DNA of 48,400 nucleotides from Phycicoccus sp. Soil802 (GTDB lineage Bacteria; Actinomycetota; Actinomycetes; Actinomycetales; Dermatophilaceae): contig NZ_LMSS01000001.1 of the NCBI RefSeq assembly GCF_001429605.1, forward strand, positions 261,068 to 309,467, written 5' to 3'. This document shows positions 1-48,400 of the stretch, piece by piece. Numbering within the stretch: position 1 is the stretch's first letter; each line of letters begins with the position of its first letter. The notes under the pieces are model-generated. The model did not search any database. It was not told the DNA's origin and saw only the letters and a list, made by a program, of their open reading frames with translations. A program made the translations under genes and the position numbers.

Positions 1-55
1 CTGAGACGTGACCGTGCCAGCACTCCAGCCGCATGATCCGCGAAGCTCAGGCCAT

Positions 56-93
56 TAGGCTGGCCGAAGCACCATCAGACCCAGCACAGGAGG
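56..93 (+). promoter_or_regulatory. -10 box and ribosome binding site of the first gene
   Basis: TAGGCT at 56-61 fits the actinobacterial -10 pattern TANNNT. AGGAGG at 88-93 lies 8 bases before a GTG at 102. This places the start at 102 rather than at the upstream in-frame ATG at 33, which would lie upstream of the -10 box. No convincing -35 was seen. Confidence 0.4.
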
Positions 94-101
94 TGGCCGT
101 C

Positions 102-875
102 GTGGCCGAAGAGCAGTGGCGGCACCGGCGCGGCGGCGTCGAGACAGCCCTGCGCACCTCGGCGGTCTGGTCCTCGGTGCGCAGCCTCATCGAGCGGCGG
201 CAGGGCGAGCTCGGCCGCCCCCTGCGGGTCCTGGACCTCGGTGGCGGCACCGGAGGACTCGCGGTCCCGCTCGCCGAGCTCGGCCACCAGGTGACCGTCG
301 TCGACCCCAGCCCGGACGCCCTGGCCTCGCTCTCGCGGCGCAGCGCCGAGCGGGGGGTCGCCGACCGGGTCACCGCCCTGCAGGGCGATGCCGACTCCCT
401 CGCCGGCTTCGTGGGCGACCAGCAGGTCGACCTGGTCTGCTGCCACGGCACGCTCGAGGTCGTCGACGACCCCGAAGCCACCCTCGTGGCGCTGGCCGGC
501 GTGCTCGCCCCCGGCGGCTACCTCAGCCTGGTGGCGGCAGGGCGGCTCGCCGCGGTCCTCGCCAGGGCCCTGGCCGGCCAGTTCGCCCAGGCGCACACCG
601 CGCTGACCTCGGCGGACGGCCGATGGGGCGGCGCCGACCCGCTGCCGCGCCGGTTCGACGCCGCAGCCCTCCGCACCCTGGTCGAGCAGACCGGGCTGGT
701 CGTGGAGGACGTGCACGGGGTGCGCGTGTTCAGCGACCTCGTCCCGTCGGCCCTGATCGACTCCGACGCCGACCGCGTCGCCCTGCTCGAGCTCGAGGAG
801 GCCGCCACCGGCCACCCGGACTTCGGCTTCCTCGGACAGCTCGGCGCCGCGGTACACGTCCTCGCCCGACGCTGA
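102..875 (+). CDS. class I SAM-dependent methyltransferase
   Basis: A 257-residue predicted cytoplasmic methyltransferase. Motif I is VLDLGGGTGG at residues 43-52, followed by the acidic motif VTVVDPSP about 15 residues later and a post-I region containing VDLVCCHGTLEVVDDP. This is the Rossmann fold of UbiE/COQ5-like enzymes. The substrate cannot be told from sequence. The GTG start at 102 is chosen for the AGGAGG at 88-93. The in-frame ATG at 33 would add 23 unconserved-looking residues. The gene lies 33 bases upstream of dinB on the same strand and may be cotranscribed with it, an arrangement common in actinobacteria. Confidence 0.85.
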   Translation: MAEEQWRHRRGGVETALRTSAVWSSVRSLIERRQGELGRPLRVLDLGGGTGGLAVPLAELGHQVTVVDPSPDALASLSRRSAERGVADRVTALQGDADSLAGFVGDQQVDLVCCHGTLEVVDDPEATLVALAGVLAPGGYLSLVAAGRLAAVLARALAGQFAQAHTALTSADGRWGGADPLPRRFDAAALRTLVEQTGLVVEDVHGVRVFSDLVPSALIDSDADRVALLELEEAATGHPDFGFLGQLGAAVHVLARR

Positions 876-908
876 CGGCGTCCGGGTGCTGACCACGAGG
901 CCACCGAG

Positions 909-2195
909 ATGAGCCGGCGCCAGTACGCGCTTCCCCAGCGCGGCGACGAACACCCCCCGGACGACACCGGGTGCACCGTGCTGCACGTCGACATGGACGC
1001 CTTCTACGCCTCGGCCTCCCTGCTGAGTCGTCCCGAGCTGGTCGGCACCCCCGTCATCATCGGTGGCGGTGGCAACCGCGGGGTGGTGCTGTCCGCGACC
1101 TACGAGGCCCGCACGTTCGGCGTCGCCTCCGCCATGCCGATGGCGCGCGCCCGACGGCTGTGCCCCACCGCGACGGTCGTGGCGCCCGACCACGCCCTCT
1201 ACAGCGCGATCTCCGCGGCCGTGATGGCGACCTTCGAGACCATCACCCCGGTGGTCGAGCCGCTGTCCCTCGACGAGGCCTTCCTCGACGTGTCCGGGGC
1301 GATCCGCCGGCTCGGCAACCCGGCCAGGATCGGCCAGCTGATCCGCGACACCATCCACGACGAGCAGGGCATCACCTGCTCGGTCGGGGTCGCGCCCACC
1401 AAGTTCGTGGCGAAGCTCGCTTCCGGCCTGGCCAAGCCCGACGGGATGGTCGTGGTGCCCCGCGACGAGGTGGTGACCTTCGTGCAGCAGCTGCCCGTGG
1501 GAGCGCTGTGGGGGGTGGGTGACAAGACGGAGGAGGCCCTCCTGAGGCTCGGCCTGCACACCGTGGCCGACATCGCCCACACCCCCGTCGACACGCTGCG
1601 CCGGGCCCTGGGCGAGAGCGCCGGCCCGCACCTGCACGACCTGTCCTGGGGCCGGGACCCCCGCCACGTCGAGGTCCAGCGTCGCGAGCGCAGCATCGGC
1701 TCGGACGAGACGTTCGAGTTCGATGTCGACGACCCGGCCTACATCCACCGGCAGCTGCTCAAGCTCAGCGACCGCACGGCGGCCCGGGTGCGCTCGGCCG
1801 GGATGCTGGGGCGGACCGTCACGATCAGGGTGCGGTTCTCCGACTTCACCACCATCACCCGCAGCCGCACGTTGCGTGACCCCACCGACGTCAGTCGCGA
1901 GATCTTCGACACGGCCAAGGGGCTCTACGACGCGTTGGGGCTGCAGCGGGCCAGGATCCGCCTCGTGGGAGTGCGGATGGAGGGCCTCGTGGAGAGCGAG
2001 GGCGCGCCGATCCAGGGCACCCTCGACGAGCCCGACCACGGGTGGCGAGACGCCGACCGCGCGGTCGACCGGGCCAGCGCCCGGTTCGGTGCGGGGAGCG
2101 TCCGCCCGGCCAGCCTGATCAGCGACCGGGAACGCGACCGGCGTCGGGGCCGGCAGGGTGGAGCCGAATCCGGGGCGGGCCAGACCTCCACCTGA
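909..2195 (+). CDS. dinB: DNA polymerase IV (Y-family)
   Basis: A 428-residue Y-family translesion polymerase. The catalytic carboxylates are visible: HVDMDAFYAS (Asp28 and Asp30) and SLDEAFLDVSG (Asp122, Glu123). The thumb helix-hairpin-helix region follows (GVGDKTEEALLRLGLHTVADIA), then the little-finger domain (RERSIGSDETFEFDV). Near the end ASARFGAGSVRPASLI is the usual actinobacterial C-terminal motif. A clear QLxLF-type clamp-binding peptide is not obvious: the expected place reads IQGTLDEPDHGW. A GAGG stretch at 897-900 serves as ribosome binding site for the ATG at 909. Confidence 0.93.
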   Translation: MSRRQYALPQRGDEHPPDDTGCTVLHVDMDAFYASASLLSRPELVGTPVIIGGGGNRGVVLSATYEARTFGVASAMPMARARRLCPTATVVAPDHALYSAISAAVMATFETITPVVEPLSLDEAFLDVSGAIRRLGNPARIGQLIRDTIHDEQGITCSVGVAPTKFVAKLASGLAKPDGMVVVPRDEVVTFVQQLPVGALWGVGDKTEEALLRLGLHTVADIAHTPVDTLRRALGESAGPHLHDLSWGRDPRHVEVQRRERSIGSDETFEFDVDDPAYIHRQLLKLSDRTAARVRSAGMLGRTVTIRVRFSDFTTITRSRTLRDPTDVSREIFDTAKGLYDALGLQRARIRLVGVRMEGLVESEGAPIQGTLDEPDHGWRDADRAVDRASARFGAGSVRPASLISDRERDRRRGRQGGAESGAGQTST

Positions 2196-2338
2196 GAACG
2201 GGTAGTGCAACACCGCGCGGCGACATATCCTGAAGAGGTCAGCGGAAGGCCACTGACCGGCAACGATGCTCTCGACAGGCAACGATTCGGTGGCTCGACG
2301 CGTTAGTTGGGTGCACGCCGAACGTCCAGGAGGTCACC
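2196..2338 (+). promoter_or_regulatory. leader region of the DUF3040 gene
   Basis: This 143-base gap holds an inverted repeat GGTCAG/CTGACC around 2238-2259, two direct copies of GGCAACGAT 18 bases apart around 2261-2287, and an AGGAGG ribosome binding site just before the GTG at 2339. I see no triple GTGGG array of the kind that binds MraZ in other bacteria. Confidence 0.3.
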
Positions 2339-2752
2339 GTGCCGCTCTCTGAGCACGAACAGCAGCTGCTTGAGCAGATGGAGCAGGCGCTGTATGCCGA
2401 GGACCCCAAGTTCGCCTCGCAGATGCAGGGGGCCGGTGCCCGCGCCTCGGCCCGACGACGGATGGCCGTCGGCGTCGTGGGTGTCGTGGCCGGTCTGGCC
2501 CTCGTCCTCGTCGGCGTGAACACCACGATGTGGATCGGCGCGATCGGGTTCGCCGTGATGGTGAGCGCCGTCGCTTTCGCGCTCACGCCGCCGCGGCGCA
2601 AGACCGCCCTCGGCACGGTCCAGCCGGACGGCACCGTCCGGCGCTCCACCCCCGGCAAGTCGCCGAGCAAGCCCAAGTCCTCCAGGTCCGGCGGGTCGTT
2701 CATGAACCGCATGGAGGAGCGTTGGGACAAGCGCCGGGACGACGGCTACTGA
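2339..2752 (+). CDS. DUF3040 domain membrane protein
   Basis: A 137-residue protein starting PLSEHEQQLLEQMEQALYAEDPKFA, the typical opening of DUF3040 proteins. Two membrane helices follow (about residues 43-60, VGVVGVVAGLALVLVGV, and 63-82, WIGAIGFAVMVSAVAFAL), then a basic, Ser/Lys-rich C-terminal tail. The function of the family is unknown. In many actinobacteria this gene lies between dinB and mraZ at the head of the division and cell-wall cluster. Here the next gene is a convergent DUF456 gene, so that link is broken. The GTG start has an AGGAGG directly upstream. Confidence 0.85.
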   Translation: MPLSEHEQQLLEQMEQALYAEDPKFASQMQGAGARASARRRMAVGVVGVVAGLALVLVGVNTTMWIGAIGFAVMVSAVAFALTPPRRKTALGTVQPDGTVRRSTPGKSPSKPKSSRSGGSFMNRMEERWDKRRDDGY

Positions 2753-2761
2753 TCGCGCAGG

Positions 2762-3247
2762 TCAGCCGCGGCTGAGCAGCACGCCCACGACCCAGGTCAC
2801 GGCGATGGCCAGCGCGGCCAAGAGCTCGATGCCCATCGACAGGAAGACCGCCTTCAGCGCGGCCTTGGTCGAGGCCCAGGCGGCCGACCGGTCCTGCGAG
2901 TGGCCCAGCTCGACCAGGAAGATCCCGCCGACGAACCCGACGGCCGCCCCCACGACGGGGATCACGAAGAAGCCGACGACGGCGAGCAGCACGGCCAGGA
3001 CCAGGGTCGACCGGCGGACGCCCGCCTCGCGCATCCGGCGACCGGGCACGGCATACTGCAGCGCCAGCCCGGCCAGGTAGAGCGCGGCGCACACGCCGAA
3101 GACCGACCACCCGAGGGTGGTCTGGGTGTCGAACGCCCACACGAACACGCCGGCCAGGCATAACAGCAGGCCGGGGATGACGGGAATGACGATCCCCACC
3201 ATCCCGATCACGATCAGGACGGCGGGGACCCAGAGGGTGGCCTCCAT
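2762..3247 (-). CDS. DUF456 domain membrane protein
   Basis: A 161-residue integral membrane protein with about four to five hydrophobic segments. VIGMVGIVIPVIPGLLL near the N-terminus and VVGAAVGFVGGIFLVELG in the middle are Gly/Pro-rich segments typical of DUF456. The function of the family is not established. It converges on the DUF3040 gene with nine bases between, and its stop codon starts a 14-bp perfect palindrome TCAGCCGCGGCTGA (2762-2775) that may help end transcription from both sides. Confidence 0.85.
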   Translation of the reverse strand: MEATLWVPAVLIVIGMVGIVIPVIPGLLLCLAGVFVWAFDTQTTLGWSVFGVCAALYLAGLALQYAVPGRRMREAGVRRSTLVLAVLLAVVGFFVIPVVGAAVGFVGGIFLVELGHSQDRSAAWASTKAALKAVFLSMGIELLAALAIAVTWVVGVLLSRG

Positions 3248-3268
3248 CAGGAGGTCCGCAGTCGCGTT

Positions 3269-3490
3269 CTACCGCTCCTCGAGCGGAGCCACGGTGGGAG
3301 TCTCGTTGAGGCGCTCGGTCTCGTCGACGATGTCAGCGTACTCGCGCAGCTTCGGCAGGTGCTCGCGTCCGTGGTGGGCGCAGAACAGCAGCTCGCCCCC
3401 AGCGTGAAGGCGAGCGCGCACGTAGGCCTGGGCGCCGCAGCGGTCGCAGCGGTCGGCCGCGGTCATAGAGGGTGCCAGTGCAGTGGTCAC
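3269..3490 (-). CDS. small zinc-ribbon-like protein (DUF7455)
   Basis: A 73-residue soluble protein. CDRCGAQAYVRA and, about 20 residues later, LFCAHHGREH give a CxxC...CxxH arrangement that suggests one bound zinc. It matches the small actinobacterial family DUF7455 as I know it. The role is unknown. The GTG start at 3490 is preceded by a strong AAAGGAAGG ribosome binding site five bases upstream, which suggests high expression. It lies 21 bases upstream of the DUF456 gene on the same strand. Confidence 0.85.
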   Translation of the reverse strand: MTTALAPSMTAADRCDRCGAQAYVRARLHAGGELLFCAHHGREHLPKLREYADIVDETERLNETPTVAPLEER

Positions 3491-3857
3491 GTCAGCCTTC
3501 CTTTCGTAACGCCCGGAGGCGCGTTGTCTCTATGAGACGAGGTACCCCGGACTTCGGTTGATACACCGGGGAAGTAACTTTTCCCGATGGCCCGTCCGGT
3601 GCCGTGTCCAACAGTCAAGCACGCCACGTTCTTCCCGGTCGGTATTGGGTCGTCATGTGGGCCATCTCATGTCGCATCGGGTGATTCGTAGATCGGGCGT
3701 CCGGTGGATGGGAAAACCGGCCGCGCAGTGGGTGGGGCCGGTGTGCCGCGTGCCTGCGCGGCGACGGGGGAGCGGCGAGATAGCGTGGGGACACCCCTGT
3801 GCGCGCATGTGTGAGCACGCAGGAGTCGCCGGAACCCACCACAGGAGCACAGCACCG
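3491..3857. promoter_or_regulatory. divergent promoter region between the DUF7455 gene and parE
   Basis: A 367-base intergenic region. Near the DUF7455 side is the inverted repeat GTCTC-TAT-GAGAC at about 3526-3538. A TAGCGT at 3781-3786 could be the -10 of parE with a leader of about 65 bases, but I see no matching -35. The parE reading frame stays open back to 3558, but the extra residues (Arg-rich and of low complexity) do not look like protein. Confidence 0.35.
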
Positions 3858-6005
3858 TTGGCCACCGCCACCACCGCCAAGAAGGCCGCGACCACCAAGT
3901 CGACGTCGGACTACAGCGCGCACCACCTGCAGGTCCTCGAGGGCCTCGAGGCGGTCCGCAAGCGTCCCGGCATGTACATCGGGTCCACCGACGGTCGCGG
4001 ACTCATGCACTGCCTCTGGGAGATCATCGACAACGCGGTCGACGAGGCCCTGGCCGGGGTGTGCGACCACATCGAGGTCGTCCTCTACCGCGACGGGTCG
4101 GTCGAGGTGCGCGACAACGGCCGCGGCATCCCGGTCGACATCGAGCCGCGCACCGGCCTCACCGGTGTCGAGGTGGTCTTCACCAAGCTGCACGCGGGTG
4201 GCAAGTTCGGCGGTGGCTCCTACACCGCTTCCGGTGGCCTGCACGGTGTCGGGGCGTCCGTGGTCAACGCGGTCTCGGCCCGGCTCGACGTGGAGGTCGA
4301 CCGCGGGGGCAACACCTACGCGATGAGCTTCCGCCGGGGCGAGCCCGGCTACTTCCCCGACGTCGCCACCGACGACAAGGCGCCGGACCACGAGTTCACC
4401 CCCTACGAGCGCTCCAGCGAGCTCGCTGTGGTCGGCAAGACCAAGCGAGGGGTCACCGGCAGCCGGATCCGCTACTGGGCCGACGAGCAGATCTTCCTCA
4501 AGGACGCCGAGTTCGACTACGACGGGCTGATCGCCCGCGCCCGCCAGACGTCCTTCCTCATCCCCGGACTGACCCTGGTCATCCGCGACGAGCGACGCAA
4601 GCCGGGCACGGCGGGGGAGACGGCCACCCACGTCGAGACCCTCGTCCACGACGGTGGCATCTCGGAGTTCGCCGAGTTCCTCGCTCCCGACGCAGCCGTG
4701 ACCGACGTCTGGCGCCTCCAGGGCACTGGCACCTTCACCGAGACCGTGCCCGTCCTCGACGCCAACGGCCACATGTCGCCGACCGCCGTCGAGCGGGAGT
4801 GTGCGGTCGACGTGGCGGTGCGCTGGGGCACCGGCTACGACGCCAAGGTCAGCTCGTTCGTCAACATCATCGCCACGCCCAAGGGCGGCACCCACCTGGC
4901 CGGCTTCGAGCAGGCGCTGCTCAAGGTGTTCCGCAAGCAGCTCGAGGTCAACAGCCGACGGCTCAAGGTCGGCAGCGACAAGCCCGAGAAGGACGACGTC
5001 CTCGCCGGCCTGACGGCGGTGGTCACGGTGCGGCTCGCCGAGCCGCAGTTCGAGGGCCAGACCAAGGAGGTCCTGGGCACCAACGCGGTGCGGGCGATCG
5101 TGGCCAAGGTGGTCGAGCAGGAGCTGACCGCGCGGATCACCTCCACCAAACGTGGCGAGAAGGCCCAGGCCGCGCTGCTGCTCGAGAAGGTCGTCTCGGA
5201 GATGAAGTCGCGGATCAGCGCGCGACTGCACAAGGAGACCCAGCGTCGCAAGAACGCGCTGGAGACCAGCAGCTTGCCCGCCAAGCTCGCCGACTGCCGG
5301 TCCACCGACGTCGAGCGGTCCGAGCTGTTCATCGTCGAGGGCGACAGCGCCCTCGGGACCGCGAAGCTGGCGCGCTCGAGCGACTACCAGGCGCTCCTGC
5401 CGATCCGCGGCAAGATCCTCAACGTCCAGAAGGCCTCGGTCTCGGACATGCTCAAGAACGCCGAGTGCGCCGCCATCATCCAGGTGATCGGCGCCGGCTC
5501 CGGGCGGTCCTTCGACCTCGACGTCGCGCGCTACGGCAAGGTCATCATCATGACGGACGCCGACGTGGACGGCGCCCACATCCGGACGCTCCTGCTCACC
5601 CTGTTCTTCCGCTACATGCGTCCCCTCGTCGAGGCCGGGAGGGTGTATGCCGCCGTGCCCCCCTTGCACCGCATCGAGGTCGTCAACCCCGGGTCGAAGA
5701 AGAACGAGCTGATCTACACCTACTCCGAGAAGGAGATGCGCACGACGGTCGCCTCCCTCGGCAAGCGCGGCAAGAACATCAAGCAGCCGTTGCAGCGCTA
5801 CAAGGGCCTGGGGGAGATGGACGCCGACCAGCTGGCCGAGACCACGATGGACCCCCGGCACCGCACGCTGCGCAAGGTGACCCTGCGCGACGCCGAGGCG
5901 GCCGAGCGGGTCTTCGAGCTGCTCATGGGCAACGACGTCGCGCCCCGCAAGGACTTCATCGTCGACTCCGCAGCCGGTCTCGACCGCGAGCGCATCGACG
6001 CCTGA
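3858..6005 (+). CDS. parE: DNA topoisomerase IV subunit B (ParE/GyrB family)
   Basis: A 715-residue type IIA topoisomerase ATPase subunit that acts with ParC in decatenating and relaxing DNA. The GHKL ATPase signatures are HLQVLEGLEAVRKRPGMYIG, IIDNAVDEALAG and DNGRGIPV. The transducer domain follows. The TOPRIM domain has the catalytic EGDSALGTAKLAR near residue 493 and MTDADVDGAHIRTLL near residue 566. The TTG start at 3858 is chosen because CAGGAG lies 10 bases upstream and the conserved sequence begins soon after. The partner parC is on the opposite strand 7.5 kb downstream, as in Streptomyces. It is called ParE rather than GyrB by this context; dnaN/recF-type neighbours of gyrB are absent. 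Confidence 0.88.
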   Translation: MATATTAKKAATTKSTSDYSAHHLQVLEGLEAVRKRPGMYIGSTDGRGLMHCLWEIIDNAVDEALAGVCDHIEVVLYRDGSVEVRDNGRGIPVDIEPRTGLTGVEVVFTKLHAGGKFGGGSYTASGGLHGVGASVVNAVSARLDVEVDRGGNTYAMSFRRGEPGYFPDVATDDKAPDHEFTPYERSSELAVVGKTKRGVTGSRIRYWADEQIFLKDAEFDYDGLIARARQTSFLIPGLTLVIRDERRKPGTAGETATHVETLVHDGGISEFAEFLAPDAAVTDVWRLQGTGTFTETVPVLDANGHMSPTAVERECAVDVAVRWGTGYDAKVSSFVNIIATPKGGTHLAGFEQALLKVFRKQLEVNSRRLKVGSDKPEKDDVLAGLTAVVTVRLAEPQFEGQTKEVLGTNAVRAIVAKVVEQELTARITSTKRGEKAQAALLLEKVVSEMKSRISARLHKETQRRKNALETSSLPAKLADCRSTDVERSELFIVEGDSALGTAKLARSSDYQALLPIRGKILNVQKASVSDMLKNAECAAIIQVIGAGSGRSFDLDVARYGKVIIMTDADVDGAHIRTLLLTLFFRYMRPLVEAGRVYAAVPPLHRIEVVNPGSKKNELIYTYSEKEMRTTVASLGKRGKNIKQPLQRYKGLGEMDADQLAETTMDPRHRTLRKVTLRDAEAAERVFELLMGNDVAPRKDFIVDSAAGLDRERIDA

Positions 6006-6167
6006 CTGGCTGGTCCGCGGCTGCAGCCCTCTCGAGAGCGAAGCGCAAGGCACCTCGAGCCCGCGGCATATGGGGCGTTTGTCGTTGCCGTGCCGCAGGT
6101 TCTACGCCACTGTGGGGGTCTGCAGGAGCCGTGAAGGGCGGCCCCCGCGACCGAGAGTGGGTACGCC

Positions 6168-7604
6168 ATGAGTGCGACGGCAGAAGTCGAGCGGTCAGAG
6201 GAGCACACCGAGCTCAAGCGGGTGATGGGCACCAAGCTCCTGTTGCTCTTCATCGTCGGCGACATCCTCGGGACCGGCGTCTACGCGCTGACCGGCACGG
6301 TGGCCAAGGAGGTGGGTGGAGCCGCGTGGGCGCCCTTCGTGGTCGCCTTCGTGGTGGCGATCATGACCGCCTTCTCCTACCTGGAGCTCGTCACCAAGTA
6401 CCCGCAGGCCGCCGGCGCCGCGCTGTACACCCACAAGGCGTTCGGCATCCACTTCGTCACCTTCATCGTCTGCTTCACCGTGATGTGCTCGGGCATCACC
6501 TCGGCGTCCACCGCGTCCCGGGCGTTCGCGTCGAACATGCTCAAGGGGTTCGGGGGTGACAGCAAGAACACCACCCTCATCCTCATCGGGGCGCTCGGCT
6601 TCATGACCCTGGTCGCGCTGGTCAACCTGCGTGGTGTCGGCGAGAGCGTCAAGGCCAACGTCGTGCTCACACTGGTCGAGCTCTCCGGTCTGCTGCTCGT
6701 CATCATGGTCGGCTTCTACGCGCTCTTCGCCGGCAAGACCGACTTCAGCCGCACCATGGTCTTCGACAGCCCCAGCGACAAGAGCGCGTTCTTCGCGGTG
6801 ACGGCTGCGACCTCGCTCGCCTTCTTCGCGATGGTGGGCTTCGAGGACTCCGTCAACATGGCCGAGGAGACCAAGGACCCGGTCCGGATCTTCCCGAGGA
6901 TGATGTTGACCGGGCTCGGCATCACCGGGGTCATCTACATCCTGGTCTCCCTGTTCGCGGTCGCGATCGTGCCGGTCGGGCTGCTCGGCGAGAGCGAGAC
7001 CCCGCTGGTCAAGGTCGTCGAGACCGCGGCGCCCGGGATCCCGATCGAGAAGCTGCTGCCGTTCATCTCGATGTTCGCGGTGGCAAACTCGGCGCTGATC
7101 AACATGCTGATGGCGAGCCGGCTGCTCTACGGCATGGCCAAGCAGGAGGTGCTGCCGCCCTTCCTCGGCAAGGTGCACCCGAAGCGTCGGACCCCGTGGG
7201 CGGCGATCCTGTTCACGACGGTGCTGGCCTTCGGCCTCATCTTCTTCGTGTCCAGGGCCAGTGCGGACGCGACGGCGGTCCTCGGAGGCACGACGGCCCT
7301 GCTCCTGCTCGGGGTCTTCACCATCGTCAACATCTGCGTGCTCGTGCTGCGCAAGGACACCGTCGACAGTGACCACTTCGTGACGCCCACCGTGATCCCG
7401 ATCATCGCCGGGTTCTGCTGCGCGTTCCTCGTCACGCCCCTCACTGGACGCGACGGTGAGCAGTACGTCGTGGCGGGCTGGCTACTGGTCCTGGGGGTCG
7501 TGCTCTGGGCGATCACGTGGTTCGCCAACCGCGCACTGCGCTCCAAGAAGACCTACCTGCGTGACCCGGAGTCGCTGTCAGAGCGCGAGGGCGGCGTCAA
7601 CTAG
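6168..7604 (+). CDS. APC family amino acid permease
   Basis: A 478-residue membrane protein with about 12 hydrophobic segments. The first helix contains GDILGTGVYALTG, the unwound Gly-rich motif of the APC superfamily. Helix 6 contains ATSLAFFAMVGFEDSVNMAEETKDP, the usual FxGFED signature followed by the conserved Glu-rich loop. The substrate is probably an amino acid or a polyamine; this cannot be fixed from sequence. It follows parE after 162 bases without a clear terminator and ends seven bases from the convergent LacI gene. Confidence 0.88.
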   Translation: MSATAEVERSEEHTELKRVMGTKLLLLFIVGDILGTGVYALTGTVAKEVGGAAWAPFVVAFVVAIMTAFSYLELVTKYPQAAGAALYTHKAFGIHFVTFIVCFTVMCSGITSASTASRAFASNMLKGFGGDSKNTTLILIGALGFMTLVALVNLRGVGESVKANVVLTLVELSGLLLVIMVGFYALFAGKTDFSRTMVFDSPSDKSAFFAVTAATSLAFFAMVGFEDSVNMAEETKDPVRIFPRMMLTGLGITGVIYILVSLFAVAIVPVGLLGESETPLVKVVETAAPGIPIEKLLPFISMFAVANSALINMLMASRLLYGMAKQEVLPPFLGKVHPKRRTPWAAILFTTVLAFGLIFFVSRASADATAVLGGTTALLLLGVFTIVNICVLVLRKDTVDSDHFVTPTVIPIIAGFCCAFLVTPLTGRDGEQYVVAGWLLVLGVVLWAITWFANRALRSKKTYLRDPESLSEREGGVN

Positions 7605-7611
7605 GGCGCGC

Positions 7612-8658
7612 TCAGACGCCCGCCGCTGCCGGCGACCGTCGTTGGCCGGCTGGTCGCGGCGCGGCGGTGGACCCACGCACGATCAGCTCGACGTCGAGGA
7701 CCTCGTCCACCACGGTGTCCCCGGTGCGACCGCGCAGGGCGTCGAGCATCATCTGCCCGGCCCGGCGGCCCTGGGCCTCCACGTCCTGGCGTACCGTCGT
7801 GAGGTCGAAGATCTCCGAGTGGACGTGGTCGTCGATCCCGATGACCGACATGTCCTCGGGCACCCGCAGGCCGTGCCGGCGCGCGGCGCTCAGCACGCCG
7901 AAGGCCATCTCGTCGGAGGCTGCCACGACACACGTGGGGATGCGTGCGCGCGCGAACAGCCGGTTGGCGTGCTCGGCGGCGCCCGCGGCGGTCCAGTCGC
8001 ACTCGAGGGTCCACTCCGGGGGACAGACCAACCCGTGGTCGGACAGCACCGTGGCAAAGGCCTCGCGCCGGTCGAACGGCGTCTGCAGGTGGGTGATCGA
8101 GGCCGGCACGGTGCCGGCGTAACCGATGTCGCGGTGGCCCAGGTCGATCGCGTAGCGCGTGGCCAGCGCCATGGCCGCCCGGTCGTCGATCCGGACCGAC
8201 GGCCAGCCGGGCTGGCGGTTGCCGACGGTCACGACCGGCATACCGAGGCGGTCCAGGACCGAGCGCTCGGCCGGCACCGGTGGCACGTTGAGGATGATCG
8301 CGCCGTCGGCGCGCTTCCAGAGCATCGTCTGGGTGATCGGCAGCCGGGTGTCGAAGGTGTGACCCTCGAGGTCGCAGAGCAGGACGTGGAAGCCCTCCTC
8401 GCGCAGGACCTTCTCGATGCCGCTGACGACCGTGGCGAAGAACCACCGGTTGAAGTACGGGGTGATGACACCCACGCCCCGGGTGCGTCCAGAGACGAGG
8501 CTGGTCGCGGCGGGCGAGGCGACGTAGTGCAGCTCGGTGGCCGCGGCCAGGACCCGGTCGCGGGTGCGCGGGCTGACCCGGTCCACCCCGCGCAGGGCGC
8601 GGGACACGGTAGCCACGGACACACCCGCGGCCCTGGCCACGTCGCCGATGGTGGTCAT
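7612..8658 (-). CDS. LacI family transcriptional regulator
   Basis: A 348-residue repressor-type protein. The N-terminal helix-turn-helix is TIGDVARAAGVSVATVSRALRG (residues 3-24, in two helices), followed by the hinge region and a periplasmic-binding-protein-like ligand domain ending in the dimer-core motif VIGIDDH and FDLTTVRQDVEAQGRRAG. It lies downstream of a sugar ABC importer on the same strand and is probably its regulator: a perfect GTAAACGTTTAC operator-like palindrome lies upstream of the importer's binding-protein gene. The ligand is likely the transported sugar or a derivative. Confidence 0.9.
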   Translation of the reverse strand: MTTIGDVARAAGVSVATVSRALRGVDRVSPRTRDRVLAAATELHYVASPAATSLVSGRTRGVGVITPYFNRWFFATVVSGIEKVLREEGFHVLLCDLEGHTFDTRLPITQTMLWKRADGAIILNVPPVPAERSVLDRLGMPVVTVGNRQPGWPSVRIDDRAAMALATRYAIDLGHRDIGYAGTVPASITHLQTPFDRREAFATVLSDHGLVCPPEWTLECDWTAAGAAEHANRLFARARIPTCVVAASDEMAFGVLSAARRHGLRVPEDMSVIGIDDHVHSEIFDLTTVRQDVEAQGRRAGQMMLDALRGRTGDTVVDEVLDVELIVRGSTAAPRPAGQRRSPAAAGV

Positions 8659-8678
8659 CGCGCACCCCCACTCGAGGT

Positions 8679-8903
8679 CTAGACGCCGGTGTTGCGTCGC
8701 AGCCGCCAGACGAACCAGAGGGCGGCCAGGAGGACCGCGAGGAGCACGGCAGACGCTGCCGCCGACTCCCCGCGGACCTCCAGCACCACCGTCTGGACGA
8801 CGGCCATGAACGCGAAGAACCCGATGATTCCGAGCAGCATGTCCAGCCGCTGGGCCCTCGCCCGTTGGCCACCCGTGCCGCTCCCTGGGTTGAAGATTCC
8901 CAT
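8679..8903 (-). CDS. small membrane protein in the sugar importer operon
   Basis: A 74-residue protein with two predicted helices: about residues 23-42 (LLGIIGFFAFMAVVQTVVLE) and 48-67 (AASAVLLAVLLAALWFVWRL), ending in RRNTG. It lies between the permease gene (25 bases upstream) and the LacI gene (20 bases downstream) on the same strand, so it is probably cotranscribed with both. I do not recognise the family. An accessory subunit of the importer is possible but unproven. Confidence 0.7.
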   Translation of the reverse strand: MGIFNPGSGTGGQRARAQRLDMLLGIIGFFAFMAVVQTVVLEVRGESAAASAVLLAVLLAALWFVWRLRRNTGV

Positions 8904-8928
8904 GGGTGCTGGGGGCTTCGGCTGTCGC

Positions 8929-9834
8929 CTAGCCCTTCACACCTCCCGCCGTGAGGCCGGAGACGATGGCCCGCTGGAAGATGAGCACCATGATGATGAG
9001 CGGCACGGTGACGATGGTCCCGGCTGCCATGACCGCGGTGTAGGGCTCCTGGTGGGGCTGGGCCCCGGTGAAGTTCGCGATCGCGACCGTGACGGTCTGG
9101 GTCGACTTGGTCGAGAACTGGGCGGCCAACAGGAACTCGTTCCAGCTGGAGATGAACGCCAGGATGGCCGTGGTGAACAGACCGGGTGCCGCGAGCGGCA
9201 GCATGATCTTGCGGAACGCCTGGCCGGGGGTGCACCCGTCGATGCGGGCGGACTCCTCGAGCTCCCAGGGCATCTCGGACAGGAACGCCGTCAACGTGTA
9301 GATCGTCAGCGGCAGGGCGAACGAGATGTTGGGGATGATCAGCGCCTGGTAGTTGGCGCCGGTCAGCCAGCCGAAGTTGGAGAACATCTGGAACAGCGGG
9401 GAGACCAGGGCGACGCCCGGGAACATCGAGGCCCCGAGGATGACGCCCAGCACGGCGTACTTGCCCGGGAAGTCGAGCCGGGCCAGCGCGTAGGACGCAA
9501 ACACTCCGACGAGCAGGGCGACCGCCGTCGTGAGGACGCCGATGATGACGGAGTGCACCAAGGCGGCACCGAAGTGGTTGCCGCGATCGGTGGAGAACGC
9601 CGTCGTGAAGTTGTCCAACGTCACGTGGGTCGGCCAGGGGGTGGTGTCGAAGGTGTAGCCCACGTCGCGGAAGGCCGTGACCACCATCCAGTAGAACGGG
9701 GCCAGCCCCCAGATGACCAGGGCAGCCAGACCGAGGTACATCCGGATCTTGGCATTGCGGTCGCTCTTGAAGTGGATCTCCTGCGCCTCGGTGCGACCAC
9801 TCGTCGGAGTGGCCGTGGTCGTCGCGGTTGTCAT
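8929..9834 (-). CDS. sugar ABC transporter permease (MalG type)
   Basis: A 301-residue inner-membrane permease of the carbohydrate ABC importer class. The EAA loop that docks the ATPase is visible as EESARIDGCTPGQAFRKIMLPLAAPG in two halves. About six membrane segments are present. The ATG at 9834 is used: it follows the stop of the upstream permease by one base and has GGGAG just upstream. A longer reading from 9939 would lie inside the preceding gene. It forms a heterodimer with the product of the next gene. No ATPase gene lies nearby, so a shared MsiK-like ATPase elsewhere is the likely partner. Confidence 0.9.
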   Translation of the reverse strand: MTTATTTATPTSGRTEAQEIHFKSDRNAKIRMYLGLAALVIWGLAPFYWMVVTAFRDVGYTFDTTPWPTHVTLDNFTTAFSTDRGNHFGAALVHSVIIGVLTTAVALLVGVFASYALARLDFPGKYAVLGVILGASMFPGVALVSPLFQMFSNFGWLTGANYQALIIPNISFALPLTIYTLTAFLSEMPWELEESARIDGCTPGQAFRKIMLPLAAPGLFTTAILAFISSWNEFLLAAQFSTKSTQTVTVAIANFTGAQPHQEPYTAVMAAGTIVTVPLIIMVLIFQRAIVSGLTAGGVKG

Positions 9835-9835
9835 C

Positions 9836-10891
9836 TCAGGCTCCCGGGGTGGTTGCGTTGGCGGCGACCGGGTTTCCGGGCGCGGCGGCCGGTTCCTTCT
9901 TCTTGCTCTTGGGTGGTCGTTGGACGACGTCTGCGCCACCGAACTTGATGAACAAGAACGCGGTGAACGCGATCAGCAGGAAGACGATCGTGGACAGCGC
10001 CGAGGCGCTGTGGAAGCCGCTCCGGATCTGTTTGATGACCAGCATCGACAGCGAGGTGGTGCCACCACCTCCGTTGGTGAGGATCGCCGGCAGGTCGTAG
10101 ATGCGCAGCACGTCGAGGGTGCGGAAGAGCACCGCGACCATGAGCGGGACCTTGACCAGCGGGAGGGTGATCTTGGTGAAGGTCTGCCACTTCGTGGCGC
10201 CGTCGATCTGGGCCGCCTCGTAGACGTCGCCGGGCACCAGCTGGAGGCCGGCGAGGATGAGCAGCGCCATGAACGGCGTGGTCTTCCAGACGTCGGCGAT
10301 GATGATGGCGAACTTGGCAGCCCAGGGGTCGCTCGTCCAGAGCTGGGGGTTGACTCCCACGGTGCTGAGCAACCTGTTCGCGATGCCGTCGAAGGCGAAG
10401 ATGAAGAGCCAGAGCTTGGCCGTCACGGCGGTGGGGATGGCCCACGGCACGAGGATGGCGGCGCGGACCAGGCCGCGGCCCTTGAAGTCGCGGTTCATGA
10501 TCATGGCGAACCACATGCCGAGGATGACCTCGATGAAGACGCTGACGACGGTGAAGAAGAGCGTCACCCAGAGGGCGTCGTAGAACTGGGCGCCGAGGGT
10601 ACCGGGCGGGCAGTCCACCTCGCCACACTTCTGGAGGAGCCAGTGTGTGTAGTTGGAGATCCCTGCGTTGCCGCCCTCCACGAACAGCCCGGTGGCCGGG
10701 TCGAGCCCGGCGTCCTTCTGGAAGGACAGCTGGATCGCCTTGAACAGCGGATAGATGATGATCACGGCCAGGAAGAGCATGGTGGGCGCCACGAGCATGA
10801 GGCCCAGGCGACCCTGGCCTGCGTTCAGGCCCTTGCTCTTCTTCGGCTTCGTGTCAGTCGGTCGCGGTGGTGCGGATGTGGCTGCGCTCAT
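9836..10891 (-). CDS. sugar ABC transporter permease (MalF type)
   Basis: A 351-residue permease with an N-terminal cytoplasmic stretch rich in Lys and Pro, then about six to seven membrane segments. The EAA loop is EAAQIDGATKWQTFTKITLP. An insertion between the first helices carries two Cys residues (KCGEVDCPPG), which might form a disulfide outside the cell. The C-terminal tail is basic and Ala/Pro-rich. It is the second gene of the importer operon, after the binding protein, separated from it by a strong hairpin. Confidence 0.9.
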   Translation of the reverse strand: MSAATSAPPRPTDTKPKKSKGLNAGQGRLGLMLVAPTMLFLAVIIIYPLFKAIQLSFQKDAGLDPATGLFVEGGNAGISNYTHWLLQKCGEVDCPPGTLGAQFYDALWVTLFFTVVSVFIEVILGMWFAMIMNRDFKGRGLVRAAILVPWAIPTAVTAKLWLFIFAFDGIANRLLSTVGVNPQLWTSDPWAAKFAIIIADVWKTTPFMALLILAGLQLVPGDVYEAAQIDGATKWQTFTKITLPLVKVPLMVAVLFRTLDVLRIYDLPAILTNGGGGTTSLSMLVIKQIRSGFHSASALSTIVFLLIAFTAFLFIKFGGADVVQRPPKSKKKEPAAAPGNPVAANATTPGA

Positions 10892-10984
10892 GCCTGCTCC
10901 TAGCCCGGGAGGTGCGTCTCAGGGTGGGTCGAGATGGGGGTCGAGTCGAGCTTCGACCGAGGATGCGAACGGCAGGGTTCCTGC

Positions 10985-11023
10985 AGGTGTGGGGGTGACC
11001 CCGGGGGGGCCACCCCCACACCT
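10985..11023 (-). terminator. strong hairpin between binding-protein and permease genes
   Basis: A 13-bp perfect stem (arms 10985-10997 and 11011-11023, containing GTGTGGGGGTG and its complement) encloses a 13-base loop that can itself pair CCCC with GGGG. It lies just downstream of the stop of the binding-protein gene. There is no T-run. Hairpins in this position usually protect the upstream message or end part of the transcripts, so that binding protein is made in excess over permease. That role here is inferred. Confidence 0.6.
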
Positions 11024-11044
11024 TGGGATGTTGCGTCAGACCGG

Positions 11045-12325
11045 TCAGCCGCCGGCTGCCGCCATGGCGGACTGCATGTCCTTCACCGCGGCCTCAGGTG
11101 ACTTCTGGCCCTGGATAGCGGCGTAGAAGTTGTCCTGGATGGCCTGGGTCACCTGCGGGTAGAACGGGGTGACGGGACGGGAGACCGCGTTGGCGATGGA
11201 CTCCTTGAGCACCGGGAGGTACGGGTACTTCTTGACCAGTGCCTCGTCGGTGTAGATGGACTCGATGACCGGGGCCAGCGAACCCTTCTCCATGTTGGTC
11301 TTCTGCTGCTCGGGGCTGGTGAGGAACTTCAGGAAGTCCAGGGCGGTTGCCTTGTACTTCGAGTAGGCGCTGATGGCCGCCATGTGGCCACCGAGCGTCG
11401 ACGTGCCGGGGCCGCTCACGCCCGGGAGCGGGGCGACGGCGAACTTGCCCTTGACCTTGGACGACTTGTCCGTGGAGGCCAGGTTGTAGACGTAGGGCCA
11501 GTTGCGCAGGAACAGCAGCTTGCCGTCCTGGAAGGCCGCACGGCTCTGCTCCTCCTGGTAGGTGATCGCCTGCTTCGGGATGTCGCCGCTCTTGTAGTGG
11601 TCGGCGAGGGCCTTGAGGCCGGCAGCCGCCTCGGGGGAGTCGACGGTGGGCTTGCCCGCGTCGTCGACGACCTTGGCGCCGTAGGCGTTCATCCACTCGG
11701 TGGCGTTACACGTGCCGCCCTCGTACTTGGCGAACTGGCCTGCGAAGCAGTCCATGCCGTTCTGCTTGGCGATGGAGCACATGCCCCACATCTCGTCGAT
11801 GGTCTTCGGCGGGGTCTTCACCAGGTCGGTGCGGTAGTAGAGCATCGCGCCGTCCGAGGAGGTCGGTGCAGCAAACAGCGTCTTGTTGTAGGTCGCGGCC
11901 TTGACTGTCGGCTCGAGGAACCCGGTCGTCGGCAGCGCCATCTTGTCCTTGAGCGGGGTCAGCCAGCCCTTGGCGGCGAACTCCGCTGTCCAGACGACGT
12001 CGACGGAGACGACGTCGTAGCTCGGGTCCTTGGCCTGGAAGTGCTGCACGAGGTCGTCGTGCTGCTGGTCGGCCTGGTCGGACTGCTCCTTGACGGTCAC
12101 CTTCTCGTTCGGGTGGGAGGAGTTCCACTTCTCGGCCATGGGGCCGAGCAGACCGCTGTTGTCCTTGCCCTGGACGTAGGTGATCGGGCCTCGGGCTGCA
12201 GCGCCGGAGTCAGCCGTGCTGCCCGTGCCGCCGTCATCGCCGCCACAGGCCGCGGCAACGAGCGCCACGGCCACAGCTCCGGCCATCACCGTGAGGGTGC
12301 GCCGCTTGTGCATTCGAAGGGCCAT
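11045..12325 (-). CDS. sugar ABC transporter substrate-binding lipoprotein
   Basis: A 426-residue extracellular binding protein. The signal peptide is MHKRRTLTVMAGAVAVALVA followed by the lipobox LVAAAC, with the lipidated Cys at residue 27. The start may be the Met at residue 1 or at residue 5. Mature features typical of the family include TSSDGAMLYYRTDLV, DGKLLFLRNWPYVYNL and the C-terminal hinge region. The FLRNWPY motif resembles binding proteins for trehalose, maltose and related disaccharides (LpqY/ThuE type), so an alpha-glucoside is a reasonable guess. It is the first gene of the operon and sits behind two palindromes. Confidence 0.9.
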   Translation of the reverse strand: MALRMHKRRTLTVMAGAVAVALVAAACGGDDGGTGSTADSGAAARGPITYVQGKDNSGLLGPMAEKWNSSHPNEKVTVKEQSDQADQQHDDLVQHFQAKDPSYDVVSVDVVWTAEFAAKGWLTPLKDKMALPTTGFLEPTVKAATYNKTLFAAPTSSDGAMLYYRTDLVKTPPKTIDEMWGMCSIAKQNGMDCFAGQFAKYEGGTCNATEWMNAYGAKVVDDAGKPTVDSPEAAAGLKALADHYKSGDIPKQAITYQEEQSRAAFQDGKLLFLRNWPYVYNLASTDKSSKVKGKFAVAPLPGVSGPGTSTLGGHMAAISAYSKYKATALDFLKFLTSPEQQKTNMEKGSLAPVIESIYTDEALVKKYPYLPVLKESIANAVSRPVTPFYPQVTQAIQDNFYAAIQGQKSPEAAVKDMQSAMAAAGG

Positions 12326-12367
12326 ACGCCCGCCTCCATCTTCTCGCGTTGCGCTGGGGCGGACTGC

Positions 12368-12381
12368 CCTCAGCGCTGAGG
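12368..12381. promoter_or_regulatory. 14-bp palindrome in the leader of the sugar importer operon
   Basis: CCTCAGCGCTGAGG is a perfect palindrome 43 bases upstream of the ATG of the binding-protein gene and 14 bases from the LacI-type operator. It may be a second regulator site or a small hairpin in the 5' leader. Confidence 0.35.
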
Positions 12382-12395
12382 TGAACCGAGTTCAT

Positions 12396-12407
12396 GTAAA
12401 CGTTTAC
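12396..12407. promoter_or_regulatory. LacI-type operator of the sugar importer operon
   Basis: GTAAACGTTTAC is a perfect 12-bp palindrome with the central CG of LacI/CcpA-family operators. It lies 71 bases upstream of the binding-protein ATG. On the minus strand a TTGCGG, a 17-base spacer and TTACAT form a possible promoter whose -10 overlaps the palindrome. This would fit repression by the LacI protein encoded at the end of the same operon. No second copy was seen in the window. Confidence 0.7.
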
Positions 12408-12503
12408 GCTCCGTCGCCGCAATCCGAAGATGCATGCGTTCCGGTAACGATTGGGTAACTGGCAGGTGATCCACGCGTAACGAGTCGGAGTTGTCCCGAT
12501 CCG

Positions 12504-13529
12504 TCAGCCGACCAGGTGCCCGACCCAGTCCGCCACGTGGACGGCCGCCTTGCCGCACGACTCGGGGAGGTACTCGTGCGCGCGGCGTTCGAGCGCGACG
12601 ACCCACACGCGACCGTCCTTGTGCCGCACCACATACGAGCCACCGACGTCGTCCGCGCCGTCGCCCACGTCGTCCGCGCCGTCGCCCACGTCGTCCGCGC
12701 CGTCGTCCACGCCGGCCGTCGCGTCCCCGGCGCTGAGCGCGGTCAGGTCGGTGATCCCCGCATGGTGCCGGACGAACGACTCCGCGGCCTGGTGGGGACC
12801 GGACAGGGGGCTGCGCCCGCGGTCGTGTAGCGGTCCGAGGACCGATCGAGGCAGGTGGCCGGCGCCGGCCGCGGTCAGGACCTCGGCACATGCCGCGGCG
12901 TCGAGCCTGGCCAGCGTGGCGCCGTGCGGGAGCAGCACACCGGTCGGGGCGAACCGGTGTCCGCCCGTGTGCGACGCCTCCCACACCCTTCCCGGGTGCT
13001 GGGCGAACGACTCCAGGGCGACGGGGCGGCCGCGCACGGCGCAGCAGACGTCGCGGCGTCCGTTGGTGCACAGCAGGAGGATCGGCTCGGCCGGAGCGGC
13101 GCCCGGCGCCGTGGCCAGGACGGCCGTGCGGTCGCCGCTCGCGAGCGCGTCGAGGTCGAGGTCGAGCAGCGTTGCCGGGTCCGTGACCGACAGCTGCAGG
13201 AGCCAGGGCGCCTCACCCGCCCAGGCGAGGTATGCCGTGTGGCCGGCGTCGTGGGCGTCGTCGGCGTGGCGGCCGGGCCGGCGAATCAGTGAGAGTCGAC
13301 CGCCCCGCGCGGAACACGCCTGGGACAGCGAGCGTCCTACTGCCGCAGGCAGATGCGACTCGGTCGCCGCATCCCGACCCCACGGCCCGGACTGCTCGAG
13401 CGCGATGAAGAAGCTGGCTCGAGCGGCCGTGCCGTAGGCGCTGACGTCGGCGCGGTCGAAGCCCACCGAGCAGGCGTCCGGCGCCGGGGTCGCGTGGGAG
13501 ACAGGGCGCGCCGGACCGGTCGACGTCAC
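12504..13529 (-). CDS. sucrase/ferredoxin-like family protein
   Basis: A 341-residue protein of the sucrase/ferredoxin-like family (thioredoxin-like ferredoxin fold). Seen are LLLCTNGRRDVCCAVRGRP, which carries the clustered cysteines expected to hold an iron-sulfur centre, and ASHTGGHRFAPTGVLLPHG, a conserved family motif. The biochemical role in bacteria is unclear. Near the C-terminus is a threefold DGADDVG repeat. The GTG at 13529 is preferred because longer readings would lie inside parC, whose stop is at 13540; no good ribosome binding site is visible, so translation may depend on parC translation. Confidence 0.8.
   Translation of the reverse strand: MTSTGPARPVSHATPAPDACSVGFDRADVSAYGTAARASFFIALEQSGPWGRDAATESHLPAAVGRSLSQACSARGGRLSLIRRPGRHADDAHDAGHTAYLAWAGEAPWLLQLSVTDPATLLDLDLDALASGDRTAVLATAPGAAPAEPILLLCTNGRRDVCCAVRGRPVALESFAQHPGRVWEASHTGGHRFAPTGVLLPHGATLARLDAAACAEVLTAAGAGHLPRSVLGPLHDRGRSPLSGPHQAAESFVRHHAGITDLTALSAGDATAGVDDGADDVGDGADDVGDGADDVGGSYVVRHKDGRVWVVALERRAHEYLPESCGKAAVHVADWVGHLVG
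12648..12710. repeat. three tandem 21-bp units inside the sucrase/ferredoxin-like gene
   Basis: Three adjacent 21-base units, two identical and the third differing at one base, encode three DGADDVG heptads on the minus strand. The near identity at DNA level suggests recent slippage and possible length variation between strains. Confidence 0.85.
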
Positions 13530-13539
13530 GACCGCGCCG

Positions 13540-15987
13540 TCACGAGAGTGGCGGCCCGGCGATGCGGGCGATGGCGGTTGCCGCGGGGACCCCCGAGCCG
13601 TCCCGGCGGCCGGTGGCCTCGGGCAGGTCGAGTGCCACACCGTTGGCGGCCGCGGCCCGGGCCGGCAGCGCGCCGGCCCAGGCGAGGACGAGAGTGTCCT
13701 CGCCCTTGAGGAACCGGTGGCAGCGCACCCCGCCCGTGGCCCGTCCCTTGGGCGGGTACTCCGAGTAGGGCGTGACCTTCAGCGAGCCGGGCTCGGTGCC
13801 GGGGAGCGCCCCCGAGGAGCCGGAGGAGGTGACCACCACGCCGTCGGCGCCCTGGGGCACGGCCCCGAAGAAGGTGACCCGCTGCCCGGCCCCGAGCTTG
13901 ATGCCGGCCATGCCGCCGGCGGCTCGTCCCTGGGGTCGTACGGCGCCGGCCCCGAACCGGAGCAGCTGGGCGTCGGAGGTGATGAAGACGAGGTCCTCCG
14001 TGCCGGTCGCCAGCTCGACGGCTCCGACGACCTCGTCGCCGTCCTTGAGGGAGACGATCTCGAAGTCGGGACGGGACGGGTAGTCCGTCGTCACCCGCTT
14101 GACCACGCCCTGGGCCGTGCCGAGCGCGATGCCGGCCGACTCTGGGGAGACCGACACCAGGGTCAGCGGCTCCTCGCCGGCGGGCAGGTCGACGTAGGCC
14201 GCGAGGGGCGCACCCCCCGACAGGCTGGGCGAGCCGTTGGTCGGCGGCAGCGTCGGCAGCTCCAGCGCGGAGAGCCGCACGAGCCGGCCCCGCGACGTCA
14301 CGAGCCCGACCTCGCCGCGCGCGGTCGTGCGGACCGCTCCCACGAGGGCGTCGTGCTTGCTGCGCGCCGAGTCCAGCGGCAGCGGCTCGGCGGATCCGGT
14401 GCGGGCCATCAGCCCGGTGGAGGAGAGCAGCACCCAGCACGGGTCGTCGGCGACCTCGAGCGGTGTGGTGGTCGTCGCGGGCACGCCGGCCGACTCCAGC
14501 AGGACCGTCCGCCGCGGCGTGCCGTGGGCCTTCGCGACGTCGGCGAGCTCGGTGGAGACCGTCTTCATCAGCAGCTTCTCGTCGCCGAGGATGGCCTCGA
14601 GCTCCTCGATGAGCCGCTCGAGATCGGTCTTCTCCTTGTCGAGCTCGAGCCGGCTGAACTTGGTCAGGCGGCGCAGCTGGAGCTCGAGGATGTAGTTGGC
14701 CTGCGCCTCGGACAGGTCGAAGACGTCGATCAGGCGGCTGCGAGCCGCGGCCGCGTCGTCCGACGTGCGGATCACCTGGATGACCTCGTCGATGTCGAGG
14801 ATCGCGATGAGCAAGCCCTCGACCAGGTGCAGGCGGTCCTTGTACTTGGTCAGCCGGTACTGCGTGCGGAGACGCACCACGTCGGTGCGGAAGTCGACGT
14901 AGACGCGCAGCAGGTCCTTGAGCCCCAACGTCTTCGGCTGGCCCTCGACGAGCGCGACGTTGTTGATGGAGAACGAGTCCTCCATCGGGGTGAGCTTGTA
15001 GAGCTGCTCGAGGACGGCGTCGGGGTTGAAGCCGTTCTTCACCTCGATGACCAGGCGCAGCCCGTGCTTGCGGTCGGTCAGGTCCTTGACGTCAGAGATG
15101 CCCTGGAGCTTCTTGGACTGGACCGCGTCCTTGATCTTCTCGATCACCTTCTCGGGACCGACGAGGTAGGGGAGCTCGGTGACGACGATGCCCATCCGCC
15201 GGGGTGAGGTCTTCTCGATCCGCGTGGTCGCGCGGGTGCGGAAGCTGCCGCGGCCGGTGAGGTAGGCGTCCCGGATCCCGTCGAGCCCGATGATCCGCCC
15301 GCCCTGGGGCAGGTCGGGCCCGGGCACGAACCGCATGAGGTCGTCGAGCGAGCAGGTGGGGTTGGCGATGAGGTGCCGGGCCGCGCCAATCACCTCGACG
15401 AGGTTGTGCGGGGCCATGTTGGTGGCCATGCCGACGGCGATCCCGCTGGCACCGTTGACGAGCAGGTTGGGGAACGCCGCGGGGAGGACCGCGGGCTGGA
15501 GGAGCTGGTCGTCGTAGTTGGGGATGAAGTCGACGGTCTCCTCGTCGAGACCGGTGACCATCAGCATCGCGGCAGCGGCGAGCCGGGCCTCGGTGTAGCG
15601 CGAGGCGGCCGGGCCGTCGTCGAGCGAGCCGAAGTTGCCGTGGCCGTCGACGAGCGGCAGCCGCATCGTGAACGGCTGGGCCATGCGGACCAGGGCGTCG
15701 TAGATCGCGGTGTCGCCGTGGGGGTGGTACTTGCCCATCACGTCGCCCACGACCCGGGACGACTTCACGTGACCGCGGTCGGGGCGCAGCCCCATCTCGG
15801 CCATCGAGAACAGGATGCGGCGCTGCACCGGCTTGAGGCCGTCGCGCGCGTCGGGCAGGGCGCGCGAGTAGATGACCGAGTAGGCGTACTCGAGGAACGC
15901 CCCCTGCATCTCCTCCTCGACGTCGATGTCGACGATCCGCTCGACGTAGCTGTCGTCGGCCGGTGCGGCTGGGGTCTTGCGGGCCAT
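13540..15987 (-). CDS. parC: DNA topoisomerase IV subunit A (ParC/GyrA family)
   Basis: An 815-residue type IIA topoisomerase breakage-reunion subunit. The catalytic Tyr131 lies in [10 protein letters not shown]. The quinolone-resistance-type region reads [17 protein letters not shown], with Thr where GyrA usually has Ser. The C-terminal pinwheel domain has degenerate repeats such as [13 protein letters not shown] and [11 protein letters not shown], and lacks a clear GyrA box (QRRGGKG), which fits ParC rather than GyrA. The ATG at 15987 follows GAGGAG by 12 bases; a TTG four codons upstream abuts the ribosome binding site and is less likely. Its partner parE is convergent with it across the sugar transport genes. 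Confidence 0.88.
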
Positions 15988-16053
15988 GCGTGTGTGCAAC
16001 TCCTCGAGGTCGTCCCCGCACGGCGCGGGGATCCCCCCAATCTTGTCCCACGG

Positions 16054-16683
16054 CTACACCGGGCCTGCCCCCGACTCGCCGCTGAAGTGACCCCGGTGCA
16101 CGACCTCGGTGGCGGCCCGGCGTGGCCGGGTCCGGCTGGACCCCTCGGTGCGCCGCAGCTCGTGGCCCAGGGCCACGACCCCGACCAGCCGCCGGTTCCC
16201 GGGTATGCCGTGGGCCTCCCGCACCGCCGGGTGCCGGGGCGCGGGGACCCCGAAGAACAGCGCCCCCAGCCCCTGGTCGACGGCGGCCAGCAGCATCAGC
16301 ATCGCGGCCATCCCGGTGTCGACGTCCCAGTAGGGGATCGGCCAGCGAGCCGGGTCACGGTCGTCCCAGCCCTTGTCGGGCTCGGCGTAGCGGTCGAGGT
16401 AGGTGTCGGGGTCGGACAGGCAGAGCACCAGTACCGGCGCGGCCGAGACACCCGCCAGCCAGGCGTCGGGTGCCCCCGAGCCCGGGTCCCGGGTCGCGCC
16501 CCAGAAGCGCGCGCGGTCGTGGTCCTCGACGAGCACGACGAAGTCCCAGCCCTGGCTGAAGCCGGCGCTGGGAGCCCGCTGCGCGGCATACAGGACCGCC
16601 TCGAGGGCGGCCGGCGGGACGGGGCGGTCGGGGTCGAAGCGCCGCACCATGCGGCGCCGCCGGACCACGTCTGCGAACTCCAT
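16054..16683 (-). CDS. nitroreductase family protein
   Basis: A 209-residue FMN-dependent oxidoreductase of the nitroreductase family. FADVVRRRRMVRRFDPDRPV at the N-terminus holds the Arg residues that bind the FMN phosphate, and QRAPSAGFSQGWDFVVLV is the usual second motif. AAVDQGLGALFFGVPA is the conserved helix near the FMN ring. The substrate is unknown. The ATG at 16683 begins the conserved sequence. It is divergent from the sigma factor gene. Confidence 0.85.
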   Translation of the reverse strand: MEFADVVRRRRMVRRFDPDRPVPPAALEAVLYAAQRAPSAGFSQGWDFVVLVEDHDRARFWGATRDPGSGAPDAWLAGVSAAPVLVLCLSDPDTYLDRYAEPDKGWDDRDPARWPIPYWDVDTGMAAMLMLLAAVDQGLGALFFGVPAPRHPAVREAHGIPGNRRLVGVVALGHELRRTEGSSRTRPRRAATEVVHRGHFSGESGAGPV

Positions 16684-16850
16684 GGGGCCATCCTGTCGTG
16701 GCCTCCGTCGTGGCGGCGGAGGACCCGCGCACGCTGCCTGCAAGACTGGCCGACGACCCACCCGCCCAGCACTGCCAACCCGGGACCGCCCTGCGGCGTC
16801 CACGAGGCATGACGACCATGGCCGCGGTGGCACTCACGGGAGGGGTGGCA

Positions 16851-17348
16851 GTGCCGGCGCGAGACCGCGTGGACGTGGAAGCGTCCGTCCGTGAGCTCTA
16901 CGACGTGCACTACGCCCGCCTCGCGGGGTGGACCGCCAAGCTCGTGGGCGACCCCGACCTGGCCCACGACCTCGCCACCGAGGCCTTCCTCAAGCTGTTC
17001 CGGGAGTTCGGGCGGGTCGACGAGCCGCGGCCGTGGCTCTACACCGTGACGGCCAACCTGGTCCGCGACCACTGGCGCAAGCGCGGCCGGGAGGCGGCCG
17101 CCTACCAGCGCCACGAGGCCGGCCGCGACGACTTCACGACCGACGCCGACCACGCGACCACCCTCACCGTCCGGGACGCCGTCGAGGCGCTGCCCGACCG
17201 GCTGCGGGTCGTGGTGATGCTGCACTACTTCGCCGACCTGCCGGTGGCCACCGTGGCCAGGCAGCTCGAGAAGTCCGAGGGAACCATCAAGCGGGACCTG
17301 TTCGACGCGCGCCAGCGGATGGCGACGATGCTGGGAGAGATCCGATGA
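16851..17348 (+). CDS. ECF RNA polymerase sigma factor
   Basis: A 165-residue sigma-70 family factor of the extracytoplasmic type. Region 2 is YDVHYARLAGWTAKLVGDPDLAHDLATEAFLKLF and the following helix with RPWLYTVTANLVRDHWRKR. Region 4 is VEALPDRLRVVVMLHYFADLPVATVARQLEKSEGTIKRDLFDARQRM, with the DNA-recognition helix at its end. The GTG at 16851 has a GGGAGG at 16838-16843, seven bases upstream; ATG codons at 16809 and 16818 are in frame but have poorer signals. The stop overlaps the start of the next gene (ATGA), so the two are translationally coupled. Confidence 0.88.
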   Translation: MPARDRVDVEASVRELYDVHYARLAGWTAKLVGDPDLAHDLATEAFLKLFREFGRVDEPRPWLYTVTANLVRDHWRKRGREAAAYQRHEAGRDDFTTDADHATTLTVRDAVEALPDRLRVVVMLHYFADLPVATVARQLEKSEGTIKRDLFDARQRMATMLGEIR

Positions 17349-18790
17349 ACCGCCACCTGTCCGACCTGCCCGGCGAGGGAGAGCAGCGCGACCCCGTCGC
17401 CGACTTCTTCGCCCGCGAGCGAGCCGACATCCGCGACCTGCCGGCCGGCGCCGACCGCTGGGAGTCGATCGTCGTCGAGGCGCGCCGTCCGGTGCGCCGC
17501 AGCTGGCTGCCCTACCTCGCGGGTGCCGCGGCTGTCGTCGTGGCCGCCGGCGTGGTGTGGGGGAACGGGCGAGGGCCCGGCACCGAGCAGGCCGCCAACC
17601 CCGCCAGCAGCACGGCGTCCGTCTCGACCGAGACGGTGGCCACCGACAGCCCGAAGGTGGGCGGCCCGTCCGCCACCGGCACTCCCTCGAGCGGGCTCAC
17701 CACTCCTTCGACGCCGGCCCCGCTGCCCGTCCCCAACAGCTTCGACGTCGTGTCCATGACCAATGCCGGTGGGAAGCACCTGTTCGGCCTCGGGAAAGCC
17801 ACCTGCCCGAAGGGGGCCTGCACCGCCGTCATCGGGTCGGACGACGACGGGGCCACCTGGACCACCCGAGCCTCGTTCACGACGCTGACCAGTCCCGGCC
17901 CGCTCGCCACCCCAGCAGCGCCCAACCAGTTGGTCGGCATCCGCTTCGCCGACCCGGAGACCGGTTTCGTGTACGGCAGCGCGACCATGCGAACCGTGGA
18001 CGGCGGGCGCAGCTGGAAGCCAATGGACGTTGGCGGCCGAACCGTCCTCTCGCTGGAGACGGACGGGTCGACGGTCTGGATGGTCACGGCCGCCAAGTGC
18101 CAGCGAGCCGACTCGGGGAGCGCGAGAGGCTGCTCCGGTCTCGACGTCAGGTCGCTCGACGTCACGGCCAGCGCCCCGCAGCAGACGCAGTCGCTCAACG
18201 TGTCGCAGCCAGTGGAGTCGGCCTGGCTGAGCATGGACGGCGCCGACGCCTACGTCAGCGTGTCCTACCTCGACCAGACCACCCACACGCCGCCACGCCG
18301 CGTCTCGGGCAAGCCGGTGACGCTGGTCCGCCCGCAAGGCTGCCAGGAGGCCGGTGGCCTCTGGGTCTGGGGCACGGCCAACCGCAAGGGCGGGCTGGTC
18401 GCGGTGTGCCAGATCGGTGACGCGCACGCCTCGTACGGCGTGGCGACCTCGACCGATCGCGGAGCCACCTGGTCCGACGCCAGGATCGCCCGGGGGCTGG
18501 GCTCCACCCAGCCGACGGGGGTGTGGCTGACCGCCGTCGACCTCGATCGCTTCGTCGCGGTGTCGCAGGGCTTGCCCACGAGCGCACTTGAGCCCGGCGG
18601 CGCTCCCACCCTCATGGCCAGCGGCGACAGCGGCGGGACCTGGACCCGTCCGAAGACCGCGCCCGGCGGCGCCACCGAGTGGGTCGGAGCGGCCGGAGGG
18701 GGCCTCGTCTACGCCCTCGGCGGTGGTCGGTCCTACTGGGTGAGCCACGACTCGGGCGCGACGTTCGAGCAGGTCCAGCTCCGCAGGTAG
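17345..18790 (+). CDS. membrane-anchored Asp-box (BNR) propeller protein, possible anti-sigma factor
   Basis: A 481-residue protein. Residues 1-53 are cytoplasmic and charged, 54-72 form one membrane helix (LPYLAGAAAVVVAAGVVW), 75-130 are a Ser/Thr/Pro-rich linker, and the rest is extracellular. The outer part holds five Asp-box motifs (S-x-D-x-G-x-T/S-W/F): SDDDGATW near 165, TVDGGRSW near 217, STDRGATW near 369, SGDSGGTW near 426 and SHDSGATF near 467. Such motifs mark beta-propellers of the sialidase/BNR type. The overlap with the sigma gene places it where an anti-sigma factor is expected. The N-terminus lacks the HxxxCxxC zinc motif of ZAS anti-sigma domains, so the mechanism would be different. 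Confidence 0.8.
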   Translation: MNRHLSDLPGEGEQRDPVADFFARERADIRDLPAGADRWESIVVEARRPVRRSWLPYLAGAAAVVVAAGVVWGNGRGPGTEQAANPASSTASVSTETVATDSPKVGGPSATGTPSSGLTTPSTPAPLPVPNSFDVVSMTNAGGKHLFGLGKATCPKGACTAVIGSDDDGATWTTRASFTTLTSPGPLATPAAPNQLVGIRFADPETGFVYGSATMRTVDGGRSWKPMDVGGRTVLSLETDGSTVWMVTAAKCQRADSGSARGCSGLDVRSLDVTASAPQQTQSLNVSQPVESAWLSMDGADAYVSVSYLDQTTHTPPRRVSGKPVTLVRPQGCQEAGGLWVWGTANRKGGLVAVCQIGDAHASYGVATSTDRGATWSDARIARGLGSTQPTGVWLTAVDLDRFVAVSQGLPTSALEPGGAPTLMASGDSGGTWTRPKTAPGGATEWVGAAGGGLVYALGGGRSYWVSHDSGATFEQVQLRR

Positions 18791-18855
18791 ACCAACCGGT
18801 CCGCGGGGGCGGGTCAGCCGGTCCGGGGACAACCGGACGTGACATGCTTTCGGCC

Positions 18856-21522
18856 ATGAGCGAGGCCTCGGCGCTTCCCGCCGGCTACCCGGTGCTGTGG
18901 GAGGCCGACGTCGTCCTGCGAGACGGGTCGGTGGCCCACCTGCGACCGATCACGCCGAGCGACGTCGACGCCGTGCACCGGTTCCACGCCGGCCAGTCGG
19001 CCGAGTCGATCTACATGCGCTTCTTCGCGCCCCTGCGCCAGCTCAGCGACCGCGACGTCACCCGGTTCACCAACGTCGACTACCACGACCGGGTGGCCCT
19101 GGTGGCGACCGTTCGCGGCGACATCATCGGGATCGGGCGCTACGACCGGATCACGCCGACCAGCGCGGAGGTGGCCTTCAACATCTCCGACAGCTACCAG
19201 GGCCGGGGGATCGGCTCGGTGCTGCTCGAGCACCTCGCCGTGATCGCGTGGGAGTCGGGGGTGGAGGAGTTCACCGCCGAGGTGCTCCCGCAGAACCGCA
19301 AGATGATCTCGGTCTTCTCCGACGCCGGCTACGAGGTGAGCCGGCGCTTCGAGGACGGCGTCGTCTCGCTGACCTTCCAGATCAAGCCGACCGAGCGCTC
19401 CGAGGCGGTTCGGCTGTCCCGCGAGCACCGCGCCGAGTCGGTCAGCATGCACTCGGTGCTCTTCCCCGACTCGATCGCCGTGGTCGGGGCGAGCCGCCGG
19501 CCGGAGTCGATCGGCCACCACATCCTGTCCAACATCCTCGCCGCCGACTTCAACGGCGCCGTCCACGCGGTCAACCGCGAGGCCATGGAGGTGCTCGGGC
19601 TGCCGGCCCACGCGCGGGTCTCCGAGATCCCCGACGACGTCGACCTCGCGGTGGTCGCGGTCCCGGCCGAGGAGGTCCTCGACGTCGTGGCCGACTGTGC
19701 CGAGGCGGGGGTGAAGACGCTGCTCGTGGTCAGCGCCGGCTTCGCCGAGTCCGGGCCCGACGGCGCGGACCTCCAGTCGAAGCTGCTCACCGCCGCGCGG
19801 GAGTCCGGGATGCGGGTGCTCGGCCCGAACTCGTTCGGGGTGATCAACAACGACCCAGCAGTGCGGCTCAACGCGTCGCTGGCGCCCGAGCTGCCGCCAC
19901 CGGGACGGTTGGGCCTGTTCGCCCAGAGCGGGGCCCTGGGCATCGCGGTGCTCGCGTCGGCCGCCCGCCGCGGCCTCGGCATCTCCGTCTTCGCCTCCGC
20001 CGGCAACCGGGTCGACGTCTCGGGCAACGACTTCATGCAGTACTGGATCGACGACGACAGCACCGACGCGGTCGGCCTCTACCTCGAGTCGATGGGCAAC
20101 CCCCGCAAGTTCTCCCGCATCGCCCGGCGGCTCGCCTCCACCAAGCCCGTGATCGTCGTGAAGTCCGGGGTGTCGTCCTACGGCGTCCCCCCTGGCCACC
20201 GCGCGCGACACACCCGGATCCGGCCCGAGGCCTTCGACGCCATGCTGCGGCAGGCCGGCGTGATCCGGGTCGAGAACGTGCACCAGATGTTCGACGTCGC
20301 GCAGCTGGTGGTCCACCAGCCGCTGCCCCAGGGCAACCGGGTGGCCATCATCGGCAACTCCGACGCGTTGGGCGCGCTGAGCGCGGAGGCGTGCGTCAGC
20401 TGGGGCCTGCAGGTCGCCCACGGACCGGTCTCCCTGCCGAGCGACGCGAGCGGTGAACGCTTCGCCGAGGCGCTCGCCGACGCCTTCGCCGACCCCGAGG
20501 TCGACAGTGTCCTGACCTGCTTCATCCCACCCCTGGTGACCCTCGACGAGGACGTCGCGATCGCCGTGCGCGACGCCGCCATGAAGCACGAGAAGCCTTG
20601 CCTCGCAACGTTCCTCGGCATGCGCGGAGTCCTCGAGCGGCTGTCCGGCACGACCGACGACGGACGCACCACGGTGGTCCCCGCCTATGCCATGCCCGAG
20701 GACGCCGTCCGCGCCCTGGCCGCAGCGACGAGGTATGCCGAGTGGCGGGCTCGCGACCGCGGCATACCGGTGCTCCCGGTCGGGATCGACCGCGAGGCCG
20801 CCGAGGCGTTCGTCGAGCGGATCCTCGAGGAGACGCCCGAAGGGCGGCGGTTGACGCTGCAGGAGGTCACCGAGCTGCTGGCCACCTACGGGATCGAGGT
20901 CTGGGGCAGCGTGCCCGCCCGCACCGTCGACGAGGCGGTGACCGCCGCGGAGGCGATCGGCTACCCGGTCGTGATCAAGTCGGTGGCGCCCCTCATGCGG
21001 CACTCCCCGGGGCTGAGTGGGATCCGGGTCGACCTGCGGTCGGAGGCGCAGCTGCGGGAGGCGTTCGAGGGGCTCAACGAGCGACTGGCGCCGATGTCGG
21101 CCAACACCTTCGTCATCCAGCGGATGGCCACGCCGGGGGTGTCGTGCGTGGTCCGCTCCGACGAGGACCCCCTCTTCGGCCCGGTCGTGTCGTTCAGCAT
21201 CGCGGGACCACCCACCGAGCTGCTCGGCGACATCGGGCACCGGATCCCGCCGTTGACGGACGTGGACGTCTCCGACCTCATCTCGTCGGTGAAGGCGTCG
21301 CCGATGCTGCACGGGCACCGTGGTGCGGCGCCGGTCCACCGCGCGGCGCTCGCCGACCTCATCGCCCGCGTGTCGGTGCTGGCCGACAACCTGCCGGAGG
21401 TGGGCAGTCTCGTGCTCAACCCGGTCAACGCACACGTCGGGGGAGTCGACGTGCTCGGCGCCGAGGTCACCCTGGCCCCGACCCCACGCCGCAAGGACCA
21501 GGCTCGCCGCACGCTGACCTAG
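18856..21522 (+). CDS. GNAT acetyltransferase fused to NDP-forming acyl-CoA synthetase-like domains (Pat type)
   Basis: An 888-residue fusion. The N-terminal GNAT domain (about residues 25-170) has the acetyl-CoA loop DSYQGRGIGSVLLEHL. A CoA-binding Rossmann domain follows (FPDSIAVVGASRRPESIGHH), then succinyl-CoA ligase-like domains and a C-terminal ATP-grasp domain (LLATYGIEVWGSVPARTVDEA onward, with YPVVIKSV). E. coli PatZ has the reverse order, with GNAT last; GNAT first is known from Streptomyces Pat proteins. These enzymes acetylate lysines of acyl-CoA synthetases. Where active acyl-CoA synthetases have SHTG, this protein reads ARHTR, so synthetase activity is doubtful. An ATG at 18844 is an alternative start. 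Confidence 0.87.
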   Translation: MSEASALPAGYPVLWEADVVLRDGSVAHLRPITPSDVDAVHRFHAGQSAESIYMRFFAPLRQLSDRDVTRFTNVDYHDRVALVATVRGDIIGIGRYDRITPTSAEVAFNISDSYQGRGIGSVLLEHLAVIAWESGVEEFTAEVLPQNRKMISVFSDAGYEVSRRFEDGVVSLTFQIKPTERSEAVRLSREHRAESVSMHSVLFPDSIAVVGASRRPESIGHHILSNILAADFNGAVHAVNREAMEVLGLPAHARVSEIPDDVDLAVVAVPAEEVLDVVADCAEAGVKTLLVVSAGFAESGPDGADLQSKLLTAARESGMRVLGPNSFGVINNDPAVRLNASLAPELPPPGRLGLFAQSGALGIAVLASAARRGLGISVFASAGNRVDVSGNDFMQYWIDDDSTDAVGLYLESMGNPRKFSRIARRLASTKPVIVVKSGVSSYGVPPGHRARHTRIRPEAFDAMLRQAGVIRVENVHQMFDVAQLVVHQPLPQGNRVAIIGNSDALGALSAEACVSWGLQVAHGPVSLPSDASGERFAEALADAFADPEVDSVLTCFIPPLVTLDEDVAIAVRDAAMKHEKPCLATFLGMRGVLERLSGTTDDGRTTVVPAYAMPEDAVRALAAATRYAEWRARDRGIPVLPVGIDREAAEAFVERILEETPEGRRLTLQEVTELLATYGIEVWGSVPARTVDEAVTAAEAIGYPVVIKSVAPLMRHSPGLSGIRVDLRSEAQLREAFEGLNERLAPMSANTFVIQRMATPGVSCVVRSDEDPLFGPVVSFSIAGPPTELLGDIGHRIPPLTDVDVSDLISSVKASPMLHGHRGAAPVHRAALADLIARVSVLADNLPEVGSLVLNPVNAHVGGVDVLGAEVTLAPTPRRKDQARRTLT

Positions 21523-21561
21523 CCGACCTGGCCGGAGCGCCACCCGTCGGGCTAGGGCAAG

Positions 21562-22206
21562 ATGGGACGCATGGGCTCCACCTCCTCGCACGATGCTTCA
21601 GCACGCAGGGCCTCGCCTGATGGCATTGCTGCACCCCTCATCCCCCTCCCGGTCGACCTGACGCGGGAGATCGAGCGGGCCGGCTACTACCCCGCACTCG
21701 TGGCGGACGTCGTCCAGGCCGCGCTCGGCTCCGAGGAGGTCGTGTCACACCTCGTGCACCAGGAGACGACGTTCGACCACGACGTCGTCCGTCGGCACAT
21801 CACGGTGCTGGCCCTGACCGCTACCCGGCTGGTCATCGCCCACGCCGACGACCACACCGACGAGCGACCCGGCCACGAGGACGTCGCGACCGCCACGACC
21901 GAGAGCGTGCCCCTGTCTGCGGTGCGCGGCGTGATGATCACGCACGTCGTCGCACGCCCGCAGGAGTACCAGCCGGGGTCGCTCGGACGCGAGATCACCC
22001 TGACGCTGGGCTGGGGGGCGGTCAGCCGGATCGACCTGATGCCCGCCACCTGCGCCGACCCCGACTGTGACGCCGACCACGGCTACGAGGGCAGCGTCGC
22101 CTCCGACGACATCTCACTGCGGATCAGCGCCGACGCCGAGGGCGAGGCGGCCCTGCAGCACGCCCTGGGGTTTGCGCGCGAGCTCTCGGCGAGCATCGGC
22201 AGCTGA
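21562..22206 (+). CDS. DUF5998 family protein
   Basis: A 214-residue soluble protein. Its core (LTREIERAGYYPALVADVVQAALGSEEVVSHLVHQETTFD, then HITVLALTATRLVIAHADDH) matches the actinobacterial family DUF5998 as I know it. A CADPDCDADHGYEG segment near residue 165 could bind a metal. The function is unknown. In Streptomyces it also lies beside the phosphodiesterase gene and near parE, so the neighbourhood is conserved. The start may be the ATG at 21571 instead. Confidence 0.8.
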   Translation: MGRMGSTSSHDASARRASPDGIAAPLIPLPVDLTREIERAGYYPALVADVVQAALGSEEVVSHLVHQETTFDHDVVRRHITVLALTATRLVIAHADDHTDERPGHEDVATATTESVPLSAVRGVMITHVVARPQEYQPGSLGREITLTLGWGAVSRIDLMPATCADPDCDADHGYEGSVASDDISLRISADAEGEAALQHALGFARELSASIGS

Positions 22207-22300
22207 GGTGCGTCGCGCCAGCGGTCCGTCCCCTCTCCACCCGACTGACCCGACCGTTGCGGCCAGAACGCTCGACCTGACCCCGGCGACCCGCTAGCCG

Positions 22301-23449
22301 ATGCCCCACGACGGTCTGCTCCCACCCCGCTACGACCAGTCCGGTCTCGCCGGGGTGCTGCCGGCCGTCGCCGCCAGCCTGGGCGTCCAGCACTATGCCG
22401 GTCCCGGTCACCTGCAGTTGCCGGAGGCGCGGCGCGCGGTCGTCGTCCTCGTGGACGGGCTGGGTTACGAGCTGATCCGTCGGCGCGGTGGCCATGCCCC
22501 CTTCCTGCGCTCGCTCCTGCCCGCCGCCCACCGGATCACGGCCGGGTTCCCGGCCACGACCGCCACCTCGATGGGCACGTTCGGCACCGGACTTCCGCCC
22601 GGCTCGCACGGTCTGCTGGGCTACGAGGTGCTGGTGCCGGGCGAGGACCGGCTGGTCAACGAGCTGTCCTGGGAGGACGGTCCCGACCCCGTCGCCTGGC
22701 AGCCGCAGCAGACCGTCTTCGAGGTCGCCGAAGCTGCCGGGGTGGCCGTCACCCGCATCGGCCCGGGGTTCTTCGACGGGTCCGGGTTGACCCGAGCAGC
22801 CCTACGGGGTGGGAGCTTTCGCGCCGCGGACACCCTCGCCGACCGGGTCGACGCGAGCCTGGCGGCGGTGCGGGCCGGCGCCCGGTCGCTGGTCTACCTC
22901 TACTGGGGCGAGCTCGACAAGGTGGGGCACGTGCACGGCTGCCAGTCGTGGGAGTGGGGCGACGAGCTCGAGGCGATCGATGCCGAGCTCGGTCGGCTGG
23001 TGCGCTCGGCGCCCAGCGACACCGCGGTCCACATCACCGCCGACCACGGCATGGTCGACGCCCCGCACGCCCTGCGGATCGACCTGGCCCACGACGCCGA
23101 GCTGGCCGCGGGCATCCGCCACGTCGGCGGGGAGCCGCGCGCCCTGCAGCTCTACTGCGAGGAGGGGGCGGCCGCCGACGTCGCCCAGACCTGGGCCGAC
23201 CGGGTGGGGGAGCGAGCCTGGATCCGCACCCGCGAGGAGGCCACCCGCGAGGGGTGGTTCGGTCCGGTCAGCGAGGTCAACCGGGCCCGCATCGGTGACC
23301 TCGTCGTGGCGATGCGCGACAACTTCGCCATCGTCGACTCGCGCCGGGCTCGTCCGCAGCTGCTCGCCCTGCTCGGTCTGCACGGATCCCTGACCCCCGA
23401 GGAGTCCGCCGTGCCGTGGTTCCACGTCCCGGCGCGGGACAACGCCTAG
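22301..23449 (+). CDS. nucleotide pyrophosphatase/phosphodiesterase family protein
   Basis: A 382-residue enzyme of the alkaline phosphatase superfamily. Metal and nucleophile motifs are present: VVVLVDGLGYEL (first metal Asp), GFPATTATSMGTFGTG (nucleophile Thr/Ser in the NPP pattern), YLYWGELDKVGHVHG (Asp and His ligands) and ITADHGMVD (Asp-His ligands). No signal peptide is seen, so it is probably cytoplasmic. The substrate is unknown. The stop codon TAG also forms the first three bases of the -10 box of tdk. Confidence 0.87.
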   Translation: MPHDGLLPPRYDQSGLAGVLPAVAASLGVQHYAGPGHLQLPEARRAVVVLVDGLGYELIRRRGGHAPFLRSLLPAAHRITAGFPATTATSMGTFGTGLPPGSHGLLGYEVLVPGEDRLVNELSWEDGPDPVAWQPQQTVFEVAEAAGVAVTRIGPGFFDGSGLTRAALRGGSFRAADTLADRVDASLAAVRAGARSLVYLYWGELDKVGHVHGCQSWEWGDELEAIDAELGRLVRSAPSDTAVHITADHGMVDAPHALRIDLAHDAELAAGIRHVGGEPRALQLYCEEGAAADVAQTWADRVGERAWIRTREEATREGWFGPVSEVNRARIGDLVVAMRDNFAIVDSRRARPQLLALLGLHGSLTPEESAVPWFHVPARDNA

Positions 23450-23452
23450 GGT
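23447..23452 (+). promoter_or_regulatory. -10 box of a predicted leaderless tdk promoter
   Basis: TAGGGT fits TANNNT and ends eight bases before the GTG start of tdk. This distance puts the transcription start at or next to the start codon. Its first three bases are the stop codon of the preceding gene. Confidence 0.5.
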
Positions 23453-23460
23453 GTCCTCTC

Positions 23461-24135
23461 GTGGCTGAGCTCGTCTTCTTCTCCGGGACCATGGACTGCG
23501 GCAAGTCGACCCTTGCGCTCCAGATGGACCACAACCACCAGGCGCGGGGTCGGTCGGGCCTGATCTACACCAAGCTCGACCGCGCCGGCAGCGACGTGCT
23601 GTCGTCCCGGCTGGGCCTGTCGACCGCCGCCCACGAGGTCAGCGACGACCTCGACTTCTGGGAGGCCGTCGTCGAGCACGCGACCAGTGGGCTGCGGGTC
23701 GACTACCTCATCTGCGACGAGGTGCAGTTCTACACCCCCGAGCAGGTCGAACAGCTCGCGAAGCTGGTCGACGAGATGGGCATCGACGTGTTCGCGTTCG
23801 GCATCACCGCCGACTTCCGCACCCAGCTGTTCCCCGGGTCGCGCCGGATGATCGAGCTGGCCGACCGGGTCTCGGTGCTGCAGGTCGAGGCCCTGTGCTG
23901 GTGTGGCCGCCGCGCCACCCACAACGCCCGGGTGGTCGACGGGGTGATGGTGGTCGAGGGTGAGCAGGTCGTCGTCGGCGACACCAAGCCCGGCACCGAG
24001 ACGCTCGTGGAGTACGAGGTGCTGTGCCGCCGGCACTTCATGCGGCGGATGAACTCGGCCGCCGCGCGGGCCGCGGCCACCTCACCGGACGTGCTGCCGT
24101 TCGACCTCGACGTCTGCCCGGTGCCGCAGGGCTAG
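23461..24135 (+). CDS. tdk: thymidine kinase
   Basis: A 224-residue salvage enzyme that phosphorylates thymidine with ATP. The P-loop is SGTMDCGKSTLAL near residue 8, the Walker B-like DEVQFY near residue 88, and the lasso region lies near residue 160. Zinc-binding cysteines are visible as LCWCGRRATHN and, later, CRRHF. The length fits type II thymidine kinases. It has a predicted leaderless promoter. Many actinobacteria lack tdk. Confidence 0.93.
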   Translation: MAELVFFSGTMDCGKSTLALQMDHNHQARGRSGLIYTKLDRAGSDVLSSRLGLSTAAHEVSDDLDFWEAVVEHATSGLRVDYLICDEVQFYTPEQVEQLAKLVDEMGIDVFAFGITADFRTQLFPGSRRMIELADRVSVLQVEALCWCGRRATHNARVVDGVMVVEGEQVVVGDTKPGTETLVEYEVLCRRHFMRRMNSAAARAAATSPDVLPFDLDVCPVPQG

Positions 24136-24162
24136 TCGAACCGGCGTCGTGTCGGGCGTCGG

Positions 24163-25365
24163 CTAGTCGCGGGGCTTGGCCCCGAACATGACGTCGTCCC
24201 AGCTGGGCACGCTGCGGCGCGCGGACTTCTTGCCCGAACCCGCAGCAGGACGGTGGGTCGGCTCATCCTCGGCAGGCGGCTCGGGCGTCGCCCCGACCTC
24301 CGGCTCGCTCTCGTGCGGGTCGTCTGCTGCATCACTCGGCGGCGAGCCCTGCGGCGAGCCCTGGGGCTGGGCCGGGGGCTCGGCTGGGGGCTCCGGCGCC
24401 GCTGGCAGCACGTCGTGCCCGACGGAGCCGTCCTCGGGGCCTTCGTCGAGGGGGTGCGGGCCACGGGCCGCCGGGGGAGGCGGCATGGACTCGGGGTCGT
24501 AGGCCAGGTCCTCGAGGGGCAGCGCGTCATCGCGCGGGGTGTCGTCGCCGGGGGTCTGGGTGGCGGGGCTCTTGCGACGACGCGGGCGGCCGCGATGCGA
24601 GGCCCGCTCGCGCATGGCGGACATCAGGTCGAGCGGCTCGTCGTGCGGGCCAGCGGTGGTGGCGGACGAGCGTGCGGCTGCCCGTCGGGCCGAACCCACC
24701 CCGCCCTCGGCCTCGACGTCGTAGACGGTGGTCGCCCGCACCGGGGCGGAGACGAGGTGCGGCGCCGGCAGGGGTGAGCTCGTGCCGGACACGTCCTCCT
24801 CGCTGAGCCACCGCGCCTCGTCGTCGGCCGCCGCGACGGTGCGCGCCTGCACGTCGAAGGACCACCGGGCCTGGCGTTCGCGACCGCCCGCGGGGAAGGT
24901 GAGGATGATCGTCCAGTCGCCCTCCGTGCTGCGAGCCGAGTCCCAGTCCGCCGAGGCGGGGTCCACCCCGCGGCCGGAGAGCCGCTGGCTCACGCGGGCC
25001 GACAGGGTGGGAGCGCTGGCGCCGCCCACCGAGCGACCACGGAGGCGGACGGCACGGGCCAGGCCCGCGACGTACTCGCGCTCGGCGAGGATCGGCCCTT
25101 CGTAGCGTCGGACCTTCTCCACCGGCCAGCCGGACCGCTCAGCGACCTCCTCGGCCGAGAGCCCACCACGGATCAGGGCCTGCACCTCACGCGGCCGCAT
25201 CCCGCCGTCGATCTCGATCTGGAGCTGTCCGAGGCGGGGCCGGTCCCGCCGGGCCGCGGCCCGCAGGGGTTCGTCGAGCTGGACGCGGAAGCGCTCTCCG
25301 TCGGAATCGGACAGCAGCAGGTGCTGGCCGTCCTCCTGCACACCGATCAGCCGCAAATCCCGCAT
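24163..25365 (-). CDS. sepH: septation protein SepH (DUF3071)
   Basis: A 400-residue cell-division protein. The N-terminal DUF3071 domain (MRDLRLIGVQEDGQHLLLSD onward) includes a helix-turn-helix-like segment around MRPREVQALIRGGLSAEEVAERSGWPVEKVRRYEG. A long, acidic, Pro-rich and probably disordered region follows, then the conserved C-terminal peptide PSWDDVMFGAKPR. In Streptomyces and mycobacteria SepH binds FtsZ and promotes its assembly. The ATG at 25365 has GGAG nine bases upstream; ATG at 25371 is only three bases from it. It is divergent from the TRIC channel gene. Confidence 0.92.
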   Translation of the reverse strand: MRDLRLIGVQEDGQHLLLSDSDGERFRVQLDEPLRAAARRDRPRLGQLQIEIDGGMRPREVQALIRGGLSAEEVAERSGWPVEKVRRYEGPILAEREYVAGLARAVRLRGRSVGGASAPTLSARVSQRLSGRGVDPASADWDSARSTEGDWTIILTFPAGGRERQARWSFDVQARTVAAADDEARWLSEEDVSGTSSPLPAPHLVSAPVRATTVYDVEAEGGVGSARRAAARSSATTAGPHDEPLDLMSAMRERASHRGRPRRRKSPATQTPGDDTPRDDALPLEDLAYDPESMPPPPAARGPHPLDEGPEDGSVGHDVLPAAPEPPAEPPAQPQGSPQGSPPSDAADDPHESEPEVGATPEPPAEDEPTHRPAAGSGKKSARRSVPSWDDVMFGAKPRD

Positions 25366-25482
25366 TGCCATCGTCTCCAGTATCGGCATGGTCTCCCGTA
25401 TCGCCCTCGCTCGTGGATCGGGCACCGTGCTGCTGACTCTGCCATCCCCGAGGTCGAGGCGAAAGCGACCACGCCGCAACGG

Positions 25483-25488
25483 TAGTTT
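25483..25488 (+). promoter_or_regulatory. -10 box of the TRIC channel gene
   Basis: TAGTTT ends nine bases before the ATG at 25498 and no ribosome binding site is present, which predicts a leaderless or nearly leaderless mRNA. Confidence 0.45.
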
Positions 25489-25497
25489 TGACTCGCG

Positions 25498-26133
25498 ATG
25501 CTCACCTTCGACGCACACCTCCAGCTGGCCCTCGACCTCGTCGGGGTGTTCGCCTTCGCGCTGTCCGGTGGGCTGGTGGCCGTCAAGAAGCGGCTCGACC
25601 TGTTCGGGGTGCTCGTCCTGTCCGGGGCGGCCGCCCTCGGAGGAGGGGTGATCCGGGACGTCCTCATCGGTGCCCTGCCACCCGTGGGCATCTCCGACTG
25701 GCGGCTGCTGACCTGTTCGCTCGCCGCCGGACTGGTCACCTTCCTCTACCACCCGGGCGTCGAGCGCATCTCCCGCTTCGTCCGCGTGCTCGACGCCGCG
25801 GGCCTGGCCGTCTTCGCCATCGGGGGGTCGCTCAAGGCCCTCGGAGCCGGGATGGACCCGCTCACCTCCGTGTTCGTGGGTGGCATCACCGCAGTCGGCG
25901 GCGGCATCATCCGCGACGTCCTGGCCGGCCAGGTGCCCGAGGTGCTGCGTCGGGAGATGTACGCGCTCCCGGCGCTGCTCGGCTCGATCCTGATGGTCAC
26001 CGCCCACCACTACGACCTCGTCAACTCCTTCACCATCTGGGGGTGTGTCGCACTCGTCTTCGTCATGCGGATGGTGGCGGTCGTCCTCGACGTCCACGCC
26101 CCCAAACCACTGCGCACGGGAGACCTCACATGA
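25498..26133 (+). CDS. trimeric intracellular cation channel (TRIC) family protein
   Basis: A 211-residue membrane protein formed by two homologous repeats, each with a Gly-rich re-entrant motif: LGGGVIRDVLIG near residue 48 and VGGGIIRDVLAG near residue 138. About seven membrane helices are expected. This is the UPF0126/TRIC family, whose bacterial members conduct monovalent cations. The physiological role here is unknown. It is 13 bases upstream of hemH and starts the operon. Confidence 0.9.
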   Translation: MLTFDAHLQLALDLVGVFAFALSGGLVAVKKRLDLFGVLVLSGAAALGGGVIRDVLIGALPPVGISDWRLLTCSLAAGLVTFLYHPGVERISRFVRVLDAAGLAVFAIGGSLKALGAGMDPLTSVFVGGITAVGGGIIRDVLAGQVPEVLRREMYALPALLGSILMVTAHHYDLVNSFTIWGCVALVFVMRMVAVVLDVHAPKPLRTGDLT

Positions 26134-26146
26134 TCGGACCCACCGG

Positions 26147-27265
26147 ATGACCACGGACGAGCGACCCCTCGAGCCCTACGACGGCATCCTGCTGCTGTCC
26201 TTCGGCGGGCCGGAGAAGCCCGAGGACGTGCTGCCGTTCCTGCGCACCGTCACGGCAGGCAAGAACATCCCTGACGAGCGCCTCGAAGAGGTGGGCGAGC
26301 ACTACTACGGCTTCGGCGGCCGCAGCCCCATCAACGACCAGAACCGCGCGCTGCTGGCGGCCCTGCGAGTCGAGCTGGACCGGCGCGGGATCTCGACGCC
26401 GGTGATCTGGGGCAACCGCAACTTCACCCCGTTCACTGCCGAGGCGCTCGCCGAGGCGGCCCGACAGGGTATGCGGCGGCTGGTCACCGTGGTCACGAGC
26501 GCCTACTCCTCCTACTCCTCGTGCCGGCAGTACCGCGAGGACCTCGCCGCCGCGCAGGAGTCGGTGGCCGAGAGCGGCATCGTCATCGAGCTCGACAAGG
26601 TCCGTCCCTACGCCAACCACCCGGGGTTCGCGCGTGCCAACACCCGGTTGGTGACCGACGCCGTGCGAGGAGCCCTGCGGGACGGGGTGGACCGGGAGGG
26701 CATCCGCCTGCTCTTCGTCACGCACTCGATCCCCACGGCGATGGACGACACGTCCGGCCCCGGCGACGAGGACGGCAACGCCTACAGCCACCAGCACATC
26801 GCGCTCGGGGCGGCCATCACCGACGAGGTCAACGCGACCCTCGACACGGACTTCGCCGGCGAGCTGGTGTTCTGCTCGCGGTCGGGACCGCCCTCCCAGC
26901 CGTGGCTCGAGCCAGACGTCAACGACCGGCTCGAGGAGCTCGCCGCCGAGGGCGCCACGACCGTCGTGCTGGCCCCCATCGGCTTCGTGTCGGACCACAT
27001 GGAGGTCGTCTACGACCTCGACACCGAGGCCGCCGCGACGGCAGACCGCCTCGGGCTCCGGCTCGTGCGGGTGCCCACCGTCGGGGTCGACCCCGAGTTC
27101 GTGTCCGGCCTCGTCGACCTCGTGCTCGAACGCGCCGCCCAGGCGCGCGGTGAGGAGCCGGTCGTCCCTGCGTGGCCGGGCCGCGCGCCGATGCCGTCGG
27201 TGTGCGCCCCCGGGTGCTGCCCCAACCTGCGTGCGGCCAAGCCGGCGCTCTGCGGGCGGGACTGA
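26147..27265 (+). CDS. hemH: ferrochelatase (coproporphyrin type expected)
   Basis: A 372-residue heme-biosynthesis enzyme that inserts ferrous iron into the porphyrin. ILLLSFGGPEKPEDVLPFL and HYYGFGGRSPINDQN are N-terminal family motifs; FVTHSIPTAMDD carries the metal-site His. In Actinomycetota the substrate is normally coproporphyrin III. The C-terminal VCAPGCCPNL plus LCGRD, together with an internal SSCRQYRED Cys, fit the ligands of the [2Fe-2S] cluster known in actinobacterial ferrochelatases. The ATG at 26147 starts the conserved sequence. Confidence 0.93.
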   Translation: MTTDERPLEPYDGILLLSFGGPEKPEDVLPFLRTVTAGKNIPDERLEEVGEHYYGFGGRSPINDQNRALLAALRVELDRRGISTPVIWGNRNFTPFTAEALAEAARQGMRRLVTVVTSAYSSYSSCRQYREDLAAAQESVAESGIVIELDKVRPYANHPGFARANTRLVTDAVRGALRDGVDREGIRLLFVTHSIPTAMDDTSGPGDEDGNAYSHQHIALGAAITDEVNATLDTDFAGELVFCSRSGPPSQPWLEPDVNDRLEELAAEGATTVVLAPIGFVSDHMEVVYDLDTEAAATADRLGLRLVRVPTVGVDPEFVSGLVDLVLERAAQARGEEPVVPAWPGRAPMPSVCAPGCCPNLRAAKPALCGRD

Positions 27266-27267
27266 CC

Positions 27268-28149
27268 ATGGACCTCGCGACCCCCGACCTCAGCACCCCC
27301 GACGACGCCACCCTGGAGGGCCTCGAGGCGCTCGCCGTCGAGGTCGCCGTCGAGGCAGGCCGGCTCATCGTCGACGAGCGCCCCCCGAACCTGGGGGTCT
27401 CCAAGACCAAGAGCACCGCGACGGATGTCGTCACCGTGATGGACCAGCGGGCGCAGGACCTGCTGCGGACCCGGCTGCAGGAGGCCCGGCCCCAGGACGG
27501 CTTCCTCGGCGAGGAGGAGGGCGGCACCGACGGGCGTTCGGCGATCACCTGGGTCGTCGACCCCATCGACGGGACCGTCAACTACCTCTACGGCATCCCC
27601 TCGTACTCGGTGTCGGTGGCTGCCGTGGTCGGCGACCCCACGGTCCCCGGAGCCTGGCGACCGGTGGCCGGTGCGGTCTTCAACCCGGTGACGGGCGAGC
27701 TCTTCCGTGCGCGGGCCGGCGGCGGGGCCAGGCTCGAGGGGGGACGGGCGCCGGAGCGCCGCCTCGAGCTCGCTGAGCCGCCGTCCCTGGGCCACGCCCT
27801 GGTGGGCACCGGCTTCGGCTACGACACGGCCCGGCGGCAGTGGCAGGCGACGGTGTTGATGGACGTGCTGCCCGAGGTCCGCGACATCCGCCGGATCGGG
27901 AGCGCCGCCCTCGACATCTGTGCGGTCGCCGCCGGCAGCCTCGACGCCTACTACGAGCGTGGCCTCAACCCGTGGGACATGGCCGCCGCCTGGCTGGTGC
28001 TGGTCGAGGCGGGCGGGGTGTTCTCCGGCCTGGGAGGCGAGCCACCCAGCGACCGGATGGTGGTCGCGGCGGCGCCCACGCTGCATACCGCCCTGCACGA
28101 GGTGGTGCTCCGCGCCGCCGAGCGGGCCGGCACCGACTCGACCCTGTGA
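27268..28149 (+). CDS. inositol monophosphatase family protein
   Basis: A 293-residue magnesium-dependent phosphatase. Metal-binding motifs are FLGEEEGG, VVDPIDGTVNYLYGIP and NPWDMAAAWLVLVEAGG. The family removes phosphate from inositol 1-phosphate and related sugar phosphates. In mycobacteria a SuhB-like member lies near the same gene cluster. It starts two bases after the hemH stop, so the two are cotranscribed. A strong hairpin follows 28 bases after its stop. Confidence 0.9.
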   Translation: MDLATPDLSTPDDATLEGLEALAVEVAVEAGRLIVDERPPNLGVSKTKSTATDVVTVMDQRAQDLLRTRLQEARPQDGFLGEEEGGTDGRSAITWVVDPIDGTVNYLYGIPSYSVSVAAVVGDPTVPGAWRPVAGAVFNPVTGELFRARAGGGARLEGGRAPERRLELAEPPSLGHALVGTGFGYDTARRQWQATVLMDVLPEVRDIRRIGSAALDICAVAAGSLDAYYERGLNPWDMAAAWLVLVEAGGVFSGLGGEPPSDRMVVAAAPTLHTALHEVVLRAAERAGTDSTL

Positions 28150-28177
28150 CGCAGCGGCCACACCCCGCGCAGGAAGG

Positions 28178-28213
28178 AAGCCGGTGTCGGGGCGCTGGCC
28201 CCGGCACCGGCTT
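28178..28213. terminator. bidirectional hairpin terminator
   Basis: Two 16-base arms (28178-28193 and 28198-28213) pair throughout with one G-T wobble and enclose a four-base loop. It separates the convergent inositol phosphatase gene and the 61-residue gene, so it can serve both. There is no T-run, as is common for actinobacterial terminators. Confidence 0.75.
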
Positions 28214-28230
28214 CGTCGTGCAGGTCAGGC

Positions 28231-28416
28231 TCAGGCAGCGTGGTAGTTGCTGAGCTCGGGGATGCGCAGGCCGTGCTCGGAGGCGAGGCGGGCCAGGTTC
28301 TCGAGCTCGGCCTCACGGACGGAGGCGAGGTAGTCGTCGCCGGACTCCTGGGCCTTGCGCAGGGACTGGACGGCGCGGGCTGCGCGCTGGGTGATCTCGG
28401 TGTGGAACTCGGTCAT
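28231..28416 (-). CDS. small conserved-looking protein of unknown function
   Basis: A 61-residue soluble protein beginning MTEFHTEITQRAARAVQSL and ending LRIPELSNYHAA. It is mostly amphipathic helix with alternating Arg/Lys and Glu. A GAGAGGGG ribosome binding site lies upstream of the ATG at 28416, and the gene ends just before a strong hairpin. Both features argue that it is real. I do not recognise the family. Confidence 0.7.
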   Translation of the reverse strand: MTEFHTEITQRAARAVQSLRKAQESGDDYLASVREAELENLARLASEHGLRIPELSNYHAA

Positions 28417-28841
28417 GGTGCACCCCTCTCTTCGTGTGTCAGATGGTCGTTTCACGAGTCGGGTCGGCCGGGCCGGAGGTGAGGACTCTACGGGCTCAGA
28501 CGCCGGAACGGGGACTCGGGGTTGCCCCTCGGGGGTGAATCTTGGGTGAACCCAGACCAGCACTTGGTATGCCGCTGGCGTGCGGACCGGGGTGGCTCGC
28601 CGGTGCCTTGGCGGTGCTTTGGGGGTGCTTTGGCAGTGCTTCGTGGCCACGCGCGGACCGGATCTGGACGCGATGGTGACGTGGCGCCGTGGATAGGGCA
28701 CAATCCCGCCCTGCAGCGGGCACAAAACCGCGGGCACCAGCGTTACACGGGCGAATCGTATTGCCGGGACACCGGCCGATCGTTTTCCCGAGCTTCGGGA
28801 AGACCAAGAACGACGACAGAACAGGGAGAGCGACAGCGACC
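28417..28841 (+). promoter_or_regulatory. 425-base intergenic region upstream of the DUF4193 gene
   Basis: It contains four 11-bp repeats (28602-28645), two copies of GGGCACAA 22 bases apart (28696 and 28718), the small hairpin TGGGTGAACCCA near 28540, and one GTATGCCG (28567). A GGGAG before the DUF4193 ATG is the probable ribosome binding site. I see no gene here; open frames in the region lack protein-like composition. Confidence 0.5.
28602..28645 (+). repeat. four 11-bp direct repeats
   Basis: Units at 28602 (GGTGCCTTGGC), 28613 (GGTGCTTTGGG), 28624 (GGTGCTTTGGC) and 28635 (AGTGCTTCGTG) follow one another without gaps. The 11-bp period places each unit on nearly the same face of the helix, as expected for protein-binding arrays. 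Confidence 0.7.
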
Positions 28842-29141
28842 ATGGCGACTGACTACGACGCGCCGCGCAAGACCGATGACGAGCTGTCCGAGGACTCGAT
28901 CGAGGAGTTGAAGTCCCGCCGCGTCGACAAGAGCGCATCCAGCGTCGACGTCGACGAGACCGAACAGGCCGAAGGCTTCGAGCTGCCCGGTGCGGACCTG
29001 TCCGGCGAAGAGCTTTCGGTGCGGGTCATCCCGCGCCAGTACGACGAGTTCACCTGCTCACGGTGCTTCCTCGTGCACCACCGCAGCCAGCTGGCTTCCG
29101 AGTCCGGCGGCCAGATGGTGTGCCGGGAGTGCGCCGCGTAG
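28842..29141 (+). CDS. DUF4193 domain protein
   Basis: A 99-residue protein. The first two thirds are strongly acidic and probably disordered; the C-terminal part EFTCSRCFLVHHRSQLA...MVCRECAA holds two CxxC pairs, a likely zinc ribbon. It matches the actinobacterial family DUF4193 (M. tuberculosis Rv2699c). The function is unknown. In mycobacteria the neighbour is DUF3093 and then dut; here dut follows directly. Confidence 0.9.
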   Translation: MATDYDAPRKTDDELSEDSIEELKSRRVDKSASSVDVDETEQAEGFELPGADLSGEELSVRVIPRQYDEFTCSRCFLVHHRSQLASESGGQMVCRECAA

Positions 29142-29211
29142 GTGAGCACGGACATGGAGGACGGCAGCGTGGGCACCACGGTGCACGACGCACCTCCTCT
29201 CGACGCAGGGA

Positions 29212-29217
29212 TAGGGT
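29212..29217 (+). promoter_or_regulatory. -10 box of a predicted leaderless dut promoter
   Basis: TAGGGT ends eight bases before the GTG at 29226. The box and spacing equal those of tdk in this window. Confidence 0.5.
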
Positions 29218-29225
29218 CAGTCCAC

Positions 29226-29720
29226 GTGACTGGCCCTTCCCGCGTCCCGACCTCGCCGGTGCCCATCGCGGTCCGGCGGCTCGACCCCGCACTCCCGCTC
29301 CCGTCCTACGCCCACCCGGGCGATGCCGGGGCGGACCTGCACGCTGCCACCGACGTGACGCTCGAGCCGGGGGAGCGGTCCCTGGTCCCCACCGGGGTCG
29401 CGCTCGCGATCCCGGACGGCTGGGTCGGGCTGGTGCACCCCCGGTCCGGACTGGCGGCCAAGCACGGCGTCAGCATCGTGAACGCCCCCGGCACCGTGGA
29501 CTCCGGCTACCGCGGCGAGATCCTCGTCAACCTCGTCAACCTCGATCCCCGCGACGCGTTCACCGTGCGTCGTGGCGACCGCATCGCCCAGCTGGTGGTG
29601 CAACAGGTCGCCCGGGTCGAGTTCCACGAGGTTGATTCGCTCGAAACCACCCCCCGGGGTGACACTGGACATGGTGCCAGTGGTGGCTTCGGCGACCACA
29701 CCCCGACAACGAAGGACTGA
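29226..29720 (+). CDS. dut: dUTP diphosphatase
   Basis: A 164-residue enzyme that hydrolyses dUTP to dUMP, keeping uracil out of DNA and feeding thymidylate synthesis. The five trimeric dUTPase motifs are visible: [47 protein letters not shown] and the C-terminal [10 protein letters not shown]. The GTG at 29226 is chosen for length and for the -10 box eight bases upstream. An in-frame GTG at 29142, directly after the DUF4193 stop, would add 28 residues unlike the family. It leads a tight operon with the next three genes. Confidence 0.92.
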
Positions 29721-29727
29721 CTCACCA

Positions 29728-30582
<855 letters not shown>

Positions 30583-30588
30583 GACGCC

Positions 30589-31008
30589 ATGGCGATGAAG
30601 CACCTCACCCCCGTCGACCCGCGCACGACGCAGGTCCACAAGTCACCGCTGGCCAAGCTCTCCGAACGCCTCACGAAGACGGTCACCCAGATGGAGGCGG
30701 ACGAGCTCCAGGAGGACGCCGCCCGCATGGGGTGTACGCCGATGTGCGACCTGGAGGATCGACAGGAGGCCACCGTCTCCGGCACCGTGCGCGCGGTCAC
30801 CCTGCGCCCGCGGGTCAACGTGCCCGCGCTGGTCATCGACCTCTACGACGGAAGCCGCACGATCAACCTGGTCTGGCTGGGTCGCCGCACCATCGGCGGC
30901 ATCGAGCCCGGCACCTACCTGCGCGCGCACGGTCGCGTGACCTACACCCGCGGCACGCCGACGATCTTCAACCCGTCCTACGAGATCGTCCCCCTGCGTG
31001 CCCACTGA
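30589..31008 (+). CDS. OB-fold nucleic-acid-binding domain protein
   Basis: A 139-residue protein whose second half is an OB fold: EATVSGTVRAVTLRPRVNVPALVIDLYDGSRTINLVWLGRR in strands, then GTYLRAHGRVTYTRGTPTIFNP. This resembles the RecG wedge-type OB domain and M. tuberculosis Rv2694c. The nucleic acid target is unknown. It starts six bases after the DUF3710 stop and overlaps the start of the next gene by 11 bases. Confidence 0.85.
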   Translation: MAMKHLTPVDPRTTQVHKSPLAKLSERLTKTVTQMEADELQEDAARMGCTPMCDLEDRQEATVSGTVRAVTLRPRVNVPALVIDLYDGSRTINLVWLGRRTIGGIEPGTYLRAHGRVTYTRGTPTIFNPSYEIVPLRAH

Positions 31009-31732
31009 CCCCGCGCCCGACGGTCGCGGGGAGGACCGCCACGACCTCGCGCCCGGCGCCACCGTCGAGGAGCTGATCCGGCACCGCCTGTCCACCGCCC
31101 TGGGCGGCTGGCGCGGTTCGATCGAGACGGCGCTGCCCACCGTGGCGTTCGTCGTCCTGTGGGTCTGGCGCAAGGACCTGACCGTCGCGATCATCGGCTC
31201 GGTCGCCGTGACGGTCGTCCTGGCCGTCGTGCGCCTGGTCCAGCGGCAGAGCCTGCAATACGTGCTCTCGGCCGTCTTCCCCACGGCCATCGCCGCCTTC
31301 TTCGCGCTGCGCAGCGGCAAGGCCGAGGATGCCTTCCTGCCCGGCATCATCTGGAACACCGTGATGCTGGCGGTCGCCCTGGTCTCGGTGGCCCTGCGCT
31401 GGCCGCTGGTGGGCTTCATGGTCGGCGCGGGTGACCCGCGGATGGCCGACGACCCGGTCGGCTGGCACCGCGACCGCGGGCTCGTGCGCGTCTGTCAGCG
31501 GCTGACCCTGGTGCTCGTCGGGCTTTTCATGGTCCGGCTGGTCATCATGGTGCCGCTGTATCTCGCGAGCCAGGTGGCCCTGCTCGGCGTCGCGAAGGTC
31601 GTGCTGGGGTGGCCGCTCTGGCTGGCCGGGATCGGCGTGATGGGCCTCATGCTCGTCAAGGGACACACCCCGCCCGAGCTGGAGGTCGAGCCCGAGGGCT
31701 CGGCTCACTCCTCGCCGCGCGGCACCCTCTGA
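30998..31732 (+). CDS. DUF3159 domain membrane protein
   Basis: A 244-residue membrane protein with about six hydrophobic segments, starting after TVEELIRHRLSTALGGWRGSIETALPTVAFVV. It matches DUF3159 (M. tuberculosis Rv2693c). The function is unknown. The GTG start lies inside the end of the preceding gene, indicating translational coupling. Its last 28 bases overlap the end of the convergent ceoC gene. Confidence 0.85.
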   Translation: MPTDPAPDGRGEDRHDLAPGATVEELIRHRLSTALGGWRGSIETALPTVAFVVLWVWRKDLTVAIIGSVAVTVVLAVVRLVQRQSLQYVLSAVFPTAIAAFFALRSGKAEDAFLPGIIWNTVMLAVALVSVALRWPLVGFMVGAGDPRMADDPVGWHRDRGLVRVCQRLTLVLVGLFMVRLVIMVPLYLASQVALLGVAKVVLGWPLWLAGIGVMGLMLVKGHTPPELEVEPEGSAHSSPRGTL

Positions 31733-32388
31733 CCCGGGCTCAGCATCGCCTCGAGCTCGTCCTCGAACTCCGGCGTCGAGATGAACAGCAGCTCGTCGTG
31801 CGGCTCGAGCGAGTCGTCGCGGCTGGGGGCGATGGGGTGGTCCTCGCGGATGATCCCCACCAGCACGGTCTCGCCCGGGAAGTCGACGTCGCCGACCCGC
31901 TTGCCCGCGTAGGGGCTGTCGGGCGGCAGCGTGAGCTCGACCATGGTCGCCTTGCCCTGCTGGAACTGGAAGATCCGCACGAGGTCGCCGATGCTCACGG
32001 CCTCCTCGACCAGGGCGGTCATCAGCCGTGGGGTCGACACCGCGACGTCCACGCCCCACGCCTCGTCGAACATCCACTCGTTCTTGGGGTTGTTGACGCG
32101 CGCCACGGTGCGCGGCACGCCGAACTCGGTCTTCGCCAGCAGTGAGACGACGAGGTTGACCTTGTCGTCACCGGTCGCGGCGACGACCACGTCGCACTCG
32201 GCCAGCCCGGCCTCGTGCAGCGCGGTGATCTCACAGGCGTCGGCGAGCAGCCAGTTGGCGTCCGGGATCTTGCTGGCCTGGACGTCCTTGCGCTCGCGGT
32301 CCATGAGGAGCACCTGGTGACCGTTGTGCAGCAGCTCGCGGGCGATCGAACGGCCCACGCTGCCTGCACCGGCGATGACGACGCGCAT
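31705..32388 (-). CDS. ceoC: TrkA-type potassium uptake regulator, CeoC-like
   Basis: A 227-residue RCK protein. The Rossmann NAD-binding motif is MRVVIAGAGSVGRSIARELL; a later part (EDELEAM, with AGKRVGDVDFPGETVLVGIIRE) is the TrkA_C domain. These cytoplasmic subunits gate potassium channels and transporters in response to nucleotides. The product is paired with CeoB, 64 bases upstream, as in M. tuberculosis Rv2692/Rv2691. No TrkH-type channel is in the window, but a KimA-like transporter is divergent from ceoB. Confidence 0.88.
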   Translation of the reverse strand: MRVVIAGAGSVGRSIARELLHNGHQVLLMDRERKDVQASKIPDANWLLADACEITALHEAGLAECDVVVAATGDDKVNLVVSLLAKTEFGVPRTVARVNNPKNEWMFDEAWGVDVAVSTPRLMTALVEEAVSIGDLVRIFQFQQGKATMVELTLPPDSPYAGKRVGDVDFPGETVLVGIIREDHPIAPSRDDSLEPHDELLFISTPEFEDELEAMLSPGQRVPRGEE

Positions 32389-32397
32389 CTTGGTTCC

Positions 32398-32458
32398 TTC
32401 GTGCTCAGGGTTCGTAGTGCTCAGTGTTCGTGGTGCTCGGTGGGCGTGCTGCTCATTG
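32398..32458 (-). repeat. 16-bp imperfect repeats between ceoB and ceoC
   Basis: Three adjacent 16-base units, TTCGTAGTGCTCAGTG (32411), TTCGTGGTGCTCGGTG (32427) and GGCGTGCTGCTCATTG (32443), are preceded by a 13-base partial copy at 32398. They fill the whole gap between the ceoB stop and the ceoC ribosome binding region. Confidence 0.7.
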
Positions 32459-33121
32459 GTCGGTCACTGCGGGCGGTCCGTCGAGCGTGCGCTCGACGGA
32501 GGGCAGCTCGGCCGCCAGGGCGGCCAGGTGGAGCAGGTCACCCTCCTGGAAGACGCTGTCCGCGGCGGGGAGCGTGGCCACACCCAGGCGGGTCAGGTAT
32601 GCCGCGCGGGCCCCGGTGGCCTCCTCGAGCTCGGTGAGGCGTCGGCCGACCCAACCGGGGTTGACGGTCACCTCCGCGATCACGACGTTGCCCGACGGGT
32701 CGACGAGCTCGGGCACGTGGCCCTGCGGGAGCAGCCGCCGCATCATCTGGTCGGCGGTCCACTTCACCGTGGCGACGGTGGGGATGCCGAGCCGCTGGTA
32801 GACCTCGGCGCGGCCGGGGTCGTAGATGCGGGCGACGACGTGCTCGACGCCGAACGTCTCGCGCGCCACCCGGGCCGCGAGGATGTTGGAGTTGTCACCA
32901 CTGGAGACGGCCGCGAAGGCGTAGGCGTCCTGGATGCCCGCCTCGTGCAGGGTGTCGCGGTCGAACCCGACCCCCGTCACCCGTCGCCCCTCGAAGCTGG
33001 ACCCGAGGCGGCGGAACGCCGACTCCTCCTGGTCGATGATCGCGACGTCGTGGCCCTGGCTCTCGAGGCTGTGCGCGAGGGAGGAACCCACCCGGCCGCA
33101 GCCCATGATGACGAAATGCAC
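32453..33121 (-). CDS. ceoB: TrkA-type potassium uptake regulator, CeoB-like
   Basis: A 222-residue RCK protein. HFVIMGCGRVGSSLAHSLESQGHDVAIID is the NAD-binding Rossmann start, followed by GDNSNILAARVARETFGVEHVVARIYDP. The C-terminal TrkA_C domain spans about residues 140-215. The GTG at 33121 begins directly at the Rossmann fold and has a -10 box TAGCGT seven bases upstream, so the message is predicted to be leaderless. It is divergent from the KimA-like transporter gene. Confidence 0.88.
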   Translation of the reverse strand: MHFVIMGCGRVGSSLAHSLESQGHDVAIIDQEESAFRRLGSSFEGRRVTGVGFDRDTLHEAGIQDAYAFAAVSSGDNSNILAARVARETFGVEHVVARIYDPGRAEVYQRLGIPTVATVKWTADQMMRRLLPQGHVPELVDPSGNVVIAEVTVNPGWVGRRLTELEEATGARAAYLTRLGVATLPAADSVFQEGDLLHLAALAAELPSVERTLDGPPAVTDQ

Positions 33122-33128
33122 GACGCCG

Positions 33129-33134
33129 ACGCTA
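33129..33134 (-). promoter_or_regulatory. -10 box of a predicted leaderless ceoB promoter
   Basis: TAGCGT on the minus strand, seven bases before the GTG of ceoB. The kimA-like gene has its own -10 box 53 bases away on the other strand, so both genes share a short divergent control region. Confidence 0.5.
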
Positions 33135-33187
33135 CACCGCGCCGTCCCACGGCTGCAGGGCGCCGCGCAGCCGTGGATACCGCGCCC

Positions 33188-33193
33188 TAGAGT
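33188..33193 (+). promoter_or_regulatory. -10 box of a predicted leaderless promoter of the KimA-like gene
   Basis: TAGAGT ends seven bases before the GTG at 33201. No ribosome binding site is present between them. Confidence 0.5.
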
Positions 33194-33200
33194 GTTGGCC

Positions 33201-35207
33201 GTGCCCAACTCTTCACGCGTCGTCAAGCGTGTGCTCGTCGGACGCGCGATGCGTAGTGACCGGCTGGGCGACACGCTCCTGCCGAAGCGGCTCGCCCTCC
33301 CGATCTTCGCCAGCGACGCCCTGTCCTCGGTGGCCTATGCACCGGACGAGATCTTCCTGACGCTCGGCCTGGCGGGTGGCTTCCTCGCCCTGACCCACTC
33401 GTGGGAGATCGGGCTGTGCGTCGTCGGCGTCATGCTCGTCGTGGTCGCGTCGTACCGGCAGAACGTGCATGCCTACCCCTCCGGCGGTGGTGACTACGAG
33501 GTCGCGACCACCAACCTCGGGCCCAAGGCCGGTCTCACCGTCGCTGCCTCGCTGCTCGTCGACTACGTGCTCACCGTGGCGGTGTCGATCTCCTCGGGTG
33601 TCCAGAACGCCGCGGCCGCCCTGCCGTTCATCCGCGGCCACGAGGTGATCGTCGCCGTCGGCCTGGTCGCGCTGCTCACCGCGATGAACCTGCGCGGGGT
33701 GCGCGAGTCGGGCAAGGCCTTCGCGCTGCCGGTCTACCTCTTCATGGCGAGCGTCATCGGCATGGGCATCGTCGGGCTGGTCCGCGAGCTCACGGGGTCG
33801 CTGCCCCAGGCGGAGAGCGCCGCGTTGACGCTGGCCCCGGAGAAGGGCTTCGAGTCGCTCGGCAGCTTCGCGATGATGTTCCTGCTCCTGCGCGCCTTCT
33901 CTTCGGGCTGTGCCGCGCTGACCGGCGTCGAGGCCATCTCGAACGGCGTCCCTGCCTTCCAGAAGCCCAAGAGCAAGAACGCCGCGACCACCCTCCTGCT
34001 GATGGGCGTCATCGCCATCACGATGCTCATGTCGATGCTGACCCTGGCCAAGTGGACCGGCATCAAGTACGCCGAGGACCCGGGCACCCAGCTGCTCCGC
34101 GACGGCAAGCCGGTCGGCGACACCTACGTCCAGGACACGATCATGGGGCAGGTGGCCAAGGCGGTCTTCTCCGGCTTCCACCCCGGGGTCGTGCTGGTCT
34201 CGATCGTCGCGGGGCTCATCCTCATCCTGGCGGCCAACACCGCGTTCAACGGGTTCCCGGTGCTGGCCTCCATCCTCGCCAAGGACGGCTACCTGCCGCG
34301 CCAGCTGCACACCCGCGGCGACCGACTCGCGTTCTCCAACGGCATCCTCATCCTCGCCGGCGCGGCGGCCCTGCTCATCGTCATCTACGACGCCGAGGTC
34401 ACCAAGCTGATCCAGCTCTACATCGTGGGCGTCTTCGTGTCGTTCACGTTGAGCCAGACCGGCATGATCCGGCACTGGAACCGGCACCTGCGGCTCGAGC
34501 GGGACGGGGCCGTGCGGCGCCGGATGATGCGCAGCCGCATCATCAACGCCGTCGGCGCGACGATGTCCGGCACGGTCCTGGTCGTGGTGCTGCTGACCAA
34601 GTTCATCCACGGGGCCGGCTACGCCATCGCGGCGATGATCGTCATCTTCTTCATCATGGTGCGTATCCACCGGCACTACGATCGGGTCCGGGCCGAGCTG
34701 CGGATCAGCGACGACGACCTGGATGCCCAGATGCTCCCGAGCCGGGTGCACGCGATCGTCCTCGTGTCCAAGATCCACAAGCCGACCCTGCGCGCCCTCG
34801 CGTACGCGCGGGCCACCCGCCCGTCCAAGCTCGAGGCGATCACGGTCAACGTCGAGCCCGACGAGACCAAGGCGCTGCAGGACGAGTGGGACCGACGCGA
34901 CATCCCCGTGCCGCTCAAGGCCCTCGACTCGCCCTACCGCGAGATCACCCGCCCAGTCGTCGAGTACGTCAAGTCGCTGCGCTCCGGCCACCCCCGCGAC
35001 GTCGTGGTGGTCTACATCCCGGAGTACGTGCTGGGCAAGTGGTACGAGCAGGTCCTGCACAACCAGAGCGCCCTGCGCCTCAAGGGCCGGCTGCTCTTCA
35101 CGCCGGGCGTGATGGTGGCCAGCGTGCCGTGGCAGCTGGCCTCGTCGGAGGGCCAGGAGGAGCGGTTCGACGGCCCCACGGCGGGCTCCGTCCGCCTCGG
35201 GCAGTGA
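33201..35207 (+). CDS. KimA-like APC superfamily potassium transporter
   Basis: A 668-residue protein with 12 expected membrane helices and a cytoplasmic C-terminal domain of about 180 residues. The sequence follows Bacillus KimA closely, as far as I can recall it: SDALSSVAY at residues 38-46 (Asp39 and Tyr46 match residues implicated in K+ binding), HAYPSGGGDY, SLLVDYVLTVAVSISSG, AFSSGCAALTGVEAISN, RGDRLAFSNGI and, in the C-terminal domain, HNQSALRLKGRLLF. In databases such proteins are often listed only as APC amino acid permeases (M. tuberculosis Rv2690c is the syntenic one). Its divergent pairing with ceoB/ceoC supports potassium transport. The last base pair of its stop overlaps the next start (GTGA). 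Confidence 0.82.
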   Translation: MPNSSRVVKRVLVGRAMRSDRLGDTLLPKRLALPIFASDALSSVAYAPDEIFLTLGLAGGFLALTHSWEIGLCVVGVMLVVVASYRQNVHAYPSGGGDYEVATTNLGPKAGLTVAASLLVDYVLTVAVSISSGVQNAAAALPFIRGHEVIVAVGLVALLTAMNLRGVRESGKAFALPVYLFMASVIGMGIVGLVRELTGSLPQAESAALTLAPEKGFESLGSFAMMFLLLRAFSSGCAALTGVEAISNGVPAFQKPKSKNAATTLLLMGVIAITMLMSMLTLAKWTGIKYAEDPGTQLLRDGKPVGDTYVQDTIMGQVAKAVFSGFHPGVVLVSIVAGLILILAANTAFNGFPVLASILAKDGYLPRQLHTRGDRLAFSNGILILAGAAALLIVIYDAEVTKLIQLYIVGVFVSFTLSQTGMIRHWNRHLRLERDGAVRRRMMRSRIINAVGATMSGTVLVVVLLTKFIHGAGYAIAAMIVIFFIMVRIHRHYDRVRAELRISDDDLDAQMLPSRVHAIVLVSKIHKPTLRALAYARATRPSKLEAITVNVEPDETKALQDEWDRRDIPVPLKALDSPYREITRPVVEYVKSLRSGHPRDVVVVYIPEYVLGKWYEQVLHNQSALRLKGRLLFTPGVMVASVPWQLASSEGQEERFDGPTAGSVRLGQ

Positions 35208-36502
35208 CCACCGCCCCGCCCCCTGGAGCTGCGCTCGCCGTCGGCGACGTGGTGACCCTCGACATCGGCGCGGTGGCGCACGGCGGGTTCTGCGTCGCGC
35301 GGCACGAGGGCCGGGTCGTCTTCGTCCGCCACGCGCTGCCGGGCGAGCGCGTCAACGCCCAGGTCACCGAGGCCCGCGGGGGCCAGCGGTTCGTCCGGGC
35401 CGACTGCGTGGAGGTGCTCGACGCCAGTCCGCACCGCGTCACCCCGCCGTGCCGGTATGCCGCCCCCGGGCTCTGCGGTGGGTGCGACTTCCAGCACGCC
35501 ACGCTCAGCTACCAGCGAGAGCTCAAGACGTCGGTCGTCCGTGAGCAGTTCGCCCGGTTGGCCAAGCAGGACGTCGAGGTCGTCGTCGAGGCGCTCCCCG
35601 GCGACCACGAGGGCCTGGGCTGGCGCACCCGGGTGGAGTTCGCGGTCGATGACTCCGGTCGGGCCGGGCTGCGGGGGAGTCGCTCGCACGACATCGTGCC
35701 CGTCGACACCTGCCTGATCGCCGACCCGCGCATCCTCGCCACCGGCGTCCTGACGCACGACTGGTCAGGCGAGTCGGCCGTGGACGTGGCGGCACCGTCG
35801 GAGGGCGAGGCCGTCGTGGTCGCTCTCCCCACCGATGAGACGGACCCTCCCGCCGTCACCGAACACGTGGTGGGACAGACCTTCTCGGGCCGGTTCGAGG
35901 TGTCCGCCCGCGGCTTCTGGCAGGTGCACCCCGGCGCGGCCGCAACCTTCGTCGACACGGTCACCGGCCTGCTCGAGCCGCGCGCGGGCGAGACCGCCCT
36001 CGACCTGTATGCCGGCGTCGGCCTCTTCGCCGCAGCCCTGGCCCAGCGGGTGGGCGAGTCGGGGAAGGTCGTCGCGGTGGAGTCGGACGCGGGAGCCGTC
36101 GCGTCCGCGGCAGGCAACCTCGCGGCATACCCGTCGGTCGCGGTGGTCCGCGCCCGCGTCGACGACGCGTTCGGGGTGCCGCGGGCCAGCCGGTCGGGGC
36201 CCACCCGCAACCGTGCGCAACGGCAGCGCAAGCTGCGTCGCCACCCCCTGATCCCGCTGCGTGCCGACCTGGTGGTGCTCGACCCGCCACGGACCGGCGC
36301 CGGTCGCGACGTCACTGCGCAGGTGGCCGCCCTGGAGCCGCGGGCGATCGCCTACGTCGCCTGCGACCCCTCGGCGCTGGCCCGGGACTCGGCCTTCCTG
36401 GCCGCGGCCGGCTACGAGCTGGGGGAGCTGCGCGCCTTCGACGCGTTCCCGATGACCCACCACGTCGAGTGCATCGCGCTGTTCACGAGGACCACGACGT
36501 GA
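35204..36502 (+). CDS. TRAM-domain RNA (uracil-5)-methyltransferase, TrmA/RlmD family
   Basis: A 432-residue SAM-dependent RNA methyltransferase. The N-terminal TRAM domain is GDVVTLDIGAVAHGGFCVARHEGRVVFV in two strands. CRYAAPGLCGGCDFQH with a later DTCLIAD gives the four Cys of the [4Fe-4S] cluster. The SAM site is ALDLYAGVGLFAAAL, and the active site motifs are VVLDPPRTGAG and YVACDPSALARD. A basic insertion of about 25 residues (SGPTRNRAQRQRKLRRHP in part) precedes the DPPR motif. Target RNA is unknown. The start overlaps the transporter stop, so the two are coupled. Confidence 0.9.
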   Translation: MTTAPPPGAALAVGDVVTLDIGAVAHGGFCVARHEGRVVFVRHALPGERVNAQVTEARGGQRFVRADCVEVLDASPHRVTPPCRYAAPGLCGGCDFQHATLSYQRELKTSVVREQFARLAKQDVEVVVEALPGDHEGLGWRTRVEFAVDDSGRAGLRGSRSHDIVPVDTCLIADPRILATGVLTHDWSGESAVDVAAPSEGEAVVVALPTDETDPPAVTEHVVGQTFSGRFEVSARGFWQVHPGAAATFVDTVTGLLEPRAGETALDLYAGVGLFAAALAQRVGESGKVVAVESDAGAVASAAGNLAAYPSVAVVRARVDDAFGVPRASRSGPTRNRAQRQRKLRRHPLIPLRADLVVLDPPRTGAGRDVTAQVAALEPRAIAYVACDPSALARDSAFLAAAGYELGELRAFDAFPMTHHVECIALFTRTTT

Positions 36503-36698
36503 CCGGTGGGGCTGCTGCCGCGGGTGCCGCGGGTGCTCCCCACTTTCGCTGCGCGCGGCCTTGGAGCAGGATCAGGCACAAGGCCTGACCAACGTGATAT
36601 CTTGACGTCAAGATAAATCGAACGAGCACGAGCACCCGCATCGAGCGACACGACGGTGCATCCCAGAGCATCGATTCCGAGCATCGAAGGAGCAGGCA
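36503..36698 (+). promoter_or_regulatory. aconitase control region
   Basis: A 196-base gap. It holds an inverted repeat GGCCTTG/CAAGGCC (36557-36563 and 36579-36585), the perfect palindrome TATCTTGACGTCAAGATA (36598-36615) and an AAGGAG ribosome binding site shortly before the GTG at 36699. The transcript leader would be up to about 80 bases. Confidence 0.55.
36598..36615. promoter_or_regulatory. 18-bp perfect palindrome upstream of acn, probable operator
   Basis: TATCTTGACGTCAAGATA reads identically on both strands. It lies 83 bases before the aconitase start. It contains a TTGACG that could serve as -35 and a TATCTT that could serve as -10, so a bound dimer would block the promoter. I do not know the cognate regulator with certainty; it does not look like the known AcnR site. 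Confidence 0.65.
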
Positions 36699-39506
<2,808 letters not shown>

Positions 39507-39528
39507 GCTCCGCCGCCCCGCACCAACG

Positions 39529-39571
39529 CTGAGGGGTATGCCGCGTGGTCACCACGCGGCATACCCCTCAG
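39529..39571. terminator. very long perfect hairpin downstream of acn
   Basis: Arms of 21 bases (39529-39549 and 39551-39571) are exact complements around one central base; the real loop would be three to five bases. The arms contain GAGGGGTATGCCGCGTGG. It lies 22 bases after the acn stop and also covers the stop codon of a convergent gene remnant, so it can end transcription from both sides. Confidence 0.8.
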
Positions 39572-39654
39572 TCGTGCGCCTGGTCGGACTCGGGTCCGGC
39601 TGGCTCCCAGAGCTGGATCGGCGGAATGCCACCGATGCCGGTCACGCGCTCCAT
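39568..39654 (-). pseudogene. remnant of a VOC (glyoxalase-like) gene
   Basis: A 28-codon frame reads MERVTGIGGI and then PPIQLWEPAGPESDQAHD. The first part looks like the opening of VOC family proteins (MERVTGIGG followed by FFxA), and PIQLWEPAG looks like their last strand (GNxIxLWEP). The middle of about 100 residues is missing in frame. A -10 box TACGAT lies six bases before the ATG, so the remnant may still be transcribed. It could instead be a genuine micro-gene. Confidence 0.5.
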
Positions 39655-39660
39655 GGGCCG

Positions 39661-39687
39661 ATCGTAGGCGACGCGGGTGGCTAGCCT
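39661..39687. promoter_or_regulatory. two divergent -10 boxes for leaderless messages
   Basis: TACGAT on the minus strand (39661-39666) lies six bases before the ATG of the VOC remnant. TAGCCT on the plus strand (39682-39687) lies seven bases before the ATG of the DinB-like gene. The boxes are only 15 bases apart. Confidence 0.45.
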
Positions 39688-39694
39688 TCGACCC

Positions 39695-40144
39695 ATGACC
39701 ACCGAGGTGGAGCAGCTCGTGGCGGCACTCGAAGGGCTCCGGGCCGGCGTGCTGAAGAAGCTCACCGGGCTGAGTGAGGAGGACGCCCGGCGGAGCACCG
39801 TGGCGTCGGGCACCAACCTGGCCGGCCTCGTGCAGCACCTGACCTTCGCGGAGTCGAAGTGGTTCGAGGGTGTCGTCGCGGGAGGCAAGGCGGGCAGGGG
39901 CGCCCGCTCCATGGTGGTGGACCCCGCCGTCTCGCTGCGCGGGCTGCGGGCCGACTACCGAGCGGCGTGCGACGCCAGCAACGCGATCGTCGCCGCGGCC
40001 GGTGACGGTGACTCGCTCGTCGACCTGAACGGGCGGACGGTCACCCTCCGGTCCGTCCTCGTCGGCATGATCGAGGAGACCGCACGGCACCTCGGACACG
40101 CGGACATCATCCGCGAGGAGATCGACGGCCGGACCGGTCGCTGA
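39695..40144 (+). CDS. DinB-like (DUF664) metal-binding protein
   Basis: A 149-residue four-helix-bundle protein of the DinB/DUF664 superfamily (not the polymerase). The candidate metal-binding His residues are in LVQHLTFAESKWF and ETARHLGHADIIREEIDG. Members include mycothiol- and bacillithiol-dependent enzymes. The end motif is shared with the second family member at 45907-46488. The message is predicted to be leaderless. The substrate is unknown. Confidence 0.85.
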   Translation: MTTEVEQLVAALEGLRAGVLKKLTGLSEEDARRSTVASGTNLAGLVQHLTFAESKWFEGVVAGGKAGRGARSMVVDPAVSLRGLRADYRAACDASNAIVAAAGDGDSLVDLNGRTVTLRSVLVGMIEETARHLGHADIIREEIDGRTGR

Positions 40145-40182
40145 GGCCTCGGGGTTGGTGCCGGCCGCCGGCCGGTCCCGGC

Positions 40183-40593
40183 CTAGCTGCCCTGCTGGAG
40201 GACCCGGATGTGGTTGCCGAACGGGTCGCGCACGCCGAGGTCGGTGCCGTAGAAGTGCTCGGTGGGCTCCTGGGTGAAGTCGGTGACGCCCTTCGCCGTG
40301 AGGTCGTCGTAGAGGGCGCGGGCGTCGTCGGTGATGAACACGAGGCCGCCCAGCGCGCCCTTGGTGACGAGCTCGCGGATCTGCTGGGCCGTCGCCTCGT
40401 CGTGCAGCGGCGCGCCCGGCTGTTCGAGCGAGATCTCGGTCGACGGGTCGCCCGGGACCCGGACGGTGAGCCAGCGGTAGTCGCCCTGCCTGACGTCGTT
40501 GCTCTTCTCGAGCCCGAGCTTGCCGACGTAGAAGTCGAGCGCCTCCTCCTTGTCGAGGACGTAGACGGTGGCGACGTTGAGCCTGGTGATCAT
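40183..40593 (-). CDS. VOC family (glyoxalase/bleomycin resistance-like) protein
   Basis: A 136-residue protein of two beta-alpha-beta-beta-beta modules. MITRLNVATVYVLDKEEALDFYVGKLGLE opens the first module, and YDDLTAKGVTDFTQEPTEHFYGTDLGVRDPFGNHIRVLQ closes the second. The reaction is unknown. A -10 box TAGCAT lies about 38 bases upstream with a GGAG-containing leader, a conventional arrangement. Confidence 0.87.
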   Translation of the reverse strand: MITRLNVATVYVLDKEEALDFYVGKLGLEKSNDVRQGDYRWLTVRVPGDPSTEISLEQPGAPLHDEATAQQIRELVTKGALGGLVFITDDARALYDDLTAKGVTDFTQEPTEHFYGTDLGVRDPFGNHIRVLQQGS

Positions 40594-40744
40594 GGCGCGC
40601 TCCTGCGAAGAAGGTCGGGATGGGCTGCCCCAATGCTAGGAACGCGGTGTGGTCTGGGCTTCTCGATTCCTGACGGATCCGTCGGCGCGCGGCCGCGGCG
40701 TGGGTCGCAGTCAGGCCCTGGGAGCCCCTCGGGCGCCGTGGTGG
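40594..40744. other. intergenic region between the VOC and DUF222 genes
   Basis: It holds the minus-strand promoter of the VOC gene (TAGCAT, near 40634-40639) and the palindrome GACGGATCCGTC (40672-40683). Nothing else was recognised. Confidence 0.4.
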
Positions 40745-42205
40745 TCATGGTCGGTCCGGGTCTGGCCAACGCGGGATGGTGCCGGCTCGGCGGAGGGCCT
40801 CGAGGCGGTCGTCATAGCCGCCCGGGACCAGGTCCCACTGGACGGTCGGACCGTGCCGAGTGCTGATGACCGCGCCGGCATAGCGGTGGCGGTGGACGAC
40901 GGTGTGGTGGGCGCGGCAGAGCAGGGCGGCGTTGGTCAGGTCGGTGGGTCCGCCATCAGCCCAGTGGACGAGGTGGTGGGCGTCGGCCCATTGCGGGGGT
41001 TTGGTGCAGCCGGGGAAGGTGCAGCTGTGGTCGCGCAGCCAGAGATGTCGGGTCTGGGCCGGGGTGAAGAGCCGGATGGTCTGGCCTTGGTCGAGGATCT
41101 CGCCCGGTGAGCCGAGGACGGCGGGGATGAGGTCGGCGTCGCAGGCGAGGCGGCGGATGGTGTCGGTGGTGAGCAGGTCGCCGGCGAGGGTGCGGCCGGC
41201 GCCTCGGACCTGACGGGTGAGGGTAGTCAGGTCGGTGGTGACGACGACCTGGGTCTTGGCCTGCCGGGGGAGGCCGTCGGGCGCGGTGGCGGCGCGCGTG
41301 ACGAGCTCGAGGACGGCATCGGCGCGGCGGGCCGCCGGGGTGCGTGGGTCGGGTTCGCCGGTCTCGGCGTCGGGTGAAGGCTTCGCGAGGGCGTCGACCG
41401 CCGTGTCGAGGATGGCGGCACCTTCGTCGTCCAGAAGCAGGGTGTAGCGGGACAACCCGAGAGGACCGGGGCCCTTGACCAGCGAGCGGTGCGCTCGGCG
41501 GATGTCGGCGTCGTGCTCGACGACCTGCTCTGGGCGCAGCTGGTCCGCGGCATGGCGAAGGGCTGTCGCGAGGCCGCGCTCGGACAGGGCGCTGTGTCCG
41601 CGCGCGGCCCGCAGAGCGATGGTGGTGAGCTCGGCGAGGTGGTCGGGGTCGGCCAGCCCACGCACTGACCGGTGGAACCGGACGATCTGGGCCGCTTTCC
41701 CGAGCTCCAGCCCACCCGTCCCGATGTCCGCCGTGTCGTCCTCGTCTGGGGCGGCGCCGTCCGCACGAACCGCCGTATCCGCACCGTCGTCGCCGCGCTC
41801 GCTGTCGCAGTTGGCCGCCTCGGTGACGGCGTCAACGACGTCACTGAGGCGCGTGTCGCCCGCTGCCGCGTCGGCGGCCGCGGTGGCGACGGTGTCGAGG
41901 TCGGTCAGGGTCCGGGTCGGCAGCTGTGGCGCCTGCGCCCTGCTCCAGTCGACCGGCCCCCACCCGTCACCTGAGCCCAGTCCGCGTCTCTTGGCCTCGG
42001 CCAGCACTTCGACCAGGTGCGCGTCGACGCTGCCCCGCAGCCTGCCGAGCAGGGCGAACGCCTGCGTGACCTCGGCGTCGCTCAGAGCCCACAGCCGCCC
42101 GGGTTGGGCGCCGGCCAGAGTGTCGAGAGCCGTGTCGACCGCACCGAGGACGGGCCGGTCGGCAGGGAGGTCCCGCCGCCAGCTGTTGTCCGGTGCGATC
42201 GCCAT
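40745..42205 (-). CDS. DUF222 domain protein with C-terminal HNH endonuclease motif (REP13E12-like)
   Basis: A 486-residue protein. The helical DUF222 part spans about residues 30-330. The C-terminal HNH motif is CTFPGCTKPPQWADAHHLVHW followed by ADGGPTDLTNAALLCRAHH, with zinc cysteines and the catalytic His pair intact. The family (13E12 repeats in M. tuberculosis) is often multicopy in actinobacterial genomes; its function is unclear. A near-perfect promoter with TTGCAC, 16 bases and TAGGTT lies six bases before the ATG. Confidence 0.88.
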   Translation of the reverse strand: MAIAPDNSWRRDLPADRPVLGAVDTALDTLAGAQPGRLWALSDAEVTQAFALLGRLRGSVDAHLVEVLAEAKRRGLGSGDGWGPVDWSRAQAPQLPTRTLTDLDTVATAAADAAAGDTRLSDVVDAVTEAANCDSERGDDGADTAVRADGAAPDEDDTADIGTGGLELGKAAQIVRFHRSVRGLADPDHLAELTTIALRAARGHSALSERGLATALRHAADQLRPEQVVEHDADIRRAHRSLVKGPGPLGLSRYTLLLDDEGAAILDTAVDALAKPSPDAETGEPDPRTPAARRADAVLELVTRAATAPDGLPRQAKTQVVVTTDLTTLTRQVRGAGRTLAGDLLTTDTIRRLACDADLIPAVLGSPGEILDQGQTIRLFTPAQTRHLWLRDHSCTFPGCTKPPQWADAHHLVHWADGGPTDLTNAALLCRAHHTVVHRHRYAGAVISTRHGPTVQWDLVPGGYDDRLEALRRAGTIPRWPDPDRP

Positions 42206-42211
42206 GGGTCA

Positions 42212-42239
42212 AACCTAGGACGTGGCACCGACAGTGCAA
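42212..42239 (-). promoter_or_regulatory. leaderless promoter of the DUF222-HNH gene
   Basis: On the minus strand TTGCAC (-35, 42239-42234), a 16-base spacer and TAGGTT (-10, 42217-42212) precede the ATG by six bases. This is the best-defined promoter in the window. Confidence 0.65.
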
Positions 42240-42342
42240 CCCAACCGTCCGACGGCGAATCAGGTTGCTGTGCATAACTTTTCGACCATCGTGCTGGTGT
42301 GGACAGGCGACGCAGATACGGCGCCCACAAGACTCCTACCGA

Positions 42343-42369
42343 CTCGTGGAGGCGAGGCACTCGCACGAG
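42343..42369 (-). terminator. hairpin downstream of the MoxR/VWA operon
   Basis: Outer arms CTCGT/ACGAG and inner arms GCGAG/CTCGC with a three-base loop form a stem with one bulge, 19 bases after the stop of the VWA gene. Confidence 0.45.
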
Positions 42370-42387
42370 CCGGCCACGCGGCATACC

Positions 42388-44409
42388 TCAGTCGTCGACC
42401 CAGAACCCCCGGCCGCCGCCGTAGAAGCCACCGAACTGCTCGCGGTAGGAGCCGGGACCGCGCGACCCGAGGTAGCTGCCGACGACGGCCGCACCGAGGT
42501 CGTCCAGCTCCGGCGCCACGACGCGGCCGTCCACCCGCTTCGCCATCTGGTCGATGAACCGGGCCAGCCCCGGGTCCTCGCCGAGCCGGAAGAACGTCAC
42601 CTGCGCTCCGAGCCGGGCCACGTTGTCGAGCTCGCGCACGCTGTAGGCGACGGTGAGGGGGTGTGGCGGGTAGTCGAAGTAGACCTGGCCGTCGGGTTCG
42701 AGGTGCGCGGTCGGCTCGCCGTCGGTCACGACGAGCAGCACCGGCTGCGCGCTCGGGTGCTTGCGGAAGTGCCGCGCCGCGAGCAGCAGCGCGTGGTGCA
42801 GGTTGGTGCCCTTGGCCCACTGGGCGTCGAGACCAGTGAGCTGCTCGATGTCCATCACCTCCGCATGCCGTCCGAACCCGATCAGCTGGAGGGCGTCGCC
42901 ACGGAACCGGCTGGAGATGAGGTGGTGCAGGGCCAGGGCGGTGCGCTTCATCGGCACCCAGCGCCCGTCCATCGCCATCGAGAACGACGTGTCGACGAGC
43001 AGGGCGACGCAGGCCTGGGTGCGCGCCTCGGTCTCGGTGACCTCCACGTCGCGGATGTCGAGGCGTATGCCGCGTGCGGGCTGGCCGCCTTCACCCGCCG
43101 TCCGCAGCACGGCGTTGGTGACCGTGCGGGTGACGTCCCAGGGTTCGGTGTCACCGAACTGCCACTCCCGGGTGGCGCCGCTGGCTTCGCCGGCCGCCCC
43201 GGCGTGCCGCACGTCGCGCTGTCCCTGGCGTCCGGACAGCCGGGTGGCGACATCGCGCAGCAGGGCCTTGCCGAGCTGGCGCATCGCCTTGGGGGACAGT
43301 CGCAGCTGTCCGTCCGAGGTGCGGTTGAGGTAGCCCGAGTCGCGCAGGGCGCGCTCCAGCTCGCTCAGGGTCCTGGCGTCCACCGCGGCGTCGTCGCCGA
43401 CCAGCCGGGCCAGGGCGTCGATGTCGATGTCGTCCATCCGCGCGCCGGGATAGGACTGCGAGAGCTGCTCGGCGAGCTCGTCGAGCGACGCGAGCTGTTG
43501 CAGGGCCCCGGTGCCGTCGCCGAGACCGAGCCCCTGCGACCCCTCGAACTCCTCGGAACCTCCCCAGTCCTCACCGGGACGCAGCGCCTGCAGGTTGGCG
43601 TCGAGCTGCCCCAGCTGGTCCATGAGCGCCGGTGACCTGAACGCCTGCGCCGACAGCTGCATCAGCTCGGCCCGCTGTTCGGCGGTCATCGAGTTCAGCA
43701 TCCGCTGCGCTGCGGCCGCCCGCTGGGCCAGGCTGTCGATGAGCTCGTCGACGTCCTGTGGGTTGTCGGGGAAGAAGTCACCGTGCTGCTCCATGAACTC
43801 GCGGAACTGCTCGGTGGTGTCCTCGCCCCGCGCGTGGGCCGCGAGCAGGTCGTTGAGGTCCGAGAGCATCCGGCGGACCTCTTCGCGGTCCTCGTCGGTT
43901 GCGTTCTCGAGGGCCTGCTTCATGCCGGCGAACCGCTGGTCCAGGGCCTCGCGGCCGAGCAGGTCCTTGATCCGTTCGTAGTCGGCCCGCGCGGACGGGC
44001 TGCGCCACGGGTAGTCGGACAGCTCGCTGACGGCCCCCGCGGTGGACGGCGGCAGGCTCTCGATCCGCATCTCGGCCAGCCTGGCGTCGTCGTCGAGGTC
44101 GCGGGCCAGCCGCTTGCGCTCCTCGAGCACGGCACGGTCGAGCAGCTCGCGGACCTCGCGCAAGGTGCCGTCGAGCGAGTGCCGTTGCAGCAGCTCCTGG
44201 CGCTTCTCGGCCACCCTGCGGGCCAGGTCGTCCAAGCCGGTCTGGTCATGGCTGCCTCGGCGCAGGTACTCGCGCATGGCGTGGTCGGCGGAGTAGCCGG
44301 CCATGACGTCCTGACCGATCGCGTCGAGGGCGTCGGCCAGGTCGACCGGGGGTGCCAGGGGGTCAGGCCCGCCTGAGTACCGCGCGTACCGCGACCGGTG
44401 CGGGCTCAT
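42388..44409 (-). CDS. VWA domain protein partnered with a MoxR-type ATPase
   Basis: A 673-residue protein. Residues 1-450 are mostly charged helix with possible coiled coil. The von Willebrand A domain is C-terminal: CVALLVDTSFSMAMDG gives the MIDAS DxSxS, with the later Thr in WAKGTNLHHALLLA and the Asp in VLLVVTDGEPTAHL. The C-terminal tail is Gly/Tyr/Phe-rich (FGGFYGGGRGFWVDD). Pairs of MoxR AAA+ and VWA proteins act as chaperones that mature or activate other proteins or metal sites. The client is unknown. Its ATG overlaps the stop of the ATPase gene by four bases. Confidence 0.88.
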   Translation of the reverse strand: MSPHRSRYARYSGGPDPLAPPVDLADALDAIGQDVMAGYSADHAMREYLRRGSHDQTGLDDLARRVAEKRQELLQRHSLDGTLREVRELLDRAVLEERKRLARDLDDDARLAEMRIESLPPSTAGAVSELSDYPWRSPSARADYERIKDLLGREALDQRFAGMKQALENATDEDREEVRRMLSDLNDLLAAHARGEDTTEQFREFMEQHGDFFPDNPQDVDELIDSLAQRAAAAQRMLNSMTAEQRAELMQLSAQAFRSPALMDQLGQLDANLQALRPGEDWGGSEEFEGSQGLGLGDGTGALQQLASLDELAEQLSQSYPGARMDDIDIDALARLVGDDAAVDARTLSELERALRDSGYLNRTSDGQLRLSPKAMRQLGKALLRDVATRLSGRQGQRDVRHAGAAGEASGATREWQFGDTEPWDVTRTVTNAVLRTAGEGGQPARGIRLDIRDVEVTETEARTQACVALLVDTSFSMAMDGRWVPMKRTALALHHLISSRFRGDALQLIGFGRHAEVMDIEQLTGLDAQWAKGTNLHHALLLAARHFRKHPSAQPVLLVVTDGEPTAHLEPDGQVYFDYPPHPLTVAYSVRELDNVARLGAQVTFFRLGEDPGLARFIDQMAKRVDGRVVAPELDDLGAAVVGSYLGSRGPGSYREQFGGFYGGGRGFWVDD

Positions 44410-45818
44410 CCGTAGACCGTCTCCCCGTCCGCCGAGTCCTTGTCGACGCGGCGCGCGAGGTAGAGGGCCTCGAGCGCCAGCTCCACCGCGCCGGCCCGCT
44501 CACCGGCGCTGTGCGCATCGAGCCGGTCCGCGATGGCGTCGTAGAGGTCGGACTCGCCGAGCACCGGCAACCCGGCCAGCACGTCGGTGGCCGCCACCTG
44601 CTCGCCGGTGGTGACGGTGGCGCCACCCTCCAGGGCGGCGACCAGCAGGGCGAGGTCGATCCCGGCCAGGTGGCGTCGAGCGGTGTCGGCGATGGAGGTG
44701 CGCAGCAGGTGGGTCAGGATCTCCTGCTCGCGACCCTCCTCACCGGTCTCGAACTCGATCTTGCCGGCGAGCACCTCGACGGCACTGTCGAGGTCGACGA
44801 CTCGGGCCACGGCCTCGGGCTCGCCCTGACGGGTGGCGCGGTGCAGGGCGGCCGCGGCGACCGTCTCCGCCCCGGCGATGGAGAACCGCGCCGAGACGCC
44901 GGAGCGCTGGTCGACCGAGCTCGACTCCCGCAGCGCGCGGGTGAACCGGGCGAGGACCTCGACGAGGTGGTCGGGCACCTGGGCGACCAGGGCGGCCTCC
45001 TGCCGGATGACGGCCATCTCGTCCTCGAGCTCGCGCGGGTAGTGGGTGCGGATCTCGGCGCCGAACCGGTCCTGCAGGGGAGTGATGATCCGGCCCCGGT
45101 TGGTGTAGTCCTCGGGGTTGGCGCTGGCTACCACCAACACGTCCAGGGGAAGCCGCAGGACGTAGCCGCGGATCTGGATGTCGCGCTCCTCCATCACGTT
45201 GAGCATCGCGACCTGGATCCGCTCAGCGAGGTCGGGCAGCTCGTTGATCGCCACGATGCCGCGGTGGCTGCGGGGGATCAGCCCGAAGTGGATCGTCTCG
45301 GGGTCGCCGAGCGAGCGCCCCTCGGCGACCTTCATCGGGTCGACGTCGCCGATCAGGTCGGCGACGGAGGTGTCCGGAGTGGCGAGCTTCTCGGCATACC
45401 TCTCGTCGCGGTGCCGCCACTCGATCGGGAGGTCGTCGCCCAGCTCCGCCACCCGTCGCCGTGAGGCGTGGATGACCGGCTCGTAGGGGTGCTCGCCGAG
45501 CTCGGACCCGGCGATCACCGGGGTCCACTCGTCGAGCAGCCCGACGAGGCTGCGCAGCAGCCGGGTCTTGCCCTGCCCCCGCTCGCCGAGCAGGACGATG
45601 TCGTGGCCGGCGAGGAGGGCTCGCTCGAGCTGGGGGATGACGGTGGTGGCGAAGCCGTGCAGCCCGGGCCACGGGTCGCGGCCCTCGGCGAGTGCGGCGA
45701 CGAGGTTGCCGCGCACCTCCTCGCGGAGGGTGCGGTGCTCGTGACCAAAGGCGCGCAGCTCGCCGAGGGTCGAGGGAGCGGGCGGGGGAGCAGTGGTGGA
45801 GGCAGAGGGGTGCGTCAC
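44406..45818 (-). CDS. MoxR/magnesium chelatase-type AAA+ ATPase
   Basis: A 470-residue AAA+ ATPase. Walker A is LLGERGQGKTRLLRSL near residue 75; Walker B with sensor is GIVAINELPDLAERIQVAMLNVMEER, where Asn replaces the more common Asp before Glu; sensor 1 is VLVVASANPEDYTNRG, and PLQDRFGAEIRTHYP holds the arginine finger. Automatic annotation may call it a sigma-54-interacting regulator, but no DNA-binding domain is seen. It forms an operon with the VWA gene. The GTG at 45818 is directly preceded by GAGGAG and, six bases upstream, a TAGCGT -10 box, which fits leaderless translation. Confidence 0.87.
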   Translation of the reverse strand: MTHPSASTTAPPPAPSTLGELRAFGHEHRTLREEVRGNLVAALAEGRDPWPGLHGFATTVIPQLERALLAGHDIVLLGERGQGKTRLLRSLVGLLDEWTPVIAGSELGEHPYEPVIHASRRRVAELGDDLPIEWRHRDERYAEKLATPDTSVADLIGDVDPMKVAEGRSLGDPETIHFGLIPRSHRGIVAINELPDLAERIQVAMLNVMEERDIQIRGYVLRLPLDVLVVASANPEDYTNRGRIITPLQDRFGAEIRTHYPRELEDEMAVIRQEAALVAQVPDHLVEVLARFTRALRESSSVDQRSGVSARFSIAGAETVAAAALHRATRQGEPEAVARVVDLDSAVEVLAGKIEFETGEEGREQEILTHLLRTSIADTARRHLAGIDLALLVAALEGGATVTTGEQVAATDVLAGLPVLGESDLYDAIADRLDAHSAGERAGAVELALEALYLARRVDKDSADGETVYG

Positions 45819-45824
45819 CTCCTC

Positions 45825-45830
45825 ACGCTA
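45825..45830 (-). promoter_or_regulatory. -10 box of the MoxR/VWA operon
   Basis: TAGCGT on the minus strand, six bases before the GTG start. The GAGGAG between them touches the GTG and is too close to work as a usual ribosome binding site. Confidence 0.45.
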
Positions 45831-45906
45831 ACCCCGCCTGTGCCGGATCCGTATGCCGGGGACCGCCCTTCGGACTCACCGGTCGCGTCCCAGCCCGCTC
45901 GCCCGG

Positions 45907-46488
45907 TCAGCCCATGGTCTTCTGCCCGTCGAGGGACTCACGGATGATGTCGGCGTGACCAGCGTGCTGCGAGGTCTCGGCGATGATGTGCAGGAGGGTC
46001 CGGCGAGCCGACCACCGCGCCCCCGGCTCGAACCACGGAGCCTCAGGGAGCGGGTGTGAGGCGTCGAGGTCAGGCAGGCTCGCGACGAGCGCGTCGGTGG
46101 CTTGGGCGACCGAGTCGTACTGTGCGAGTAAGTCGTCCAGCGTTTCGTCCGCTGTCATCCGATGCGAGTCCATGAAGGCCTTCACGTGTTCCGGGGGGTT
46201 CTGCCAGTCGACGTTCTCCCAGTCGATGGCGGGACGGGGCGCGGGTCCGTCGACGATGAAGTCGGCCCACTGCTTCTCGGTGGTGGCGACGTGCTTGATG
46301 AGGCCGCCGAGCGTGAGCTCCGAGACAGTGGTGCGCTGGCGGGCTTGGTCGTCGCTGATGTCCTTGACGGTGAAGCGCAGGAAGTCACGATGGCGTCGCA
46401 GCGACTCCAGGAAGTCGGCACGTTCACCCCCTGTCGGGGCGGATGTCGAGGTGGGTGCGGGGGTGTGGGTCTGGTCGGTGGTGGTCAT
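45907..46488 (-). CDS. DinB-like (DUF664) protein
   Basis: A 193-residue DinB/DUF664 superfamily protein with a Thr/Pro/Ser-rich N-terminus of about 20 residues. His residues for metal binding lie in GGLIKHVATTEKQWADF and ETSQHAGHADIIRESLDG. It is a paralogue of the protein at 39695-40144. The reaction is unknown. A TAGCGT box lies six bases before the ATG. Confidence 0.85.
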   Translation of the reverse strand: MTTTDQTHTPAPTSTSAPTGGERADFLESLRRHRDFLRFTVKDISDDQARQRTTVSELTLGGLIKHVATTEKQWADFIVDGPAPRPAIDWENVDWQNPPEHVKAFMDSHRMTADETLDDLLAQYDSVAQATDALVASLPDLDASHPLPEAPWFEPGARWSARRTLLHIIAETSQHAGHADIIRESLDGQKTMG

Positions 46489-46494
46489 GGCTCC

Positions 46495-46500
46495 ACGCTA
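46495..46500 (-). promoter_or_regulatory. -10 box of the second DinB-like gene
   Basis: TAGCGT on the minus strand ends six bases before the ATG at 46488, the same box and spacing as the MoxR gene. Confidence 0.45.
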
Positions 46501-46510
46501 GGAGTCCAAC

Positions 46511-46527
46511 CGGTCAGTTCCTGACCG
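46511..46527. promoter_or_regulatory. inverted repeat in the divergent region upstream of the DinB-like gene
   Basis: CGGTCAG-TTC-CTGACCG has perfect 7-bp arms and starts 11 bases upstream of the -10 box of the DinB-like gene, over its expected -35 region. It may be an operator. The rest of the 221-base region (46489-46709) shows nothing else clear. Confidence 0.45.
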
Positions 46528-46709
46528 CTTTACCCCCGAAAGACTGAGGGTTTCGGAGGATTCCAACGGCCGGTCGCTGAGCCCGTTTGGGTGCGGAAGG
46601 CGGGGCTGACCTGCGGCGTTGTCGGGGTGATCTCTTGCCGTTGCGCTTGGTCCGTGTTCCACTGGAGTCAAGTTAATGCCCTTGAGCCGGGGAGCTTGGG
46701 GTCGACTGC

Positions 46710-47708
46710 ATGCAGGGGACGACGCACGTGCGCAGCCTCGTTCGGCTGTTCATCGGTGCCGCCCTGCTGTGTCTGGCCTGGGTGGTCCTCACCTCCGGAC
46801 AAGCCTCCGCAGCCGAGCGGCCCACCGCCTCGCACCCCCGCTCCGACGGGGTTCGCAGCCTCCCGCTCATCGACCGGACGGGCCTCGAGACGGTGCTGGG
46901 CAGTGCCCTCGGAAAGTCGTCCGCACCGGCCGAGCGGTCAGCGGCCCACCCTGCGAAGTCCTCGAAGGCCGCCACCTCGCACGCTTCGGATGAGACGGAG
47001 ACGGCGAACGAAAAGCGTTCTGGCGCAACGACTTCCAGAGCGTCGACTTCCACAGCACCGACTTCCACAGCACCGATGTCCGCCACGATCGCGCCGGTCC
47101 TCGACCTGGTGGGCGCCACGACCCGGTCAACGGTCGACACCGGTCTGACGCTGGTCACCGACGTGGGTGAGGTGGCCGACTCCCTGCCCGTGGCCGGCGA
47201 AGCGCTCGGGTCCGTGACCGACACCGTCGTGACCCTGGTCCAGTCCCTTCCCACCGTGGGCGTCCCGTCGCCGATCGTGCCCCTGCCGATCGGCGACGGC
47301 ACGCCTGTCCAGGTGGTCCCGCTGCCGGGGGCCACGGAAGTCGTTGCGACAGAGCGTGACCCGTCGACGGCCCGAGCCGACCTGCGGCGCCCCCATTCCC
47401 GTGACCGTCACACGTCCCTGACCGAGGACGGGCTCACGCCCGGTCGCCACGGGCCCCCGGTGCAGGTCGAGGTGCCCGCTGGACCCAGCCGACCCGGCGA
47501 GCCCTCCGGCCCGTGGGTTCCGTTCGACTCCTCGCCGGCCCTGCCGAGCCAGCCGTCGTCCACCGGCGGCGCGGCCCAGGGTGGCGGCGACCATGCCACG
47601 GCGAGCGCGAGTCTCGTGCTCCCGAACCCGAGCTTGTTCGGCCGTAGCAGCGCCGACTGGCGCGTCCCGCGCGGCCTTCCCGCACACCCCGGCACCCAAC
47701 CTGACTAG
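46710..47708 (+). CDS. secreted or wall-associated protein of unknown function
   Basis: A 332-residue protein. The signal peptide is LVRLFIGAALLCLAWVVLTS ending in GQASA before AE (cleavage near residue 34). The mature part is rich in Ser, Thr, Ala, Pro and Val, with a TSTAP repeat (two identical 15-bp units, 47044-47073) and a Val/Thr-rich region (TLVTDVGEVADSLPVAGEAL) of weak repeats. No membrane anchor or sortase motif is seen at the C-terminus. Similar proteins occur beside chaplin genes in actinobacteria, and a chaplin-like gene follows here. A GTG at 46728 with AGGGGA upstream is an alternative start. Confidence 0.75.
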   Translation: MQGTTHVRSLVRLFIGAALLCLAWVVLTSGQASAAERPTASHPRSDGVRSLPLIDRTGLETVLGSALGKSSAPAERSAAHPAKSSKAATSHASDETETANEKRSGATTSRASTSTAPTSTAPMSATIAPVLDLVGATTRSTVDTGLTLVTDVGEVADSLPVAGEALGSVTDTVVTLVQSLPTVGVPSPIVPLPIGDGTPVQVVPLPGATEVVATERDPSTARADLRRPHSRDRHTSLTEDGLTPGRHGPPVQVEVPAGPSRPGEPSGPWVPFDSSPALPSQPSSTGGAAQGGGDHATASASLVLPNPSLFGRSSADWRVPRGLPAHPGTQPD

Positions 47709-47789
47709 TGCCGCTCTCGCGCCGTGATCTCGGCGCAGAAGAGCCATGCCCGGACACGGGCGACACAGCACGTTCAGGAAGGAAAGACC

Positions 47790-48400
47790 ATGCATGCATA
47801 TGTGCGCAGAGGGCTCGAAGTAGCCCTGGTGGTCGGGGGCGGCATCCTGTTCTTCGCAGGACAGGCGTCGGCCGACGAAGGCACCACCGGCGCGGATAGC
47901 GCCCTCGGTGGCAACCAGGCGGCAGTCTCTGTCGTCGCCCCCGTCGCCGTGACGGGCAGCTCCATCTCGGTGGTGGGGGACTCGGACTCGTCCGGTGCCC
48001 GGGCCACGACACCAGCGACGCCTGAGGCGCCGACGGCCCAGGTCGCCAGCACCTCCGGTGCGGACTCGGCGGCGGGTGGCAACCAGGCCGCTGCGGCGGT
48101 CGCGGCGCCGGTCACGGTCAGCGGCAACAGCGTTTCGGTGCTGGGGGACTCGTCGTCCTCGGGTTCGACCGCGACCGCTCCCTCGGGTGGCACGGCTGGT
48201 TCGGCTGGCGGTGCGGGTGACTCGACGTCGGGTGAGGGCTCGGCGGCGGGTGGCAACCAGGTCACCGCTCCGGTGACCGCACCGGTCACGGCCGGTGGCA
48301 ATGCGGTGTCGGTGGTGGGGGACTCGTCGTCCTCGGGTTCGACCGCGACCGCTCCCTCGGGTGGCTCGGCTGGTTCGGCTGGCGGTGCGGGTGACTCGAC
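47790..48400 (+). CDS. chaplin-like secreted repeat protein, 3' end beyond the window
   Basis: An open frame of 203 codons runs off the window. AGGAAGGAAAG precedes the ATG. The signal peptide is LEVALVVGGGILFFAGQASA, cleaved near residue 28. The mature part has at least three units starting at residues 40, 96 and 154, each with GGNQ, a Val/Ala/Pro segment (for example APVTVSGNSVSVLGDS) and a Ser/Gly/Ala-rich spacer. This matches the chaplin pattern (GN..PV..PV...GN.V.VVG) without cysteines. Chaplins form amyloid-like surface layers in Streptomyces. Function here is inferred. Confidence 0.75.
   Translation, partial: MHAYVRRGLEVALVVGGGILFFAGQASADEGTTGADSALGGNQAAVSVVAPVAVTGSSISVVGDSDSSGARATTPATPEAPTAQVASTSGADSAAGGNQAAAAVAAPVTVSGNSVSVLGDSSSSGSTATAPSGGTAGSAGGAGDSTSGEGSAAGGNQVTAPVTAPVTAGGNAVSVVGDSSSSGSTATAPSGGSAGSAGGAGDS
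47907..48400 (+). repeat. tandem 168-174-bp repeats within the chaplin-like gene
   Basis: Three units begin at 47907, 48075 and 48249. The stretches 48143-48226 and 48317-48400 are identical over 84 bases except for one base, which shows a very recent duplication. The array continues past the window edge. Confidence 0.88.

Follow-up and report, generated by a model that had tools for sequence, protein, structure and literature searches.

A family-restricted 8-mer with one-base dialects as a probable DNA uptake sequence in Actinobacteria

Why should a single 8-mer, GTATGCCG, recur throughout 48,400 nt of the genome of Phycicoccus sp. Soil802 (the whole stretch of DNA analysed, hereafter the window), inside genes as well as between them? 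A preliminary description had listed 20 copies and expected about two by chance. All 20 were recovered at the same positions and on the same strands; 100 dinucleotide shuffles of the window gave a mean of 0.72 copies (maximum 3), and the earlier expectation was therefore over-generous to chance. The whole genome (4.29 Mb) holds 2241 copies (1143 forward and 1098 reverse), against 51 (25 and 26) for a control consisting of GTATGCCG read backwards. Under an order-3 Markov model, the expectations of which are inflated by GTATGCCG itself, the word is the top 8-mer in 448 kb (243 copies versus 11.0 expected, z 70), and a genome-wide count near expectation was thus not found. By raw count it ranks third among 1680 8-mers of equal composition in 908.4 kb (475 copies, median 25), being surpassed by GTCGTCGA (501) and TCGTCGAG (478). 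Shuffled words that share its sub-word are not equally frequent: among words NTATGCCN in the same 908.4 kb, GTATGCCG occurs 475 times and the runner-up, CTATGCCG, 19 times. A maximal-order Markov test on the window alone did not single out GTATGCCG, because its sub-words hold the excess.

The positions of the copies were inspected against gene calls made with a home-made codon-score script, the starts of which are hence approximate. The first copies lie in a DUF3040 gene (2392..2399, plus strand, Tyr-Ala frame; identical in six of eight aligned genus relatives), a DUF456 gene (3049..3056, minus), a gyrase-B-type gene at 3858-6005 (5645..5652, plus) and a LacI-type regulator gene (8236..8243, minus, read as GGT-ATG, Gly-Met; identical in one of nine aligned relatives). 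They are followed by a copy in the Ala-Tyr frame of a minus-strand gene (13230..13237, plus), a copy in a minus-strand nitroreductase gene (16203..16210, plus, Gly-Ile frame with ATA), a further copy in a nitroreductase gene (16584..16591, minus, Tyr-Ala frame) and a head-to-head pair at 20733..20767 (20733-20740 plus, 20760-20767 minus) within gene 18856-21522. A minus-strand TrkA-type gene carries one copy in the Ala-Tyr frame (32597..32604, plus) and gene 35204-36502 carries three (35455..35462, plus; 36007..36014, plus, Tyr-Ala frame; 36123..36130, minus, Ala-Tyr frame). The last genic copies are placed in a minus-strand VWA-domain gene (43065..43072, plus, Gly-Ile frame with ATA) and an AAA-ATPase gene at 44406-45818 (45392..45399, minus). 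Five copies are intergenic by independent gene calls, as previously proposed: 28567..28574 (plus), 42379..42386 (minus), 45851..45858 (plus) and the two members of a hairpin at 39529..39571 (39536-39543 plus, 39557-39564 minus), in which two head-to-head extended words form a perfect 20-bp stem. The codon frames at the ten positions named in the preliminary description (Tyr-Ala, Ala-Tyr, Gly-Ile and Gly-Met), read by hand from the gene calls, agree.

Codon usage within the word indicates what is being kept. Tyrosine is encoded by TAT in 124 of 137 GTATGCCG contexts versus 90 of 2512 codons elsewhere, alanine by GCA in 53 of 102 versus 0 of 261 GCN-TAC in other contexts, and isoleucine by ATA in 19 of 76 versus 9 of 4371 elsewhere. 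The use of rare codons by the word was thereby borne out in three frames. The proposal that the DNA word rather than the protein is kept finds support in this override, in the conservation of the sites, in the limitation to one family and in the one-base dialects described below.

The word shows no preferred orientation (138 plus and 131 minus copies), and the strand-skew check detected no skew inside any of 23 stretches (heterogeneity p 0.998). Intergenic DNA is over-represented, as had been suggested, with 60 of 269 copies in 14.2% of the bases (p 2e-4). In these regions the extended form G-GTATGCCG-CGTGG is seen, and overall a strict 8-letter core is accompanied by a loose, one-sided 3' extension to about GGTATGCCGCGTGG. 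Pairs of copies at most 40 bp apart (908 kb) are head-to-head in 14 cases, tail-to-tail in four and same-strand in two. Head-to-head pairs form strong terminator-like hairpins, several of them between genes; that at 39529..39571 has a folding energy of -43 kcal/mol (z -10.9), with short near-copies in at least seven of 11 genus genomes.

Comparison with relatives showed that GTATGCCG sites are better kept than 8-mers in general, 128 of 176 aligned sites being unchanged in genome G004 versus 36.4% for all 8-mers. Across ten relatives, identity at the window sites is broadly high in those whose genomes hold many copies (14/14 in G003), and the sites are largely gone in the low-count relatives G009 (1/13) and G007 (3/14), where the loss at old sites looks like decay. 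A 60 kb defence island, probably acquired, contains seven copies, about one fifth of the usual density, with none in its first 20 kb. In the span syntenic with G004, density is 0.573/kb in unaligned and 0.543/kb in aligned DNA, and a core-genome bias of the Neisseria type was not seen. When 6.3 kb of the window were searched against plasmids, 32 records matched; the ten listed correspond to aconitase or permease genes or to unannotated DNA.

At a density of at least 100 copies per Mb, GTATGCCG is present in 83 of 149 sampled genomes and 31 of 53 genera of the family, a tally that rests on counts transcribed by hand from tables (as do the tree labels below) and on cut-offs set by eye (100 copies per Mb for GTATGCCG, 450 for GGATGCCG and 300 for GTACGCCG). 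The family is presumably Intrasporangiaceae/Dermatophilaceae, the latter being the GTDB name. Its members are mostly environmental actinobacteria. In the word-rich class the median ratio of word to control is 10.2 and the lowest 2.5 (G025), some genomes having a high control too. No enrichment was apparent in 361 genomes from 19 other families of the order, in a survey judged by eye. Within one genus the copy number ranges from 625 to 3986, and in several genera the word is down to background.

Some relatives that lack GTATGCCG carry instead a variant differing by one base, in about one to four thousand copies. GGATGCCG is found in three genera (3619 to 4480 copies in G036, G026, G073, G110 and G124) and GTACGCCG in about five (2111 to 4185 copies in G049, G109, G085, G033, G057, G089 and G114); none of the three words is palindromic. 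Genomes G053 and G087 carry both GGATGCCG (2195 and 2099) and GTATGCCG (1217 and 1189), and in genus g44 two genomes have many copies of each word and two have mainly the other one. A tree of 71 ComEC sequences was built from a single domain of 271 columns; it leaves 20 forks open, has one long branch (G060) and labels 67 of the family's 149 genomes. On it the GGATGCCG label requires three changes and all labels together 19, and none of 200 shuffles gave so low a total; for the single labels C, G and TG, 2, 1 and 4 of 500 shuffles were as low. In G036, GGATGCCG overrides codon preference (GAT in 5 of 8 contexts versus 8 of 349, a small sample), in part a general effect, since two genomes without this dialect also lean to GAT (3/17 versus 79/2444 in G000; 4/9 versus 150/1425 in G131). 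GTACGCCG is doubtful as the dialect of G078 (1463 copies), where GTA occurs in 0 of 40 C-GGC-GTN-C contexts though GCG occurs in 14 of 18 before TAC, and it was ruled out for G007 and G009, in which the GTA/GCG override is absent. A blind word search missed GTATGCCG in one of 11 word-rich controls (G125), and where it gave no replacement word for a word-less sample, this is therefore weak evidence.

The genome of Soil802 contains comEA, comEC and tad genes, and ComEA is open with conserved domains in all nine genus members examined, of 11. Competence and pilus gene presence was rejected as a predictor of the word: ComEC (145 of 149 family genomes) and a T2SSE-type ATPase, Tad or other (148 of 149), are near-universal whether or not the genome is word-rich, so that possession of the machinery is not predictive. 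The T4aP protein PilM was found in five of the 149 and not in Soil802, and therefore no ComP-type system is in sight there. Twenty loci chosen for a TadA-type ATPase encode TadB/C-like proteins in 19 cases, Flp in 17 and TadE in 16. Comparison of ten rich with ten poor loci, the poor including the dialect carriers G036, G109 and G033 and the rich the low-count genus member G009, revealed nothing limited to word-rich genomes and no receptor candidate. Likewise, no candidate emerged from Flp, TadE and TadF (16-17 sequences, by eye), and when nine genus members were compared at their comEC and CpaF-type tad loci, no gene was absent solely from G007 and G009.

The evidence supports a DNA-level, genome-wide signal, in line with the earlier suggestion of a recombination, uptake, nucleoid or segregation sequence. 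Within that list uptake is favoured because of the missing polarity, the strict core with one-sided extension, the hairpin pairs, the scarcity in the island and the dialects, although the scarcity in acquired DNA would suit any slowly spreading word. GTATGCCG with its extension is thus probably a DNA uptake sequence used by one family of actinobacteria. A site for chromosome architecture, segregation or recombination (of the Chi, KOPS or nucleoid-protein type) would share the genome-wide density and the conservation. Chi and KOPS are skewed in orientation along the replichore, whereas GTATGCCG has no strand polarity (138/131, p 0.998). The swing from 625 to 3986 copies in one genus and the fall to background in several genera make an essential segregation signal unlikely, and the main word differs inside genus g44; an architectural role is accordingly quite improbable. 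Somewhat less improbable, and still unlikely, is creation and maintenance of the word by an orphan DNA methyltransferase with a sequence-directed mismatch-repair bias, with no part in uptake and with dialects following from changes of methyltransferase specificity. Cyanobacterial HIP1 is the precedent: an 8-mer that dominates genome-wide and whose place other words take in certain genomes, it is linked together with the alternate HIPs to methyltransferases in the excerpts available from PMC4390886. GTATGCCG also offers adenines and cytosines open to methylation. However, HIPs are palindromes and GTATGCCG is asymmetric, with a one-sided extension and head-to-head hairpins, none of them required by methylation-directed repair; such hairpin pairs go unmentioned in those excerpts (PMC4390886).

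The strong head-to-head hairpins, several of them intergenic, would suit a transcription terminator or other RNA-level element, but eight such pairs (at most 60 bp apart) stand against 269 copies in 488 kb, of which 206 are inside genes on either strand. A general function of this kind is largely refuted by the counts and very improbable, and the hairpins may act as secondary terminators. Finally, a compositional or codon artefact could be argued from the similar abundance of GC-rich 8-mers that consist of common codon pairs; it is refuted by the rare codons TAT, GCA and ATA, by the 51 control copies against 2241 and by the family restriction, and its probability is negligible.

Returning to uptake, we infer that this is the force acting on the word, through a Tad/Flp pilus with ComEA/ComEC and a specific receptor, and that genomes have moved in the direction of decay or rewriting. 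In this scenario the competence system would have a receptor at the cell surface with a preference for GTATGCCG-bearing DNA, so that DNA from kin would enter and recombine with greater frequency. These biases in uptake and recombination would create copies and keep them all along the chromosome, in both orientations and at a density of roughly one every 1-2 kb. A shift in receptor specificity would lead to rewriting of the genome in a one-base dialect (GGATGCCG or GTACGCCG), and where specificity or transformation was lost the copies would decay to preferred codons. The fuller picture of a Tad/Flp-pilus-based system in one actinobacterial family, with dialects arising more than once, repeated loss and a receptor unrelated to ComP, appears reasonably likely.

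If this is true, the word would be a further, independent case of an uptake sequence, in monoderm Actinobacteria and beyond the two Gram-negative families. The long-standing question of the reason for uptake words, with kin recognition, repair and selfish drive as candidates, would become testable across the 53 sampled genera, which offer natural presences, switches and absences of the word. The system would also help in finding sequence-specific DNA receptors of a new class, and tagged donor DNA might ease the transformation of environmental actinobacteria. A literature search, with bioRxiv and most subscription journals outside its coverage, returned no report of GTATGCCG or of an actinobacterial uptake word among the titles and opening lines of abstracts listed. 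A 2025 paper states that, Neisseria and Haemophilus apart, nearly all competent species take up DNA irrespective of its sequence (PMC12040237).

Among the systems already described, Micrococcus luteus belongs to the same order and relies on tad pili and comEA/EC for transformation (part of PMC4322843), and the word-bearing family has components of these kinds (comEA/comEC, tad); the main text of that article never uses the term 'uptake sequence' (PMC4322843). Gram-negative hosts and a known uptake effect set the USS of Pasteurellaceae apart. It has a short core with a loose flank, and its word is unrelated to GTATGCCG. It is likewise a genome-wide word, with conservation and placement similar to those of the DUS in passages of PMC2397512. 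The DUS of Neisseriaceae differs from GTATGCCG in word, in phylum and in its hosts, the cells here being monoderm; the missing T4aP PilM leaves no ComP-type sign, and the core-genome bias was not seen for GTATGCCG in the tested span. As set out in parts of PMC2397512 and PMC3630211, DUS form thousands of short-word copies in both orientations, inverted pairs act as terminators, copies are more conserved than their surroundings, and dialects exist among relatives, two of them coexisting in one genome at 155 and 2964 copies. High copy number, both orientations, conserved copies, terminator-like inverted pairs and clade dialects are all shared with GTATGCCG, and the word with its dialects matches the uptake sequences and dialects known from Neisseriaceae and Pasteurellaceae.

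The 20 copies of the octamer GTATGCCG in the window (G000:C1:261068-309467) lie at the positions given in the preliminary description, where 0.72 would be expected by chance, and the over-representation claimed there extends far beyond what that stretch could reveal. The genome of Phycicoccus sp. Soil802 (G000; 4.29 Mb in nine contigs) holds 2241 copies, 1143 on one strand and 1098 on the other, against 51 of the same word read backwards, which served as control. Under an order-3 model of 448 kb, 243 copies were observed and 11.0 expected, the highest z among all 8-mers. The largest excesses among its 24 single-base neighbours in this sample were those of ATATGCCG (4 vs 1.5 expected), CTATGCCG (10 vs 4.4) and GGATGCCG (74 vs 42.7), and within the NTATGCCN set in 908 kb the word reached 475 copies, with CTATGCCG as runner-up at 19. 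Other words were also over-represented in the sample formed by the window and loci L001-L020 and L038-L039 of this genome, namely CCCGATAA (12 vs 0.3), AATTGGCC (13 vs 1.1) and CTGCGCGA (137 vs 50).

GTATGCCG is maintained as a DNA word, as had been proposed from its use of rare codons, and three reading contexts in 442 called genes (488 kb) illustrate how codon preference is overridden. For Tyr following G and preceding GCC-G, 124 of 137 codons are TAT, compared with 90 of 2512 in other contexts (Fisher p 3e-137). Where Ala stands between CG and TAC, its codon is GCA 53 times out of 102, but never in the 261 GCN-TAC pairs lacking the CG. Similarly, the Ile codon between CGGC and C is ATA in 19/76 cases versus 9/4371 elsewhere. 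The word accounts for 124 of the 214 TAT codons and 19 of the 28 ATA codons of the sample.

The same 488 kb contained 269 copies, 206 of them genic, 60 intergenic and 3 across gene ends; the intergenic excess suspected earlier thus holds (22% of the copies vs 14.2% of the bases, p 2e-4). Both orientations are about equally used (plus 138, minus 131), with no skewed stretch (heterogeneity chi2 8.2, 23 df, p 0.998). Copies between genes, counting those in hairpin pairs, tend to be extended by G on the 5' side (73%) and by C (68%), G (77%), T (50%), G (77%) and G (65%) on the 3' side. Pairs separated by at most 40 bp in 908 kb are head-to-head in 14 cases, tail-to-tail in 4 and on the same strand in 2. 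One head-to-head pair of the window (39529-39571) forms a perfect 20-bp stem (-43 kcal/mol, z -10.9), and at least 7 of the 11 genomes of the genus carry short near-copies of it.

A comparison with the congeneric genome G004 showed the word to be identical at 128 of 176 aligned copies, compared with 36.4% for all aligned 8-mers. Among the ten genus relatives of G000, for which the background 8-mer identity is 0.24 to 0.38, identity at the aligned window copies broadly tracks the genome-wide count of each relative (in brackets): 14/14 in G003 (2551), 12/17 in G005 (3986), 10/13 in G008 (2537), 13/18 in G004 (1927), 9/16 in G010 (2476), 8/15 in G006 (1468), 5/14 in G001 (1192), 3/14 in G007 (625) and 1/13 in G009 (836), together with 3/4 in G002 (1934), where four copies aligned. 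The Tyr context carries TAT in only 6/17 cases in G007 and 7/19 in G009 and, given the low word identity of both, the maintaining force has apparently weakened or ceased in some species. An island at G000:C1:1-60000 (L210, L001, L211), of lower GC and carrying BrxL, GmrSD, AbiV-type/REase and type ISP restriction genes and a Mu-type transposase, was probably acquired; its 60 kb contain 7 copies, roughly one fifth of the normal density, all of them beyond the first 20 kb. Outside the island, the syntenic span holds 41 copies in 71.6 kb that do not align to G004 and 172 in 316.8 kb that do, a similar density that may argue against a simple core-genome bias.

Each of the 11 genomes of the genus shows the enrichment, with 625 to 3986 copies of the word and 43 to 159 of its reversed form. 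The family sample comprised 149 genomes, 130 of them with a completeness of 90% or more and a contamination of 5% or less. A density of 100 copies/Mb or above occurs in 83 genomes, which represent 31 of the 53 genera (median 491, maximum 1356), the remaining 66 having a median of 14; five genera include both classes. In the rich class the word-to-control ratio is 10.2 at the median and falls to 2.5 in G025, the lowest value; the highest ratio of the poor class, 10.3, belongs to G124, a carrier of a one-base variant (see below). None of 361 genomes from 19 other families, in an order survey of 396, was judged by eye to reach 100/Mb, the highest being G354 at about 80/Mb (177 copies vs 135 of the reversed word). 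From named comEC loci and NCBI's list of genera, the family is probably Intrasporangiaceae/Dermatophilaceae. Around comEC, densities per 20 kb were 15.0 in Knoellia remsis, 19.8 in Phycicoccus elongatus, 11.8 in Humibacillus xanthopallidus, 10.8 in Terrabacter sp., 9.0 in Intrasporangium oryzae, 4.5 to 14.3 in Ornithinimicrobium and 5.4 in Arsenicicoccus bolidensis; the comEC loci of Janibacter indicus (12 kb), Intrasporangium flavum, one uncultured Phycicoccus and Dermacoccus abyssi contained no copy. Pooled, 55 loci of other actinobacteria have 14 copies in 1.10 Mb; a Kribbella sp. locus outside the family (L152) exceeds this density with 3 in 22 kb, possibly by chance. Together with codon override and conservation, this distribution supports the genome-wide DNA signal first suggested from the window.

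A blind search for over-represented words, which ranked GTATGCCG or an overlapping word top in 10 of 11 word-rich controls, returned one-base variants (dialects) as top word in some word-poor samples: GGATGCCG in G036 and GTACGCCG in G109 and G033. GGATGCCG reaches 3949 copies in G036 (genus g27), 3816 and 3838 in g17, and 4480 and 3619 in G110 and G124 of g44, which have only 361 and 288 of GTATGCCG; in G053 and G087 of the same genus 2195 and 2099 copies coexist with 1217 and 1189 of GTATGCCG. Counts in the rest of the family range from 241 up to the 1336 of G011 (g2), where the variant may be weakly raised. GTACGCCG amounts to 3903, 4185 and 2111 in g40, to 2618, 2366 and a lower 785 in the three g48 genomes, to 2529 and 1125 in half of the four g3 genomes, whose other two have 345 and 347, to 2216 in g24 and to 1359 in g25, over a baseline of roughly 115 to 660 where no word is raised and up to about 1000 in word-rich genomes (G009 1011, G140 870). 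Codon use in these contexts, in small samples, leans to GTA for GTACGCCG (G033 3/5 vs 12/540 elsewhere; G109 2/7 vs 16/591) and to GAT for GGATGCCG (G036 5/8 vs 8/349), with a weaker GAT lean in two non-dialect genomes too. Mapped onto a tree built from 71 ComEC domains, the five word labels require 19 changes, and none of 200 shuffles gave a number as low; GGATGCCG by itself takes three changes, possibly all gains, possibly gains with reversals. By eye, about thirteen genera lack a raised count for any of the three words, and g2, g20, g21 and G078 are ambiguous. No replacement stood out in the samples of 12 to 100 kb searched blindly from some of these genera, with a search that missed one of the 11 controls. 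CGAAGGGGG was the top 9-mer in word-poor samples of G131 (L053-L055 and L069; 21 vs 1.8), G046 (L077) and Janibacter indicus (L138), perhaps a ribosome-binding or other signal, and GTACGGCG is 4-fold over-represented in G078 (L040-L044; 60 vs 14.7), possibly a Tyr-Gly codon effect.

Taken together, these results are best explained by an uptake sequence with dialects, in our analysis a likely reading. The main rival would be a methylation-related role like that of HIP1 (PMC4390886). The uptake reading draws on features shared with the Neisseria words, on Micrococcus luteus, of the same order, which takes up DNA through Tad/Flp pili and ComEA/ComEC (PMC4322843), and on the corresponding genes of G000. 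Its comEA (SLBB and HHH, with a long variable N-terminal part) and comEC, at L038:11811-15286, adjoin degV and a glycerol-3-phosphate acyltransferase gene. The genome also has, at L110:6229-16495, a tad locus of the CpaF type that codes for a VWA-T2SSF protein, an RcpC/CpaB protein and an ATPase resembling CpaE. This locus also shows a pair of proteins of about 450-470 aa, present in some genus members only; a Pfam scan of one of them gave no match. The ComEA frame is open in word-rich and word-poor genus members alike. The uptake reading is weakest in that, across the 149 family genomes, the word-less relatives retain the same competence and pilus genes, so that a specific receptor would have to be sought in a different protein or in a diverged portion of the known ones; the comparison of tad and com loci yielded no candidate receptor.

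Uptake-type words with dialects are a known kind, and among the titles and abstract openings listed by a literature search there was no earlier report of one in this phylum. In Neisseria, according to the passages cited of PMC2397512 and PMC3630211, uptake words form inverted pairs that act as terminators, are conserved far above their surroundings, are spaced near the conversion-tract size and have dialects that bar exchange between species. Inverted pairs, conservation and dialects are common to both, for GTATGCCG at the sequence level, while its mean spacing of 1687 bp (488 kb sample) is somewhat above the 1128 to 1500 bp given for Neisseria in the same passages.
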